Source of the DNA: Hydrangea macrophylla
Taxonomy: Eukaryota > Streptophyta > Magnoliopsida > Cornales > Hydrangeaceae
DNA: 64,000 nt
Assembly (NCBI GenBank): GCA_033977485.1
Contig: CM066988.1
Location: 77,844,669 to 77,908,668, forward strand
Direction: 5' to 3'
The notes below the pieces were generated by a model that made no database searches, was not told the origin of the DNA, and worked only from the letters and a program-made list of their open reading frames with translations. Shown in pieces: positions 1-64,000 of the stretch (positions are counted from its first letter, which is position 1; the number at the start of each line of letters is the position of its first letter). The position numbers were made by a program, and so were the translations under genes.

Positions 1-100
1 ACATACACGTTTACTTAGCATGTTGAATGATATTGAGCATGCTTTGAAAAGTACAAACATAATGTGTGTGTGAAAATGTATTGTAAATGCCAGAGAGAAA

Positions 101-2590
101 ATGTCTGGTTCAACACCGCCTACGCAAATGGAGAGAATGGAAAGGGTTGTAACTGGTTTGGTGCAAGTAGTTGAAACTCATGCAATAGAGGGAAGACGTG
201 AATAGCCGAATCCTAATCCGAGGGAGGAGGTGACCCCTATTTCACAATTTTACAAGCAGAAATCGACACTATTCAGGGGATAGACTGATCCAATGAGAAC
301 CAATTTCTGGTTGTCCGATATGGAGAGGATATTCAGGGTTCTTCCATGTTCTGAGGTTCAATAGGTTTTATTTGCTGTCGATACTTTAAAAGAAGAAGCA
401 CAGTACTGGTGGCGTACAAAGTTAGGATAGGAAAGGCTGAATACTTGGAGGGAGTTTGTGGTACTCTTCAAGAAGCAGTATTTTCCAAAATCGTTCGAAG
501 ATTCGAAGGCTCAAGAGTTTATGGAACTAAAATAAGGAGGAATGACAGTTTGGGAGTATTCCGCCAAATTCACAAGTTTGGCACGATTTGCTGAAAATGT
601 AGTACCGAATGAAGGGGATCGAACTAGAAAGTTTGTGATGGGGTTAAGGGATGAAATTCAACGCCAGGTATCTATACAGCAGTTGGATAAAGTTACGGAG
701 GCATTGGATGTGGCTTCAATCGCTGAAAGAGATATGGGGTATCAACAAAGTTCGCAAGCACCAATAACTCAACAATACAAAAGACCGAGTTCAAGTCAAT
801 ATAGCAGTCAAGGGAGTTCAAAACGACAAAGTTTTGGGGGTTCTTCGGGTGGTGGAGGTAACAAGCCACGATGTAACGCATGTGGAAAGTTTCATTGGGG
901 TGTATACAATCTACCAACAACGGTCTGTAATAATTGCCGACAAATGGGTCATGTGGCAGAGAATTGCCCAGGGGTGAGGCAAAATACTTATGCTCCGATG
1001 AGGCGTATCAATGATAGTGGGATGGTTTGTAACAATTGTGGGGAACTTGGACACCGAATGCGTAATTGTCCTAAGCCGAGGCAAGGAGGTTTTAGTGCAA
1101 CCGCAAGCAGTGCACCAACACCGCGACCACCTCAACAACAACCACCTCAAGGACATTATTTCCAACTTAATCTAGGGGAGACCACTATTGCTAACACGGT
1201 CGTGTCAGGAAAAGTTCTTATCTGTTCAACACTTGCTAATGTGTTAATGGATTCTGGTTCTACACACTCGTTTGTATCACACCAATTCGCTAGGAATATG
1301 ATTGTACCCTTAGAACTTCTAGAATATGATCTATCTGTTGATGTTCTACTGGGAAGATCATTGGTGAGTTCGGGAGTTTATAGAAACTGTGAAATTAAAA
1401 TCAATGATGAAGTGTTAACTGTAAATTTAGTACCATTAGTAATTCAACATTTTGATGTCATATTGGGGATGTATTGGTTATCAATAAATCACGCGGTCAT
1501 TGACTATGAGAATAAAAGGGTAGAATTTCAAGCACCAACTCGTAGAGTCTTTTCTTTCCAAGGGGTGGGTGTTGTGTTACCACCATATCTCGTATCCGCC
1601 ATCAAGCCATGTCATTTATTAAAAAATGGGTGTAAAGGTTTTCTTTATGGTATATTGGATACTAGAAGTACAAAACTAAAGTTGGAAGATATACCCGTAG
1701 TTAGAGAATTTCATGATGTATTTCCAGAAGATTTGCCGAGTGTGTTAATTGAAAGGGAGGTTGAATTTGGTATAGATGTAATATCGGGAACACAACCCAT
1801 TTCGCGGGCACCATATAGAATGACTCCGATAGAGTTGAAAGAGTTGAAGACTCAATTACAGGAGTTGTTGGATAAGGGGTTCATTCGGCCAAGTGTGTCA
1901 CCCTGGGGTGCACTGGTTCTTTTTATGAAAAAGAAAGTTGGGACGATGCGGATGTGTATAGATTATCGTGAGATCAATAAAGTAACTATAAAAAATAAGT
2001 ACCCATTACCGCGGATCGACGATTTATTTGACCAGTTACAAGGAGCTCAAGTGTTTTCAAAGATCGATTTAAGGTTGGGGTATCATCAATTGAAGGTAAA
2101 AGCTGATGATGTTGAGAAGACGGCCTTTAGAACTTGGTACGGTCATTATGAATTTCTTGTAATGCCATTTGGAGTAACCAATGCACCAGCTGCGTTCATG
2201 GATTTAATGAATCGAGTCTTGCAAACATATTTAGATGAATTTGTTATAGTTTTTATTGATGATATTCTTATTTATTCAAAGAGTTCAGAAGAGCATGATA
2301 AGCACTTGAGATTGGTGTTGCAACAACTTCGAGAAAAGCAGTTGTTCAGAAAACTGAAGAAAAGTGAGTTTTGGTTAACAAGTATTACCTTCCTTGGCCA
2401 TGTGATTTCCAAGGATGGCGTGTCAGTTGATCTGCAGAAAATAGAAGCTGTTATGAATTGGGCGAGATCAACCAATGTGTCAAAAATTCATAGCTTTCTG
2501 GGTTTGGCTGGGTATTATAGATGGTTTGTTCGGGATTTCTCAAAGATTGCTACTCCGATGACAACATTAATGAGGCGATATTCCATTTGA
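101..2590 (+). pseudogene. gag-protease-RT part of the Tekay-like polyprotein (broken)
   Basis: An ATG at 101 opens a gag frame with in-frame stops at 203, 281, 362, 428 (all TAG) and 533 (TAA). After 536 the frame is open to 2590. Visible: the gag core ending near 690; CCHC knuckles at about 925-966 and 1027-1068, the second with the pattern [14 protein letters not shown]; the aspartic protease site as [10 protein letters not shown] near 1242; and the reverse transcriptase with VFIDD as its catalytic box near 2250 (the usual plant form is YxDD or FIDD). A frame change near 2577 shifts the rest of RT/RNase H into another frame. The polyprotein would make the capsid, mature it and copy the RNA. 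With five nonsense codons and a frameshift it cannot do so now. Confidence 0.92.
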
Positions 2591-3380
2591 ATGGGGAAAA
2601 GAATGTGAGGAATATTTTCAAACATTGAAGAGTAAGTTAACTTCTGCTCCAATACTTGCGATTCTGACAAGTACCAGGGGATTTAGTATTTACAGTGACG
2701 CTTCCCATCAAGGCTTGGGATGTGTTCTTATGCAAGGGGACAAAGTGATAGCATATGCTTCAAGGCAATTGAGGACTCATGAGAAGAATTATCCAACCCA
2801 CGATTTGGAACTTGCCATGGTAATTTTTTCCTTAAAGATTTGGCGACATTACTTGTATGGGGAAACTTGCGAAATTTTCACTGACCACAAGAGTTTAAAA
2901 TACTTGTTTACTCAGAGGGATCTAAATATGCGACAACGAAGATGGTTGGAGTTAATGAAGGACTACGACCTGAAAATTCAATATCATCCGGGTAAAGCAA
3001 ATGTAGTGGCCGATGCTTTGAGTCAAAAATCATCAGAAAGTTTAGCATGTGTTTTGACGGCACAAGAAGGGTTGGTGAAAGAGTTTGAACGACTGGAATT
3101 GGAAGTCATTCCTAGAGTTGAAGGTGGATTGATGGCAGCGATTGTAGCACAACCTGACTTAATTGGAGAGATTAAAACAAATCAACTCTTGGATTCAAAC
3201 TTGAAGAAAATTGTAGATGAACTACCTGAAGGTAAGCGATCGAAATTTTGTTTGCATGATGGGGTGTTATGGTACATAAATCGGTTATGTGTACCTAATG
3301 TTAGCAACCTTAAGGAAAGAATTTTGGAAGAAGCTCATGGTACTCGGTATTCCATGCATCCGGGTAGTACGAAAATGTAA
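2580..3380 (+). pseudogene. RT connection and RNase H, start of integrase (broken)
   Basis: This continues the pol frame after the shift near 2577. RNase H is recognised by [10 protein letters not shown] near 2692, the ASRQL strand, and DHKSLKYL near 2881, followed by the [13 protein letters not shown] segment that closes the domain in plant Ty3 elements. RNase H removes the RNA template and trims the polypurine primer. The frame ends at a TAA (3378-3380) inside the zinc-binding N-terminus of integrase, where bases appear to have been lost. From 3381 to 3541 the integrase can be followed only with a stop (TAA near 3435) and another frame change near 3510-3540. Confidence 0.9.
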
Positions 3381-4579
3381 AGATATTTAAGAGAGGTCTA
3401 TTGGTGGAATGGTATGAAACGTGAAGTTGTCGAATAAGTAGCCAAATGTATGACATGTCAATTAGTAAAGCTTGAGCATCAACGACCCGCGGGAGGGATA
3501 CAACCATTGGAATACTGGAATGGAAATAGGAGCACATTACAATGGATTTTGTGACGGGATTGCCGAGGTCTCCTAGATCAAATGATAGTATTTGGGTGAT
3601 CGTTGACCGGTTGACTAAGTCAGCCCACTTTTTGCCGATTAAGACCACTGACCCGATGAAGTTAGCAGAACTCTATGTTAAAGAGATTGTGAGATTGCAC
3701 GGAGCACCGATATCTATTATGTCGGATCGTGATACACGTTTTGTATCCAGATTTTGGGAAGGGCTACAAAGAGCAATTGGGATAGCTTTGCATTTTAGCA
3801 CGGTATTTCACCCGCAAACCGATGGTCAGTCAGAACGGCTTATTCAGATTCTAGAGGATATGCTTAGAGTCTGTGTTATGGATTTCAAGGCTGACTGGGA
3901 AACTCACTTGCTGTTAATTGAATTTTCTTACAATAATAGCTTCCAGACAAGCATTGGAATGGCGCCTTTTGAGGCATTGTATGGTCAAAAATGTAGATCG
4001 CCTGTGTATTGGATAGAGGTTGGGGAAAAGCAACTTTTAGGGCTGAAAATTATACAAATCACCACCGATAAAGTTAAGTTGATTAAGCAATTGTTGCAAG
4101 TGGCACAAAGTTGCTACAAAAGTTGTGCTGATACGGGTAGAAGACCGCTGGAGTTCGAGATTGGTGATTATGTGTTCTTGAAAGTTTCACCTTCGAAGGG
4201 CATTACACGGTTTCGTAAGAAAGGTAAGTTGAGTCCGAGATATGTTGGACCTTTTCTGATTTTGAATAAAGTGGGACCGGTAGCTTATAGGTTAGAGTTA
4301 CCACAAGAGTTGTCACATGTTCATAATGTGTTCCACGTGTCTATGCTCAGACGTTATGTGTCAGATTTGAGTCATATCCTTGAACCAGAACCATTGGAAG
4401 TCTGAGAAGATATGACGTATGTTGAACATCCGGTACGGATTCTGGATAGGAAAGATCAAGTGTTGAGAACAAAGGCAATTCCGTTGGTCATGGTCCTCTG
4501 GCATAATCATAGCGTTAAAGAGGCAACTTGGGAGCGAGAAAATGAAATCAGGAAGAAGCACCCGCACTTGTTTGATTGA
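3381..4579 (+). pseudogene. integrase core and chromodomain (broken)
   Basis: The DDE integrase core is readable from 3542 (MDFVTGLPRS, then the second-Asp region MSDRDTRF near 3720 and FHPQTDGQSER near 3808). The C-terminal domain ends with HVHNVFHVSMLRRY, the plant Ty3 signature. A TGA at 4403-4405 separates this from a chromodomain-like tail (about 4412-4579) containing the ATWERE motif. In chromoviruses this tail binds chromatin marks and steers insertion. A stop at 4577 closes the frame, 33 bases before the polypurine tract. Function is lost because of the upstream breaks. Confidence 0.9.
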
Positions 4580-4612
4580 TGAGGTAAGAATAAGTTTGGG
4601 GACAAACTTCTT

Positions 4613-4628
4613 AAAAGGGAGGGAGAAA
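4613..4628 (+). other. polypurine tract of the Tekay-like element
   Basis: AAAAGGGAGGGAGAAA directly abuts the LTR start TGTAACACCC. It would prime plus-strand DNA synthesis. Confidence 0.9.
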
Positions 4629-6961
4629 TGTAACACCCGTACCCGGACGAGAAGATTAATGTGATAATAATATGTGTTAATTAAAGATAATTAATGCATA
4701 AATTGGTTTAAGGTGGGGTTATGAACCCACATGTGAAAAGGCGCTCAAATGCGGGCACAGATGAAAGTCCTGTGAAATGCGGGGCTACTATAGAAGTGGG
4801 GCCCAATGAAAGTCTAATTAAATAATTTGCATTTTTATGTCATTATATGTTTATATGATTACTTGTTTAAAAGTTTAAAGATATTATTATGTCTTATGAT
4901 AGGTAAGGGGACCAGTATGGGTACCCATGTGAGGGCGTAATTGAAAACAATTCATAATTGGTAGATTTAATAGCAACCTTATAATTTATGTTGGACCACG
5001 TTTGGGACCCACGCGAGACTTAGATTAAATACTTTTAGAAAAGGTGGGTAGCTAATGTAATTAGCATGGGGATTTCATAATTAAACTTAAAGAAAGTTGG
5101 GGGAGGTAAATGAGAATAAGAAGAAATGGTGACAACACATATGCATGGTAGCATATGTGTCTTTCCGTTGTTAAACACAGTTGGGAATTAGAATTTTGGA
5201 GAGAACGAGAGCTCCAAGTCGGCTACGGAAATTCTCGACGACGTTCCTTGTCGTTTCATCGGCGTCCGACATCAGATTCACGATCCGAGACCACTTTTGG
5301 ACTCGTGGAGGTAAGAGGATCACATGCACGTCTTTTATTTTCAGTTTTGACAACGTTTTTATGGCGGCCGTTCTTAATAGATGATGTTCTTGGCACTAAA
5401 CTTATGTAGGAATTACACGGTGGATTTTGGGTTGGAAATTTGCTAAAGGTTGGGATTTCTAAGCTTAAATCGCTAGTAAATCAAAGAGGTGAGTGTTCCA
5501 GTCCCAAAATTGGGTGTTTAGATATGTTGATGTGATAATTGTTAGCTTAGAATGCTTAATCCATGTTTATGTTTATATGTGTTGTTGAATTTGGGTAAAA
5601 AGCATGTCAAAGTTATGAAATTGCTATGCTTATATGGTTATATGCTAAGTTGCTTAAATACTTATGTCGATCAAAGGGAAGTCAAGTAGAGATCACCATT
5701 TATAGGTCTCATATGTAAGGTATAGGAAGTCCTCAATGAGTAGGACGTGGTGACGACCACAATGAAATGCCGGTAACGCCTTCGGGATCACAAGAGAGTG
5801 TGTGGTGTGCTATATGCGCCAAAAGAGTGAGAAATTCCGGGGTGAGAAGGACCCGGGGGTGGTGGTTGGTATGACTTGACGTTTCGAAGATCAATTTGTT
5901 GTTGTTCATAATGATTGTTGCATTTGCATATTAAGCATTCCAATAGCATGATTAGTTCCCTTACTAAGCGAAAGCTTAAACGAAAATATATTTTCTATTG
6001 TGGTTATTGAATAACCATCGCAGGTACCGTCCGAGAGGAGGAGAGAAAATGATCCACGCGACGGGTTTGGGTGTGGGAGTAGCAAATTGTGTTGATATGT
6101 GCATATGTATAGTTGTTTTGAGGTTAAGTTGTAATCCTCAACTCTAAGTGTTGTAAACATCTTGCATTTTGGAAATGTTGGGAGTAACTTGTATTTTGGG
6201 AATACTTGTAATCAGTTAAGTTCACATTTAGCTTGGTTGTGCCTAATGTTGTAAAGTGTACTTGCAAATTACAAGTTATGTATATTGGGGAAGAATTGGG
6301 AAGAAACTAGGTAACTTGTGATTGTGAATCTAAGCTTGTTTTCTCTTGTGGTGATGTTTTGCAAGTATTGGGGAAATGTGAATTTTGAATGTATCTTAAT
6401 GATTTTGGAGAGGAATTTGAGTGTTTGATTGTTATTTCACACTTGGATATGTTGAGCAAATGTTTTTAAGCACTTGGAGATGTTTTAGTAATGATCTTTG
6501 ATATTCCTACAAAGTTTGATTATGTTTGGTAATGTTTTGGGGCTTGAAAACTGAAGTTTTTAGCAGCAGGGAGCTGTTCTGCCAAGGCCGGATCGATCCA
6601 CCCCTTTTCGGGGACATTCTGCTAGAACTTTTGGAAAATGGATCGATCCCTTCTTTATCGCGGATCGATCCGCCCTTGTTTTGGCAGCTGCTGACTTTTA
6701 CGGAAACAAGCATAACTCTCTCTACAAAACTCGGATTTGCATGCCATTTTTTGCGTTGGAACCGGGACTCAAAGACCTATCTTTTGGTGTAAAATTTTGA
6801 TATACTTATGAAATTATAATTTTACCCTTGGGGCTGTTTTGTGTCAGTGAAGCTGATTTATGGGGTCTAAATCATGATTTTCGTAATAGATTAAGGGTGT
6901 TTTGGCTTGTGGGCTTTGTTACACGTGTCCCAGTCCATCCGAGATGTGTTGGGGTGTGACA
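4629..6961 (+). repeat. 3' LTR of the Tekay-like chromovirus
   Basis: It begins TGTAACACCC after the polypurine tract and ends GGGTGTGACA, giving 2333 bp with TG...CA ends. The partner 5' LTR is outside the window, so age cannot be judged. Short open frames inside (for example 5155-5409) look random and no coding function is supported. Three perfect GGATCGATCC words lie in its 3' third. Confidence 0.88.
6590..6671. repeat. GGATCGATCC palindrome cluster in the chromovirus LTR
   Basis: Perfect 10-bp palindromes at 6590, 6640 and 6662, separated by unrelated sequence, in an LTR otherwise poor in CpG. See findings. Confidence 0.9.
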
Positions 6962-8710
6962 TGGACATTAGCTCTCGACCTCAAAGACATGTTTAATGGA
7001 TGATGATTCTAACTTCAATACATTCATATGTATTCTTGAAGTCATATTCTCAAACAAAACTATGTTTGTGCAAGTAATATTGGGAGTTCTTGATATGAGT
7101 TTGATGATGATGTTCTAAGTGGTTTTAATCCCCTTTTTGTGCTAGAAATGTGCTTTCAAAACCCCTATTTCAAAACCCCTTTAAAACCCCCAACATTTGG
7201 AATCCAAGAAATAAGCTTTGTTTTACCAAAAATCTTCAAAAGAGTGAATGATCTGAGTTCAAAGGTTTTTCTAGAACTCAATACTCAAAGTATTAACATG
7301 ATACCACTTGGAAAGCTCTCTTAACTCATTAGAGAACACCCGTGATTTTTGGTTTGACATGGAAACACTACGAAGGGTCCATTTGGACCCAAACATTCTT
7401 TCCAGGTATTCTGTTTTTGCTGTCACAGCAACTTGGTTGACTTTCAACTTGTTTATAGAAACATTTTCCAAAAGGAGTAGTCCCAACTCATTTTTCCTTT
7501 GAACTTCAATGTCTTAGGGAACCTTCTGTATAATATGGGCCTCTAGATATTTTGTTTTCATTTTCTAAGATTTTTTAACATTTCAGTCCACAGTACGGAC
7601 TCTGTTTCTGAATAACCTCTATTGTTTATATGATTTCTCTCAATCTGTAATAGTAAGACAGGATTGGCTTTTTTATTTTCATTCTAGACACAATAAGGAT
7701 GATCTCCAAAAAAATCATGCATTGAAAACATTTCAAACCCTACCTTTCAATTTCCACAAGATCATGTTACTGTTCTGTCCACTATTCACAACAAGTATAT
7801 TTTTACTTCCATCCTTTGATTTGATGCTTATATGTACTTTAAATTAGTTCATATCCTAGAAAGTGGTCCATACCATATTTTTACATATCCCATGATGATT
7901 TCCCCCATGAATTCATGCATATTTTAGACTTCTAAGTCACTTTAGAAAGTCTATGTACACAAACACACTACAACCTTTGCACATTCTAGGATCATACATT
8001 GCATCCATGCAAGATTTGGAGTTTTTGTGACTCCTAATATAAGGAGATTATAAGGAATGAACTTGATTATACGATCATGTTTCCCCTCAATTGAATCTTC
8101 CTTTCTCATCTGTCCCGGGGATTGAGAGGTCTTCTTTTCTCAAAGACTAACATACATCGTCCTAGCTTGCTAAGCATATTTGACTTCTTTGATTATTTGT
8201 TTCAAGAACAATTCATGTCCCCTTAGATTAGGAAGACTTTACTACTTGATACGTGATTAGACGATTTTTCCTAGGTTTGTTTGTGTGATCTTTCACTTTG
8301 CATTGTATGATACTTGGCTTAGATCTTATGAATGATATCTTTTGATCTTCCATTTCAAGATTCTTATGTGATGTAATATACTATCATAGTATTAATTGTC
8401 AAACCAAACATAGTATAAGATGATTATTTGGATGCTAATTGAGGCTCGACGAGAGACGGGGAGAGTTGAGGGCGTTTTAGCCATGACAAAGGCTCCTTCC
8501 TCTCTCGTACCAAAACCCCGAGCCAAGTTCTTTGGTTATGAAAGGCCGATGCCATTTACCGTTTGGGTGAGTCAAATTGGGTTTCTTGGTTCCCTAAACA
8601 CCAAGTGGTGCCTCTGTATCTGTTTTCAACAGACCTTTTCCTTTTCTTTGATCCAAATCAATTTCAAAACAAAAACAAAAACAGTGGACGACCGATTCTG
8701 CGTGTCCACA
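6962..8710 (+). repeat. 3' half of an LTR of the TR-GAG family, plus orientation
   Basis: This is the reverse complement of about 25918-27660 (the solo LTR) and matches the TR-GAG LTRs at 11341 and 22122 less closely. It ends with the family terminus CGTGTCCACA at 8710. No primer-binding site follows, so it is a 3' LTR or solo LTR. The chromovirus cut it at 6961, which explains the missing first half. The 125-codon frame at 8420-8797 is LTR sequence, not a gene. Confidence 0.85.
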
Positions 8711-8904
8711 CGTGCATGGTCGGGTTGCATAAGATCGCACAAAGGACGTAGCGAATCATCAATTGGTACAACCACATTCTCACCATTTTCACTTTGATTG
8801 TCTGCCATTGAATCTGTAGGTGTAGCTACGGGATTAATAGAACTCGAAGAATTGGATGAATAGAATGGATTTTCATAAATTCCTTCAATGGAATTATCGT
8901 ACAT
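8711..8904 (-). pseudogene. Athila-like gag N-terminus, element A (truncated)
   Basis: A minus-strand ATG at 8904, about 110 bases downstream (in sense) of a primer-binding site, opens a frame of about 65 codons. It contains a Ser/Asn-rich stretch, then an MADNQ start-like motif and an SLRPLCDLMQP segment. This resembles the start of Athila-lineage gag proteins (resemblance by eye only). The frame runs into the inserted LTR at 8710 and is therefore truncated. Position directly after the PBS supports gag. No zinc knuckle or pol from this element is visible in the window. Confidence 0.6.
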
Positions 8905-9010
8905 GAAAGGGAAAAGATCCTAAAAGGTTTTAATCTAAAGAACTAAAAGAAAAGGAAAATAGAAAGAGATGAAGATAGATTGAGGTAATCTAAGTGTTAG
9001 CTTGTTGCCT

Positions 9011-9028
9011 TCCCCGGCAACGGCACCA
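9011..9028 (-). other. primer-binding site of element A (tRNA-Asp type)
   Basis: Minus strand reads TGGTGCCGTTGCCGGGGA, close to the tRNA-Asp-complementary site usual for Athila-lineage elements. It lies 6 bases from the LTR end at 9035. Confidence 0.85.
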
Positions 9029-9618
9029 AATACTTGACACGGAAATTATTTATGTGCGCTCTTGTGCAACACCCAAGTGTAGGTGATTGTGCAAGTAGTA
9101 TCTGGTTAAGACCAGGTCAATCCCACGGGGAAGGTTGAGAACTAGAAACTTAGATTAAACTCTAAAAGAAAAATAAAAATTCACGATTTTAATGATTGTA
9201 GAACACAAAGTTCTACAATTAATGACTACTAAGATAAAGCAATTAAATTAAACTAGTGATCAACTACTTAACTAAAGCGATGTTTAAAACGAGTTTTTAC
9301 TTTGATGAGGGGAACGTTGGGATCACACGAATCCACAGCGACCTAGCCATCTACCATGCAGTTTCATTGAAGCTCAATGGAGTACATCTTCTACAGTATT
9401 CTGTATTTCTCTTGAAATAAAGAATCTATAGCCCTTTCATGATCGGGACTATATCATCATAGTTAATTCGAAATACATAAAAGCGGTTTAAATCAATAGT
9501 TAAGTCTCACACTCTGAATGGTGTTAGCATTCAAAGTGGTTTGCAAAAGGTATTGAAGAAAAATGCCTTAAGGCTTAAGTCTAGGAATACTACATAGGAT
9601 ATTCTCAAGAATCAAAGA

Positions 9619-9712
9619 GTTCGATCGATCGACACGCCTTCGATCGAAATGTCTTCAATTGCTTGACTGTACCTCTGTTCCGATCGATCGAACAAACTTA
9701 GATCGATCGAAC
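9619..9712. repeat. GATCGATC palindrome cluster 1 in LTR A
   Basis: Four copies of the word family TTCGATCGATCGAA (starting near 9619, 9639, 9679, 9699), plus a variant CAATTGCTTGAC at 9656. Confidence 0.9.
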
Positions 9713-10204
9713 ACAGGTTTTTACACTACTGCATGGCAGAGGCTGGAGATCACTATTTCATCGTGATCTCCCAACCTTAGGACTACTCATACATAGTTTG
9801 GAGTGTCATAGGTCTGTTTTTAACGTAAATATCCATTAAGGCTTTGTTTGGTTGTGATTTAAACATGAAAACTATGATAACTATGGTTTAATCAATATCT
9901 AACATGCAAAACTATAACTATTCAGATTATAAGCTACTGGAACTAATGACAAGATGTAAAACAAGTATATAAAAACCTGGAATAATAGAACTTGATTGCT
10001 TTAAGAGAATCCAAGCCAAATAAATATCAAACCTTCATAAACCTACAAAAGCTAAGAACAAAACTCTCTATCTCTCTATAAACTGTTGAAAAGCAATCTG
10101 GGCGTCCTTATGGACGTATGTATAACGAGTATTTATACAAGAACCTAATGCTAGGGTTGATTACAACTATTCTGCTCCGTGCGCGTAAGTTCTGGAAAAA
10201 GGCA

Positions 10205-10320
10205 TGTTCGATCGATCGAACATCACTCGATTGATTGAACTTCTGGATTACTCGGGCGCTTGAACCGTCTTCAATCAATCGAAACCTCAATCGCTTGAAC
10301 CTCTTCGATCGCTCGAACTT
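10205..10320. repeat. GATCGATC palindrome cluster 2 in LTR A
   Basis: It begins with a perfect 18-bp palindrome TGTTCGATCGATCGAACA at 10205, followed by five diverged copies (for example CGATTGATTGAAC, CAATCGCTTGAAC, CGATCGCTCGAAC). Confidence 0.9.
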
Positions 10321-10553
10321 CATACTTTAGCTTTGAATTCTCTTGCTTGTAATCAAGCATTCCCTTTATCCTGTTATCCACTTCCTCACACAGCAAAATA
10401 GTAATCTGCACAAATAAAAGCTAAAACAATATAACTTATCATAGATTAATCATATTGTGTATAAACTAGCATTGTAATACGAATTGTAGATATGATAAGG
10501 AATTGTGAACTAAATCAGCGTATTTTCTTCTTTTAGCGCGGATGTATTTTACA

Positions 10554-10914
10554 AATACCCCCACTTGTCACGCAGGTAAACACTTATTTTCATATAAACA
10601 TTTAGGGTATTGCACAATGACCATCTCAATCTCAGAGAGACGTTTCAACATCCATAACATTCATTCTACAATGTCTCAAGGGTTCTCTTACACAGGCACC
10701 CAATTCAACTCGTGAGTCATAACTCACTCACACATGTGTTATAACACACATCATATCGCATCACATTATCATGCATGACAAATGGAATAAAAATGCGGCA
10801 AACCTATACACGGATATTATATTTATAACTCGACGTTTTTGAGTTGCATTGGTTGTGGGATTTCCTATTCCAAAGTTTGGGCTTGTCATTGAGTATGCAT
10901 TCACATACACAAAC
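10554..10914. other. left flank of element B; unassigned repeat-like DNA
   Basis: The first 13 bases (AATACCCCCACTT) look like the polypurine tract of an A-type element in minus orientation. The rest has no open frame or motif I recognise. A TGTCACGC at 10567 could alternatively be the start of another LTR. The last five bases, CAAAC, are the left target duplication of element B; its partner is 52397-52401. Confidence 0.45.
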
Positions 10915-11340
10915 TGACATGACTAAAAGGTTGTGCGCTCTTGTGCAACACCCAAGTGTAGGTGATCATGCAAGTAATACTGGATAAGTCCAGGTCGATC
11001 CCACAGGGAAGGAAAAGGGAGAATGTCTACTAAGTTATAACCTAAAGAAAAGGAAAAAGATGAATATACGGGTGGAGGTTCTAACGAATCCTAATTAATT
11101 ATATTAAACTAAATAACAAACTAAAGCATAAAGAAACATAATTAATTAAATAGGTAATTTAAAAGTGTTGGAAACATGTGAATCCACATTGATCCTAACC
11201 ATCTACCATGCACATTCATTAACGTTCTATGAAGTTCATTCCTTTTCAGCATTTCGTATTTTTCTAAAGATAAAGAATTAATAGCCCTTTCATGACCAGG
11301 ACTATATCATCACAGTTGATTTAAAATACTTGGAAGACGA
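10915..11340 (-). repeat. 3' LTR of element B, piece 1
   Basis: Matches 50482-51205 (with the MITE there removed). It ends at GACGA, the target site duplicated by the TR-GAG insertion; the LTR resumes at 25393. Confidence 0.92.
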
Positions 11341-14300
11341 TGTGGACATGCGGAATCGGACCACTTCTCTCTGGTTGAGATTGTTTTGAAAAGGAAAAGA
11401 AAAGGTCTGTTGAAAACAGATACAGAGTCGCCACTTGGTCTTTAAGGAACCAAGAAACCTAATTTTGACTCACCCAAATGGATAAAAGGCACCGGCCCTT
11501 CATAACCAAAGGACTTGGTTCGGGGTTTTGGTACGAGAGAGGAAGGAGCCTTTGTCGCGACTAAAACACCCTCAACTCGCCCCGTCTTTCGACGGGCCTC
11601 AATTAGCATCCAAATAATCATCTTATACTATGCATGGTTCGACAATTAATACTATGATAGTATATTACATCACATAAGAAAATTTGAAATGGAAGATCTA
11701 AAGATAAGATATCATTCATAAGATCTAAGCCAAATATCATACAATGTAAAGTGAAAGATCACACAAATAAACCTAGGAAAAATCGTCTAATCATATATCA
11801 AATAATCAAGACTTCCTAATCTAAAAAGGGGGACATGAATTGTTCTTGAAACAAATAATCAAAGAAATCAAGATATGCTTAACAAGCTAGTATGATGCAT
11901 GTTATTCTTTGAGAAAAGAAGATCTCTCAATCCCCGAGATGGATGAGAAAGGATGATTAGATCAAAGGGGAAGCATGAACATGTGATCGAGTTCATTCCT
12001 TATAATCTTCTTAGATTAAGGGTTACAAAAACCCCAAATCTTACATGAATGCAATGTATGTTTCTAAAATGTGCAAAGGTTGTAGTGTGTTTTGGGTACA
12101 TGGATTCCTAGAGTGACTTAGAAGTCTAAAATGTGTATGAATGAATGAATGAAATTAACATGGGATATGTACAAATGTAGTATGAACTACTTCCTAAGAT
12201 ATGAACTAATTTGGAATGCATATAAGCATCAAATCAAAGAATGAAAGTTAAGGTATACTTGCTGTGAATAGTGGACAGAACAGTAGCATCATCTTTGGAA
12301 ATTTGAAAAGAGGGGTTAGGAATGTTTTCAATGCATGATTTTTTATGGAGATGTTCTTTATTGTGTCTAGAACACAACCCAAAAGGCAAATCTTGAATAG
12401 CTATCACATATTGAGATAAATCATATAAACAACACAGGTCACTCAGAAACAGAGTCCGCACTGTCGACTGAAATGTTAGAAAATCTTAGAAAATGAAAAA
12501 GAATGATCTAAGGGCCCATTTTATACAGAGAGTTCCCTAAGACATTGAATTTTAAGGGAAAAATAAGTTAGGACCACCCCTTGTGGAAAAGTTTTCTGTA
12601 AAAGAGGTTGGAAGTGGACCTAGCTGCTGTGACAGCAAAATCAGAATGTTTGGAAGGAATATTGGGATCCAAATGGACCATTTCCAAGTACTTCCAAGTC
12701 AAACCAAAAATCATGGGTGTTCTCCAATGAGTTAGGAAGACTTTCCAAGTGGCCTTGCATCCATATGTTGAGTATTGAGTTCTAGAGAAATCTTTGAACT
12801 CAACTCACTCACTGTTTTGACTCATTGTTTTGAAGATTTTGGAGAAAACAAAGTTTTGTTTCTTGAAACCAAATGAGAGGGATTGAGAGGGGTTTTGAAA
12901 TAGATGTTTTGAAGACATATTTTTAACACTCAATAAGGATCATAGCCACTTAGAATACCTACATCAAACTCATCATTAAGAACCTCCAAGATTGTTGGAG
13001 AGATTTATTTTATTTTTGAACATAACTTCAATACATTCCAAGAATACCTTGGAAGTATTGAGGTTATGATCATCATCTATCAAACATGTTTTTGAGGTCA
13101 AGAGCTACTATCCATAAGGATTCACTCACCCCAAACTTCATGTCATCACTTAGATGATGATGAACTAGTAAGTAAATCAAGAAAAGAAAAAGAAATGAGA
13201 TAAGGAGAGATGAACATATATATAATCAAAGCAAGTAAATAGCAATCAATAGATGATAATCAATGTGATTTTGGACTTGTAGCTTGGTGTTTCACTCATA
13301 GATTTTGACATTTGGACATGGAAGTAGCTTCCTATCTCATGAATGCTCAAGAAATGAGGGTTGGAGTGGACTTTGAATGTGAAGTATATAGAAGGATGAT
13401 GGAAGAAAACAAGAATAAAACTCACTTTCTTATGGAAAATCAATGGGAGAAGCTCCCTTTCTCTCTTCTAAACCTATCTCTATCTCTCTTCTTCTCTACA
13501 ACTTTTCAAGCTTTGCACTTGGCCCCCCTAAAATGAAGAGCAATGGGGGGGTTTATATAGGCCAATTTGGGGGTGGTTTTGGGGTTTTAGAAGTACTCCC
13601 ATTGGTCCCAAACAACTGTGAACACAAAACTATGTCGTTTTGACTTTCAATTAATCAAATTGGACCCCCAAAAAAATTACAAAAATGGACTCTGCGAGGG
13701 TTGAGTGCTGCGGAGGCACTGGGCCAGTGCCGCGGCGGCAGTGGGCCAGTGCCGCGGCAGCACTGCTCCTCAGACGCCCAGAAATTTACGTTTAAGCCCC
13801 CAGAGGTTCCGGTATTCGCGAAAAGGCCCTATTTCGTCCGAAATTCACAAAAAATGCATATGAACTCCAAACTGAGGTTGTGATATACCGTTGGAAAGGT
13901 ATTGGAGTCTACTTTACATAAAAAATAGTTCGGGGATAAGTCACTTTGAAAAGTTTTGCGGTATTTGCGATAAAAGCCAATTTGATCGCCTTTTTTGCCT
14001 TTGGAAATTTATAATAAATTCGTTTTAAATCCAAAAATTATGTGCGATATACTGTTGGAAAGCTATTGACCTCTAGTATCCATGAAAAATGTTTGAAGAT
14101 TGTTTTGGTGCCCCGGTTCCAAAGTCAAATTTTGGTCAAACTGGTCAAACCTGGGATTCCCGGGAAGTTCTAGAAACCTCCGGGAGTTCCCGGGAGCTGA
14201 TGTTTTCGCTCGATTTTCTTTTGGAACTTGTTTTAACACTTTTCTCATGATTTAAAATGATTTCGGTGAATTCGGACGATTTCGGTCAAACTTGGTCAAA

Positions 14301-14610
14301 CCTTGGTCAAACCGGTCAACGGGGACTTTCCGGGAACTTCCGGGACTTCAGGGGGTCTCTGGGAGCCGACGATTTCATCTGATTTTTCTTAAAAACTCAT
14401 TTTGTTACTTTTCTTACGACATAGCATGTTTCCAGAACTTCGGGACCAAATCTGGGAGTTTTTTGGGCTTTCAGGGGCATTTTGGTCATTCTGAGCATTC
14501 TGAGGGATAGAGCTGACTTCCAGGAGTCCTTTTGAGTCTTTTACGATCATTGTGAACCACCAAGCTATGGGTCTCCTAAATCTGATAGCCGACAAAATGG
14601 GGTGTCTACA
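11341..14610 (-). repeat. 3' LTR of the TR-GAG element
   Basis: 3270 bp; plus strand TGTGGACATGCGG to GGGGTGTCTACA. The open frames inside (12234-12461, 13246-13443, 13312-13536, 14389-14787) recur in the other LTR only because the LTRs are nearly identical, so repetition is not evidence of coding. Confidence 0.95.
13705..13770. repeat. GC-rich palindromic words in the TR-GAG LTR
   Basis: CAGTGCCGCGGC/GCCGCGGCAGCACTG-type words repeated about three times within 65 bp of otherwise AT-rich DNA. The same block is at about 24487-24550, and a diverged version is at 28260-28325 in the solo LTR. Confidence 0.8.
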
Positions 14611-14624
14611 GTTTGCCCCTCTTT
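14611..14624 (-). other. polypurine tract of the TR-GAG element
   Basis: Minus strand AAAGAGGGGCAAAC abuts the 3' LTR start TGTAGACACC. Confidence 0.9.
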
Positions 14625-15230
14625 GGCATGAACTTGCGAGGCAACGCATGTCGCAAGCGAGTGCCAAAGCTTTGAAGAGACAGGACTTTTTGGAGGCTAT
14701 AGATTTAGGATAAAAACGTTGCAAAAGATTCAAGGATGATGAGGTTAGTGCTGGTCGTGCTCCACGTGAGCTGCCTACGTATCCCAAGGGGAATCAGACC
14801 AGGACGTAGTTCAGGGCACAAAGGAATAAATCACACATGCACATACACAACAATCAGGCGGATGCTATGCTATATGAGGATGATATGCAATGTGTGGATG
14901 TGATATGATTTCGTACATGAGTCCTATCATGCCTAGCTTTCTGATCCTAGAATGAGCAGGTGCCATGGGGTGTGCCACTCCGAGTGGGCTGGTGTTGTGC
15001 TAGTGTTTGCGACTGTGATGTGGTGGATGACTCGGATAAAGACATCAAGGTTTAGAAGACTCTGGGTTTAGGGGCAAACTTCTGGAACTTGGGAGGTGTG
15101 ATTTGCAAACAAATGTAATCGAACGTGGGATCCCAGAGGACAACAATCGACGGACACAGAAGTCCTGGATACCAAACGATAGATGAGGAAGTTCAAGATA
15201 GCCAATCGGAGAAGGGTTTCGCGATAACCG
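14625..15230. other. 3' untranslated part of the TR-GAG internal region, unique stretch
   Basis: No open frame of note. It holds a GCTGCCTACGTATCCC-type word near 14770 that recurs near 17881 and 17989, each followed by GGGATCAG and a CGTAGTTC word. Confidence 0.7.
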
Positions 15231-15760
15231 TTAAGCGAGAAAGCTCACAATAGCTGATGGGTAGGTGAGGGGGCTCATAATTTTTGACAAGGGAGTGAGG
15301 AAGCTCATGATAAGGGAAAAGCTCACGATTTTTGTTTGCTGAAGAAGCTCATAATCTTGGACAAAGGAGTGAGGAAGCTCATGATAAGTGAGAAAGCTCA
15401 CGATAAGCGACAAGCAAGGAAGCTTACAATAATCAATAGGTAGGTGAGGGGGACTCACGATTTTGGATAAATGAGTGATAAAGATTACGATAAGTGAGAA
15501 AGCTAACGGTTTCGGAGGAAGGAGTGAGGAAGCTCACGATAAACGAGTGGTGAGAAAGCTCATGATTTTGGATAGAGGAGTGAGGAAGCTCACGACAAGT
15601 GAGGAAGCTTATAATTTTAGACGAAGGAGTGAGGAAGCTCATGATAAGTGAGAAAGCTCACGATAGTTGAGTTGGTGAGATAATCGGAGTGAAGAGGCTC
15701 ACGATAAGTGAGGAAACTCATAATGACTGACAGGTGAGAAAGCTCATGATAATCAGTGGA
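15231..15760. repeat. short-word repeat block, GTGAGGAAGCTCA(C/T)GATAA
   Basis: About twenty degenerate copies of a 20- to 24-bp word containing AAGCTCA, spaced irregularly. Frames here (15231-15458, 15433-15642) are repeat translations, not genes. The block lies between gag and the 3' LTR. Confidence 0.88.
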
Positions 15761-16139
15761 CACGGGTCCTTGAATTGCGAATAGACAGTGCCTTCCAAGG
15801 GAATCGGGGTGATTTGACTGCGGGTGATGTTTTGGCCGATCCTTATGATGACAAAGTCCGGAGAATTGGTTCGGACTTCTGTTATCTTCTGCAGGGGATG
15901 GTAGGGGACTCTCTGAGAATCTCTCTTCTTGATCGGGAACCAGGATCCATCTCTAAATCTCTCACGGTTGATCAAATCTTTCGGCGCTCAATCCAAGAGG
16001 GCCGGTCGGGGCCTCCGGGAGCCGAAGGATAACATACTCTACTAGGAAGAAGGAAATACGTCCGTTAAATGGGATTAAAGGTATCATTCTATTTGTGACA
16101 GAGATGATTTGCGGTGGTTTGACACTGATGGAGGGTGAT
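15761..16139. other. TR-GAG internal, non-repeated spacer
   Basis: No domain or motif recognised. Overlapping 85-codon frames on both strands (15718-15975 minus, 15775-16032 plus) look fortuitous. Confidence 0.55.
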
Positions 16140-16920
16140 AATCAATAGCAACTTATGGACTTATGTTGCTAGGATGAAAGAAGATCATCAACTGCCACTC
16201 GTGGACTTATGATGCTATGAGAAAGGAAGATCATCAGCAGCCACTCATGGACTTATGTTTGCATGAAGAAAGATGAAAGATCAACAGCCACTCATGGACT
16301 TATGTTGCTAGGAGAAAAGAAGATCATCAACAGCCATTCGTGGACTTATGTTGCATGAATGAAGGAGGATGACCAACAGCCACTCATGGACTTATGTTGC
16401 TAGGAGAAAGGAAGATCATCAACAGCCATTCGTGGACTTATGTTGCATGAAGAAAGATGAAAGATCAACAGCCACTCATGGACTTATGTTGCTAGGAGAA
16501 AGGAAGATCATCAACAGCCATTCGTGGACTTATGTTGTATGAAGAAAGATGAAAGATCAACAGCCACTCATGAACTTATGTTGCTAGGAGAAAGGAAGAT
16601 CATCAACAGCCATTCGTGGACTTATGTTGCATAAATGAAGGAGGATGACCAACAGCCACTCATGGACTTATGTTGCTAGGAGAAAGGAAGATCATCAACA
16701 GCCACTCATGGACTTATGTTGCATGAAGAAAGATGAAAGATCAACAGCCACTCATGGACTTATGTTGCATGAACGAAGAAAGATGATGGATCAACAGCCA
16801 CTCATGGACTTATGTTGCACAGATGAAAGAAGATCATCAACAGCCACTCATGGACTTATGTTGCATGAACGAGGAAAGATGATGAATCAACAGCCACTCA
16901 TGGACTTATGTTGCTAGGAG
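16140..16920. repeat. satellite-like tandem array, about 13 units of about 55-60 bp
   Basis: Each unit carries the word CAACAGCCACTCATGGACTT followed by ATGTTGC. Two linker types (TAGGAGAAAGGAAGATCAT and TGAAGAAAGATGAAAGATC) partly alternate, so a higher-order dimer of about 115 bp is visible. The repetitive frame at 16645-16917 is a by-product. Such arrays in the 3' untranslated region are a known hypervariable feature of the Tat/Ogre lineage and can seed satellites. Confidence 0.92.
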
Positions 16921-17460
16921 ATGATGGTTAACTTCTGGCGGTTTGGAAAGGGATGAAATTTTCCCCAAGTTTTGACGCTTCTCATGCTGATGCCTTGACT
17001 GGTGCAGTAATAGTGTTGGTGCTCCTGCTTGCATTGTCATTGGAATGCTCTTTATAACTTGATTTGAAAAATTCATTATTCGTCACTATGGACTTGCACA
17101 TTTGAGACTACGACCGACTCTTTTCCTGAAAAAGACTATGACAGACTCAAAACTGACAGACACCGACACGCGAGGGTGACACATTCGACACTGAAACGAA
17201 ACAAGCTCGACTTGCCAAAACTTAATGTGCTCTTGTCATAAATGATGTACCATTTCTCTTTTGTGTTTACTTCTCACCTTAACGTGGCATCACTTTGATG
17301 GCGAATCTTATTTTTGAAAATTCCTCCCTACTGATCTAATCAATTTCTTTGCTTTTCCCAAGATGTGCTTTGAATTAGTGCCTTAGCTTACGAAATAAAA
17401 AATGCTCCATTTCCATATGTTCAAGACAATGCTTGTGACTTGAAGGCTTATAGGGATCAG
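16921..17460. other. TR-GAG internal, non-repeated spacer
   Basis: Low-complexity, no recognisable frame or motif. Confidence 0.5.
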
Positions 17461-17700
17461 GTGGCAAACGAAGTTTGCCCCTAGTTTGAAGGGCATGAAG
17501 TGGGATCGGTAGGCAAACGAGGCAAATGACCGAAGTTTGCCCCTAGTTTGGAGGAAGGTTCATTGGAGGTTTTGGGCAAACGAGGTAGGTGACCGAAGTT
17601 TGCCCCTTGTGTGAAGGGTAGATAGTAAAAGTCAGGAAAATGAGGCGGGTAGCCGAAGTTTACCCCTAGTGTGGAAGGTGATTTTCTGGCTTGAGGCATG
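17461..17700. repeat. four-copy repeat, about 60 bp, GGCAAACGAGG...GACCGAAGTTTGCCCCT
   Basis: The word CGAAGTTTGCCCCTAG(T) recurs four to five times at about 55-65 bp spacing. Minus-strand translation shows the matching GANFGHLPRLP repeat. No coding function inferred. Confidence 0.88.
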
Positions 17701-17714
17701 GACCGTGACTTTAA

Positions 17715-18550
17715 TCTCTCAAATGCTCATAACTTTTGCCTAGGCACCAGTGAGGTGACCTAGCAAGCTCTTTTCTCTCTTTTGTTATTGCTCACCTTGG
17801 ATTTAACTCTAATTTTTGCCTAGGCGTCCTTTCGGATTTTCGACCTAGCGAGCCATCCTTCTTTTTTTCTTTTTTGAAAGTCTGCCTACGTACCCCCAAG
17901 TAGGGATCAGGTCCAACGTAGTTCGGGCCATGGTCGGAAAGAAGCGGGTTGATTTTTAGGTAGGTAGGGTGACCGAACCATTGTGGTTGCCTACATATCC
18001 CCGAGCGGGAATCAGGTCGAGCGTAGTTCAAGCCATGGTTTGAAAGAAGCGGTTTGAGGTATGAGGGTTTTTCAAACCAATCGTCAAAGAAGTTCAAACT
18101 TGAGCCACTTATGGTAGCTTTGAATAAAGGATTTAGTTTCAATCTCCCTTTCTTTCCTTTTTCTTTTTGTTTTGTTTTGAGGATTGATCCTTTTCACTTT
18201 CGCCTAGCCAGTCAATTTTGCTTTTTAATGTAGTCGATTCTTGTGAGATCTTTCAATTGCAATCTCAGAATTCCAGAATGTGCATGCCAGCTCTCGGAAT
18301 TTATTTGTGGTCATTCCGTGCCTTTTGAATTGTGATCTTGGCACGTTCTTAAGATGTATCTTAAAGCGTATGATTCTCTCATTGGTTTCATCAAAAATTT
18401 TTCCAACATTTTGACTGGCTAGGGTCAGATTTTGGAAATCAACACCTTTTTCAGCTCTAACTTTTGCCTAGGTGCCCTTTCGGGTTTTCAACCTAGCGAG
18501 TTTTTTCTTTTCTTTTCTTTTCTTTTTTTTCTTTTTTTTTTTTTTTTTGA
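17715..18550. repeat. dispersed repeats with TTTTGCCTAGG ... ACCTAGC(G/A)AG words
   Basis: Three copies (near 17730, 17815, 18470) of a 40- to 50-bp unit framed by GCCTAGG and ACCTAGC words and followed by a CT/T-rich tail. Between them lie two copies of a TGCCTACRTAYCCC ... CGTAGTTC unit (17881 and 17989). Poly-T runs end the region. Confidence 0.8.
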
Positions 18551-19203
18551 AAGTGGAGATGAAACTCATTGAAATGTTTGGCTACCATCAAGGACCAAGT
18601 CTGAGCAGGTTCGCATGGCTATCAATTGGGTTGGGCCCAAGGCTTTGAAATGGTAGAAATGGTGAAAAGGGTGTTGGGCAAGCCCTAAGTCAGTTCCAAG
18701 CATGTCTTTTCAAGGTTGAGGCAAGAGAATCTTTAAATTCTTAAAGTAAGGCTATTCAATTCTCGGCTCTTCATCGGTGTCAGCGCAAAATTGACTTTGA
18801 CCTTTAAGGATTTTTTTGTTTGAGTAAAAAAAATTTTTTTTAATTTTTTTTTAGCACAGTAATATCCATGGTAATTTGAAAAGTGACACTTCAGTTCAGC
18901 GATTCATGCATCTATGACTAGGCACATTAGATTAGGCAAAATGAGACTTCATTCCATCACTAGAGAAGGTTACAGACTCATAACAACTTGATGACAGACG
19001 GACTCGACCACAAGACTAAACTTGAAATAGACAAAACACACAACAGACTCGACTGGACTTGACCCGGACTCAAATGGAATGTCACAGTGACTCGCTTATT
19101 CTTTTTTTTTTTTTTTTTTTTTTTAAAGAGCATCCTCAAAAAGTCCCAAACACCATCGCTTCACCGGCACAGGTTCAACATTCATGGTCCTTAGCGAAGG
19201 GGA
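18551..19203. other. TR-GAG internal, region downstream of gag
   Basis: Gag reads leftward and stops at 19204. This stretch contains a 24-bp poly-T run (about 19099-19123, poly-A in sense) and another T-rich run near 18830. No pol similarity is seen in any frame, which is central to calling the element gag-only. Confidence 0.7.
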
Positions 19204-20508
19204 TCATTGAAATGGATAGGTCATGGGTTGGTCCAGACCGAGGTAGTGAATTGGATTGGGGTGCGACGCATCATCTAAGAGATCCTGAATTGAGTGACGG
19301 AGCCTCTTACAGCTGTCGGTCTCATGGCCTTGGTCTTGGTGGTAATCACAATACTTGGATTTATTGTACCCAGGAGGTGGGTGATTAGGAGGCTTACTGG
19401 GCTCCAAAGGTACAAGGTGGCCCTTTTGAACAAGGTGATTGAGAGCGGAGGATAAGCTCATGTCAAGTGGTGTGAAGACTCTTTGGTTTCCTTTCTTGTG
19501 CCTCTTACTGCAATCATTTTGGCTTGATGATGGGCTCAAGGCATTGACATCTAGGCTCTCTTGATCTTCACCAAAGGTATGGGGTTTCTTCTCCTTTTGC
19601 AGTGACCCAGCTCCATTGATCTTGCCTTCACAGATGGCATCCTCGATTCTAGTCCCAACCTCAAACAACTCTTCAAATGTTGAGATGGACTGGTAGAATA
19701 GTTTTTCATGGTATACTGGTTGCAGGTTCTTGACCAGCATACGTACTTGCTCTTTCTCAACAGGCCTGTGGATCATTTGGGCTACTTTATTCCTCCATCT
19801 GCTCAAGAATGCAGCGAAGGACTCATTGAAATTCTGCCTGGTAGTTTCCAGATCTCGGATGGTGACATCAAGCTCTTGGTTGTAGGAGTAGTGATCAATG
19901 AAAGTTCTAGCAACATCTTCCCAAACTCGGGTCTTGGAAGTTTCAAGGGTTAGGAACCAGGATAGTGCGGCTTTCTGGAGGGTTTGAGGGAACAGCATAG
20001 CTATGTGCTCATGGGTGCAGCCCATTGACTGGAAAATGCTCATACAAAACTTCACGTGGCTCTTCGGATTTCCAGTTCCGTCAAAATGGTCGATTTCAGG
20101 CATCTTGAAGTTCTCGGGTAGCCTCACCTTGTTGGGCTCAAACAATCCTTCCAGATCTAACATGTAATCGTCAACTCCTTTACTCTTCCTTAGTATGTTC
20201 TCAAGCTTGTCGACCTTGTCCATTTTCTCTTGGAGCTTTTTCTCATATACAGGCAGCGGGACCTCTTGAAATCGTTCTTCTTCCCCATTGTTCTCGGGAG
20301 GCGGTCCAAATCCAGGCGGTGGTGGTGGCATGAACCCTTGTGGTGGTGGGAACCTAGGTGGGTACTGTGGTTGCTGTTGTCGGAACTCTTCCATAAATTT
20401 CAGAACTTGAGTCAGCCGATCTGACTGTTGATTGATTAATTCAGTGACCTTGGCTTCCAAAGTTTCCTGATTCATGTTGAATTTTCTCGGCGGACTGATT
20501 CTAACCAA
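19204..20508 (-). CDS. TR-GAG capsid protein (gag), intact frame
   Basis: 434 codons. The first ATG is at 20508; an ATG at codon 12 (MNQETLEAK) is an equally likely start. Order: a helical N-terminus; a Pro/Gln-rich linker (about residues 45-75, PPRFPPPQ and PPPPPGFGPPP); then the retrotransposon gag core (about 125-290) with the plant pattern FDGTGNPKSHVKFC, AALSWFLTLE and NESFAAFLSRWRNK; a charged linker; and a C-terminal zinc-finger-like CDYHQDQGHETDSC (Cys-x2-His-x4-His-x4-Cys), typical of Tat/Ogre-lineage gag rather than the CCHC knuckle. It would form the virus-like particle that packages the element's RNA. The frame is free of stops and frameshifts and the LTRs are young, so translation is plausible. 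It ends without a protease, so any processing must come from a partner. Confidence 0.88.
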   Translation of the reverse strand: MVRISPPRKFNMNQETLEAKVTELINQQSDRLTQVLKFMEEFRQQQPQYPPRFPPPQGFMPPPPPGFGPPPENNGEEERFQEVPLPVYEKKLQEKMDKVDKLENILRKSKGVDDYMLDLEGLFEPNKVRLPENFKMPEIDHFDGTGNPKSHVKFCMSIFQSMGCTHEHIAMLFPQTLQKAALSWFLTLETSKTRVWEDVARTFIDHYSYNQELDVTIRDLETTRQNFNESFAAFLSRWRNKVAQMIHRPVEKEQVRMLVKNLQPVYHEKLFYQSISTFEELFEVGTRIEDAICEGKINGAGSLQKEKKPHTFGEDQESLDVNALSPSSSQNDCSKRHKKGNQRVFTPLDMSLSSALNHLVQKGHLVPLEPSKPPNHPPPGYNKSKYCDYHQDQGHETDSCKRLRHSIQDLLDDASHPNPIHYLGLDQPMTYPFQ

Positions 20509-20859
20509 ATGACTGTTCGAACTTCTGACCCAGGATGGGGATCTCAGTGGCTGATTTTGGGAGTCTATAATGACCTATAGATTCGAGAAGAGTGTATCAG
20601 ATTCTGATAGTGATGACTTAGAGAGACAATGGCAGTGATGTTAAGGAAGATGGACCGGCTTATGTACAGACTGACTGAGATAGTGTGCGCAGACTGATGA
20701 GAATGGTGCATGCACATGAGACAAGCATGTGGATGCAAGCCCTAATCTATATGATGCTCCTATTTCTAACAGATAGCAGTTAAGTAAATAAGGTCCTAGC
20801 CATACAGAATGTGCTAACCTTACTTTCCAGTGTGATCACCAAGGGATAACAGGGATTTC
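20509..20859. other. 5' leader of the TR-GAG element, proximal to gag
   Basis: No repeat or frame. AT-rich leader upstream of gag on the minus strand. Confidence 0.6.
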
Positions 20860-21500
20860 CGGGATACTTCGAGAATTTTGGACAGTGTTTCTAGGAGAAA
20901 CAGGGATTTGGAAGATTCGGAGAAATTTCTAGAAGTCATTTGAGTTTCTAGGAGAAATAGGGATTTCTGGTTGATTTGGACTGAGCTTCTAGGAGAAACT
21001 GGAAAATCAGAATTTCTGGGAGAAATTGGTACATCTAGGCATTTTTGGGAAGTTTGGATGGAGTTGCTGGAATTTTGGGAAATCTTGGAGATTTGGATAG
21101 AGCTTATGGGAAAACATGAAAATTTGGGTAAGTTGGACATAGTTTCTGGGAGAAACAAGTATACCGGATTTTCTGGGAGAAATTGAGATTTCTGGGTAAT
21201 CTGAGAGATTTGGACAGAGCTTCTGGGAAAAATTGGTAAATCAGAATTTCTGGGAGAAATTGGTTAATATGACAGAGTTTCCGGGAGAAACTGGTATATC
21301 TGGGAAATCAGGGAGATTCAGACAGAGTTTCTGGGAAAAATTGGTTAATATGGTTATATCTGGGATATCTGGACAGAGTTTCTGGGAGAAGCAGGTTAAT
21401 ATGGTTATATCTGGGATATCTGGGCAGAGTTTCTGGGAGAAACAGGTTATGATGGTGATATCTGGGATATCTGGATAGAGTTTCTGGGAGAAACAAGTTA
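20860..21500. repeat. leader repeat block built on TTTCTGGGAGAAA
   Basis: Nearly twenty copies of an imperfectly palindromic word (TTTCT-GGG-AGAAA and close variants). From about 21300 they merge into a tandem array of about 60-bp units with a GGTTATATCTGGGATATCTGG segment. Frames on both strands here are repeat translations. The block lies between PBS and gag. Confidence 0.9.
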
Positions 21501-22100
21501 TGATGGTGATCATACTGTCTAGCTAGTTTTCATACTCCTATGTCCTAAGACCAACAAACAAGGTTTGCGGTGTATATCTTTGTAATCATGGAGCAGACAT
21601 CCTTGCCATGGTGCCTAGGCAAGTCAACTCAATGTGATTACATGTGAGTGATTGCCTTAGGAATCATGAGAAAGAGGTTCTGTTCTATGCCACATAAGCG
21701 TCTACACCGCGCAGGTAATCCCGTCAGGGCATACAGCAGTTATATCACATTGTCCTATCTGAAAAGATAAATGAACAGTCCTATGAAAGGTTCTACAGGA
21801 ATCTATATGCAAAGGCTGGGTTTAGTCAAAGAGGGTCCGTTCACGAGAGTTCCAATATACCGTCGGAGAGACAGTACGGAGGTTTTTACTCTTTTCGATA
21901 TACCTTAGAAGGTACAGTATCAACGGTGACTTGTGCCCTGGCACAGCAAGACCTGAACAATGTCAGCGCCGCGTTTCAGACACAGTCGAAGGGGAGGAAA
22001 TGCAAGAGTGCAATGCGGTGAACCAAACACAGTAAAAAGATGATTTTAAGGATGATTCTTATGAGTCAAACCTCTGTATTATTTTGTTTTAAAATAAAAA
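21501..22100. other. 5' leader of the TR-GAG element, PBS-proximal
   Basis: About 600 bp between PBS and the repeat block. No frame or structure I can support. Confidence 0.6.
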
Positions 22101-22118
22101 TCCCCAGCAGAGTCGCCA
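22101..22118 (-). other. primer-binding site of the TR-GAG element
   Basis: Minus strand TGGCGACTCTGCTGGGGA, three bases from the LTR end at 22122. This site type is seen in Tat/Ogre-like elements. I do not name the tRNA with confidence. Confidence 0.85.
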
Positions 22119-22121
22119 GAT

Positions 22122-25100
22122 TGTGGACACGCGGAATCGGACCACTTCTCTCTGGTTGAGATTGTTTTGAAAAGGAAAAGAAAAGGTCTGTTGAAAACAG
22201 ATACAGAGTCGCCACTTGGTCTTTAAGGAACCAAGAAACCTAATTTTGACTCACCCAAATGGATAAAAGGCACCGGCCCTTCATAACCAAAGGACTTGGT
22301 TCGGGGTTTTGGTACGAGAGAGGAAGGAGCCTTTGTCGTGACTAAAACACCCTCAACTCGCCCCGTCTTTCGACGGGCCTCAATTAGCATCCAAATAATC
22401 ATCTTATACTATGCATGGTTCGACAATTAATACTATGATAGTATATTACATCACATAAGAAAATTTGAAATGGAAGATCTAAAGATAAGATATCATTCAT
22501 AAGATCTAAGCCAAATATCATACAATGTAAAGTGAAAGATCACACAAATAAACCTAGAAAAAATCGTCTAATCATATATCAAATAATCAAGACTTCCTAA
22601 TCTAAAAAGGGGGACATGAATTGTTCTTGAAACAAATAATCAAAGAAATCAAGATATGCTTAACAAGCTAGTATGATGCATGTTATTCTTTGAGAAAAGA
22701 AGATCTCTCAATCCCCGAGATGGATGAGAAAGGATGATTAGATCAAAGGGGAAGCATGAACATGTGATCGAGTTCATTCCTTATAATCTTCTTAGATTAA
22801 GGGTTACAAAAACCCCAAATCTTGCATGAATGCAATGTATGTTTCTAAAATGTGCAAAGGTTGTAGTGTGTTTTGGGTACATGGATTCCTAGAGTGACTT
22901 AGAAGTCTAAAATGTGTATGAATGAATGAATGAAATTAACATGGGATATGTACAAATGTAGTATGAACTACTTCCTAAGATATGAACTAATTTGGAATGC
23001 ATATAAGCATCAAATCAAAGAATGAAAGTTAAGGTATACTTGCTGTGAATAGTGGACAGAACAGTAGCATCATCTTTGGAAATTTGAAAAGAGGGGTTAG
23101 GAATGTTTTCAATGCATGATTTTTTATGGAGATGTTCTTTATTGTGTCTAGAACATAACCCAAAAGGCCAATCTTGAATAGCTATCACATATTGAGATAA
23201 ATCATATAAACAACACAGGTCACTCAGAAACAGAGTCCGTACTGTCGACTGAAATGTTAGAAAATCTTAGAAAATGAAAAAGAATGATCTAAGGGCCCAT
23301 TTTATACAGAGAGTTCCCTAAGACATTGAATTTTAAGGGAAAAATAAGTTAGGACCACCTCTTGTGGAAAAGTTTTCTGTAAAAGAGGTTGGAAGTGGAC
23401 CTAGCTGCTGTGACAGCAAAATCAGAATGTTTGGAAGGAATATTGGGATCCAAATGGACCATTTCCAAGTACTTCCAAGTCAAACCAAAAATCATGGGTG
23501 TTCTCCAATGAGTTAGGAAGACTTTCCAAGTGGCCTTGCATCCATATGTTGAGTATTGAGTTCTAGAGAAATCTTTGAACTCAACTCACTCACTGTTTTG
23601 ACTCATTGTTTTGAAGATTTTGGAGAAAACAAAGTTTTGTTTCTTGAAACCAAATGAGAGGGATTGAGAGGGGTTTTGAAATAGATGTTTTGAAGACATA
23701 TTTTTAACACTCAATAAGGATCATAGCCACTTAGAATACCTACATCAAACTCATCATTAAGAACCTCCAAGATTGTTGGAGAGATTTATTTTATTTTTGA
23801 ACATAACTTCAATACATTCCAAGAATACCTTGGAAGTATTGAGGTTATGATCATCATCTATCAAACATGTTTTTGAGGTCAAGAGCTACTATCCATAAGG
23901 ATTCACTCACCCCAAACTTCATGTCATCACTTAGATGATGATGAACTAGTAAGTAAATCAAGAAAAGAAAAAGAAATGAGATAAGGAGAGATGAACATAT
24001 ATATAATCAAAGCAAGTAAATAGCAATCAATAGATGATAATCAATGTGATTTTGGACTTGTAGCTTGGTGTTTCACTCATAGATTTTGACATTTGGACAT
24101 GGAAGTAGCTTCCTATCTCATGAATGCTCAAGAAATGAGGGTTGGAGTGGACTTTGAATGTGAAGTATATAGAAGGATGATGGAAGAAAACAAGAATAAA
24201 ACTCACTTTCTTATGGAAAATCAATGGGAGAAGCTCCCTTTCTCTCTTCTAAACCTATCTCTATCTCTCTTCTTCTCTACAACTTTTCAAGCTTTGCACT
24301 TGGCCCCCCTAAAATGAAGAGCAATGGGGGGGTTTATATAGGCCAATTTGGGGTGGTTTTGGGGTTTTAGAAGTACTCCCATTGGTCCCAAACAACTGTG
24401 AACACAAAACTATGTCGTTTTGACTTTCAATTAATCAAATTGGACCCCCAAAAAAAAATTACAAAAATGGACTCTGCGAGGGTTGAGTGCCGCGGCGGCA
24501 CTGGGCCAGTGCCGCGGTGGCAGTGGGCCAGTGCCGCGGCAGCACTGCTCCTCAGACGCCCAGAAATTTACGTTTAAGCCCCCAGAGGTTCCGGTATTCG
24601 CGAAAAGGCCCTATTTCGTCCGAAATTCACAAAAAATGCATATGAACTCCAAACTGAGGTTGTGATATACCGTTGGAAAGGTATTGGAGTCTACTTTACA
24701 TAAAAAATAGTTCGGGGATAAGTCACTTTGAAAAGATTTGCGGTATTTGCGATAAAAGCCAATTTGATCGCCTTTTTTGCCTTTAGAAATTTATAATAAA
24801 TTCGTTTTAAATCCAGAAATTATGTGCGATATACTGTTGGAAAGCTATTGACCTCTAGTATCCATGAAAAATGTTTGAAGATTGTTTTGGTGCCCCGGTT
24901 CCAAAGTCAAATTCTGGTCAAACTGGTCAAACCTGGGATTCCCGGGAAGTTCTAGAAACCTCCGGGAGTTCCCGGGAGCTGATGTTTTCGCTCGATTTTC
25001 TTTTGGAACTTGTTTTAACACTTTTCTCATGATTTAAAATGATTCCGGTGAATTCGGACGATTTCGGTCAAACTTGGTCAAACCTTGGTCAAACCGGTCA

Positions 25101-25392
25101 ACGGGGACTTTCTGGGAACTTCCGGGACTTCAGGGGGTCTCTGGGAGCCGACGATTTCATCTAATTTTTCTTAAAAACTCATTTTGTTACTTTTATTACG
25201 ACATAGCATGTTTCCAGAACTTCGGGACCAAATCTGGGAGTTTTTTGGGCTTTCAGGGGCATTTTGGTCATTCTGAGCATTCTGAGGGATAGAGCTGACT
25301 TCCAGGAGTCCTTTTGAGTCTTTTACGATCATTGTGAACCACCAAGCTATGGGTCTCCTAAATCTGATAGCCGACAAAATGGGGTGTCTACA
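22122..25392 (-). repeat. 5' LTR of the TR-GAG element
   Basis: 3271 bp, matching 11341-14610 with about 20 substitutions or small indels seen by eye. In sense it begins TGTAGACACCCC (right end) and finishes at the PBS. Confidence 0.95.
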
Positions 25393-25917
25393 GACGATTT
25401 AAAACAATGGTTATTACTTGCACTCTAAATGGTGTTAGCATTCAAAGTGGTTTTCAAAAGTCATTGAAGAAAATAGCCTCAAGGCTTTAAGTTCTAAAAA
25501 TTGTTGTGACAAACTGAGCTTATAGGGACAATTTGATGACAGATTTCTAAAATGGAAAGTCTTGGAATACCTAAAAGAATCATCTCAGGAATTAACATGT
25601 TTGATCGATCGAAGCGCTCTCGATCGATCGGGCTGCATCATCCTTCAATCGATCGAAATGTCTTCGATCACTTGACTATGGCTCTGGTTCGATCGATTGA
25701 AATATCTTCGATCGATCGAGCCCAAGGTTTCTAAAGATTGTATGGCAGAGGTTGGGAATCAATGATTCATCACATATTCCCAACGTCTAAACTACAGAAA
25801 CATAATAAAATAGGTGCAGAAATAGTAAACTAAAGCAATCATAACAACTATATCAATAAGTAATCAAATAAGATAAAGGAAAGGAAAAAACCTGGAATGA
25901 ATCTGAATATAACAGTC
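25393..25917 (-). repeat. 3' LTR of element B, piece 2
   Basis: It resumes with the duplicated GACGA and continues the LTR, matching 51201-51720. It contains a GATCGATC palindrome cluster. Confidence 0.92.
25598..25722. repeat. GATCGATC palindrome cluster in B 3' LTR
   Basis: Five or more words of the type TTCGATCGATCGAA with variants (TTCGATCACTTGAC, TCAATCGATCGAAA). The same words in the same order occur at 51408-51528, and a related order is in LTR A at 9619-9712. Confidence 0.9.
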
Positions 25918-28900
25918 TGCGAACACGCGGAATCGGTATTCCACTCTTTTTGTTTTTGTTTTGAAATTGATTTGGATCAAAGAAAAGGAAAAGATCTGTT
26001 GAAAACAGATACAGAGTCGCCACTTGGTCTTTAGGGAACCAAGAAACCCAATTTGACTCACCCAAATGGATAAAGGGCACCGGCCTTTCATAACCAATGA
26101 ACTTGGCTCGTGGTTTTGGTACGAGAGAGGAAGGAGCCTTTATCACGACTAAAACACCCTCAACTCGCCCCGTCTCTCGACGGGCCTCAATTAGCATCCA
26201 AATAATCATCTTATACTATGTTTGGTTCGACAATTAATACTATCATAGTATATTACATCACATAAGAATCTTGAAATGGAAGATCAAAAGATAAGATATC
26301 ATTCATAAGATCTAAGCCAAGTATCACACAATGCAAATTGAAAGATCACACAAACAAACCTAGGAAAAATCGTCTAATCACGTATCAAGTAATAAAGTCT
26401 TCCTAATCTAAGGGGGCATGAATTGTTCTTCAAACAAATAATCAAAGAAGTCAAATATGTTTAGCAAGCTAGGATGATGCATGTTAATCTTTGAGAAAAG
26501 GAAACCTCTCAATCCCCGGGACGGATGAGAAAGGAAGATTAGATCGAGGAGAAGCATGAACGTATGATCAAGTTCATTTCTTATAATCTCCTTAGATTAG
26601 GAGTCACAAAAACTCCAAATCTTGCATAGATGCAATGTATGATCCTAGAATGTACAAAGGTTGTAGTGTGTTTGTGTACATGGACTTTCTAAAGTGACTT
26701 AAAAGTCTAAAATATGCATGAATGCATGGGGGAAATCATCATGGAATATGTAAAAATATGGTATGGACCACTTCCTAGGATATGAACTAATTTGAAGTAT
26801 ATATAAGCAACAAATCAAAGAATGGAAGTAAAAGTATACTTGCTGTGAATAGTGGACAGAACAGTGACTTGATCTTTTGGAAATTGAAACGTAGGGTTAG
26901 AAATATTTTCAATGCATGATATTTTATGGAGATCATTCTTATTGTGTCTAGAACACATATCAAAAATCTAATCCTCAATAACTATTACAGATTGAGAGAA
27001 ATCATATAAACAATAGAGGTTACTCAGAAACAGAGTCTCTACTATTGACAGAAATGTCAAAACCTCTTAGAAAATGAAAACGAAACATCTAGAGGCCCAT
27101 ATTATACAGAAGGTTCCCTAAGACATTGAATTTCAAGAGAAAAATGAGTTGGTACCACTCCTTTTGGAAACATTTTCTGTAAAACAAGTTGAAAGTCAAC
27201 CAAGCTGCTGTGACAGCAAAAACAGAATATTTGGAAAGAATGTTTGGGTCCAAATGGACCCCTTCCTAGTGTTTCAATGTCAAACCAAAAATCATGGGTG
27301 TTCTCTAATGAGTTAAGAAGGCTTTCTAAGTGGTATCATGTTAATACTTTGAGTATTGAGTCCTAGAAAAACCTTTGAACTCAGATCATTCACTGATTTG
27401 AAAATTTTTGGTAAAACAAAGCTTATTTCTTGGATTCCAAATGGTGGGGGTTTTGAAATAGGGGTTTCGAAAGCACATTTCTAGCATAAAAAGGGGATTA
27501 AAACCACTTGAAACATCATCATCAAACTCATATCAAGAACTCCCAATATTACTTGCACAAATATAGTTTTGTTTGAGAATATGACTTCAACAATACATAT
27601 GAATGTATTGAAGTTAGAATTATCATCCATTAAACATGTCTTTGAGGTCAAGAGCTACTATCCATAAGGATTCACTATCATCAAACAACATGTCATCTAG
27701 ATGATGATAAGCATGTAAGTAATCAATGAAAAATAAAAAAGAAATGAGGTAAGAAGAGATGAACATTAATGTAAACAAGCAAGTAATAGCAATCAATAGA
27801 TGATAATCAATGTGATTTTGGACTTGTAGCTTGGTGTTTCACTCATAGATATTGACATTTGGACATGGAAGTAGCTTCCTAACTCAAGATTGCTAAAAAA
27901 TGGTGGTTGGGAAAGACTTGAATGTGAGATATAAGAGGGGTAATGGAAAGAAAACAAGATTGAAACTCACTTTCTTATAGAAAATCAGTGGGAGCCTCTC
28001 CCTTTCCTTCTTCTAAACCTATCTCTATCTCTCTTTCTCTCTACAACTTCTATGAACTCTGTCCTCCCCCCCCCCCCCCCCTCCCCTAAAATGAAGAGCA
28101 AAGGGGGGTTTATATAGGCCAATTTGGGGTGCTTTTGGGGTTTAGAAAGTGCTCCCATTGGTCCCAAACATTTGTGAACATAAAACTACATCGTTTTGGT
28201 TTTCAATTATTCAATTTAGACCCCCAAAATAAATTACAAAAATGGGTTCTGCGGGGGTTGAGTGCCGCTGGGGCATTGGCCATGTGCCGCCCCAGCAGTG
28301 GCCCAGTGCTGCTGCGGCACTGCTCCTCAGATGCCCAGAAATTTGAATTTAGGCCCCCAGAGGTTCCAGTTTTTGCGAAAAGACCCTATTTCGTCCGAAA
28401 TTCACAAAAAATGCGTATGAACTCCAAACTGAGGTTGTGATATACCGTTGGAAAGGTAATGGAGTCTACTTTACATAAACAATAGTTCATAGATAGGTCA
28501 CTTTGAAAAGTTTTGCGGTATTCACGATAAAAGCCGATTTGATCTTTTTCACCTTCGGAATTTCATAATAAATTCGTTTTAAATCCAGAAATTATGTGCG
28601 ATATACCGTTGGAAAGCTATTGACCTCTAGTATCTATGAAAAATATTTAAAAAATGATACATTGCTCCAATTTTAAAGTCAACTTTTGGTCAAACTGGTT
28701 AACCAAGGACCTCCAGGAAGCTCTGGGAACCTCTGGGAGCTCCCGGGAGCTGACGTTTTTGTCTGATTTTCTTTTAAAGCTTGTTTTAGTACTTTCCACA
28801 TGATCTAGAATGATCTCGAAGCTTTTCGGTGAATTTGGACGATATCGATCAAACTTGGTCAATCCTTGGTCAAACCGGTCAACGGAGACTTTCCGAGAAC

Positions 28901-29160
28901 TTCCGGGATTTCCGGGGGTCTCTGGGAGCTTACAATTTCAAATACTTATCTTTTAAAATACTTTTTTTTTTAACAAAATCGAATTATTCCTAAGATTCTG
29001 GGCCAATCGGAGAGTTTTGAGCTTTTAGAGGCATTTTGGTCATTTCTTTGATTTCTTGAGAGTTAGAGGCAATCTCTGAAAATCCGATCTTTCTAATCAT
29101 CGAGGTTTGACATGCTTGTGACCTCCTAAATCTGTTGGCCGACAAAATGGGGTGTCTACA
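25918..29160 (-). repeat. solo LTR related to the TR-GAG family
   Basis: Plus strand TGCGAACACGCGG to GGGGTGTCTACA, 3243 bp, clearly diverged from the TR-GAG LTRs but collinear with them. It interrupts element B's 3' LTR: the flanks join into the sequence found intact near 51720. No internal sequence remains, so it is a solo LTR. The flanks CAGTC and CCTTG do not form a 5-bp duplication (see findings). A C-homopolymer of about 17 lies near 28063. Confidence 0.85.
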
Positions 29161-29807
29161 CCTTGAAATCAATTTGAATCTTGAGTTTACAATGGAAGAG
29201 AGGAAGAAGAAGATTGATCTAACCTAAACTACTCCTAAACTAACCCTAAAACTACCCTAAAACTGCTATTTTTTGCGTTCTGGAGCGTCCTCCCTTTGTA
29301 TGGTATCATAGCAGCTTATTTATAGGGTTCTGGCAGACTGTACACAACTTTCGAGAGAAAATAAAGCTCAATCGATCGAACTTAGTTCGATCGATTTAAC
29401 TCTCCTCAAGCCCTTCAACTTCTTTGATTTTGACAACTCTGCGCACTGATGGGAGAATGGCCATAACTTTTCACTCGGACTTCGGATTGATCTTCTATTT
29501 GTGGTCACACGACCGTAACTCAAAGATCTACATTTCATATTTCTGGGGAAATCTTCTAAATCTGAACTCTTCATTGTCAAAAATGGCATTTTCTCAGCTG
29601 CTTCTATTGTTCTCTCCACCAGATCACTTTCTATGCAACGATTGCTTTCTATGACCTGTAAAATAGTGTAAAAACACATGTTTGAGTCTCAACATCATAG
29701 AAAACACTTCATCATTGATATGCATCTAAATCTAGGGACTTGGGGATAAAAGTATGTATAAAAGACCATATAATACGCTAAGAATATGCATTTTTCACCT
29801 CTAATCA
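29161..29807 (-). repeat. 3' LTR of element B, piece 3
   Basis: Matches 51720-52396 and ends CTAATCA beside the PPT. A small GATCGATC pair sits at 29369-29399. The frames at 29368-29679 and 29424-29654 recur in the other LTR and are not genes. Confidence 0.92.
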
Positions 29808-30150
29808 CACCCCCCAACTAGCTCGTTGCTAGTCCCTAGCAATGAAGCGAACTACGGCAATGTTTATTTAAACTCTAAGAATTGAAAACAAAACAAAGTA
29901 AAAATCCTAAATCACTTTCGTAGGAATCGCGATTGCATTTAGCGTATGCAACAAGCCTTTAAACCCCTAGGTTCCCCCTAGTGGACGAGTGTTGTCTCGT
30001 GAGGGTTTGTAGTGAATCTACCCACAAAATTCATGTTTATGGTAATGGTTCTCATTTGAATATTTTCAAGAAAAATTTTCCTCTCATTTAGCAATGTGGT
30101 TAATCTCAACAATCTCATGAAATTCTCTAGTATGTCATAGCCATGCAACA
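29808..30150 (-). other. element B 3' untranslated region with PPT and hairpin
   Basis: Minus strand TAGTTGGGGGGTG (29808-29820) is the polypurine tract, abutting the LTR start TGATTAG. Just upstream in sense is a perfect 7-bp stem with a 3-base loop (TTGCTAG at 29826-29832 and CTAGCAA at 29836-29842). The rest up to the CACTA insertion has no frame. Confidence 0.8.
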
Positions 30151-31030
30151 CACTACAACAAAAAAGTATTTTAGAGACAAAACATGGCGAGGAAGTATAA
30201 ATTTTCTCGCCAAAAGTAGAGCATTAGCGAGGAAATAATATTTCATCGCCAAAAAGGCTGAAAGGCATACACATTTGGAGACAAAAGTTTTATTTCCTCA
30301 CCTAAAGTGTCAATTTTAGCGAGAAAATTTAATTTCCTCGCCAAAAGTAAAGTCTTTGGCGACGAAATATAATTTTCTTCACCTATAATGTTGAATGTGG
30401 CGACGAAAAATAATTCTTTTCGTCGAAAGTGAGTTCTACAAATTATTATTGCCCCTTCTTTTATTTGGTGATAAAATAACTTTCCTTGCCAAAAGTGTCA
30501 TGTTAGCCACAAATTTTTTTCCTCGCTAAAGTGAAGTGTGGGAAGACTTTTTTGGCAAGGAAATAAAATTTCTTGCCAAAACCTACTTTTGGCGAGGGAA
30601 ATTGTTTCCTCGTGTAAATTTAAGTTTAAAAAATTTAAGTGTGGGACATTTTTTTTGTGAGGAAATAAAATTCCTCACTGAAACCTACTTTTTGCGAGAA
30701 CAATCATGTTTTCTCAACAAATATTGGTTTTGGCAAAGAAAATCATTTTACTCGCTTAAACTAGTTAAGTCTAAAAGAAATTAATTGTGAAAAATACTTT
30801 TTGGCGACGAAATAAGTGTTCTCACCAAAAGTAGGTTTTTGGCGAGGGAAATTGTTTTTCCTTGCCTAAAGTTAAGTTTAAAGAAATAATTGTGGTAAAT
30901 AATTTTTTGCGAGGAAATAAAGTTTCTCGCCAAAACCTACTTTTAGCGAGGAAAATCATATTTCCTCGCCAAAAGTTGGTGTTGGCAAGAAAAATCATTT
31001 TCTTCGCCTACAGCTAAGTCTAAACAACTT
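30151..31030. repeat. left subterminal repeat array of the CACTA element
   Basis: About twenty inverted or direct copies of GGCGAGGAAA / TTTCCTCGCC and degenerate forms, every 30-60 bp. In En/Spm-type elements such arrays bind the element's own DNA-binding protein. Confidence 0.88.
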
Positions 31031-31202
31031 ATTTTAGTCTCATACTTAAATATTAATGTTGGTTATTTTCATTCAATTAATCATTTTCTTCGCAATTTGA
31101 GTCATCTCTGTATAGATATATAATTTAAAAAGTATATATAGTTTAAAACAATTTGAATCTAAAAAATTTATTTATAGAGTAATTGAAGTAGGCGGAGCTT
31201 TA

Positions 31203-31655
31203 GAGTTCGTTTGGGTTAGCTAAAATATTAAGCGATTGGTTTTTAAGGGATTAAATATCAAATGATTAATTTTAAGTGTTGAAATAATTAACTGTTTGGT
31301 GTTTGGGTTAGTTGAAATATTTTATTACTTAAAAAACAATAGCATTTGAAAAAAAAAAAACCTAAAAAAAATGATTGTTTGTATAAAATGACCAAAATGG
31401 ACAACATTTAAAAATTTTCAACATCGTTAAATTTTAGGGCATGGAGCACATTTTTATCTTTTAACAAGTTAAAAATGAAATTAAGTGATTATTTAAAAAA
31501 ATAAGCAACTTTTTCTATTAATTTTTGAGTTAATTGGTGAAGTGTTGAAATTTTAAGCTAACCAAAACACTTTTATTTTAAAAAATTATATTTTTTTTCT
31601 CAAAATCTGCATTTGATCAATTAATTATTATTTTTCAGCTAACCCATATAGGCTC
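31203..31655. mobile_element. Tourist-like MITE, 453 bp
   Basis: Inverted ends GAGTTCGTTTGGGTTAGCT and GAGCCTATATGGGTTAGCT, flanked by a 3-bp TTA duplication (31200-31202, 31656-31658). This fits PIF/Harbinger-derived MITEs. No coding frame. Confidence 0.75.
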
Positions 31656-31658
31656 TTA

Positions 31659-32259
31659 GAGGGAGAGACATGAGGCCATGGTCCTCCAAAGATTTGGAAA
31701 TTATATAGTGCAAGGGTGTTAAAAAAAATATATAGAAATTTGAGTTAACTGGCCCCTCTAACGAATTTCCATACACCCTACCTTACTAAAGTATTCTCTT
31801 AAAAAGAAAAACACAAAGAAGACATGTTAACAGTTTACTTCTTATTCTTATTTTTCCCCAATTCAGAATCAAACCAAGCTCTAGTTGCTTCAACTACTAG
31901 ATCGACGCTCCTATTGACTAGCCGTCGTGGAATCATCTCTGGCAACGAAGTCTTCTTCTTCAGTTCTTCCATTCACAGTAAGTTTCCTTTCCTCTCAACT
32001 CTCTCTATTCTAACGACACTCACCCCAATCCCTATCCGCCGCCGCCTTCATTTCTACCTGCCACCGCCTCCATTAGTATGTATATATATGTACGTACATG
32101 ATTATAATGTGTGAATGTTTTCCTAAACTTAGAGACATATTTGTTGATCATTCAATTTGCTTAATGACATTGAAACCAGAGAATTGATTTGCACTTACTT
32201 GTTTAATTTGTGTATTGTACTAATTACTCATTAATGTTCTTGTAGTTCATAAATCATTG
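31659..32259. other. CACTA interior, leader-like DNA without a supported gene
   Basis: A 96-codon frame (31824-32114) with a Ser/Thr/Phe-rich start is followed by CT-rich sequence. It matches no family I know and may be a fragment of a transposase gene leader. Confidence 0.3.
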
Positions 32260-32480
32260 AAGCACTTGTGTTGTATTCATCGTCGAGAAGAATAAAGGTT
32301 AATTAAGTGTGTCTACTTAAGTTTAAAGCTACTGAATGTATTTTTTTTTTTTTTTTTGCTAGGAATGAGTTGGTTATGGAACTTGGTAATTTTTCACTGG
32401 ATTTCTCTTATTACAATTTAATTGTTAACTTTCTTTTAAATCACTTCAGTCGGTTTAAAAGTCTTTTCTTTTCCAAACAT
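32260..32480 (+). repeat. segmental direct repeat, copy 1
   Basis: AAGCACTTGTGTTGTATTCA ... TTTTCCAAACAT. The second copy is at 32661-32876, offset 401 bp. Copy 1 has an extra poly-T run. Confidence 0.85.
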
Positions 32481-32660
32481 CTATAAACAACTTTATTCAT
32501 TGATGATACAAATACACCTACTCTGCCCAAAACTAACATGAAATTTGGGATTGAAACAAATGAATTTGTTAACATTAGCCTAAATTCGTAGCTTCCATTT
32601 GACATATTCAGTTTCCCCTCTTATTATTTAATGTTTTGCAGCTTTGATCTTCTCCAGTTT

Positions 32661-32876
32661 AAGCACTTGTGTTGTATTCATCATCAAGAAGATAAAGGTA
32701 AAAATTAAGTGTGTCTACTTAAGTTTAAACCTACTGAATGTATTTTTAATTTGCTAGGAATGAGTTGGTTATGGAACTTAGGTACTTTTTAGTTGGCTTT
32801 CTCTTATTAGAATCTAATTGTTAACTTTCTTTTAAATCACTTCAGTCGGTTTAAAAGTCTTTTCTTTTCCAAACAT
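32661..32876 (+). repeat. segmental direct repeat, copy 2
   Basis: Partner of 32260-32480 with scattered substitutions, an internal duplication of the CACTA interior. Confidence 0.85.
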
Positions 32877-33771
32877 ATTCAGTTTTAAGAATTTTGTAGC
32901 CAATTTGTATTCCCCAATTTGCAAGTGTTCATATATTTTAAAGTTATACTTCTAAGTCCAACTACAGATGTTTACTAAGTTTCAAACCAGTGAATGTGGT
33001 GTTTTATGCAACTTTGTAATTCTGAAAAATCTCTATCATGTTGATTTTGCATCTTGGTTAATGTCAAACCTTGTAAGGATTTAGCTTCTCAGAAGCACAC
33101 TAGAAATTACAAGTAGTGTGAACTTAAGTAAATAGACATTACACTGAAAGGAAAACCTCTGATTTGGCTTTTTTGTTAGGTTTTATCATCCTAAAATATT
33201 CTACGCGGTAACTATTTAGTTTTTTGGAAAGGCTGTGTAAAGTTTGAAGCTAAGAAGAAGCTTACAAATGATACAAGAATGTTCTCTCAAACCATGTGAA
33301 ATAAACTTGGAATAATTCCACCTTCTTAAATACAAGTGAAATCTTCTGAATTGTGGGTTAATAATTTAGGACAAATTTGGGGAAACATATATGATTCACC
33401 AACAAATTTGGGAGTTACTTTCTGGATTAAGTATGGAACTGGTTTAAAATTTCAGACTTTGTTTGATCCATGGATTTATTCAGGGAAAAGCATTGAAAAT
33501 ACTAAAGAAATGTCTTTATCTTAGATTTCCAGATTTAAAGTAAAGCTACAGATTATTATGCAGATATTCTTTGTTATGTTGTTGTCCCTGTATTTGAGTA
33601 AAAAAACCATTCCATCTCCGTAAAAACCTGCATTAACTTTTTCCCATTGACATCTTCAGATTTTACACCGTGTACAAGATTCCTACACTAAGTTTTCTCA
33701 TTCACAACAATTAGGTGACATGTCGTGTATGCTTTCATTCCTTGTTCTGTTAGAGCTTCAACTAACCAATA
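32877..33771. other. CACTA interior, nothing recognised
   Basis: AT-rich; one 62-codon frame (33336-33524) of unknown nature. No transposase motif. Confidence 0.5.
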
Positions 33772-34439
33772 TGTCACGCCCCGACGTAGCATAAATATGG
33801 AAAGCGTTTAATTTCCTGTATGGACCCGTAGGTCGCGACAGTTTGAAGGATCGATTCCGTCCCAAACGTCGAACAACAAAAACATATAATCAGAGTTAAG
33901 CAATCAAGGCTTACAAATATTTTTCTAACTTATTACATATTACAGCACGGGGTCTCTAAAGGCACAAACCGCCTTAATTCAAAATAATAACTTAATATCT
34001 ATTACAGTCATCATTATTACAAAATAGTTTATAACTTAAAACATGGAGTATAGATAACAGCCTTTCTTCCAAGCAGTCGTTCTCAATTAGCATAATCATA
34101 ATGTTCAGCCTGATCATAACCTGAAAAACCTAAACACGAAAGTCCAGGATGCATCAATGTCGTCAGCTTCAAGAAGCTGGTGAGTATTAAAAACATAACT
34201 TTGAATGTAACACATACTCATTTACCTCTTTCCATTTCTCATTTAATTCAACAAGTTTATATTAAAGCAAAGAGGTCATTTTAGGGAAACAAGCACAATA
34301 TTATTTAAAAGATGTAATTCACATATATGTGACCTTGTATGAAAACAATGCACCATCTCATCTTACCGACTCTTTTCTCTCGACAAAATCCAACAATCCA
34401 CTATCACACACCAGTATCTTTGAAATACTCCGATAGCCA

Positions 34440-34800
34440 CACTTTAGCATAGGGGTGTCAGGGAATGTCCAGTTTGCCTCACACTTTGGTCCGGGGTACC
34501 AGGGAGTGTCCAATTCCTCACACTTTGACTACCTAATCCGCCATGCAAATACCGGAGGAACCCTCACGCAGTATCCAGACTTGGGTATCAGGGAGTGTCC
34601 GTAGGCCACACTTTAGCACTTCCATGGGTGCCAGGGAATGTCCAAGTTCGGCTTCACACACTTTGACGCTACCATGTTCGTCAGGGAGTGTCCAGTTTTG
34701 CCACCATCGTATTTCAAAGACACCCTCGCCGCAATCTCAATCACAACACACTTTGGTACTCACTTACCAGGGAGTGTCCACAACACAATCTCAACCTCAC
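34440..34800. repeat. CAGGGARTGTCC / CACACTTTG repeat block in the solo LTR
   Basis: Six to seven copies of CCAGGGAGTGTCCA-like words alternate with CACACTTTG words at 50-80 bp. The frame at 34543-34839 is a repeat translation. Confidence 0.85.
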
Positions 34801-35100
34801 TCACTATGCCACACTGACCATTACTCTTTTCCATACTGACCAACATTCACACTCACCATGCATGTACAACTGACTCCACATGTATGTCATGAAACTTAAA
34901 AATATGAGGTAAATCACTGAATTATAGAAACAACGTGTGCACAGGGATTGATAATTCACAATACATTGTTTTAATCGTCCAAACATAACCAAATAGGATT
35001 CTGTTTAAGTAAATTTTCCAAACAGGGCTTTAAAATTCCTAAAACATTACCCAAACAGTTCCTTAACACAAAACAAGCAAAAACCAGAAACTGCCAAAAG

Positions 35101-35362
35101 TCGCGCGCGCGGGCCGTTCGCGCAAAGGTCGCTCGCGCGGTCCGCTTGAGCGATATGCCCAAATTTTCGTTTTCTTTTATAAAACTTTTCCAACTGCCAG
35201 AATACAGGAAGATCGCGCTCGCGGTCCGCTCGCGCGATCTGCCAAATTTTCATTTTTCTTTTATAAAACTTTTCTGTCTGCCTGGGAATACAAACCTCGC
35301 GCGAGGGTCGCACGCGCACGGTCCGCTCGCGCGAGGTCCTCTCGCGCGATCGCGCGCGCGAG
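35101..35362. repeat. CGCGCGAG/CTCGCGCG palindrome cluster
   Basis: Three dense patches (35101-35155, 35210-35245, 35295-35362) of GCGCGC, CTCGCGCGAT and GGTCCGCTCGCGCGA words separated by AT-rich spacers that contain AAATTTTCRTTTTTCTTTTA in two copies. CpG density is extreme relative to the surroundings. Confidence 0.9.
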
Positions 35363-35467
35363 TTTCAGCAGAGACTTTATCTTCCTCGCTGGTTTTCCCC
35401 TGTTTTCAATTTTAAGGGGTCTTTTGACCCATTTCCAATTCTGCAACTATATATGTCATACAATATA

Positions 35468-35719
35468 CTCCCTCCGTCCCATTTTGAGAGTCCATCTTTG
35501 GGAACTCAACTTATTAAGGGGACAAAAAGAATCTACATCCACTTTCCACAATTGCCTTTAATCATTACAACAACTTTTTTAGTTTTGTCTTGGTGTAGAT
35601 TTCAAGGAGGGATAATTTTGGAAAGTAAGTAAAAATTGTACATCAATTTTAGGAAAGTGGACACTATTTTGGGACATCCCAAAATGGAATAATGGACTCT
35701 CAAAATGGGACGGAGGGAG
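35468..35719. mobile_element. Stowaway MITE, 252 bp
   Basis: CTCCCTCCGTCCC ends in inverted orientation, TA duplication on both sides; Tc1/mariner-derived. It is inserted in the solo LTR. Confidence 0.95.
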
Positions 35720-37023
35720 TATGAATCTCTTTGGTTTTTCGCAAGGATTAAGAATCCACAACTAATTTAACACGATTTCAAACGTAGCTCAAGAATTTTA
35801 TGAAAATCTAAAAGAAGATAAAAATTTCAATCTTAATATACTTTCTCAATTGAGTAAATTAAGCCTTAATCTTTTAAACATATCATCTATGATGTACACT
35901 TTCATAATCAATTCTAAAAGCAAGTTTTGGTTAAGGTTTATGATTATGAAGTTCAAGCTTCCATGACGAAATTAGCAATGGTGGTTCATCAATACATACA
36001 CTTCATCAGTAACTAAGCATAGAATTATATTTAGAGTGAGTTTAAAATACTCACAGAGATTAGAGATTGAAGAATTGTTGAGAAGGAAAACCATATAGGA
36101 AAATTCAAACCCAAGCTTTGGCTATGGGGATTAAGCTTTCTCTCTCCAGAAATTTAAACTCTCAAGCTCTCTCTTTTCTCTCTGTATTTCTTCCTCACTC
36201 TCTCAATTTCAGTTTGTAAAAATGCAGAATGAGAGTTGTAAGAGGTGAGGTGTGGGTAATATAAAGCTCAATGCTTGGAGGCCAAGTTGTGAGATGTGAA
36301 TTTCACTCAACAAACTAAATTTGGTTATCATTTACATAGCATTTGAAGTACATAGCCCATAAACACTGAAATTATACATACGTATATATGTTCCAATAAA
36401 ATCTGAAGAGGCAAGTTTAGGTGTGTAGGGGTCAAGCTTGAGTTGTTTAGTAATTCCAGCTTTAGGCCCCAAAACACACACAAGGCATACAAATCCAAAA
36501 AAAGCACAAGCCAATTGCCTAGGAATCACTTAGGTTGTTTGGATAAAAACAACTTATGGCACTAGGTTCACACACAATTCAAAAGCATTACCCAAACAAG
36601 CTTAGTAATGATTAGGGTAGATTCCCGAACTGTGGGAAATTAACACGGCGCTGACAGTTTTAGAACATAACTGGTATTTTTCGGGCGCAGTGATCACCAC
36701 AAAAATACAGAAAATTCTTTTTAACGTAAGAAATCATTTTCCGATTTTTATAAAAATACTGATTGAGTCAAAAGAAAATATTTCTACCATTTTAAAATGC
36801 AGATTTAAAATTCAGTACATATATCACTAAATTTTATAAAATTACAATTCGACCCCAAAAGAATTCTAATTATGAAATAAAACAAGAAATCAATTTCAAC
36901 ATAAGAGTTGCAAATTTAAAATAATCCTACGAACATAGATTAAACATGGAAATTCAAATTAAATTTAAATATGTCAAAGGCAAATACATATAATTAAATG
37001 GAAATGCAGGTTGTTACACAATA

Positions 37024-38539
37024 GCAGTATTTCCACACCATTAGGGAAAACCAAGCACACTACAAAACGTGGCCGTCCTCCTTCAACCATCTCAGACCCA
37101 GGAACAGCTACCTCCACAAGCCAGAAAACCATAGCAACCCACCAAAAACCAAAAAAAAAATTTAATAAATAAAAAATAAGATAGTTGTAAGAAAACAAAC
37201 TAGCTCAAACACTCATAGCCTTGGTTTTGTTGATTTGTGTATTAGTAGAATTAATATTTTTGAAGTCATCTTCTGTACATGTGTATAAGTTTCAAATGAT
37301 GTTATAAAATTCTTTACTTGTGTCATGTACTTTTAGTGGTGACTAGGTACTCAGAGTTATCAACTTTTTCGGTAGAAGGAGGAGTTTACAATTTCCTGTA
37401 TAACTGTTTTAACATCTTATTATACGCTTTTAACCACCACTTAACCCCAAGAAACGACAGAATTAAGTTTTGCGCACAATGCGTGGGAGTCCAACTAGTA
37501 TATATATATATATATAAGCCAGTTTAGATAAATAACAAGTATATATATATATATATATGTTCTTTCTACCAAAAAAAAAAAGTAAACATATCTGTTGAAT
37601 ATATCTATAATTATCTCTTACATATCAGCAAGGTGTGTTGGTCTTTAAAGGTCTAGTTTGCATTTTTACCTGTGGTTGGTTGAGTAAGGGGCTTGGTGCT
37701 CTATATGCCGTGGACTGTTAATTGTGTTTTTGGTTGTAGTCTGAATGAGTTGATAGCCTCTTGATTGTTAGTTTGTATTTGTTGTACTTTGCTATAAAAC
37801 TTTTACTCCTCATTTTAGATTTAGAAACTTTTTTTGGGTCTAGAATTAACTATAAATTCAATGTTTATGAACTACCTAAATTCTTTGAGAATGAATATAT
37901 TATCCTTGGATTCTTGACGGTGCTTCATACAATTGGTAAGTTGTAACTACTCTAATGTCCAAAATTCATCAATTTTGTTAATTTTTTGTTGCTCAATTGT
38001 CAGGTTGAAAGAAAGTTTGATTTGTTTTATGGAATTTTCGATAAACAAATGGTACTCTGTCAAATTTTTGATAGAAATTATGTCTAACTTGTACTTCATG
38101 CGTTCTTTGTTTTTTTTTTAAGACCTTATATTAATTTGATGGTGCTTTCCGGCCATTTGTTGTTGTCGCAGATTTGGTATGGACGTGGTTGATTGGCCGA
38201 GCATCGGCTACATTTTATTTTGTTGAGGTGTTATGAACAAAGGAAGATATTAGTTTTAGTTTTTTTTTTTTTGTATTTTTTTATGTTCATTAGTTTATAT
38301 TTTGAATGGACACGATGTATTAGTTTTGTTAAGCATTTTTTTTAATACCCAAACCAGAAACTTAATCAATAAAATTTGTTTATGTTTTGGAGAGGATCTT
38401 GTATTGATATTTGTGTTAACTACTATTATGTGATGTTGGGTGTAGAAACAAAAATAAGAACAGATTCGTTTGAAAAAAAATTTATTTGAGACAAAAAAAA
38501 AATTAAAAATTTGTGTAGTGACGAAATTTTTTGTTGTCA
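37024..38539. other. CACTA interior, right part
   Basis: AT-rich, includes two (TA)n tracts (37498-37516 and 37541-37559). Small frames (37318-37527, 37761-37946, 37933-38121) are not recognisable. It may include untranslated remnants of the element's gene. Confidence 0.45.
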
Positions 38540-38921
38540 ATGCTATTTAGTAAATTTGGTAAAAACTTATTAGCGACAAAATATTTCTTCGCCAAACATA
38601 TTTTTGATAATTATTTGGAAAATCTTTGGCGAGGAAATTTTTTGTCGGGAATGATCAAATTTGTGGACAAACATCTGAATGTTAGCGAGAATATATTGTA
38701 ATATGGCGACGAAATATTTACTCAATAGCGAGGAAAATGTTTGTCGCTAAAAAATATTCATTGGCAAGGAATAATTTTTTCCTTGCAAGATACTTTAGAA
38801 GACAACCCTTTAGTGGCAAAATTGGTGAGGAAATAATTTCCTCACAAAAGGCTTTGGTGAGGAAATACTGACTTTTGACGAGGAAAATGAATTCTCACTA
38901 AAATCACTTTTTGTTGTAGTG
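38540..38921. repeat. right subterminal array of the CACTA element
   Basis: Ten or so GGCGAGGAAA-type words in both orientations, mirroring the left array and ending in the inverted repeat at 38921. Confidence 0.85.
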
Positions 38922-38924
38922 ACA

Positions 38925-40552
38925 CACATTACAGTTAATCTACTATCAAAGTCATTAGAATATTCTATACCTATTAATCTTCAATTGTGTGTGTGAATGG
39001 ACAACCAAAATACAAAGTATTAGTTTCAAAGTTTGCATGACCTAAGACACTATCAAGACGTTCAATTTGACTCAACTCTCACAGGGATTACACCCTCAAG
39101 ATGAAATCACTCCGAATTAAGTGTAAAAACTATCACTCATGATATGGAAGCATTAAAGAGTAAATGTAAATGAAAACTAATGCTTCTCATATCTAAATTG
39201 AAAAACGGAAATTTTAGTGCACAAAGTCTCATGAAAGGATGTTTTTCACTAGAAGAGCGAGATACTGTGGAGAACTCCCTCATTACCTTAACTTCAAATC
39301 CAATCTACTTAAAATCATCAGGACTTTGAAAAAGAGGTGTTTGATTGAGAAGAAAGAGGCTTGTGATTTTCAATTAGGTCAAAAGATGTGATTGGAATGT
39401 CTAGTACAACTTTTCAAACTCCCCCACATCTCCAATCTCTCTTCTTCTTCTCTTTTATTTATTTTTTTTTTCTTTCCCACACAGTTCTTTTTATTCTTTT
39501 TTTCCCTTTTGTAACAACCATTGGCAAAAAATTTTTTTCTTGCTTTTTTTTTTTCTTTTCATCATTTTTTTTTTCTTTGCCAACTTACCCTTATTCACAC
39601 AACCAAATTTCTTGTCAAGATAACACATCTCAATCACTCCTAGGTAGAGAAAAAAAGCTCAAACTTGTATTTTGGAGTTAGACATAGATTTTAGGATTGT
39701 AATGACAAAGAAATTATAATAAGGCTCATGAGGTGAAGTAAAGGAATATCATAGAGGTAGGCCAAGGCTGTATTATTCATATATGGTCAAACGATGGCCT
39801 AAATCATCTTCTAAGTTAATAAGATAATTCATTTTAGTAGTTTGGTAAATCCTGAACGTTTTCTTCTAGTGATCAGTCAAAATGAAGAAAACTAAGACCT
39901 TCAACAAATTAACACGCTTTTCAAAAAGTAAGAGTAATTTTATTAAACCCTCAAAGATAAAGAATGGCACAAAAGCTCACTTTGGTTATTAGTCTCTACT
40001 ACAGTCTCTCAAGACACTTAAGCTATGCTTACTAATCCATTTTAACAAAGTACATGGTTGTCACAACGTCCTCAAAGTTGTTTGAAGATTAAAAGGCATA
40101 AACATATTATAACTAAGATAACAAAGAAACTAACATAGTGTATCACATAGTAATAACATACAAAAAATAACACTAATGCATCATAACTAACTACATTAAC
40201 TAAGAGAGAAATACAAGAACCATTTAATTATCTTAAATAATTAAAAAAAATTAAAATGTTTGCAATTTTAATTACTGAGTTACATGTTGCTAAGCAGGTT
40301 TATGACACTAAAGCACAACAAAAAGATATGAGGCATGCAATAACTCACTCCCCCCAACTAAAACTAAACATTGTCCCCAATGTTCTAAACTAAGCACATG
40401 GACATGTAAAGTGAAGTGAGAGAAGGAAGGATGTTACCTCGAGGCATTAATATCCAATGTGTATTTATTTATTTATTAGTTACCTGCAAAATCATTAGTA
40501 GCAACAAGGAAAAATAGAGAATATAAGACAACTACTCAGTAAATAAATTCGG
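38925..40552 (-). other. element B internal region, 3' untranslated part
   Basis: After the ACA duplication the B sequence resumes. No supported frame; the F/S-rich 97-codon plus frame at 39388-39681 is a T-rich artefact. At 40348-40382 the minus strand shows a CATTG-gggA-CAATG hairpin followed by a second polypurine tract (GGGGGGAG), repeating the hairpin-plus-polypurine layout found at the 3' LTR. Confidence 0.6.
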
Positions 40553-41429
40553 TTAATCAATATCTTTATCATAGAGTAATAATCGAAATTTTTGAGGATC
40601 TTCCCAATGAAATAATTTAATTGTGAGAAGAACGTTGGGATCCTCATAAAAACACAACTCCCCCCAACTAATGTCAGGCTCAAGGTTAGAGGAAATGATG
40701 CAAAACCTATAGCTTCCTAATTTTTTGTGGACAGTTATAAGAGGTATACCACACTTTTTAGGAATCATATGCAAGAAACGATAGTTGGTGTTGATATTTC
40801 CTATAACAGCCTCTATTTTAATACTAGGAGGTGGCCACGGTTCAATGAAAGGTGCAGGGTCTAAGTGATGTTCTAATTTAGCTTCATTACCCTCATCTTG
40901 TTCAAGAACAGAATCTATGGAGATATGATCATAGGAATTGGATTTTTGTTCTATGTACATGGTTTTGGACTGGACTTGGATAAAGCTATCTATTTGGGCC
41001 TTAATGTCATTATTACTCAAGAAGGTCAAGCAGTCTAGCAGATTACTAGCTTCTTGTTGAAGTTTAAGATCATCTAATGTTGGCCCCAATAATTTCCAAG
41101 TCCTCTCTCAAAAAAATTTGAATTTTAAAATTTTGTGCAATGCATATACTAGAATCCTTATCATCATCTTCCACAACACATTTCATAGTGGGGTACACAT
41201 GACTTTCAAGCTCAGGATGAGAGCTTTGATTGATAGAGAGGATATGTGATGGACAACTTGGTGATACCACCTCTTCGGGCGAAAAAGGTGAGGGTTCATG
41301 AATATCACAAGAATCTAAATCAGATTTAGATTTTTTAGTTACGTCCTCCCTAGGGTCACTTTCTACGGTAGGGGTAGAGTCAACATGTAACTTCTCCTTT
41401 CCTAGTTGTGTGCAATCACCTAAACTCAC
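40553..41429 (-). pseudogene. unknown element-B protein (frameshifted)
   Basis: Two minus-strand frames overlap by 20 bases: 41429-41070 (119 codons, acidic, Ser/Glu/Asp-rich) and 41089-40553 (178 codons). Because they meet with a frame change they are probably one broken protein. The second part is conserved-looking, with hydrophobic and aromatic residues near its end (SWGELCFYED, KLFHWEDPQKF). I do not recognise it: it is not gag, protease, RT, RNase H or integrase. It lies where an env-like or accessory frame sits in Athila-group elements, but nothing in the sequence (no signal peptide, no membrane segment) supports an envelope role. Confidence 0.55.
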
Positions 41430-41877
41430 ATCATCTTTGAAAACCTTATTCTCATCCAGTAACTCTCCTCACTATATATGTCATCTATTAACGAACTCTG
41501 AACAAAGAGATTGTGCAATTTTATCCAGGTAGTGAAGGAGTTGATGTTTGGGGTTGTATATTGAGGAGAACATGGTTCTACAACTTCATGCTCAATGGTT
41601 TAGATTTGGAGTTCTTGTTGAGTTATCACTTTCTCAAATGAGTTGTTAACATCATTCGGTATAAACCCGTCATTGTCCTCTAATTCCTTACCATTGTTAG
41701 TGTATTGAAATATGGGTTGTAATGTTGAAGGACTGGTATAATCTTCTAAAGGTTGGCTAGCATATGCTTGTTGATTTCTAGTTTATAATTTATTAAGTGA
41801 ACTATCTAGCCTTTTCATTTCACTAAGAAGCAATTTTAACATACCATTATCCTCAACTTGGTTATCCTCATTATTAC
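41430..41877 (-). pseudogene. element B coding remnant between Copia insertion and unknown protein
   Basis: Minus-strand pieces are readable between stops (for example the segment GMLKLLLSEMKRLDSSLNKL just inside the Copia insertion, then stops). Together with 49945-50318 it appears to be one long Asn/Gln/Glu-rich reading frame now broken by stops and by the Copia insertion at 41878. Confidence 0.5.
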
Positions 41878-43389
41878 TGATGGAAAAACAGTTTAAAATT
41901 TATTTAAACGCACAGCGGAAAAATAAAGTTCAAAACTTTTATTGGTTGCCTGGATCTACTACTCATTAACTCTATAGATGCCTACAGGAGAGGGGACAGG
42001 TGCATTACCTTATGGTCTTGAACCCAATTCTGATTTAGTCCTTCTCTTTCTATGTGCAGCAGCAACATCTAAGAGATCTTCACCCTTATGTCTCCTTGAA
42101 TGCTCCCAGAGTGGCTAGGGTTGGTGGGAACCCTAATAGTGAGAATAGGGAAGGTTTGGGAACTCTAAACAAGTTCTACAGCAACTGGTATGTTAAAAAC
42201 GACGAACCCCCTTTTCTGGACGTAGCTGCCCTATTTATAGATTCCCATAACCGACCTTACTTTCAATCGATCGAAGTGACTTTGATCGATCGAACTTTCG
42301 ATCGATCGAACCACGTTCAATCGATCTAACCTGTCTAGACTTCAATCGATCGATAACAACTTCGATCGATCGAACCAGTCTTGACAACATTCTCATTTGC
42401 CTTTCCAAGCATTCTGGCGGAGCTAAGAGTGGGACCTCCTAGGTTCTTAATTACTGGCTCCGATTAATTATTATTCCATCTAGTCAGTACTCTTTACTAA
42501 GGAATCAATAATTAATCAATTATCATTAATGTCACTATAAAATGATAATTGCACTCCAGTGCATAAGAACATAATCACACATACATAAGTGATTGCTAGA
42601 CTTGTATAATATGATACGGATGTCCCTCTACCAGGCAGTATTCGTATCTATCATTGGGATGTATGTCTTAAGATACTGTCGACCCAATAGATAGTACATC
42701 TTATATTCCTCAAGTATCATTCACTACTCTTGGATTACTAAACATGTCAACAATAACAATTTGTTGACAAGGCTGGCCAGCTCTCAGTAATCACACCTAG
42801 TGACATTCTCGAGGGAATACTTACTCTTCGTTTTATTGAAGAGGGTAGAATTCCATCTTGACAATATATGTTCCCAACGTTGCATACTTGATTACCCAAG
42901 ATACCCAGGTGTTGATCTTGCAAGACCTCACTGATTGGTAAGTCAAAGCAACCAAGCATACAACTTGCGTCCATAACTGTCTCAGGATTAAGGACATATA
43001 TCCCTATACAAGTTTTGAGTTCCTGTTGACGGTGACAGCGTTTAGGTGTTAATAGGTATAACTCAGGTCCGTCAATGCACCGAGTGCACTAGCATATTAA
43101 CCAAAAGTCAAAGACTCTTATGAATGAGATTCATCATTCTACCCCGTAGACGTTAATCATGCTACAGTGTATACCTGATAAGTTATCCAGACTTATCATC
43201 TACTGTGACTTATTTGAAACAGCAAGGATTTGTGATTCATATCTCACATGTGTAATCACATACACAAATGGACCACATACAATGTTGTTTAAGGATTCCA
43301 ATCTAATATTCATCTCATGAACTAACATGCATAAATGCATTATGATATTCCATTGTCCAACTAATTGGTTTGAGGGCATATTCCCAACA
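41878..43389 (-). repeat. 3' LTR of the Copia element
   Basis: 1512 bp, TGATGG to CCCAACA on plus. It carries a GATCGATC cluster at 42267-42384. Confidence 0.95.
42267..42384. repeat. GATCGATC palindrome cluster in Copia LTR
   Basis: Six words (CAATCGATCGAAG, TTTGATCGATCGAAC, TTTCGATCGATCGAAC, CAATCGATCTAAC, CAATCGATCGATAA, TTCGATCGATCGAAC) within 118 bp. The other LTR has the same cluster at 48821-48938. Confidence 0.92.
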
Positions 43390-43400
43390 AACTCCCACTT
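43390..43400 (-). other. polypurine tract of the Copia element
   Basis: Minus strand AAGTGGGAGTT abuts the LTR start TGTTGGGAA. Confidence 0.9.
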
Positions 43401-44600
43401 GCACCCATAACCATATAGCGTTAGCACTAACACTAACATAGTCTCTGTGACTAGTCAAAATCCTTAACCCGTAAGGTTTTGCATAGGGACTGATGATCAT
43501 CGACTGAAATAATCCATAGTAAAACATCTTCATGTTATACCATATCCCTAGACAAAAGACGTCACATGACATGTATCCAGTAAAGCTAATCTGAACATTG
43601 TCCAAAATACCATCACCCTGCATATATCTGCTAGTTCTTTCTCAAGCCCTAGAGAATACATACTTTGTGATAGTTCATAAAACTGAACATTCAATTGGAC
43701 TGATATCTGTGAACAACCTCAACGGTATAACTAATATCCATACCTAACATCACATACAAGGTTTATCAATAGCGAAGGCTTATGATATACCTTTCATGCG
43801 ATCTCTTTCATCTTGTATCCCAAGATACAAGTCTTGAAAGAGCAATAGGTTATGTTCAAAGGTGAAAAACCTTTATCAAAATGTTCTACGTTGAATCTAG
43901 CCAGCAACTTTCTGATATAGAAGTTTGAGACAATCTCATTATCTGAACTTTCTGATCTTCAATGAGCAAAAATCTTAAGATTATAGTTCGCCTCACCGAG
44001 ATCATAAAAATCAAGTATACTGTAGAAACTTAACCTTAATCATTGATGACACTACTTTAACATATCGCAATGATAAAGATATCATCACTATATGGAACCA
44101 TAATCACCACCACACTTCCTTTGTGCAAGGATCCTTTCATCCATTTAAGCTACATCCATACTTTAGATGAATCCAAAGTATTTTGACCGATATGTCAAAA
44201 TAGATGTCCTTATCTCTGGATGATTGCTTAAGTCTGTAGACTTATGCAAATCATATACCGGAGCTTCCTTATCACAAAACTTCAATGCACAAAGAGATTT
44301 TAACAAAGCTAAGAATTCTCCCACTAGAATGAAGTACCGATGTAGGAACGGATGAAGAGGTAGTAGATTTTAGTTCTAGATGATTTATAGATTGCTTTAA
44401 GATATAAATTACTTTACTCTTTTATATTATCTCTCCTTTGCAAATTTTGGTCTCCAACCAACTTTGTTTTCTCTGGAAACACTACAAAAGTATTATACTT
44501 CTAATCTAGATTCAAAAGGCTCATCATTTCTTTACACTAAAGTGCTAGCCATCCATATCCAAAGTTACCATGAGAAAGAAGTCGAATTCTTTTCACAACT
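43401..44600 (-). pseudogene. Copia RT / RNase H remnants
   Basis: On the minus strand short pieces of the Copia RT-RNase H junction can be picked out, for example a YLGIQDERDRMKGIS-like segment near 43790-43830 and a DLGEANYNLKI-like segment near 43960-44000. Stops and frame changes occur every few tens of codons and no catalytic YVDD box is preserved. Reverse transcription from this copy is impossible. Confidence 0.6.
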
Positions 44601-44672
44601 TTGGGGATGTCTATCGAAAAGATTTGCTTTTGAATAAGATCCAATATGTACATTGTAGTACCATCGAGAAAA

Positions 44673-44858
44673 TCAAGGAATAGTAGTAACTCTAAATAAC
44701 TCATCCCATGACCCAGTCATATCTAAAAGAAGATAGTTCCTTCTACCTGCTACACCATCCCGTGGAGGCACACTAGGTGTAGACTGTCGGGAAAGAATTT
44801 CATTCTTATCTCTTATAGACAATAAACGCATTAGACAGATACTCACCATTTTGATCAA
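44673..44858 (-). pseudogene. Copia integrase fragment
   Basis: A 61-codon minus frame contains RDGVAGRRNYLLLDM, a degraded form of the conserved segment around the catalytic Glu of Copia integrase. Upstream integrase and protease sequence is missing or unreadable. Confidence 0.7.
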
Positions 44859-45088
44859 ATCAAAAGCAATGATATTCTTTTACCAACAACTCCTCATTCC
44901 AAACCTTTCGAATTTCTTCAAAAGATTGAAGAAAAGGTGCAATAGGTAAATTTATATCAATATCTGGAGTAGCCAAAACTACTTTTCAACTCTAATGTTT
45001 ATTGGCCCACATACGTAAGTATGCCTAATTCTTATAAGTCTTTGGTCGTGTGATCTTTCAAAAAGAAAAATCACCTGATATCAATACC

Positions 45089-45313
45089 CTCTAAATAGGA
45101 TTGACAAATAGGCAGTGGTCTTAGCGACCAAAAAGGTTTAGGATCCAATCCTCTACTTCCTATTTATCCTATTTAGATTAATATGATCTGATCACGTTTA
45201 CTCTCTAAATAGGATTGACAAATAGGCAATGGTCTTAGCAACCAAAAAGAGTTTAGGATCCAATCCTTTACTCCCCATTTATCCTATTTGGATTAAATGC
45301 GATCTGACCTCTA
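45089..45313. repeat. tandem duplication, 2 x about 113 bp
   Basis: Copies begin CTCTAAATAGGATTGACAAA at 45089 and 45203. Within each copy AATAGGATTGACAAATAGG and CCTATTTATCCTATTT form an imperfect inverted repeat. Confidence 0.88.
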
Positions 45314-45761
45314 AACCAAAAGTTATAGAATTAGTTGAAGGTGCTATCCTTTTAGATGGTAAAATACCCAGGAGTTATTTAAATACTTCATTAGATAATA
45401 TATGAGAAACAAGAGTAAATAGGTGAGATACTTGCTTGACAAGTTATTTAGATCACATAAAAGAACGCTTTCTTTTAATCAAGAATTTCAGTACCAAAAT
45501 CAAAAGAATAAATATTATTCATTAATTCAAAACTGAAATCGATCTAATAACTCCAAAGTTTTATTACAATATAAAACTATTAATCTAATAGCAACTTTTG
45601 CATCAGATCCCAAAAGCAATCAAGATCTTCTAATCACTGCACATTCTTATTTTCCAATTCCCTGCAACAATTACAGATATAATTAGAAAATTTAGAATTA
45701 GTGCCCATAGTAGTTGAAGTATCAGTTTTTCAACTTACTTCAAAAACTAGTGAAAGGATCG

Positions 45762-45807
45762 TACCTTGCCTTTTGGCAGTCAAGTACCTTGCCTTTTGGC
45801 AGTCAAG
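45762..45807. repeat. 23-bp tandem duplication at the 3' end of Copia gag
   Basis: Two exact copies, TACCTTGCCTTTTGGCAGTC plus AAG on plus. 23 is not a multiple of 3, so it changes the frame and creates the gag stop at 45780-45782. Confidence 0.95.
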
Positions 45808-46619
45808 TATTCCACACAGTTCCTTTTCCAATGCCCTCTCATGCCACAATGAAAACACTTTCCTTTTGGCACGGCACCAGCCTTTCCCTTTCCAAGTCTT
45901 GCCTTCTTCCCAACAGTTGGCTTAGGCTCACCTATCCCTGAGTCTTGCTTCTCCTTCTCTGAACTTATGCCCTCAGGCTTAGTTCCAGAATATGAAGCCA
46001 TTCCAATGTTCTGAACATATGACTCCTCTTTGACTATATCCATCGTTGCCTCAAGAGAGCTCATCAATTCACTTGGTGAAAAAACTGTTTTACTCATTTT
46101 AAAAACCTTTTTAAATTGAGTGAATGATGAAGGCAACGAATGCAAGATTATGTCAACTTGAGTCTCACCATCAATGTCGGAACCCAGAACTTCCAGTACT
46201 TTAAAATAAGTAATCATTTTAAAAACATGCTCCCTTATTGAAGTTCCTTCCAACATTCTGGTGTCCATGATTAACTCCAAGGCTCTAAGCCTTGCAGTTC
46301 GACTCAGCTCCCCAAACATCTCCTCGAGGTTCAATATTATAGCACGGGCAGTGTTCAAAGATTGATGTTGCTGCTTCAACACATCAGACAAAGAGTCTAA
46401 GATGCTAGAGCGAGCTATACCATCAAATCTTATCCACTGCCAATATTGATCCGCTAGATCAATTGGGGTGTCATGGCATGGAATAGGTGGACAGGGAATG
46501 GTAAGAACGTATTTACATCCATTAGCAGTTAACAATTCATCCAGTTCCAGTTTCCATTCAACGTAGTTGTTTCCAATTAGCTTATTCTGGATCATGGTTA
46601 TAGCAAGTGGGCTAGACAT
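45780..46619 (-). CDS. Copia gag (capsid and CCHC nucleocapsid)
   Basis: 279 codons from ATG 46619 (MSSPLAITMIQNKLIG); an upstream in-frame ATG at 46712 adds 31 residues but lacks the usual start context of Copia gag. The UBN2/retrotransposon gag pattern is clear: NKLIGNNYVEWKLEL near the N-terminus, a YWQWIRFDGIARSSIL segment, then a helical capsid core (ALELIMDTRMLEGTSIREHV, DIILHSLPSSF). A basic Gly/Lys linker and a single CCHC knuckle CFHCGMRGHWKRNC close the protein. It builds the particle and binds the RNA. The stop follows 11 residues after the knuckle because of a 23-bp duplication, cutting gag from the decayed pol. Confidence 0.9.
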   Translation of the reverse strand: MSSPLAITMIQNKLIGNNYVEWKLELDELLTANGCKYVLTIPCPPIPCHDTPIDLADQYWQWIRFDGIARSSILDSLSDVLKQQHQSLNTARAIILNLEEMFGELSRTARLRALELIMDTRMLEGTSIREHVFKMITYFKVLEVLGSDIDGETQVDIILHSLPSSFTQFKKVFKMSKTVFSPSELMSSLEATMDIVKEESYVQNIGMASYSGTKPEGISSEKEKQDSGIGEPKPTVGKKARLGKGKAGAVPKGKCFHCGMRGHWKRNCVEYLTAKRQGT

Positions 46620-46989
46620 TATGAATCTGAAATACAAATAATGTAACAGAATTACAATATGGAAATCATGAATATGACAATTTATATGATACATTGGAAT
46701 TCCCTTAACCAACTCATTAATTGTCTTCAGGATGTCAAGCCTATGAAATTAAGTCTCCGTGTGGCGATCATAACCTCATAGCCTGATTGGGAAACCCATC
46801 ATGAATGTCATGCAACTCTTACAAAACAATTCATGACTCCTGAACTTTTGGTCTCTAAGTTTCTGGATAATGCTCCGTATGGAATCCCTTACCCATAGCT
46901 TAGCTAGTGTTTACCATTAACTAGAATCCAATGACAACCGCATGTTGTAGTGCCTCAGTGTAGTGGTCACCCTCTAACGCGTCTCATTG

Positions 46990-47275
46990 ATTCTATCCAA
47001 AGGAAGTTCATATCTAGTAACCAATGAATAGTCTATCCTCCGTATGGAATGATCACCCATGGCTGGGTGACACAGAATATACTACCCACCTTACAATGAA
47101 CCATTTATGGAAGACCGTGCGAGTTATAAAATAAGTCCCTCTCCCACTAGATTTTTATAAGAAGTTCATATCTAGTAATCAATAAGAAATACCCTCCGTA
47201 TGGAATGATCACTCATAAATGAGTGACACAGAGTATTTCTCATACTTACAATGAACTAATATGAATTTTTTCAAT
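46990..47275. repeat. leader duplication with hairpins
   Basis: Two copies of a unit AGAAGTTCATATCTAGTAA ... CCGTATGGAATGATCAC ... GTGACACAGA. Each contains a stem: TCACCCA/TGGGTGA (47053-47059, 47064-47070) and TCACTCAT/ATGAGTGA (47209-47216, 47219-47226). Confidence 0.85.
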
Positions 47276-47965
47276 TTGAAAAAAAAAATTGTTTCTTCAC
47301 ATTGACCATAAACATCAAGTGTTTGCTAATGTGTTGGAAAAAAAGTTTTTTGAATTTCATTTTAGAAAACCTGTTTTACGTGCATGCAAGTAGTAACAAT
47401 ATATATAATGCCAATCACAACTAAGCACATAAAACCAAAACTAAAATGGAATAAAAACATTCAACAATGCCTCTATCTCCCATGGCTCTATCTCCATAGA
47501 ACCTCCCTCTTGGTTTGATTGCCTCTGACTCCATCTTCATGGACAATGGCTTGCTCCTCCATCTTCATGGATTTTCTAATTCTATTACATTGGTCCTATG
47601 CTTCTCTCGAAGCTTACAATTTATCTAGAAATAACAATAATAAATACAAGGCTAGGGAAACCGGTGCGACTTTCCTTTTCTTAGGATTGAAGTCGCATCG
47701 CCCTTTACATATGCCTTAAAACCAAACCAACAATTAAAACATAATAAATACCAATCTCAAACAATTAAATACAAAATTTAAAAGTCTTGGCGCCATGGGA
47801 GATAGCGGACTAAGCTTGCTGCAAAAGGGTTATTCACACGCACAACCACGCATATATATAACAAACATATGTACCATTGGAACCCCTAATTGATTCACAT
47901 AGTATATAAACTCTTTACATACTGAATTAGAACTTAAAAACATCATCACAGTTCTCTGTCTCTCT
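47276..47965. other. Copia leader, no feature recognised
   Basis: Between gag and the palindrome-rich leader. The 66-codon plus frame 47519-47719 is on the opposite strand to the element and has no known match. Confidence 0.6.
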
Positions 47966-48263
47966 TCGATCGATCGATAAAGGTTCGATCGATTGAACCT
48001 TTGATCGATTGAACTATTCAATCGATTGAACTTTCAGTTTCACAGAATGTCTTGAAAAACTTACAGAATAAATAAAAATTTAAAGTAAATATTTTAAAAC
48101 CTTTAAATCTGTAAACTGAACACCTGGACAAAAGAGCAGTCTCGATCGATCGAACACCATTCGATCGATCGAACAGAACCAAAGTTCGATCGATCGAAAA
48201 AAGTTCGATCGCTTGAGAACAGGTGATGTTCGATCGATCGAGACGACTTTGATCGATCGAACC
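47966..48263. repeat. GATCGATC palindrome clusters in the Copia leader
   Basis: Two patches, 47966-48033 (four words) and 48138-48263 (six words), of TTCGATCGATCGAAC and variants such as TTCGATCGATTGAAC and TTCGATCGCTTGAG. They lie 150-460 bp from the PBS, in the RNA leader upstream of gag. Confidence 0.92.
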
Positions 48264-48416
48264 CATCTTGCATCCAATGCAATCACAGATTTGTATTCTG
48301 CTACATAAACACTGCAGAAACGGATCTGTGACGATGCAGTTTTGAAAATAGTCCTAAAATCAACATGTAAATCAAAACTAGTGTTCCAAAACGCATCTAT
48401 AGATCCAAACAAGAGA

Positions 48417-48429
48417 GGCTCTGATACCA
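48417..48429 (-). other. primer-binding site of the Copia element
   Basis: Minus strand TGGTATCAGAGCC, the initiator-methionine tRNA type, two bases from the LTR. Confidence 0.95.
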
Positions 48430-48431
48430 AT

Positions 48432-49944
48432 TGATGGAAAAGCAGGTTTAAAATTTATTTAAACGCGTAGTGGAAAAATAAAGTTCAAAACTTTTATTGG
48501 TTGCCTGGATCTACTACTCATTAACTATATAGATGCGTACAGGAGAGGGGACAGGTGCATTACCTTATGGTCTTGAACCCAATTCTGATTTAGTCCTTCT
48601 CTTTCTATGTGCAGCAGCAACATCTAAGAGATCTTCACCCTTACGTCTCCTTGAATACTCCCAGAGTGGCTAGGGTTGGTAGGAACCCTAATAGTGAGAA
48701 TAGGGAAGGTTTGGGAACTCTAAACAAGTTCTGCAGCAACTGGTATGTTAAAAACGACGAACCCCCTTTTCTGGACGTAGCTGCCCTATTTATAGATTCC
48801 CAGAACCGACCTTACTTTCAATCGATCGAAGTGACTTCGATCGATCGAACTTTCGATCGATCGAACCACGTTCAATCGATCTAACCTGTCTAGACTTCAA
48901 TCGATCGATAACAACTTCGATCGATCGAACCAGTCTTGACAACATTCTCATTTGCCTTTCCAAGCATTCTGGCGGAGCTAAGAGCGGGACCTCCTAGGTT
49001 CTTAATTACTGGCTCCGATTAATTATTATTCCATCTAGTCAGTACTCTTGACTAAGGAATCAATAATTAATCAATTATCATTAATGCCACTATAAAATGA
49101 TAATTGCACTCCAGTGCATAAGAACATAATCACACATACATAAGTGATTGCTAGACTTGTATAATATGATACGGATGTCCCTCTACCAGGCAGTATTCGT
49201 ATCTATCATTGGGATGTATGTCTTAAGATACTGTCGACCCAATAGATAGTACATCTTATATTTCTCAAGTATCATTCACTACTCTTGGATTACTAAACAT
49301 GTCAACAATAACACTTTGTTGACAAGGCTGGCCAGCTCTCAGTAATCACACCTAGTGACATTCTCGAGGGAATACTTACTCTTCGTTTTATTGAAGAGGG
49401 TAGAATTCCATCTTGACAATATATGTTCCCAACGTTGCATACTTGATTACCCAAGATACCCAGGTGTTGATCTTGCAAGACCTCACTGATTGGTAAGTCA
49501 AAGCAACTAAGCATACAACTTGCGTCCATAACTGTCTCAGGATTGAGGACATATATCCCTATACAAGTTTTGAGTTCCTATTGATGGTGACAGCATTTAG
49601 GTGTCAATAGGTATAACTCAGGTCCGTCAATGCACCGAGTGCACTAGCATATTAACCAAAAGTCAAAGACTCTTATGAATGAGATTCATCATTCTACCCC
49701 GTAGACGTTAATCATGCTACAGTGTATACCTGATAAGTTATCCAGACTTATCATCTACTGTGACTTATTTGAAACAACAAGGATTTGTGATTCATATCTC
49801 ACATGTGTAATCACATACACAAATGGACCACATACAATGTTGTTTAAGGATTCCAGTCTAATATTCATCTCATGAACTAACATGCATAAATGCATTATGA
49901 TATTCCATTGTCCAACTAATTGGTTTGAGGGCATATTCCCAACA
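48432..49944 (-). repeat. 5' LTR of the Copia element
   Basis: 1513 bp; same cluster of palindromic words as the 3' LTR. Frames 48609-48884 and 49302-49529 are duplicated in the other LTR (42054-42329, 42747-42974) and are not genes. Confidence 0.95.
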
Positions 49945-50318
49945 ATTACTATATGAAGTTTCACCCCATTGTTGTTGATGATAGTCCCCTTCCCATTGCA
50001 TTTGTGGACAAAACTCGCCAAAGGGAAAGTCTTGTACGTTTGGTAATCGTGGGAACTACTACTATATCCTACATTATTATTTTGGTTATATCTCCATTGC
50101 GGTTGATAGAACTCTTCATTTGGAGGTTCTTGATACATTTGATAATACGGGGGACTATTACTATTGTTTTCCCATTGTGGTGATTAGTAGCACCCAGGTT
50201 GATAATCTGCGTCATATGTGGGTGCTTGCCAACTTGGGGGATAGTTTTCATTACCTAATGTGTACCTATTGGTGGCGTTTGTGTTTGTGTTGTATGGAGG
50301 GTAATATGGATAAGACAT
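49945..50318 (-). pseudogene. element B first frame: Asn/Gln/Tyr/Pro-rich protein start
   Basis: A minus-strand ATG at 50318, about 140 bases downstream of the PBS, opens a frame rich in Tyr, Asn, Gln, Pro and Trp (MSYPYYPPYNTNTN; later SPQWENNSNSPPYYQ and FYQPQWRYNQNNN), with one in-frame TAA near 50188 and a frame change before the Copia insertion at 49945. It has no gag core and no zinc knuckle in what remains. Composition resembles low-complexity, prion-like proteins. Because it occupies the gag position it may be a degenerate or replaced gag N-terminus. The reading continues beyond the Copia insertion at 41877. Confidence 0.6.
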
Positions 50319-50457
50319 GTTTACCCAAAATTTTTAAAACAATAGAAATTTTATTTAAAATATTTATTTTTTCTTGTGAGAGAAAAAGTTCAAAGTTTTT
50401 TTTTTTTTTTAAGTAAAAAATTGGAAATAACTTAGTAAAATCCTAACCTAGTTGCCT
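50319..50457 (-). other. element B leader
   Basis: Short leader between PBS and the first ATG, with a poly-T run (plus strand) near 50397. Confidence 0.6.
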
Positions 50458-50475
50458 TCCTCGGCAACGGGGCCA
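50458..50475 (-). other. primer-binding site of element B (tRNA-Asp type)
   Basis: Minus strand TGGCCCCGTTGCCGAGGA, a slightly diverged Athila-style site, 6 bases from the LTR end at 50482. Confidence 0.88.
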
Positions 50476-50712
50476 AAAACTTGACACGAGTAAAAAGTTG
50501 TGCGCTCTTGTGCAACACCCAAGTATAGGTGATCGTGCAAGTAATACTGGATAAGTCCAGGTCGATCCCACAGGGAAGGAAAAGAGAGAATGTCTACTAA
50601 GTTATAACCTAAAGAAAAGGAAAAAGATGAATATACGGGTGGAGGTTCTAACGAATCCTATTTAAATATATTAAACTAAATAACAAGCTAAAGCATAAAG
50701 AAACATAATTAA

Positions 50713-51003
50713 GGGTTAAATGCATTTTTCACCCTCAAACTACACCCTATTTGGCACTTTGGTCCCTAAACAATTTATTTTTACATTTTGGTCCCTCAAC
50801 TAAAATTTTGTGGCAGTTTGCCCCTCCGTCACTTTTAGCGTCACTTTTCGCGTCACTAAAAGTGACTTTTTTTGTCACTAAAAGTGATGGAGAGGGCAAC
50901 AGCCACAAAATATTAGTTGAGGGACCAAAATTCAAAAATAAATTGTTTAGGGACCAAAGTGCCAAACAGAGTATAGTTTGAGGGTGCAAAATGCATTTAA
51001 CCC
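50713..51003. mobile_element. Mutator-type MITE, 291 bp, 9-bp TSD
   Basis: Long inverted ends starting GGGTTAAATGCATTTT; almost the whole element folds on itself (TTGGTCCCTAAACAATTTAT against its complement). A perfect 9-bp duplication CATAATTAA flanks it (50704-50712, 51004-51012), diagnostic of Mutator. The uninterrupted site is visible at about 11135-11150. Both frames inside (50747-50989, 50751-50981) are mirror translations of the hairpin. Confidence 0.93.
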
Positions 51004-51407
51004 CATAATTAATTAAACAGGTAAATTAAAGGTGTTGGAAACACATGAATCCACATTGATCCTAACCATCTACCATGCACATTCATTAACGATCTATGGA
51101 GTTCATTCCTTTTCAGTATTCCGTATTTTTCTAAAGATAAAGAATTAATAGCCCTTTCATGACCGGGACTATATCACCACAGTTGATTTAAAATACTTGG
51201 AAGACGGTTTAAAACAATGGTTATTACCTGCACTCTAAATGATGTTAACATTCAAAGTAGTTTTTAAAAGTCATTGAAGAAAATAGCCTTAAGGCTTTAA
51301 GTTCTAAAAACTGTTGTGACAAACTGAACTTATAGGGACAATTGATGACAGATCTCGAGAACAGAAAGTCTTGGAATACCTAAAAGAATCATCTCAGGAA
51401 TTAACAT

Positions 51408-51528
51408 GTTCGATCGATCGAAGCGCTCTCGATCGATCGGACTGCATCATCCTTCAATCAATCGAAATGTCTTTGATCGCTTGACTATGGCTCTGGTTCG
51501 ATCGATCGAAATATCTTCGATCGATCGA
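51408..51528. repeat. GATCGATC palindrome cluster in B 5' LTR
   Basis: Same words and order as 25598-25722, including the variant TTTGATCGCTTGAC. A smaller second patch is at 51940-51987. Confidence 0.9.
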
Positions 51529-52401
51529 GTCCAAGGTTTCTAAAGATTGCATGGCAGAGGCTAGGAATCAATGATTCATCACGTATTCCCAACATCTAAA
51601 CTACAGAAACATAATAAAATAGGTGCAGAAACAGTAAACTAAGCAATCATAACAACTATATTAATAAACATTCAAATAAGATAAAGGAAAGGAAAAAACC
51701 TGGAATAAATCTGAATATAACCTTGAAATAAACTTGAAATCAACTTGAATCTTGAGTTTACAATGGAAAAGAGGGAGAAGAAGATTGATCTAACCTAAAC
51801 TACTCCTAAACTAAACCTAAAACTACCGTAAAACTGCTGCTTTTCGCATTATGGAACGTCCTCCATTCGTTTGGTATCATAGCAGCTTATTTATAGGGTT
51901 CCCGTAGATTGTATGCAACTTTTTGGGAAAAAATAAAGCTCAATCGATCAAACTTATTTTGATCGATCGAAGTCTCAATCGATTGAACTCTCCTCAAACC
52001 CTTGAACTTCTCTGATTTTGACAGCTCTGCGCACTGATGGGAGAATGGCCATAACTTTTCACTCGGACCTCGGATTGACCTCCTGTTTACAGCCACGCGA
52101 CCATAACTCAAAGATCTACATTTCATTTTTTTGGGGAAATCTTCCAAATATGAAGTTTTCATTGTCAAAAATGGCATTTTCTCAGCTGCTTCTATTGTTC
52201 TCTCCACCAGAATCATTTTCTATGCAACGATTGCTTTCCATGACTTGTAAAATAGTGTAAAAACACATGTTTGAGTCTCAACATCATAGAAAACACTTAA
52301 TCATTGATATGCATCTAAATCTAGGGACTTAGGGATAAAAGTATGCATAAAAGACCATATAATACGCTAAGAATATGTATTTTTCACCTCTAATCACAAA
52401 C

Positions 52402-52830
52402 ATAATGGAAATGAGAAATGAAATGATACGAGATAAGTCGCTATGATTACAAGAACCAAACATGCATGATATGAATTATATTAATCCCATTAATTGATTA
52501 ATGGTGGATGTTTGGTAATTGTGATATGTGTTGGTTGATACCTTTGCTATGTCCGTGTGAGTGACATCAATCGATAAGAGACTAACCGCATCCTAAGATG
52601 GAAAGTAATAACGTGAGATGAGTAGTTGGTTTATGTATATTGGTGGTGAATATAGTTGTGAATGCCCACTCATCTTTGTTGCAAAGCTGATGGCATATTA
52701 CGCCTAGACATCCGATGTCCAGATTTCCTTGCAGGTTGGTTAGATGACAATTCAGACTTGAGAGTAAGATACCAAGGAACACTAAAAGTGTACAGCTAGA
52801 CTGAAGACTAAAGATATCCGCCACTATCAT
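52402..52830. other. right flank of element B; nothing recognised
   Basis: No frame or repeat I can name beyond one 86-codon minus frame (52582-52842) that lacks motifs. It should be the continuation of the DNA at 10554-10914. Confidence 0.4.
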
Positions 52831-54344
52831 TGACTCTGTCAAAATCCAGTATTTTTATTAACCCTTTTAAAATGTAATATGTTGGAAGTAGGGTGTCGAG
52901 TCTACAGAGATTGATACAAGGATAACGTTTGGGAAGTTTAGAAACTAATTATAATGCTTAAAAGAAAGAAATGAAAAAAGATGATAAAAAACAATAAAAA
53001 GACTTTGCGTCTTTTGGGATTTTTTTTAAGGATAAAAGAGAAAACTATCTAAAAAGTAATAGGTTAGGATTATTCCCCCCATCTTAGGTCACAACAAGAT
53101 AAAATGGACTAATATTTCAAGCACTCTCTAAGCTAACATCTCATTATGGCATATTATCAAACACAAGGAGTACATCTATATGTTAGATGAAAGCAGCTTT
53201 GAGATTTCCATAGAAACGGATTTGAAGCTAATGTTTGACTATCAAGGATGCATGACATACAAGATGAAGCCTCCATGGCTTCTAATCTAAATGACTTGTC
53301 CACCCTACGCTAACTAATCTACTTGGTGGACAAATCACCTATGAAGCCTTCAAAAGGTAGTATTTAAAACCCATAAGTTTGAACAATCAAAGATGCTTGA
53401 CATCCAAGATGAAGACTCCATGTTTTAAATCACACACACAACAATTATCAAACACATAGACTGCAGAACACAAGGTTACATAATATTCCATATAAAATAC
53501 ATAAGGTAGAATTCAAAGTCTAAGTTTTGACAATCAAAGATGCAGTGCAAATAAGATGAAGCCCCTAGTTTTGAATCCTACATAAATGAACCCTAGAAAT
53601 GCTACAACATTAAATCCAAGAGTTCATGATCCACAACCTAAGTAAATTTAACCAATAATAGAAAACAGAGCAATATCATCAAAGGAAAAGAGATATAAAA
53701 TATTCAAAGCCATTAAAACTTCAATGAAATCTTCAAGTTTACAATAATGAAGAGAAAATGGAAGGGAACCCAAGGGGGCTTCCCAAATTAAGAGAAAAAT
53801 GATTGATCCCCTAAAAAAAACTATCACTAACTATATATACAACCCACACAAATGAAAAACTTATAAATAAAAGAGGGAAAATCAACAGCAGAGGCGGATC
53901 GATCCACGGCTTAAAGCCGAATCGATCCGTCATTCATCTGGGCAGTTGGAATACGTGTTCAGGTTCGTGGATCTTTGAGGTTGGATCGATCCGATATTGA
54001 TGCTTTGGGAAGTAGCTTCCTCCAAATGCAAGGATCATTCCGCGTTGAAGGGCCAGATCAATCCACCTTTGCTAAAGTTGTTTTCTTCCCCTTTTCATGA
54101 GATAAAAACCAAACGGGATTTGTTTTCACTTTGAACAAGTTCCCAAATCCTACAAGAAAGAGATTATTATTAGCAACAAGTGAACAATAAACAAGATTAA
54201 CAAAAGCATAAGTTATCCATCAAATCTCCCAATTTAGGTGATACTGTGTCCAATAAGAGTAAAATCATGAAGTCAAGAGTGCAATATTGAACACGAATCA
54301 ATCATGTATTTATAATGTCTATTGTATTATTTTTATTAGGATCA
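52831..54344. repeat. probable LTR (unnamed family D)
   Basis: A GGGTGTCGAGTCTACAGAGA segment near 52890 is laid out like the corresponding CCAGGTCGATCCCACAGGGA segment of LTRs A and B, and a GGATCGATCC cluster sits at 53896-54065. No PBS or PPT is visible and edges are approximate. TATATA-like sequence (CTATATATACAACC) lies near 53831. Confidence 0.45.
53896..54065. repeat. GGATCGATCC cluster in LTR-like unit D
   Basis: Perfect words at 53896 and 53983, variants GAATCGATCCG near 53920 and AGATCAATCC near 54055. This is the same word as in the Tekay-like LTR at 6590-6671 but in otherwise dissimilar sequence. Confidence 0.88.
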
Positions 54345-54845
54345 ATGATTTGACAATTTCATCCGATTTTGCTTTAAAACTCATTTTAATACTCTTCCTA
54401 TGACGTAGTGTCTTACCAGAACTTTTGGTCCAAATATGGGACCATTGGGGCTTTCAGGGGCATTTTGGTTATTTTTACTCCCTCCGTCCCTTTGAGTCCT
54501 ATATTCCATTTTAGGATGTCCCAAAATTAGTGTCCACTTTCCTAAATTGGTATACAATTTTTGCTTACTTTCCAAAACTACCCTTTCTTGAAATCTATAC
54601 CAAGACTAAACTAAAAAAGTCATTGTAATGATTAGGGGCAATTGTGAAAAGTAGGTATAGATTCTTTTTGTCCCCTTAATAAGTTGAGTTCCCAAAGGTG
54701 GACTCAAAAAAAGGGACGGAGGGAGTACAATTTTCTGAGTATAGAACTAACTTTCGGGAGTCCTTTTCGAGTCTTTTTCAATCATTGTGAACTACCAAAC
54801 TATGGGTCTCCTAAATCTAATAGCCGATAAAATGGGGTGTCTACA
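54345..54845 (-). repeat. truncated LTR of the TR-GAG family with a MITE
   Basis: The right end GATAAAATGGGGTGTCTACA and preceding 250 bp match the 5' end (in sense) of the TR-GAG LTRs; the left edge is broken near 54350. A Stowaway MITE splits it. Confidence 0.85.
54478..54725. mobile_element. Stowaway MITE, 248 bp
   Basis: CTCCCTCCGTCCC inverted ends, TA duplication (54476-54477, 54726-54727). Same subfamily as 35468-35719 but in reverse orientation. Confidence 0.95.
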
Positions 54846-55099
54846 TCCACCAACTACACTTGTTCTATATAAATGCCATACTAGTTTGCAAAAAAAAAAA
54901 AATAGATTGAAGTTTTCATATATTAAAATTTTATTGTGAAAAATTATTGATTTCTAAGGTAATATTTTTGTTATTCATGGAATTTTAATTTCACTATTAA
55001 TATACATATTATATAAAGTTTATTACTATTTTATTTTAGTTATTTTAATGGAGAAAGAAATTTAGATAGAAATTATGTATCAATTATCTGGGGAAAAAA
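54846..55099. other. AT-rich spacer
   Basis: No feature seen. Confidence 0.5.
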
Positions 55100-55810
55100 G
55101 TAGCGGATGTCATTCTGCAAATATCGCGTCATCAAAGGTTCTGATGGGGCCGTCTTCACCAACAAACAAGGCCATATATTCAAAATGGGCGACAATTGGA
55201 AGAGTGTGCACTCGTTATACAAATGTTTAGCGAAATTCCAATAAATCATAGATTTGATTGACCATGCTATTTGATCATAACATCTAACGGTAGATATGCC
55301 AAATTCATATCAACGTTTAGTGCAATCATGTATCGAGCGGTGCTAGATACAACGCACCATCAATTGAGCTAGGCATCACTCCTTACGATTTCACATTCAT
55401 GAGAGGTACCTCCTTTAAATAAATAGCATTTAAATTGGGAAAATATTCAATATAATTTTAGTACTTCTTTAATAAAAAATTTCTTGTACTATGTGTTAAG
55501 GGATTAGAATTGGTGAGGGTGTTACGGTTCCTCCATATAACGAAGCAGCGTATAGAGATGCATCCTGCATCCACTATTGAACATTTTTTCCCAGTGGGAG
55601 ACTATCTTGGCAGTGCTATTTCATATCTTGGTGTCGAGAATGTTCTCGATCCTATTGTACTTGTTCTTCCAAAATGGGAATTCTATGACTCTTAGCTTGT
55701 TGGATGGCTAGCATTCATAGAGGACGTGGGTAAGGTTGTAGAATATGTTTGGGGGTCCGCTATATTGGCTTGTATATCCTATGCACTGGACATCTACTCT
55801 CGGCGTGAAA
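55100..55810 (+). pseudogene. plant mobile domain (PMD)-like fragment
   Basis: Plus-strand pieces: an ELGITPYDFTFMRG segment near 55370, the 61-codon frame 55510-55695 (containing HFFPVGDYLGSAISYLG), a TAG near 55694, then a LAFIEDVGKVVEYVWGSAIL segment up to about 55800. The order and the YxWGSAxL motif resemble the aminotransferase-like plant mobile domain found in transposon-associated and MAIN-type proteins. Similarity is by eye only and the frame is interrupted by stops, so this is at most a relic. Confidence 0.42.
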
Positions 55811-55899
55811 CATGGTGAAAACAATAGCAAAATGACTACCTCTAACACCTCCATTTGAGGCAGCACCAATAGTCATTGTACCTACCCCTAAGGTCAGGG

Positions 55900-56800
55900 G
55901 TGGGCGATCCGTGTTGGAACAATTACGAGAAAGAAACCGATGGAGTTTTACAAAATATTTGTTACAACGCTAGCAGAGCATTGGGTGATGGACATGGAAA
56001 GGATTTTCAGATCTCTTCCGATGACTAATACACAAAAAATTGAGAATGCTAGTGATGTACTCAAGGGTAAAATCTAGAATTGGTAGGTGAATGTCCTAGA
56101 TCAAGGAGTGTCGATAACTTGGGAAGGATTTAGGGCAGAGTTCAATAGTCGATTCTTTCCAAGGGCCACGCACAATGCGAAGAAGAGAGAGTTTGATAAT
56201 CTCCGACAAGGAGATATGATAGTGACCGAGTATACATCGAAGTACAATGTGTTATTGAGGTTCGGGAAGGGTTTCATACCGATAGAGGAAGATAGAGCAA
56301 AAAAGTATGGGAAAAGACTGAGAGAGAACGTCCACCTAAGGGTGGAAATATACGAACATCCGACCGTTGGAGCGATACAACAAACGGCACTTTTGGCAGA
56401 GGGTGGAATGGAGAAGTCGAGACAAAATCAACAAAGATAGAGGAACAATGTGAGTAGTGATCGGAACTAGGGTGGATTATTCAAGAGACCATTTGCACGA
56501 GACTCTGGTTCTAGTTTTATTGAACCCAAGAGGTCGACAAGAAATATACAACGTATCCACTTTATAATCGACCACACACGGGTCGATGTTTTATGACCAA
56601 CCTCCAGAACAAAACCCAAATGGTGAGCAGTGCAAGTTTTACGCCGGATTTGCAAATCAAGTGTTTTGATTGTGGTTCATTTGGGCATCAAGAGAAAGAT
56701 TGCCTAAGGAAACATCCTCAACTAAGGAGCTAGTTCTATGGCTTCTAGTGGTTTGAAGCCTAGACAGTCTAATAACAGGAGATAGGGGACAGAGTAGCGC
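55900..56800 (+). pseudogene. Ty3 gag fragment
   Basis: The 117-codon frame at 56087-56440 is a Ty3 retrotransposon gag core (SITWEGFRAEFNSRFFPRAT, then EFDNLRQGDMIVTEYTSKYN). Gag sequence extends left to about 55980 (HWVMDMERIFRSLP) past a stop at 56075. After the stop at 56438 a CCHC knuckle CFDCGSFGHQEKDC appears at about 56660-56700. The fragment ends where LTR E begins at 56837. It is a different copy from the chromovirus at the left end. Confidence 0.85.
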
Positions 56801-57014
56801 CAGGGAAGATCATTTCAGATGAATCCGATGTGGCTGTGTCACGACCCATCCCGCTACGCACAGAAATAGGACACGTGGCACGCCACCAAGGCTCATCCAA
56901 TTCCATTAAAATAAGATAGCAGCAGAAAAATGTGAGTAAATCCTTTAAAATCAGAGTTATAAAAAGTTTTGCTCAATTAAAAATGCTTTCAAAGAATCGA
57001 TTTTGAAAAATAGA

Positions 57015-57310
57015 GGTTCAGTCGATTGGAGCGGGGCTCTGGTTGACTGGAGATCAAAAGTAGTAAGTTTAAAAAAGTCCAAAGGTCTCGTCCAGTCAAC
57101 TGTGTCAGGGACTTAGTCGACTGGGGCCTCAATTTCTCAGTCGACTAGTGCCTTGTCCAGTCGACTAGACATTATGCATGCAGAATGCCATGTTTTCGTG
57201 CAGAAACCAGTCGACTGATACCTCTCCTTCAGTGGACTAAAGTCTGCAAAAACTAAAGGAAAAATTTGAAACTCAAGGGGTCCAGTCGACTGGTCGGAGA
57301 TTCAGTTGTC
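57015..57310. repeat. CCAGTCGACTGG palindrome cluster in LTR E
   Basis: Perfect CCAGTCGACTGG at 57282; at least nine related words (CTTAGTCGACTGG, CTCAGTCGACTAG, TCCAGTCGACTAG, ACCAGTCGACTGA, TCCAGTCAACTG and others) over about 300 bp. Confidence 0.92.
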
Positions 57311-58529
57311 TGATCTCCCCGAGATCTGCCTAATTCTGCAGCAACTCAAGATCAAGGTTCTCCAATCAAACACCAACATAACCACCACTATATTCCCAAG
57401 ATTTAAACATAAATACAAGAGCTTATTAGCGATTACAAGTACTAATCCAACCTATGTTAATATTCTATTACCACATATTACCAAATCGAATTCTTATTAC
57501 AAGTTGGAATGAAAACAAAAGTATGAACAAGTGAAGATCACCCGGTGTTCCTCGGCCTCACTCCTCACGCTTCTTCTTTCCTCTTTTCTTTTCGCCTGCA
57601 ATGGAGTAAATCTCCACTGCTCAACTATATGTTGAGTGCACAATTCTAAATGTATGCTTATATGATAATTCATGTTTTAAAACATCTAAAACACATAAAA
57701 ATAGTCTCTAGGGTGAGTGGTACACATTCATCCGATAAATGAAACCAATGCTGTGGAAGGCACACCTCTCCCATACATCCCGTACACTAGTTGGGCCTTC
57801 CTCCATACCAGGTACCGTGTCATGGTTGGGCCTTCTTCCATACTGACACAACCACAATCAATATCACAATCCTCAAGGTACGAGAAGCTTATCACTAGAT
57901 GAAATTGCACTTTGACCCAAGTAGACACATAGCACGCTCACATAAACAGTTATACATGCTTTTATTGCAATTTCACGTGCATAATTAAAAGGGCCTAATT
58001 AACACATGAATTTTGCTCAGATTCAAAATATCAAAGTCGATATTCAAAACATGTCAATTTCATATATTTCATAGATCTAGAATTCATGCCTTGTGCGATC
58101 TCTCTCAAACTTTGAAGGATCGACTAGAGGCCCGAATAATCATCGGATCTCAATTTATATGTGATTCCTATGAGTTTTACCTAATTTTTCCCAAATTCCT
58201 AGAAATTAGATTTTCAGAAAAAGTTTTTCAAACGTAGCCTAAGAGGTATCAAATCGAAGCTCTTACCTCGAGGAGTTCAAATCTCGAATTTGGAGAAAAA
58301 CTGACGAATGAAAAGGTTCTTGATTGGCGTCGTGAAGTTGTAACCACCAAATCTCCTTTTTCTCTCTCCTCCTTAGATTTTTAGAAAGTTTTTGAAAAAT
58401 AAAATCCAAGCTTATCTATTTATAGGCACGGCTTTTGAAAATTACGTTTACCTCCCCACGACTTTCTCAAAACTTCTATTTATCTCTCGAAACGTCTTAA
58501 ATCGTACTTACTCTAGGTTCTAGCACAAC

Positions 58530-59567
58530 CATATCTGCGGTTGCTATAGGAGTCGTAGTTTTAGAATTTCTAGACGATAAAATTTTGATTTTATCAAATG
58601 TACTTTACGTCCCTTCAATGAGACGTAATTTAATTTCAGTTTCTAATTTATCGAATAATGGTTATTCTTTTCATTTTAATACTGAAGTTGTGATTAAAAG
58701 AAATGGTTCTTTTATTTGTTCTGGTGTTAAATCAAATGGTTTGTATGTGATAACTCCTAATATTTCTAAAGACTCTTGTATGAAACTTAATAACTTAATG
58801 GTAACTGTACCATCTAAAAGAAATGAACCTTCCATTAATCCAACAAGGCTTTGGCATATGAGGCTTGGCCATATCAATCTAAATAGGATCGGCAGACTAG
58901 TTAAAGAAGGGATATTAGGCGATTTGGTTCTCGAACCAATGGAAGTCTGCGAGTCTTGTTTAGAGGGTAAGATGACCAAAAGGCCCTTTCCCGCAAAGGG
59001 CAATAGGACCAATGCATTGTTGGAATTATTTCATACTGATGTATGTGGACCAATAAATATTAGAGCAAGAGGTGGTTATGAGTATTTTATAACATTTACT
59101 GATGACCACTCTAGGTATGGATATATGTACCTAATGCAGCACAAGTCTGAAACCTTTGAAAAGTTAAAAGAGTTTAGGGCTGAAGTGGAGAAGCAATTGG
59201 GCACACATTCAAGGTCATTCGATATGATCGAGGTGGCAAGTACCTCTCTAATGAGTTTATTGATCACCTCGTACAGAATGGGATTCTGTTACAGTTGAGT
59301 GCACCTGGTACGCCTCAGCAGAACGGTGTAGCGGAGAGAAGGAATTGGACTCTTTTAGACATGATCTTTATTCCTTTGGGGTTATGCTTTGTAAACTACT
59401 GCGTACATACTAAATCTAGTACCAAGCAAATATGTTCCCAAGACACAACGGGAGATGTGGATTGGGTGCAAGCCTTCTTTGCAACGTCTCCGGAAATGGG
59501 GGTGTCCGGTACATGTGCTGAAAAGAAAGATGAGCAACTACTTTATTATTTCACGAGTGAAATCTAA
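58530..59567 (+). pseudogene. Copia pol fragment (gag-pre-integrase and integrase)
   Basis: Plus strand, opposite to the LTR it sits in. 58585-59298 reads NVLYVPSMRRNLISVS, the GAG-pre-integrase pattern RLWHMRLGHINLNRI with CESCLEGKMTKRPF (zinc-binding HHCC), then the integrase core FHTDVCGPI (first Asp) and FTDDHSRYGYMYL. A frame change near 59215-59290 leads to 59295-59567 with the catalytic-Glu segment GTPQQNGVAERRNWTLLDM. There is no protease, RT or LTR. It encodes the strand-transfer enzyme in active elements; here it is a stranded, frameshifted piece. Confidence 0.9.
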
Positions 59568-59973
59568 AATTTATAAAAGTTTTCATCTAGGTTCTGTTTG
59601 GGTCCAAAACAAGGATCTAAAAACTAATCTCCGTGGAATCTCTATACCACCTAACTTTTATACCACGTATCACTCACGTTCTCACCACAGTCTTCAAAGC
59701 AATCCAGCATAATATCAAAACTAGCAGAAATTACTCTACACAAGTAAATTTACTATTCATGAAATATCAGATAAAGCCAAATAACATTTAAATCACATAA
59801 ATGTCATTTAATCGTGCCAATGCAAAAATGAACTTTCAAGTTGCAGTGTCTTCATTGACACCTCACCATTCACTCACAGTCAACTCCATCTCAAATTATT
59901 AATAAATATTAATAATTTTACAAAGTCTCAAATTATGCAATTAAAACCATGAAATTCTGGAACAGATGTGACA

Positions 59974-60853
59974 ACTCTCCCCTTCAAAAAATAATTTTGT
60001 CCCTAAACTTGTACCTCATATGTCGAACAGATACGGATACTCACTCTTCATTTCTTCCTCACTCTCCCATGTAGCCTCTTCAATCGTATGACTACGCCAT
60101 AGCACTTTCACCATCGGTATCATCTTTGTTCTCAATACTTGCTCCTTTCGATCTAGAATTTACTCTGGATATTCTATGTACGTCAAGTCCTCTTGGATCT
60201 GCAACGGTTCTGGTACAATGATCTTGCTAATATCCATCATACACCGTCTCAACATCGATACATGGAAAACATTATGTACATACTCTAAGTCTAACGATAA
60301 AGCTAGTCGATAAGCCACTGGTCCTACTCTCTCTAGGATCTCGAAAGGTTCTACAATCCTCGGATTAAGCTTTCTCCTCTTTTCGAATCGTACAATGCAT
60401 TTTGAAGGCGATACTCTCAAACACAAGGTCTCCTACCTCAAAGGTCATCGGTCATCCCTTCGGTCCGTATAGCTTATATCGACTTTGAGCTACCTTAAGT
60501 CAAACCTAAATCATCTTTACCTTTTCAGTAGTCAATTGTATTATCTCAGGTCCTAACAACTTTCTTTCCCCAACCTCGGTCCAATAAATCGGTGATCGGC
60601 ACTTACGCCCATATAATGCTTCATAAGGTGCCATTCTGATACTCGACTAAAAAGCGTTGTTGTATGCAAATTCGATTAATGGTAAGTGCTTCTCCCAATC
60701 ACTCCCAAAATCCAATACACAAAGTCCAAGTATATCTTCCAGAGTCTAAATCATTCGCTCTGACTGTCTGTCGGTCTGAGGATTAAATACAGTACTGAAA
60801 CTCAGTTTAGTACCCATAGCTTCCTGTAGACTCCCCCAAAACTTTGATGTAAA
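59974..60853 (-). pseudogene. chromovirus E integrase C-terminus and chromodomain (decayed)
   Basis: Minus strand from 60853: an [13 protein letters not shown] segment near the integrase core end, YEALYGRKCRSPIYW, then the 88-codon frame 60426-60160 with HNVFHVSMLRR and a chromodomain-like tail (YIEYPE then a stop, then an EEATWE-type segment near 60080). Several TAG/TGA stops interrupt it. The PPT (minus AAGGGGAGAGT) follows at 59974-59984. The upstream part of the element was cut by a CACTA insertion at 60854. Confidence 0.85.
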
Positions 60854-61254
60854 CACTACACCAAAACAGCAAATTTGTCACCCTAAATTTCGCTAACTTT
60901 GTCACTGTCTGGTGCAGTGACAAGTGAGAATTGGTGACAGAATAACATTTTGTCACTGCCTAGAGCAGTGACAATAATTATGGTACAATAGTCACTGTCA
61001 TAACAGTGACAAAATTGGTGCAAATGAAATATTTTAGAGGGAACTTTCTTTCCCTCCCAATTTTTCCATACCCCTCAGTGTAAAAAAAATAATAATAATA
61101 TCAGTCCTCCCAAAAAAAAACCCGAAACCATTCCTAGTTCTCCCCCCTCTCTCATCTTTTTCATCTTCTCAACCTACAGAAACCCTTCCCAGTCCTCCCC
61201 CCTCTCTCGTCTTCATCATCTTCTTCTTCATCTCTCTCTCTTCAATCCATCATC

Positions 61255-61282
61255 CATCTATCTATCTATCTATCTATCTATC
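61255..61282. repeat. (TCTA)n microsatellite
   Basis: Seven TCTA units. Confidence 0.95.
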
Positions 61283-62099
61283 CTAAATCCTAAATATATA
61301 TAAAGACTGAGGCACAAAACATCCATTGAGGCTGATTACGTCATCATCTATTCTCTGCCTAAAATATCCTATGTGGCATCTTCCCCTTCTTCCTCTCTCG
61401 CGAAACCTAGCTTCATTGATGTAAAATAGTAAGTTTTTTTTTATTCCCCAAGGACCCTCTCCCTCCCCTTCCCAAGGAGATGCCTCACTCTCTATCTTCA
61501 TTTCCCCACACGTCTCTCTGTCATCGATCAGCTGAGGACGAGCCCAAGGCTTGGGACTCTGATTTTCTCTTCGATTTCATCCTGGTCTACCATTTCTCTC
61601 TCTCTCTCTATATATATATGTATATCAATCTATTTGGGGTTTCAGTAATTTCAGATGGATCAAAATCGGCATCTTATATGTCCATATATGATACTATAGG
61701 TATATGCATGTGTATTTATCCCCTTTTTTGTTGGGCTTTTTTATTTATTCTGTTTGTAATTGCTATTTGGGGTTCAGTAATTCCATTGTGTTGATTTGTT
61801 TCAGTTTATTTGCTGAGTTTTTTTGGGAGGCTAAGAGAAGATTGGTTCCAATTGAGGTTTGCGTGGTGAGAGGGATGCTCAGATGTGCATATATTATGCT
61901 TCCTCCGATACCCATTTTGGTTTCTGCTGCGACATTGATGAAGAAACTTCCCGTGACCTTGCTGGTAAAATTTCCTGTATCTATTATATTATTTATATAT
62001 ACTCACTCTGTCGTGTAATGGTGAATGCAATAATGAATCAGTCTGCGAAATTCATGAATTTTTAATTGCATCACAGATTCACTGTTTTTTTTTTGTTAA

Positions 62100-62844
62100 A
62101 AGAAACTAAGTAATAACACGTGTATATGTTGTAAAGACTTAAAAACACATGTACAATGGTTAATATGAGCATAATAATAAGTTAAAACTTTAAACTTCAA
62201 CATTATTAACTTAAATTGCATGGGTTGTGTGAAACTCGCATCGACTCATATGAATCGATCCATTCTAAGAGCATCTTCAATCGTGTAGGGTGATATATGC
62301 TAAAACTAACTTAAGTTGCGATACCAAACAACGAATTCAGACAATGGTGTAATAAGCTAACCGGCATAGGGAATGCCGGGTAGGGTGAGCCGGCAGAAAC
62401 AACATAAGCGTAAACTAGAGCATGACTAATTAAGTATTATGCTATATGCTTCAATTATTTTATTTATAAAATGATACTTTATCATCCACTATAATCAGTG
62501 GTCGAGAAAGGGAATTCAACATTTTCTATCATATTTATGTAATTCCTTGTGACAATAACATAGAACGCAAACATATGAAGACTATGTATGATTTAAATGA
62601 TAGTCGCTTGATTTTTAGATGATCATGGTCATGATCAGTAACTTGATCAAATATTTTTAATTTCTTCCTTAATTGACCAAACCACTTTCTCTACTACTTA
62701 AGTGTGCTAATCACACAACCCGGAGTAAGAGTCAACAAGTTCGATAACTAATTTCCTCACCCAAGTATCTCATTGGATGAGCAAGTGGGATCCCCTACTT
62801 TATGTTTGGAAAACCTTTGAATCGACTTTGGCTCTAGCCTCTAA
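62100..62844. other. CACTA-2 interior, no feature
   Basis: AT-rich, no frame or repeat recognised. Confidence 0.5.
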
Positions 62845-63129
62845 GGCTTAGTTTGGCCCCCATGTGGATTTTAAAAAGTGGTTTATGAAATTTATTATTG
62901 AGTTGTTTGATAATTTTGTACAAGTGACACATTGCTCTTCAAAAAAACATCATGAAACCAAAAAGCAAGCTTGAGTTTTTAAAAGCTCCATCCTAGAGAT
63001 TTTAAAAGCTCCACCCAAAAAAGCCCTAAGTTCAATTTTTGCAAAGCTCATAAACTAGTTACCAAGTGAATTAACAAAAAATTGTGCTTTAAAAAACGAG
63101 AAGCACCAAAATGGGAGCCAAACTAAGCC
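62845..63129. mobile_element. Tourist-like MITE, 285 bp
   Basis: Inverted ends GGCTTAGTTTGGC and GCCAAACTAAGCC, TAA duplication (62842-62844, 63130-63132), fitting PIF/Harbinger. Confidence 0.85.
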
Positions 63130-63150
63130 TAAATTTGAAGAATCATTATG

Positions 63151-63315
63151 CTTCCCAAATTTTGTAATCCAAATGGTTTTCAAACACATGTGGTAGTGGG
63201 CTCACTTGATTTTGATTGAATGATGGTGAAGTGGTCCCACTATTATTGAAGGTGGTCTCACTGGTCTCACTGTCACATGTGTTTGGGAACCATTTGATTT
63301 TGAGAAATTTGGGAG
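63151..63315. repeat. 165-bp inverted repeat, possible MITE
   Basis: CTTCCCAAATTTTGTAATCC against the right arm ending ATTTTGAGAAATTTGGGAG, and inner arms CAAACACATGTG/CACATGTGTTTG. No clear target duplication. It starts 19 bp after the Tourist-like MITE's target duplication. Confidence 0.65.
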
Positions 63316-63813
63316 AGAACATTTACTTGACTTTTATTGTCCACTAGCCTTTGTATAATCTTCACTCTTTTAAATTAAGTTTTTTATTTAAACCAATGTG
63401 AAAATAATTTTCAAATGGGCCTGCATTTGACTTTTGTTTCTTGTTTTTAATCTATTATTTAATTAGTTGATCATCTATATATTAATTTTTTACTCCTTTT
63501 GGAAACGTATATATTCAGTCAGGAGAGTGCCAAAGTTGCTGAACCTATCAATAATTCATGCATATAGTATTACTATCATAATGTTTGTAGTTCAGCTGTC
63601 TTTGTACACACTAATTTGACTATCATTGTCTGGGGATTAATTACTTTATTGTGACTAATCAATTTAAGACCCATTAATTTTGGCAAACAATCAAGTGACA
63701 TTGATTTTAAGATGTTTTAGGGAAGCAGCTTCTTATGGTTTTTCCTCTATAATTTTTTTAAGATGTTTGTATAATAGTCATGAAGTTGTTTGTTAAACTT
63801 TATTTACCACTAA
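63316..63813. other. CACTA-2 interior or flank, no feature
   Basis: AT-rich, nothing recognised. Confidence 0.5.
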
Positions 63814-64000
63814 GAGCCCCTTTGGGATAACTCTTTTAGGCCAACAATCACTTATAAGTGATAGTTTGAAACACTGTGACCTTTTCATAGCTTTTTGAAA
63901 ATTTTGATTCCTTTGTAAAGCTAAAAAACAACTTTTTAAAAAACACTCCAATTTGTGTTTTTTTAAAAAGTGAAGTAGTCATTTGTTAAAAAAAAAATGT
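63814..64000. repeat. possible MITE left end, cut by window edge
   Basis: GAGCCCCTTTGGGATAAC after TAA resembles the GAGTTCGTTTGGGTTAGC end of the MITE at 31203. The other end is not in the window. Confidence 0.35.

Follow-up and report, generated by a model that had tools for sequence, protein, structure and literature searches.

The window analysed here is a 64-kb stretch of Hydrangea macrophylla DNA (GCA_033977485.1, CM066988.1, 77,844,669-77,908,668, forward strand) whose LTR retrotransposons carry arrays of short, reiterated palindromic words. In a Pfam scan of 23 of its 63 ORFs of at least 90 aa, the hits listed were to retrotransposon domains, apart from a weak match to DUF3150 below the cut-off. 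A preliminary description had listed a series of such arrays, and the word it gave was present at every coordinate cited. The first lies in the 3' LTR (about 4629-6961) of a chromovirus (gypsy) element, A, and consists of three copies of GGATCGATCC (6590-6671, plus strand; steps of 50 and 22 bp). The pol pieces of A (536-4402) and its chromodomain (4412-4576) precede this LTR, with Pfam matches to RVT_1, RT_RNaseH, SH3_Tf2-1, and, at 25.7 bits against a cut-off of 25.1, the chromodomain. LTR I (about 59973-56838) likewise follows the integrase/chromodomain end of a chromovirus (chromodomain 24.6 bits, just below the cut-off) and contains about 10 CAGTCGACTG words (57018-57315, minus strand; steps 21, 53, 21, 24, 20, 50, 22, 53, 22) ~1.1 kb downstream of a TATA box at 58425. 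The array at 57015-57310 does not itself lie in a copia LTR; it belongs to this chromovirus-following LTR, into which a copia fragment has inserted. About 180-290 bp separate the near edge of the array from the 3' end of the LTR in the chromovirus LTRs A, I, and L008, and in the two with a visible TATA box (I and L008) the array lies about 1.1 kb downstream of it, unlike the position of a classical enhancer.

Three further LTR groups carry arrays on the minus strand. LTR C (11341-14611) has about three 22-bp units with a CCGCGG core at 13705-13770, with a TATA box 145 bp downstream (13560); a partner copy occurs at about 24487-24545 in the LTR at 22122-25393, a diverged copy at about 28285-28319, and a Retrotrans_gag domain was located by Pfam between the C LTRs. 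This GCCGCGGC item is the weakest member of the set: its units, about three in number, form a ~22-bp tandem repeat, and the array in each of the two young LTRs has a single exact CpG palindrome of 10 bp or more. LTR H, whose start (54845) is related to that of C, has five GGATCGATCC-type words (53896-54064; steps 23, 64, 49, 23) and a TATA-like site at 53839, 57 bp downstream of the array. E is a solo LTR (33772-37018, boundaries read from sequence) with the target duplication CAATA, a MITE-like insert, and TCGCGCGA and GCGGTCCGC palindromes at 35101-35362.

The word TTCGATCGATCGAA, also on the minus strand, characterizes elements B and D/G. B carries a TATA-proximal array (10207-10317; TATA box at 10138, 69 bp downstream) with steps of 19-25-19-16-18, or 19-44-16-18 if the slot at 10251, which was placed by spacing, is left out, and a second array downstream (9620-9711) that has a deletion relative to that of G. 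The arrays at 25598-25722 and 51408-51528, previously listed as separate cases, are read here as belonging to the 3' LTR (D) and 5' LTR (G, about 50484-52394) of one element, with a PPT at ~29811 and a PBS at ~50470. Both of these downstream arrays (25600-25720 and 51409-51529) have steps of 19-25-19-25-19, and each LTR also has a previously unlisted TATA-proximal array: two words at 29367-29399 in D (TATA box at 29325, 42 bp downstream) and words with steps of 19-16 at 51939-51987 in G (TATA box at 51896, 43 bp downstream). The idea that arrays serve as integration targets for nested elements was set aside, as the D insertion junctions (near 11340/25393 and 25914/29160) lie outside them.

Element F, on the same strand, is copia-type and gag-only. 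Its LTRs (about 41878-43390 and 48432-49944) hold TATA-proximal arrays at 42262-42374 (steps 19-16-19-25-20) and, not listed before, 48817-48929, each with a TATA box 22 bp downstream (42240 and 48795). Two more previously unlisted arrays occupy the leader: array 1 in the PBS-gag interval (48141-48261; steps 19-25-19-25-19) and array 2 (47965-48030; steps 19-16-17). The copia-type gag (PF14223; 45783-46748) is the sole stop-to-stop ORF of at least 150 aa in the 41.9-49.9 kb element, so that no pol ORF was found at that length, and three shorter ORFs in or beside the internal region had no Pfam match. Coding repeats were rejected as an account of the arrays: with the common steps of 16, 19, and 25 bp, every unit would change the reading frame, and neither of the two ORFs that overlie the leader arrays of F has a Pfam match.

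To be scored as a cluster, the same 8-bp palindrome containing all four bases had to occur in at least three copies with gaps of at most 150 bp. Results showed 15 clusters at nine places in the window (six places being counted twice through two overlapping 8-mers) vs. none in 200 shuffles, and 45 CpG palindromes 10 bp or longer vs. 10.1±3.1 (maximum 18) in 60 local dinucleotide shuffles. The observed/expected CpG ratio was 1.75 in the arrays, whose borders we drew around the words, vs. 0.50 in the remaining LTR sequence. In a 200-kb sample chosen by coordinate, 11 clusters were found vs. 0.025 expected, and per possible 8-mer they were ~20 times commoner for CpG palindromes (10/88) than for CpG non-palindromes (95/17,196). 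Genome-wide, TTCGATCGATCGAA had 101,717 copies vs. 8 for its reversed control. The palindrome clusters are thus confirmed to be real and, as had been claimed, to lie well beyond chance and in unrelated lineages, i.e., in gypsy-type LTRs and a copia-type gag-only element. Non-palindromic tandem repeats were also present in the same region. The paired word had no match in viral contigs and GTDB genomes, as expected for plant DNA.

Within the arrays, spacer lengths are set and spacer letters are free. Steps of TTCGATCGATCGAA were mostly 16, 19, or 25 bp: these values accounted for 22 of the 25 non-homologous window steps, a count not reached once when 200,000 sets were drawn uniformly from 16-25. 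Leaving out the slot at 10251 gave 20/24, or 20/23 when steps were restricted to at most 25 bp (reached by 1 in 200,000 draws). In the 200-kb sample, 14 of 24 TTCG (TTCGATCGATCGAA) steps were 19 or 25 bp. Steps of CAGTCGACTG fell at 20-24, 50-53, and 70-75 bp, as did all 28 steps of CCAGTCGACTGG in the sample, although two stretches supplied all 28. Pairwise identity was 0.844 for the TTCG word, a figure that is partly by construction because words were picked by similarity, and 0.256 for its 5-nt spacers (null 0.245); spacers of CAGTCGACTG pairs were somewhat similar (0.36-0.40 vs. 0.25). The preliminary description was correct, then, that words are alike where spacer sequence is not conserved, but it overlooked the conservation of spacer length. 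Measured along the helix, the CAGTCGACTG steps come close to 2, 5, and 7 turns (R=0.665 at 10.5 bp, related copies being non-independent), and the TTCGATCGATCGAA steps are out of helical phase (R=0.308; 49 steps, including the word-selected loci L001 and L002). A global pairwise alignment of cores vs. spacers was dropped because its unrelated control also scored high (0.73/0.66).

The words themselves are conserved unevenly. In four sample arrays from two stretches, the 10-bp core CAGTCGACTG had 11 changes in 350 positions and its two flanking bases 39 in 70. Among TTCGATCGATCGAA words, the central CpG was retained in 31/34 slots vs. 42/68 for the outer CpGs (Fisher p=0.002; the result is the same with slot 10251 left out), and in the sample in 23/24 vs. 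31/48. Between the two LTRs of one element, five of the six word differences were CpG transitions while spacers were identical (37/37). Words mutating as fast as spacers had been proposed as an argument against function; this holds within the two LTRs of that dead element but does not hold between families, and therefore the comparison separates post-insertion decay from lineage-level constraint.

Words are common to unrelated elements and different among related ones. A and H have GGATCGATCC in common, B/D/G and F have TTCGATCGATCGAA in common, and C and H have similar LTR starts and different words. Leader array 1 of F and the array of G have the same steps (19-25-19-25-19), with 74/84 word positions and 13/37 spacer positions identical. 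As to promoter position, 4 of the 10 non-redundant window arrays, in four LTR groups, had a TATA box on the strand of the element no more than 150 bp downstream vs. a background of 2.9% (p=1.2e-4), the TATA pattern having been widened after the LTRs were read and the count of H depending on this widening. In the 200-kb sample, 2/8 arrays did so, which is not significant (p=0.06), as did 2/8 in the reverse-direction control, and the link to the promoter was thus not confirmed there.

The preliminary description knew of no named system of this kind; however, one had already been described. Sirevirus copia LTRs contain palindromic RM boxes upstream of TATA, which were called Sirevirus-specific (Bousios et al., 2010; PMC2829016), and maize Sireviruses have palindrome-clustered LTR regions (as cited in PMC10760457). 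Like the RM boxes, which are family-specific, repeated, CpG-rich palindromes upstream of the LTR TATA box with extra copies outside the LTR (PMC2829016), the window arrays consist of repeated words with palindromic dyad symmetry. The Tnd-1 RM word ACAATCGATTGT has CAATCGATTG in common with the word at 48017-48030, and the Vitis RM word CGGTCGACCG has GTCGAC in common with CAGTCGACTG. Element F also contains, as CAATTGGTATCAGAGC at its position 1513, the 16-bp 5'LTR/PBS junction of Sireviruses (CA-ATTGG-TATCAGAGC), a semi-conserved version of which occurs in some classic elements (PMC2829016). The Sirevirus PPT AGGGGGAG, which should recur several times and lie 10 bp from the 3' LTR, had no copy in F; AGTGGGAG occurs there three times, once adjoining the 3' LTR. 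Differences are also evident. A CGG-CCG core is found in all RM boxes but Tnd-1 (PMC2829016), whereas most words here lack it (TTCGATCGATCGAA, GGATCGATCC, and CAGTCGACTG; E has it as GCGGTCCGC). RM boxes number at least eight per element, and the counts here fall on both sides of that number: about 10 in I, 10 in the leader of F besides six in each of its LTRs, three in A, and five per LTR in H, several elements being incomplete in the window. The extra RM copies lie before ENV (PMC2829016) and those here in the 5' leader; spacer lengths are set here, and the portions of the RM-box account available to us give none; and RM boxes as published are confined to Sireviruses (PMC2829016), a confinement that the gypsy-type LTRs break.

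Other systems resemble the arrays less closely. In maize Sireviruses, small RNAs are in excess over clustered palindromes with predicted secondary structure in the LTR regulatory region (Bousios et al., 2016, as cited in PMC10760457 and PMC5311732); the arrays here are in other lineages and another host. VANC targets of VANDAL elements are likewise dense, family-specific short words in non-coding DNA that a sequence-specific protein binds and that turn over rapidly between related families (Hosaka et al., 2017; PMC5735166), but the protein is TE-encoded, the elements are DNA transposons, the spread of the words accompanies tandem repeats, and the VANC21 motif YAGTATTAY is non-palindromic and in one orientation. 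SIRC of Arabidopsis, common in mobile elements, have 2-8 short direct repeats separated by spacers of unrelated sequence (PMC10342631), as do the arrays, a resemblance that is descriptive only: diverse spacers define the class, about 57% lack palindromes, and neither a spacing rule nor promoter position is mentioned in the portion of that account available to us. Among the matches listed, no title or abstract beginning reported palindrome arrays in gypsy LTRs, subscription journals being mostly outside the search, and ACAATCGATTGT was found only in PMC2829016; two other word-string matches were an artificial example sequence (PMC10211496) and a construct sequence (PMC9994763). In the available part of PMC11963269, palindromes are absent except for one reference. 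The arrays thus look like a broader version of the Sirevirus LTR pattern. What is new is the design in gypsy-type LTRs (two chromodomain groups) and in a gag-only copia-type element, together with the spacing rule, the use of one word by elements of different superfamilies, and the presence of second arrays beyond the promoter on its downstream side.

We consider it about an even chance (probability roughly 0.5) that the arrays are cis-regulatory modules of the LTRs, i.e., spaced sites for one or more sequence-specific, probably dimeric, host DNA-binding proteins. Each short palindrome would be bound by such a protein, the fixed centre-to-centre distances would allow bound units to cooperate, and the sites would lie just upstream of TATA in U3, in transcribed sequence downstream of the promoter, or in both places. 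Active lineages would retain them, whereas dead copies would lose them as their CpGs decay. Sireviruses, whose RM boxes precede the TATA box, provide a precedent. Protein binding, a dimer, a host factor, and promotion of element expression by binding are all four what we infer; a dimeric protein site, already among the earlier suggestions, is a sensible reading. In favour of protein sites are the site-like contrast between core and flanking bases, the better retention of the central CpG, the set steps with free spacers, the TATA proximity in the window, and the use of one word by unrelated elements. Against them are the array position in the chromovirus LTRs, the non-significant TATA proximity in the sample, the TTCGATCGATCGAA steps being out of helical phase, and the two halves of a word, which change together no more often than expected.

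An RNA-level function is a live rival, though clearly less likely. The arrays would form stacked hairpins in genomic RNA that serve packaging, 5'-3' pairing, or dimerization, perhaps through the kissing loops suggested earlier, or would be recognized by the host as siRNA templates. The same word in leader and U3 suits 5'-3' pairing, several arrays (F leader, second array of B/D/G, and I) lie downstream of TATA, and siRNA templates have been proposed from the small-RNA excess in maize Sireviruses (Bousios et al., 2016, via PMC10760457 and PMC5311732). The words are all self-complementary and so can pair within an array, and each of the 12 arrays that were folded came out below the dinucleotide-shuffle mean (z from -1.8 in the second array of B to -6.8 in I); however, any palindrome array must fold, so these scores do not discriminate. 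Hairpins would not need exact spacer lengths, 2-nt spacers are too short as loops, and U3 arrays are outside the 5' leader. Nor did word halves show an excess of compensatory change, with four symmetric double changes vs. 4.4 double changes expected, and nine vs. 10.5 in pair 1 of CCAGTCGACTGG in the sample.

Functionless tandem-repeat dynamics, with slippage and gene conversion inside LTRs spreading a short word whose period is dimeric (19+25=44 bp, 21+51=72 bp), are less probable again. The higher-order period of the steps, the plain ~22-bp tandem repeat of C, the non-palindromic tandem repeats nearby, and the partial likeness of CAGTCGACTG spacers agree with such a process, but slippage copies spacers too. 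As TTCG spacers are no more alike than chance predicts, neutral duplication of whole units was rejected as the sole cause; the ~20-fold preference for CpG palindromes and the occurrence of one word and step pattern in unrelated elements also argue against neutrality. Slightly more doubtful is the capture of TTCGATCGATCGAA and GGATCGATCC arrays by recombination or template switching, whereby sharing would reflect transfer of a functional module instead of convergence. The similarity of the F leader and G stops at the array borders and the variant GATCGCTTGA is word 4 in both, yet their spacer identity is not above chance (p=0.18), so any transfer must be old; moreover, capture concerns origin and is compatible with protein sites. 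The protected CpG island suggested earlier, which would escape methylation and hold the promoter of the LTR open, fits the CpG enrichment and the predicted CpG islands bordered by Sirevirus RM clusters (PMC2829016), but is very improbable, as the arrays are short and lose CpGs by transition after insertion, as seen between the two LTRs of one element, in the way that methylated CpGs do.

If the arrays are spaced sites for host proteins, we would tentatively go further: unrelated LTR lineages may have converged on, or exchanged, a spaced-palindrome control code of few words, read by the host at fixed distances in U3 and downstream, in which families change their words without changing the architecture and a single word, at ~100,000 exact copies, forms a dispersed binding-site load. 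The findings extend to gypsy-type elements a kind of motif described so far as restricted to a single genus of copia elements, set a rule of fixed lengths and free letters that any protein or RNA mechanism must meet, and name exact words and spacings that binding and reporter assays could use. Should proteins bind the sites, a huge element-borne pool would face the regulators of the host, with bearing on the rewiring or buffering of gene regulation by TEs and on the escape of families from cross-regulation via word change.

The preliminary description had placed compact, family-specific clusters of a CpG-containing palindrome in several LTR families of the window, and every cluster it cited was recovered. 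There were 45 CpG palindromes 10 bp or longer, compared with 10.1 ± 3.1 in 60 local dinucleotide shuffles. The arrays (clusters of one such word; 1,876 bp) held 38 of these, other LTR parts four, and sequence outside LTRs three, with array borders set by us around the words and LTR borders being approximate. Clusters of a single palindromic 8-mer occurred 15 times, at nine places, and never in 200 shuffles. The observed/expected ratio of CpG was 1.75 in arrays, 0.50 in the remaining LTR sequence, and 0.56 elsewhere.

Self-comparison, Pfam scans, and reading of termini gave seven LTR groups in the window. LTR A is the 3' LTR of a plus-strand gypsy element that carries RVT_1, RT_RNaseH, SH3_Tf2-1, and a chromodomain (PF00385, 25.7 bits vs. 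a cut-off of 25.1), plus a weak rve match under its cut-off; its lineage is presumably Tekay. B and D/G are minus-strand LTRs adjoining a primer site with CCGTTGCCGGGGA or CCGTTGCCGAGGA at its end and are presumably of Athila/Tat type. D is read as the 3' LTR and G as the 5' LTR of one element, split by later insertions. The LTRs of element C (11341-14611 and 22122-25393) are 99% alike and flank a Retrotrans_gag domain; relatives lie at 25961-29160 and 6961-8710. A tandem array with a 46-bp unit (16155-16914) occupies part of C's internal region. The start of LTR H is common to C, and we counted H apart since its words differ. E is a solo LTR with the target duplication CAATA; a CAGGGAGTGTCC unit is repeated within it at 34440-34850, toward the LTR 3' end from its palindrome array. 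Element F (8 kb, minus strand) has only one ORF of at least 150 aa, a copia-type gag (PF14223) whose named relatives, including those from Castanea, Persea, and Cucumis, show 30-42% identity, the longer matches covering most of the query. LTR I is preceded by a stretch resembling a chromovirus integrase and by part of a chromodomain (24.6 bits, slightly below cut-off). MITE-like inserts with CTCCCTCCGTCCC-type ends lie within LTRs E (35466-35721) and H (54476-54727), and an additional inverted-repeat insert lies in G (50706-51011).

Spacers had been described as not conserved, which held for the letters between TTCG words (TTCGATCGATCGAA; found in B, D, G, and F) but not for spacer lengths, which are set. 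Five-base spacers (n = 22) had a mean identity of 0.256 (null, 0.245) and eleven-base spacers (n = 7) 0.264 (null, 0.243); the words were 0.844 alike, partly by construction as they were picked with at most three mismatches, and the comparison was made without the duplicates D and second F LTR. Centre-to-centre steps in six window arrays (n = 25) were 19 bp in 12 cases, 25 bp in six, and 16 bp in four, or 11, five, and four (n = 24) without slot 10251, which was placed by spacing; counts in related copies are not independent. The order 19-25-19-25-19 was identical in leader array 1 of F and the array of G, which belong to unrelated elements and agree at 74 of 84 word positions vs. 13 of 37 spacer positions. 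Off-consensus variants with CGCTTGA or CGCTCGA recur (48204-48217, 51472-51485, and 10286-10317), and GATCGCTTGA is the fourth word of two arrays that are unrelated. The CAGTCGACTG word of I showed steps of 21, 53, 21, 24, 20, 50, 22, 53, and 22 bp, while GGATCGATCC showed 50 and 22 bp in A and 23, 64, 49, and 23 bp in H. Since CAGTCGACTG spacers are somewhat alike (10-11-base, 0.36-0.40 vs. 0.25; 41-base, 0.28 vs. 0.25), fully free spacer letters apply to the TTCG word only. The 10-11-base spacers, alike above chance and lying between paired CAGTCGACTG words, are seemingly CCC/GGG-rich.

Across the 2.22-Gb, 19-contig genome, TTCGATCGATCGAA was present in 101,717 copies and its reversed control (same bases, CpG-free) in eight. 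Among the first 100 listed places, which take in duplicated blocks from the beginning of contig C1, a distance of 19 was most frequent, followed by 79 and 63, then 44 and 16. Word positions on C1 at ~0.1-1.3 Mb recur in blocks (98-392 kb, 602-899 kb, and, inverted, ~1.02-1.27 Mb), which suggests either an extensive duplication or an artefact of assembly. A sample of twenty 10-kb stretches, selected on coordinate alone (8,850 bases N), contained 11 clusters at 10 places (40 shuffles: mean 0.025, maximum 1), of which two, GTATATAC in stretch L020 and, in L021, an array of TGCGCGCA that resembles a satellite, were not clearly of the same kind. Short TTCGATCGATCGAA steps in the sample (n = 24) included 11 of 19 bp, three of 25 bp, and none of 16 bp. 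All 28 CCAGTCGACTGG steps, from two stretches, fell within 20-24, 50-53, or 70-75 bp. Two control palindromes gave no comparable short-step pairs in the sample. GGATCGATCC had four scattered sample matches and no array there, so its array status comes from A and H only.

In each of B/D/G, C, F, and H, an array lies 22 to 168 bp upstream of a TATA-like site on the element strand; we widened the TATA pattern once the LTRs had been read, and the H site matched the widened pattern only. In B/D/G a further array follows that TATA site at a distance of several hundred bases, and F has two in its leader, 3' of the PBS. In A, I, and sampled stretch L008, the near array edge lies ~180-290 bp from the 3' end of the LTR, and in I and L008 this is ~1.1 kb downstream of a TATA box; no TATA box was found in the A LTR. 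Since TATA association was not significant in the sample (two of eight arrays; reverse-direction control, also two of eight), the promoter link is unconfirmed beyond the window. Inspection by eye places a probable splice donor (GAGGTAAGA-like) and a probable acceptor (TTGCAGG or CGCAGG) on the 5' side of the array in chromovirus LTRs (about 5300-6025, 58260-57600, and L008:4560-5255), so their array may lie inside a spliced leader exon. A CATAACT...CTCGGA phrase (6712, 29463, and 52051, plus strand) adjoins arrays of two unrelated LTR types, its orientation relative to the element being opposite between them.

Bousios et al. (2010; PMC2829016) describe 13 Sireviruses with palindromic repeated motifs (RMs) in at least eight and up to 32 copies. 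Most of these RMs occupy the upper half of the LTR, where they precede a TATA box, and, except in Tnd-1, they have a CGG-CCG core; there, RMs are termed Sirevirus-specific by comparison with classic copia elements. The Hydrangea arrays appear to work like these RM boxes; they depart from two published defining features, the CGG-CCG core and confinement to Sireviruses. Element F has a PBS junction of the Sirevirus type; as the AGGGGGAG PPT is absent from it, F was not classed as a Sirevirus. VANC targets and SIRCs are looser parallels.

The CAGTCGACTG core in four sample arrays showed 11 changes in 350 positions vs. 39 in 70 for the single flanking base per side, using words picked with at most three mismatches in 12. 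The central CpG of TTCGATCGATCGAA was retained in 31 of 34 window slots (outer CpGs, 19 and 23) and in 23 of 24 in the sample (outer CpGs, 12 and 19). The D/G LTR pair differed at 6 of 84 word positions, five being CpG transitions, and at 0 of 37 spacer positions, while one of 24 ungapped differences in the F pair fell in words. Identity between B and G was 58/66 in words, 17/26 in spacers, and 85/138 in flanks. Words are thus retained in transposing lineages and decay once a copy is fixed.

An RNA role for the arrays is plausible but less likely than protein binding: in each of the 12 arrays for which RNA folding was predicted, the value lay under the mean of the shuffles (z, -1.8 to -6.8), but low z-scores follow from palindromy, and compensatory change within words showed no excess. 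For these reasons, and for its fit to the arrays, we favor arrays of protein sites, to which we assign a probability of about one half. A protein-site array would account for the sharp word borders and retained core, for the length rule, and for placement on either side of the promoter.
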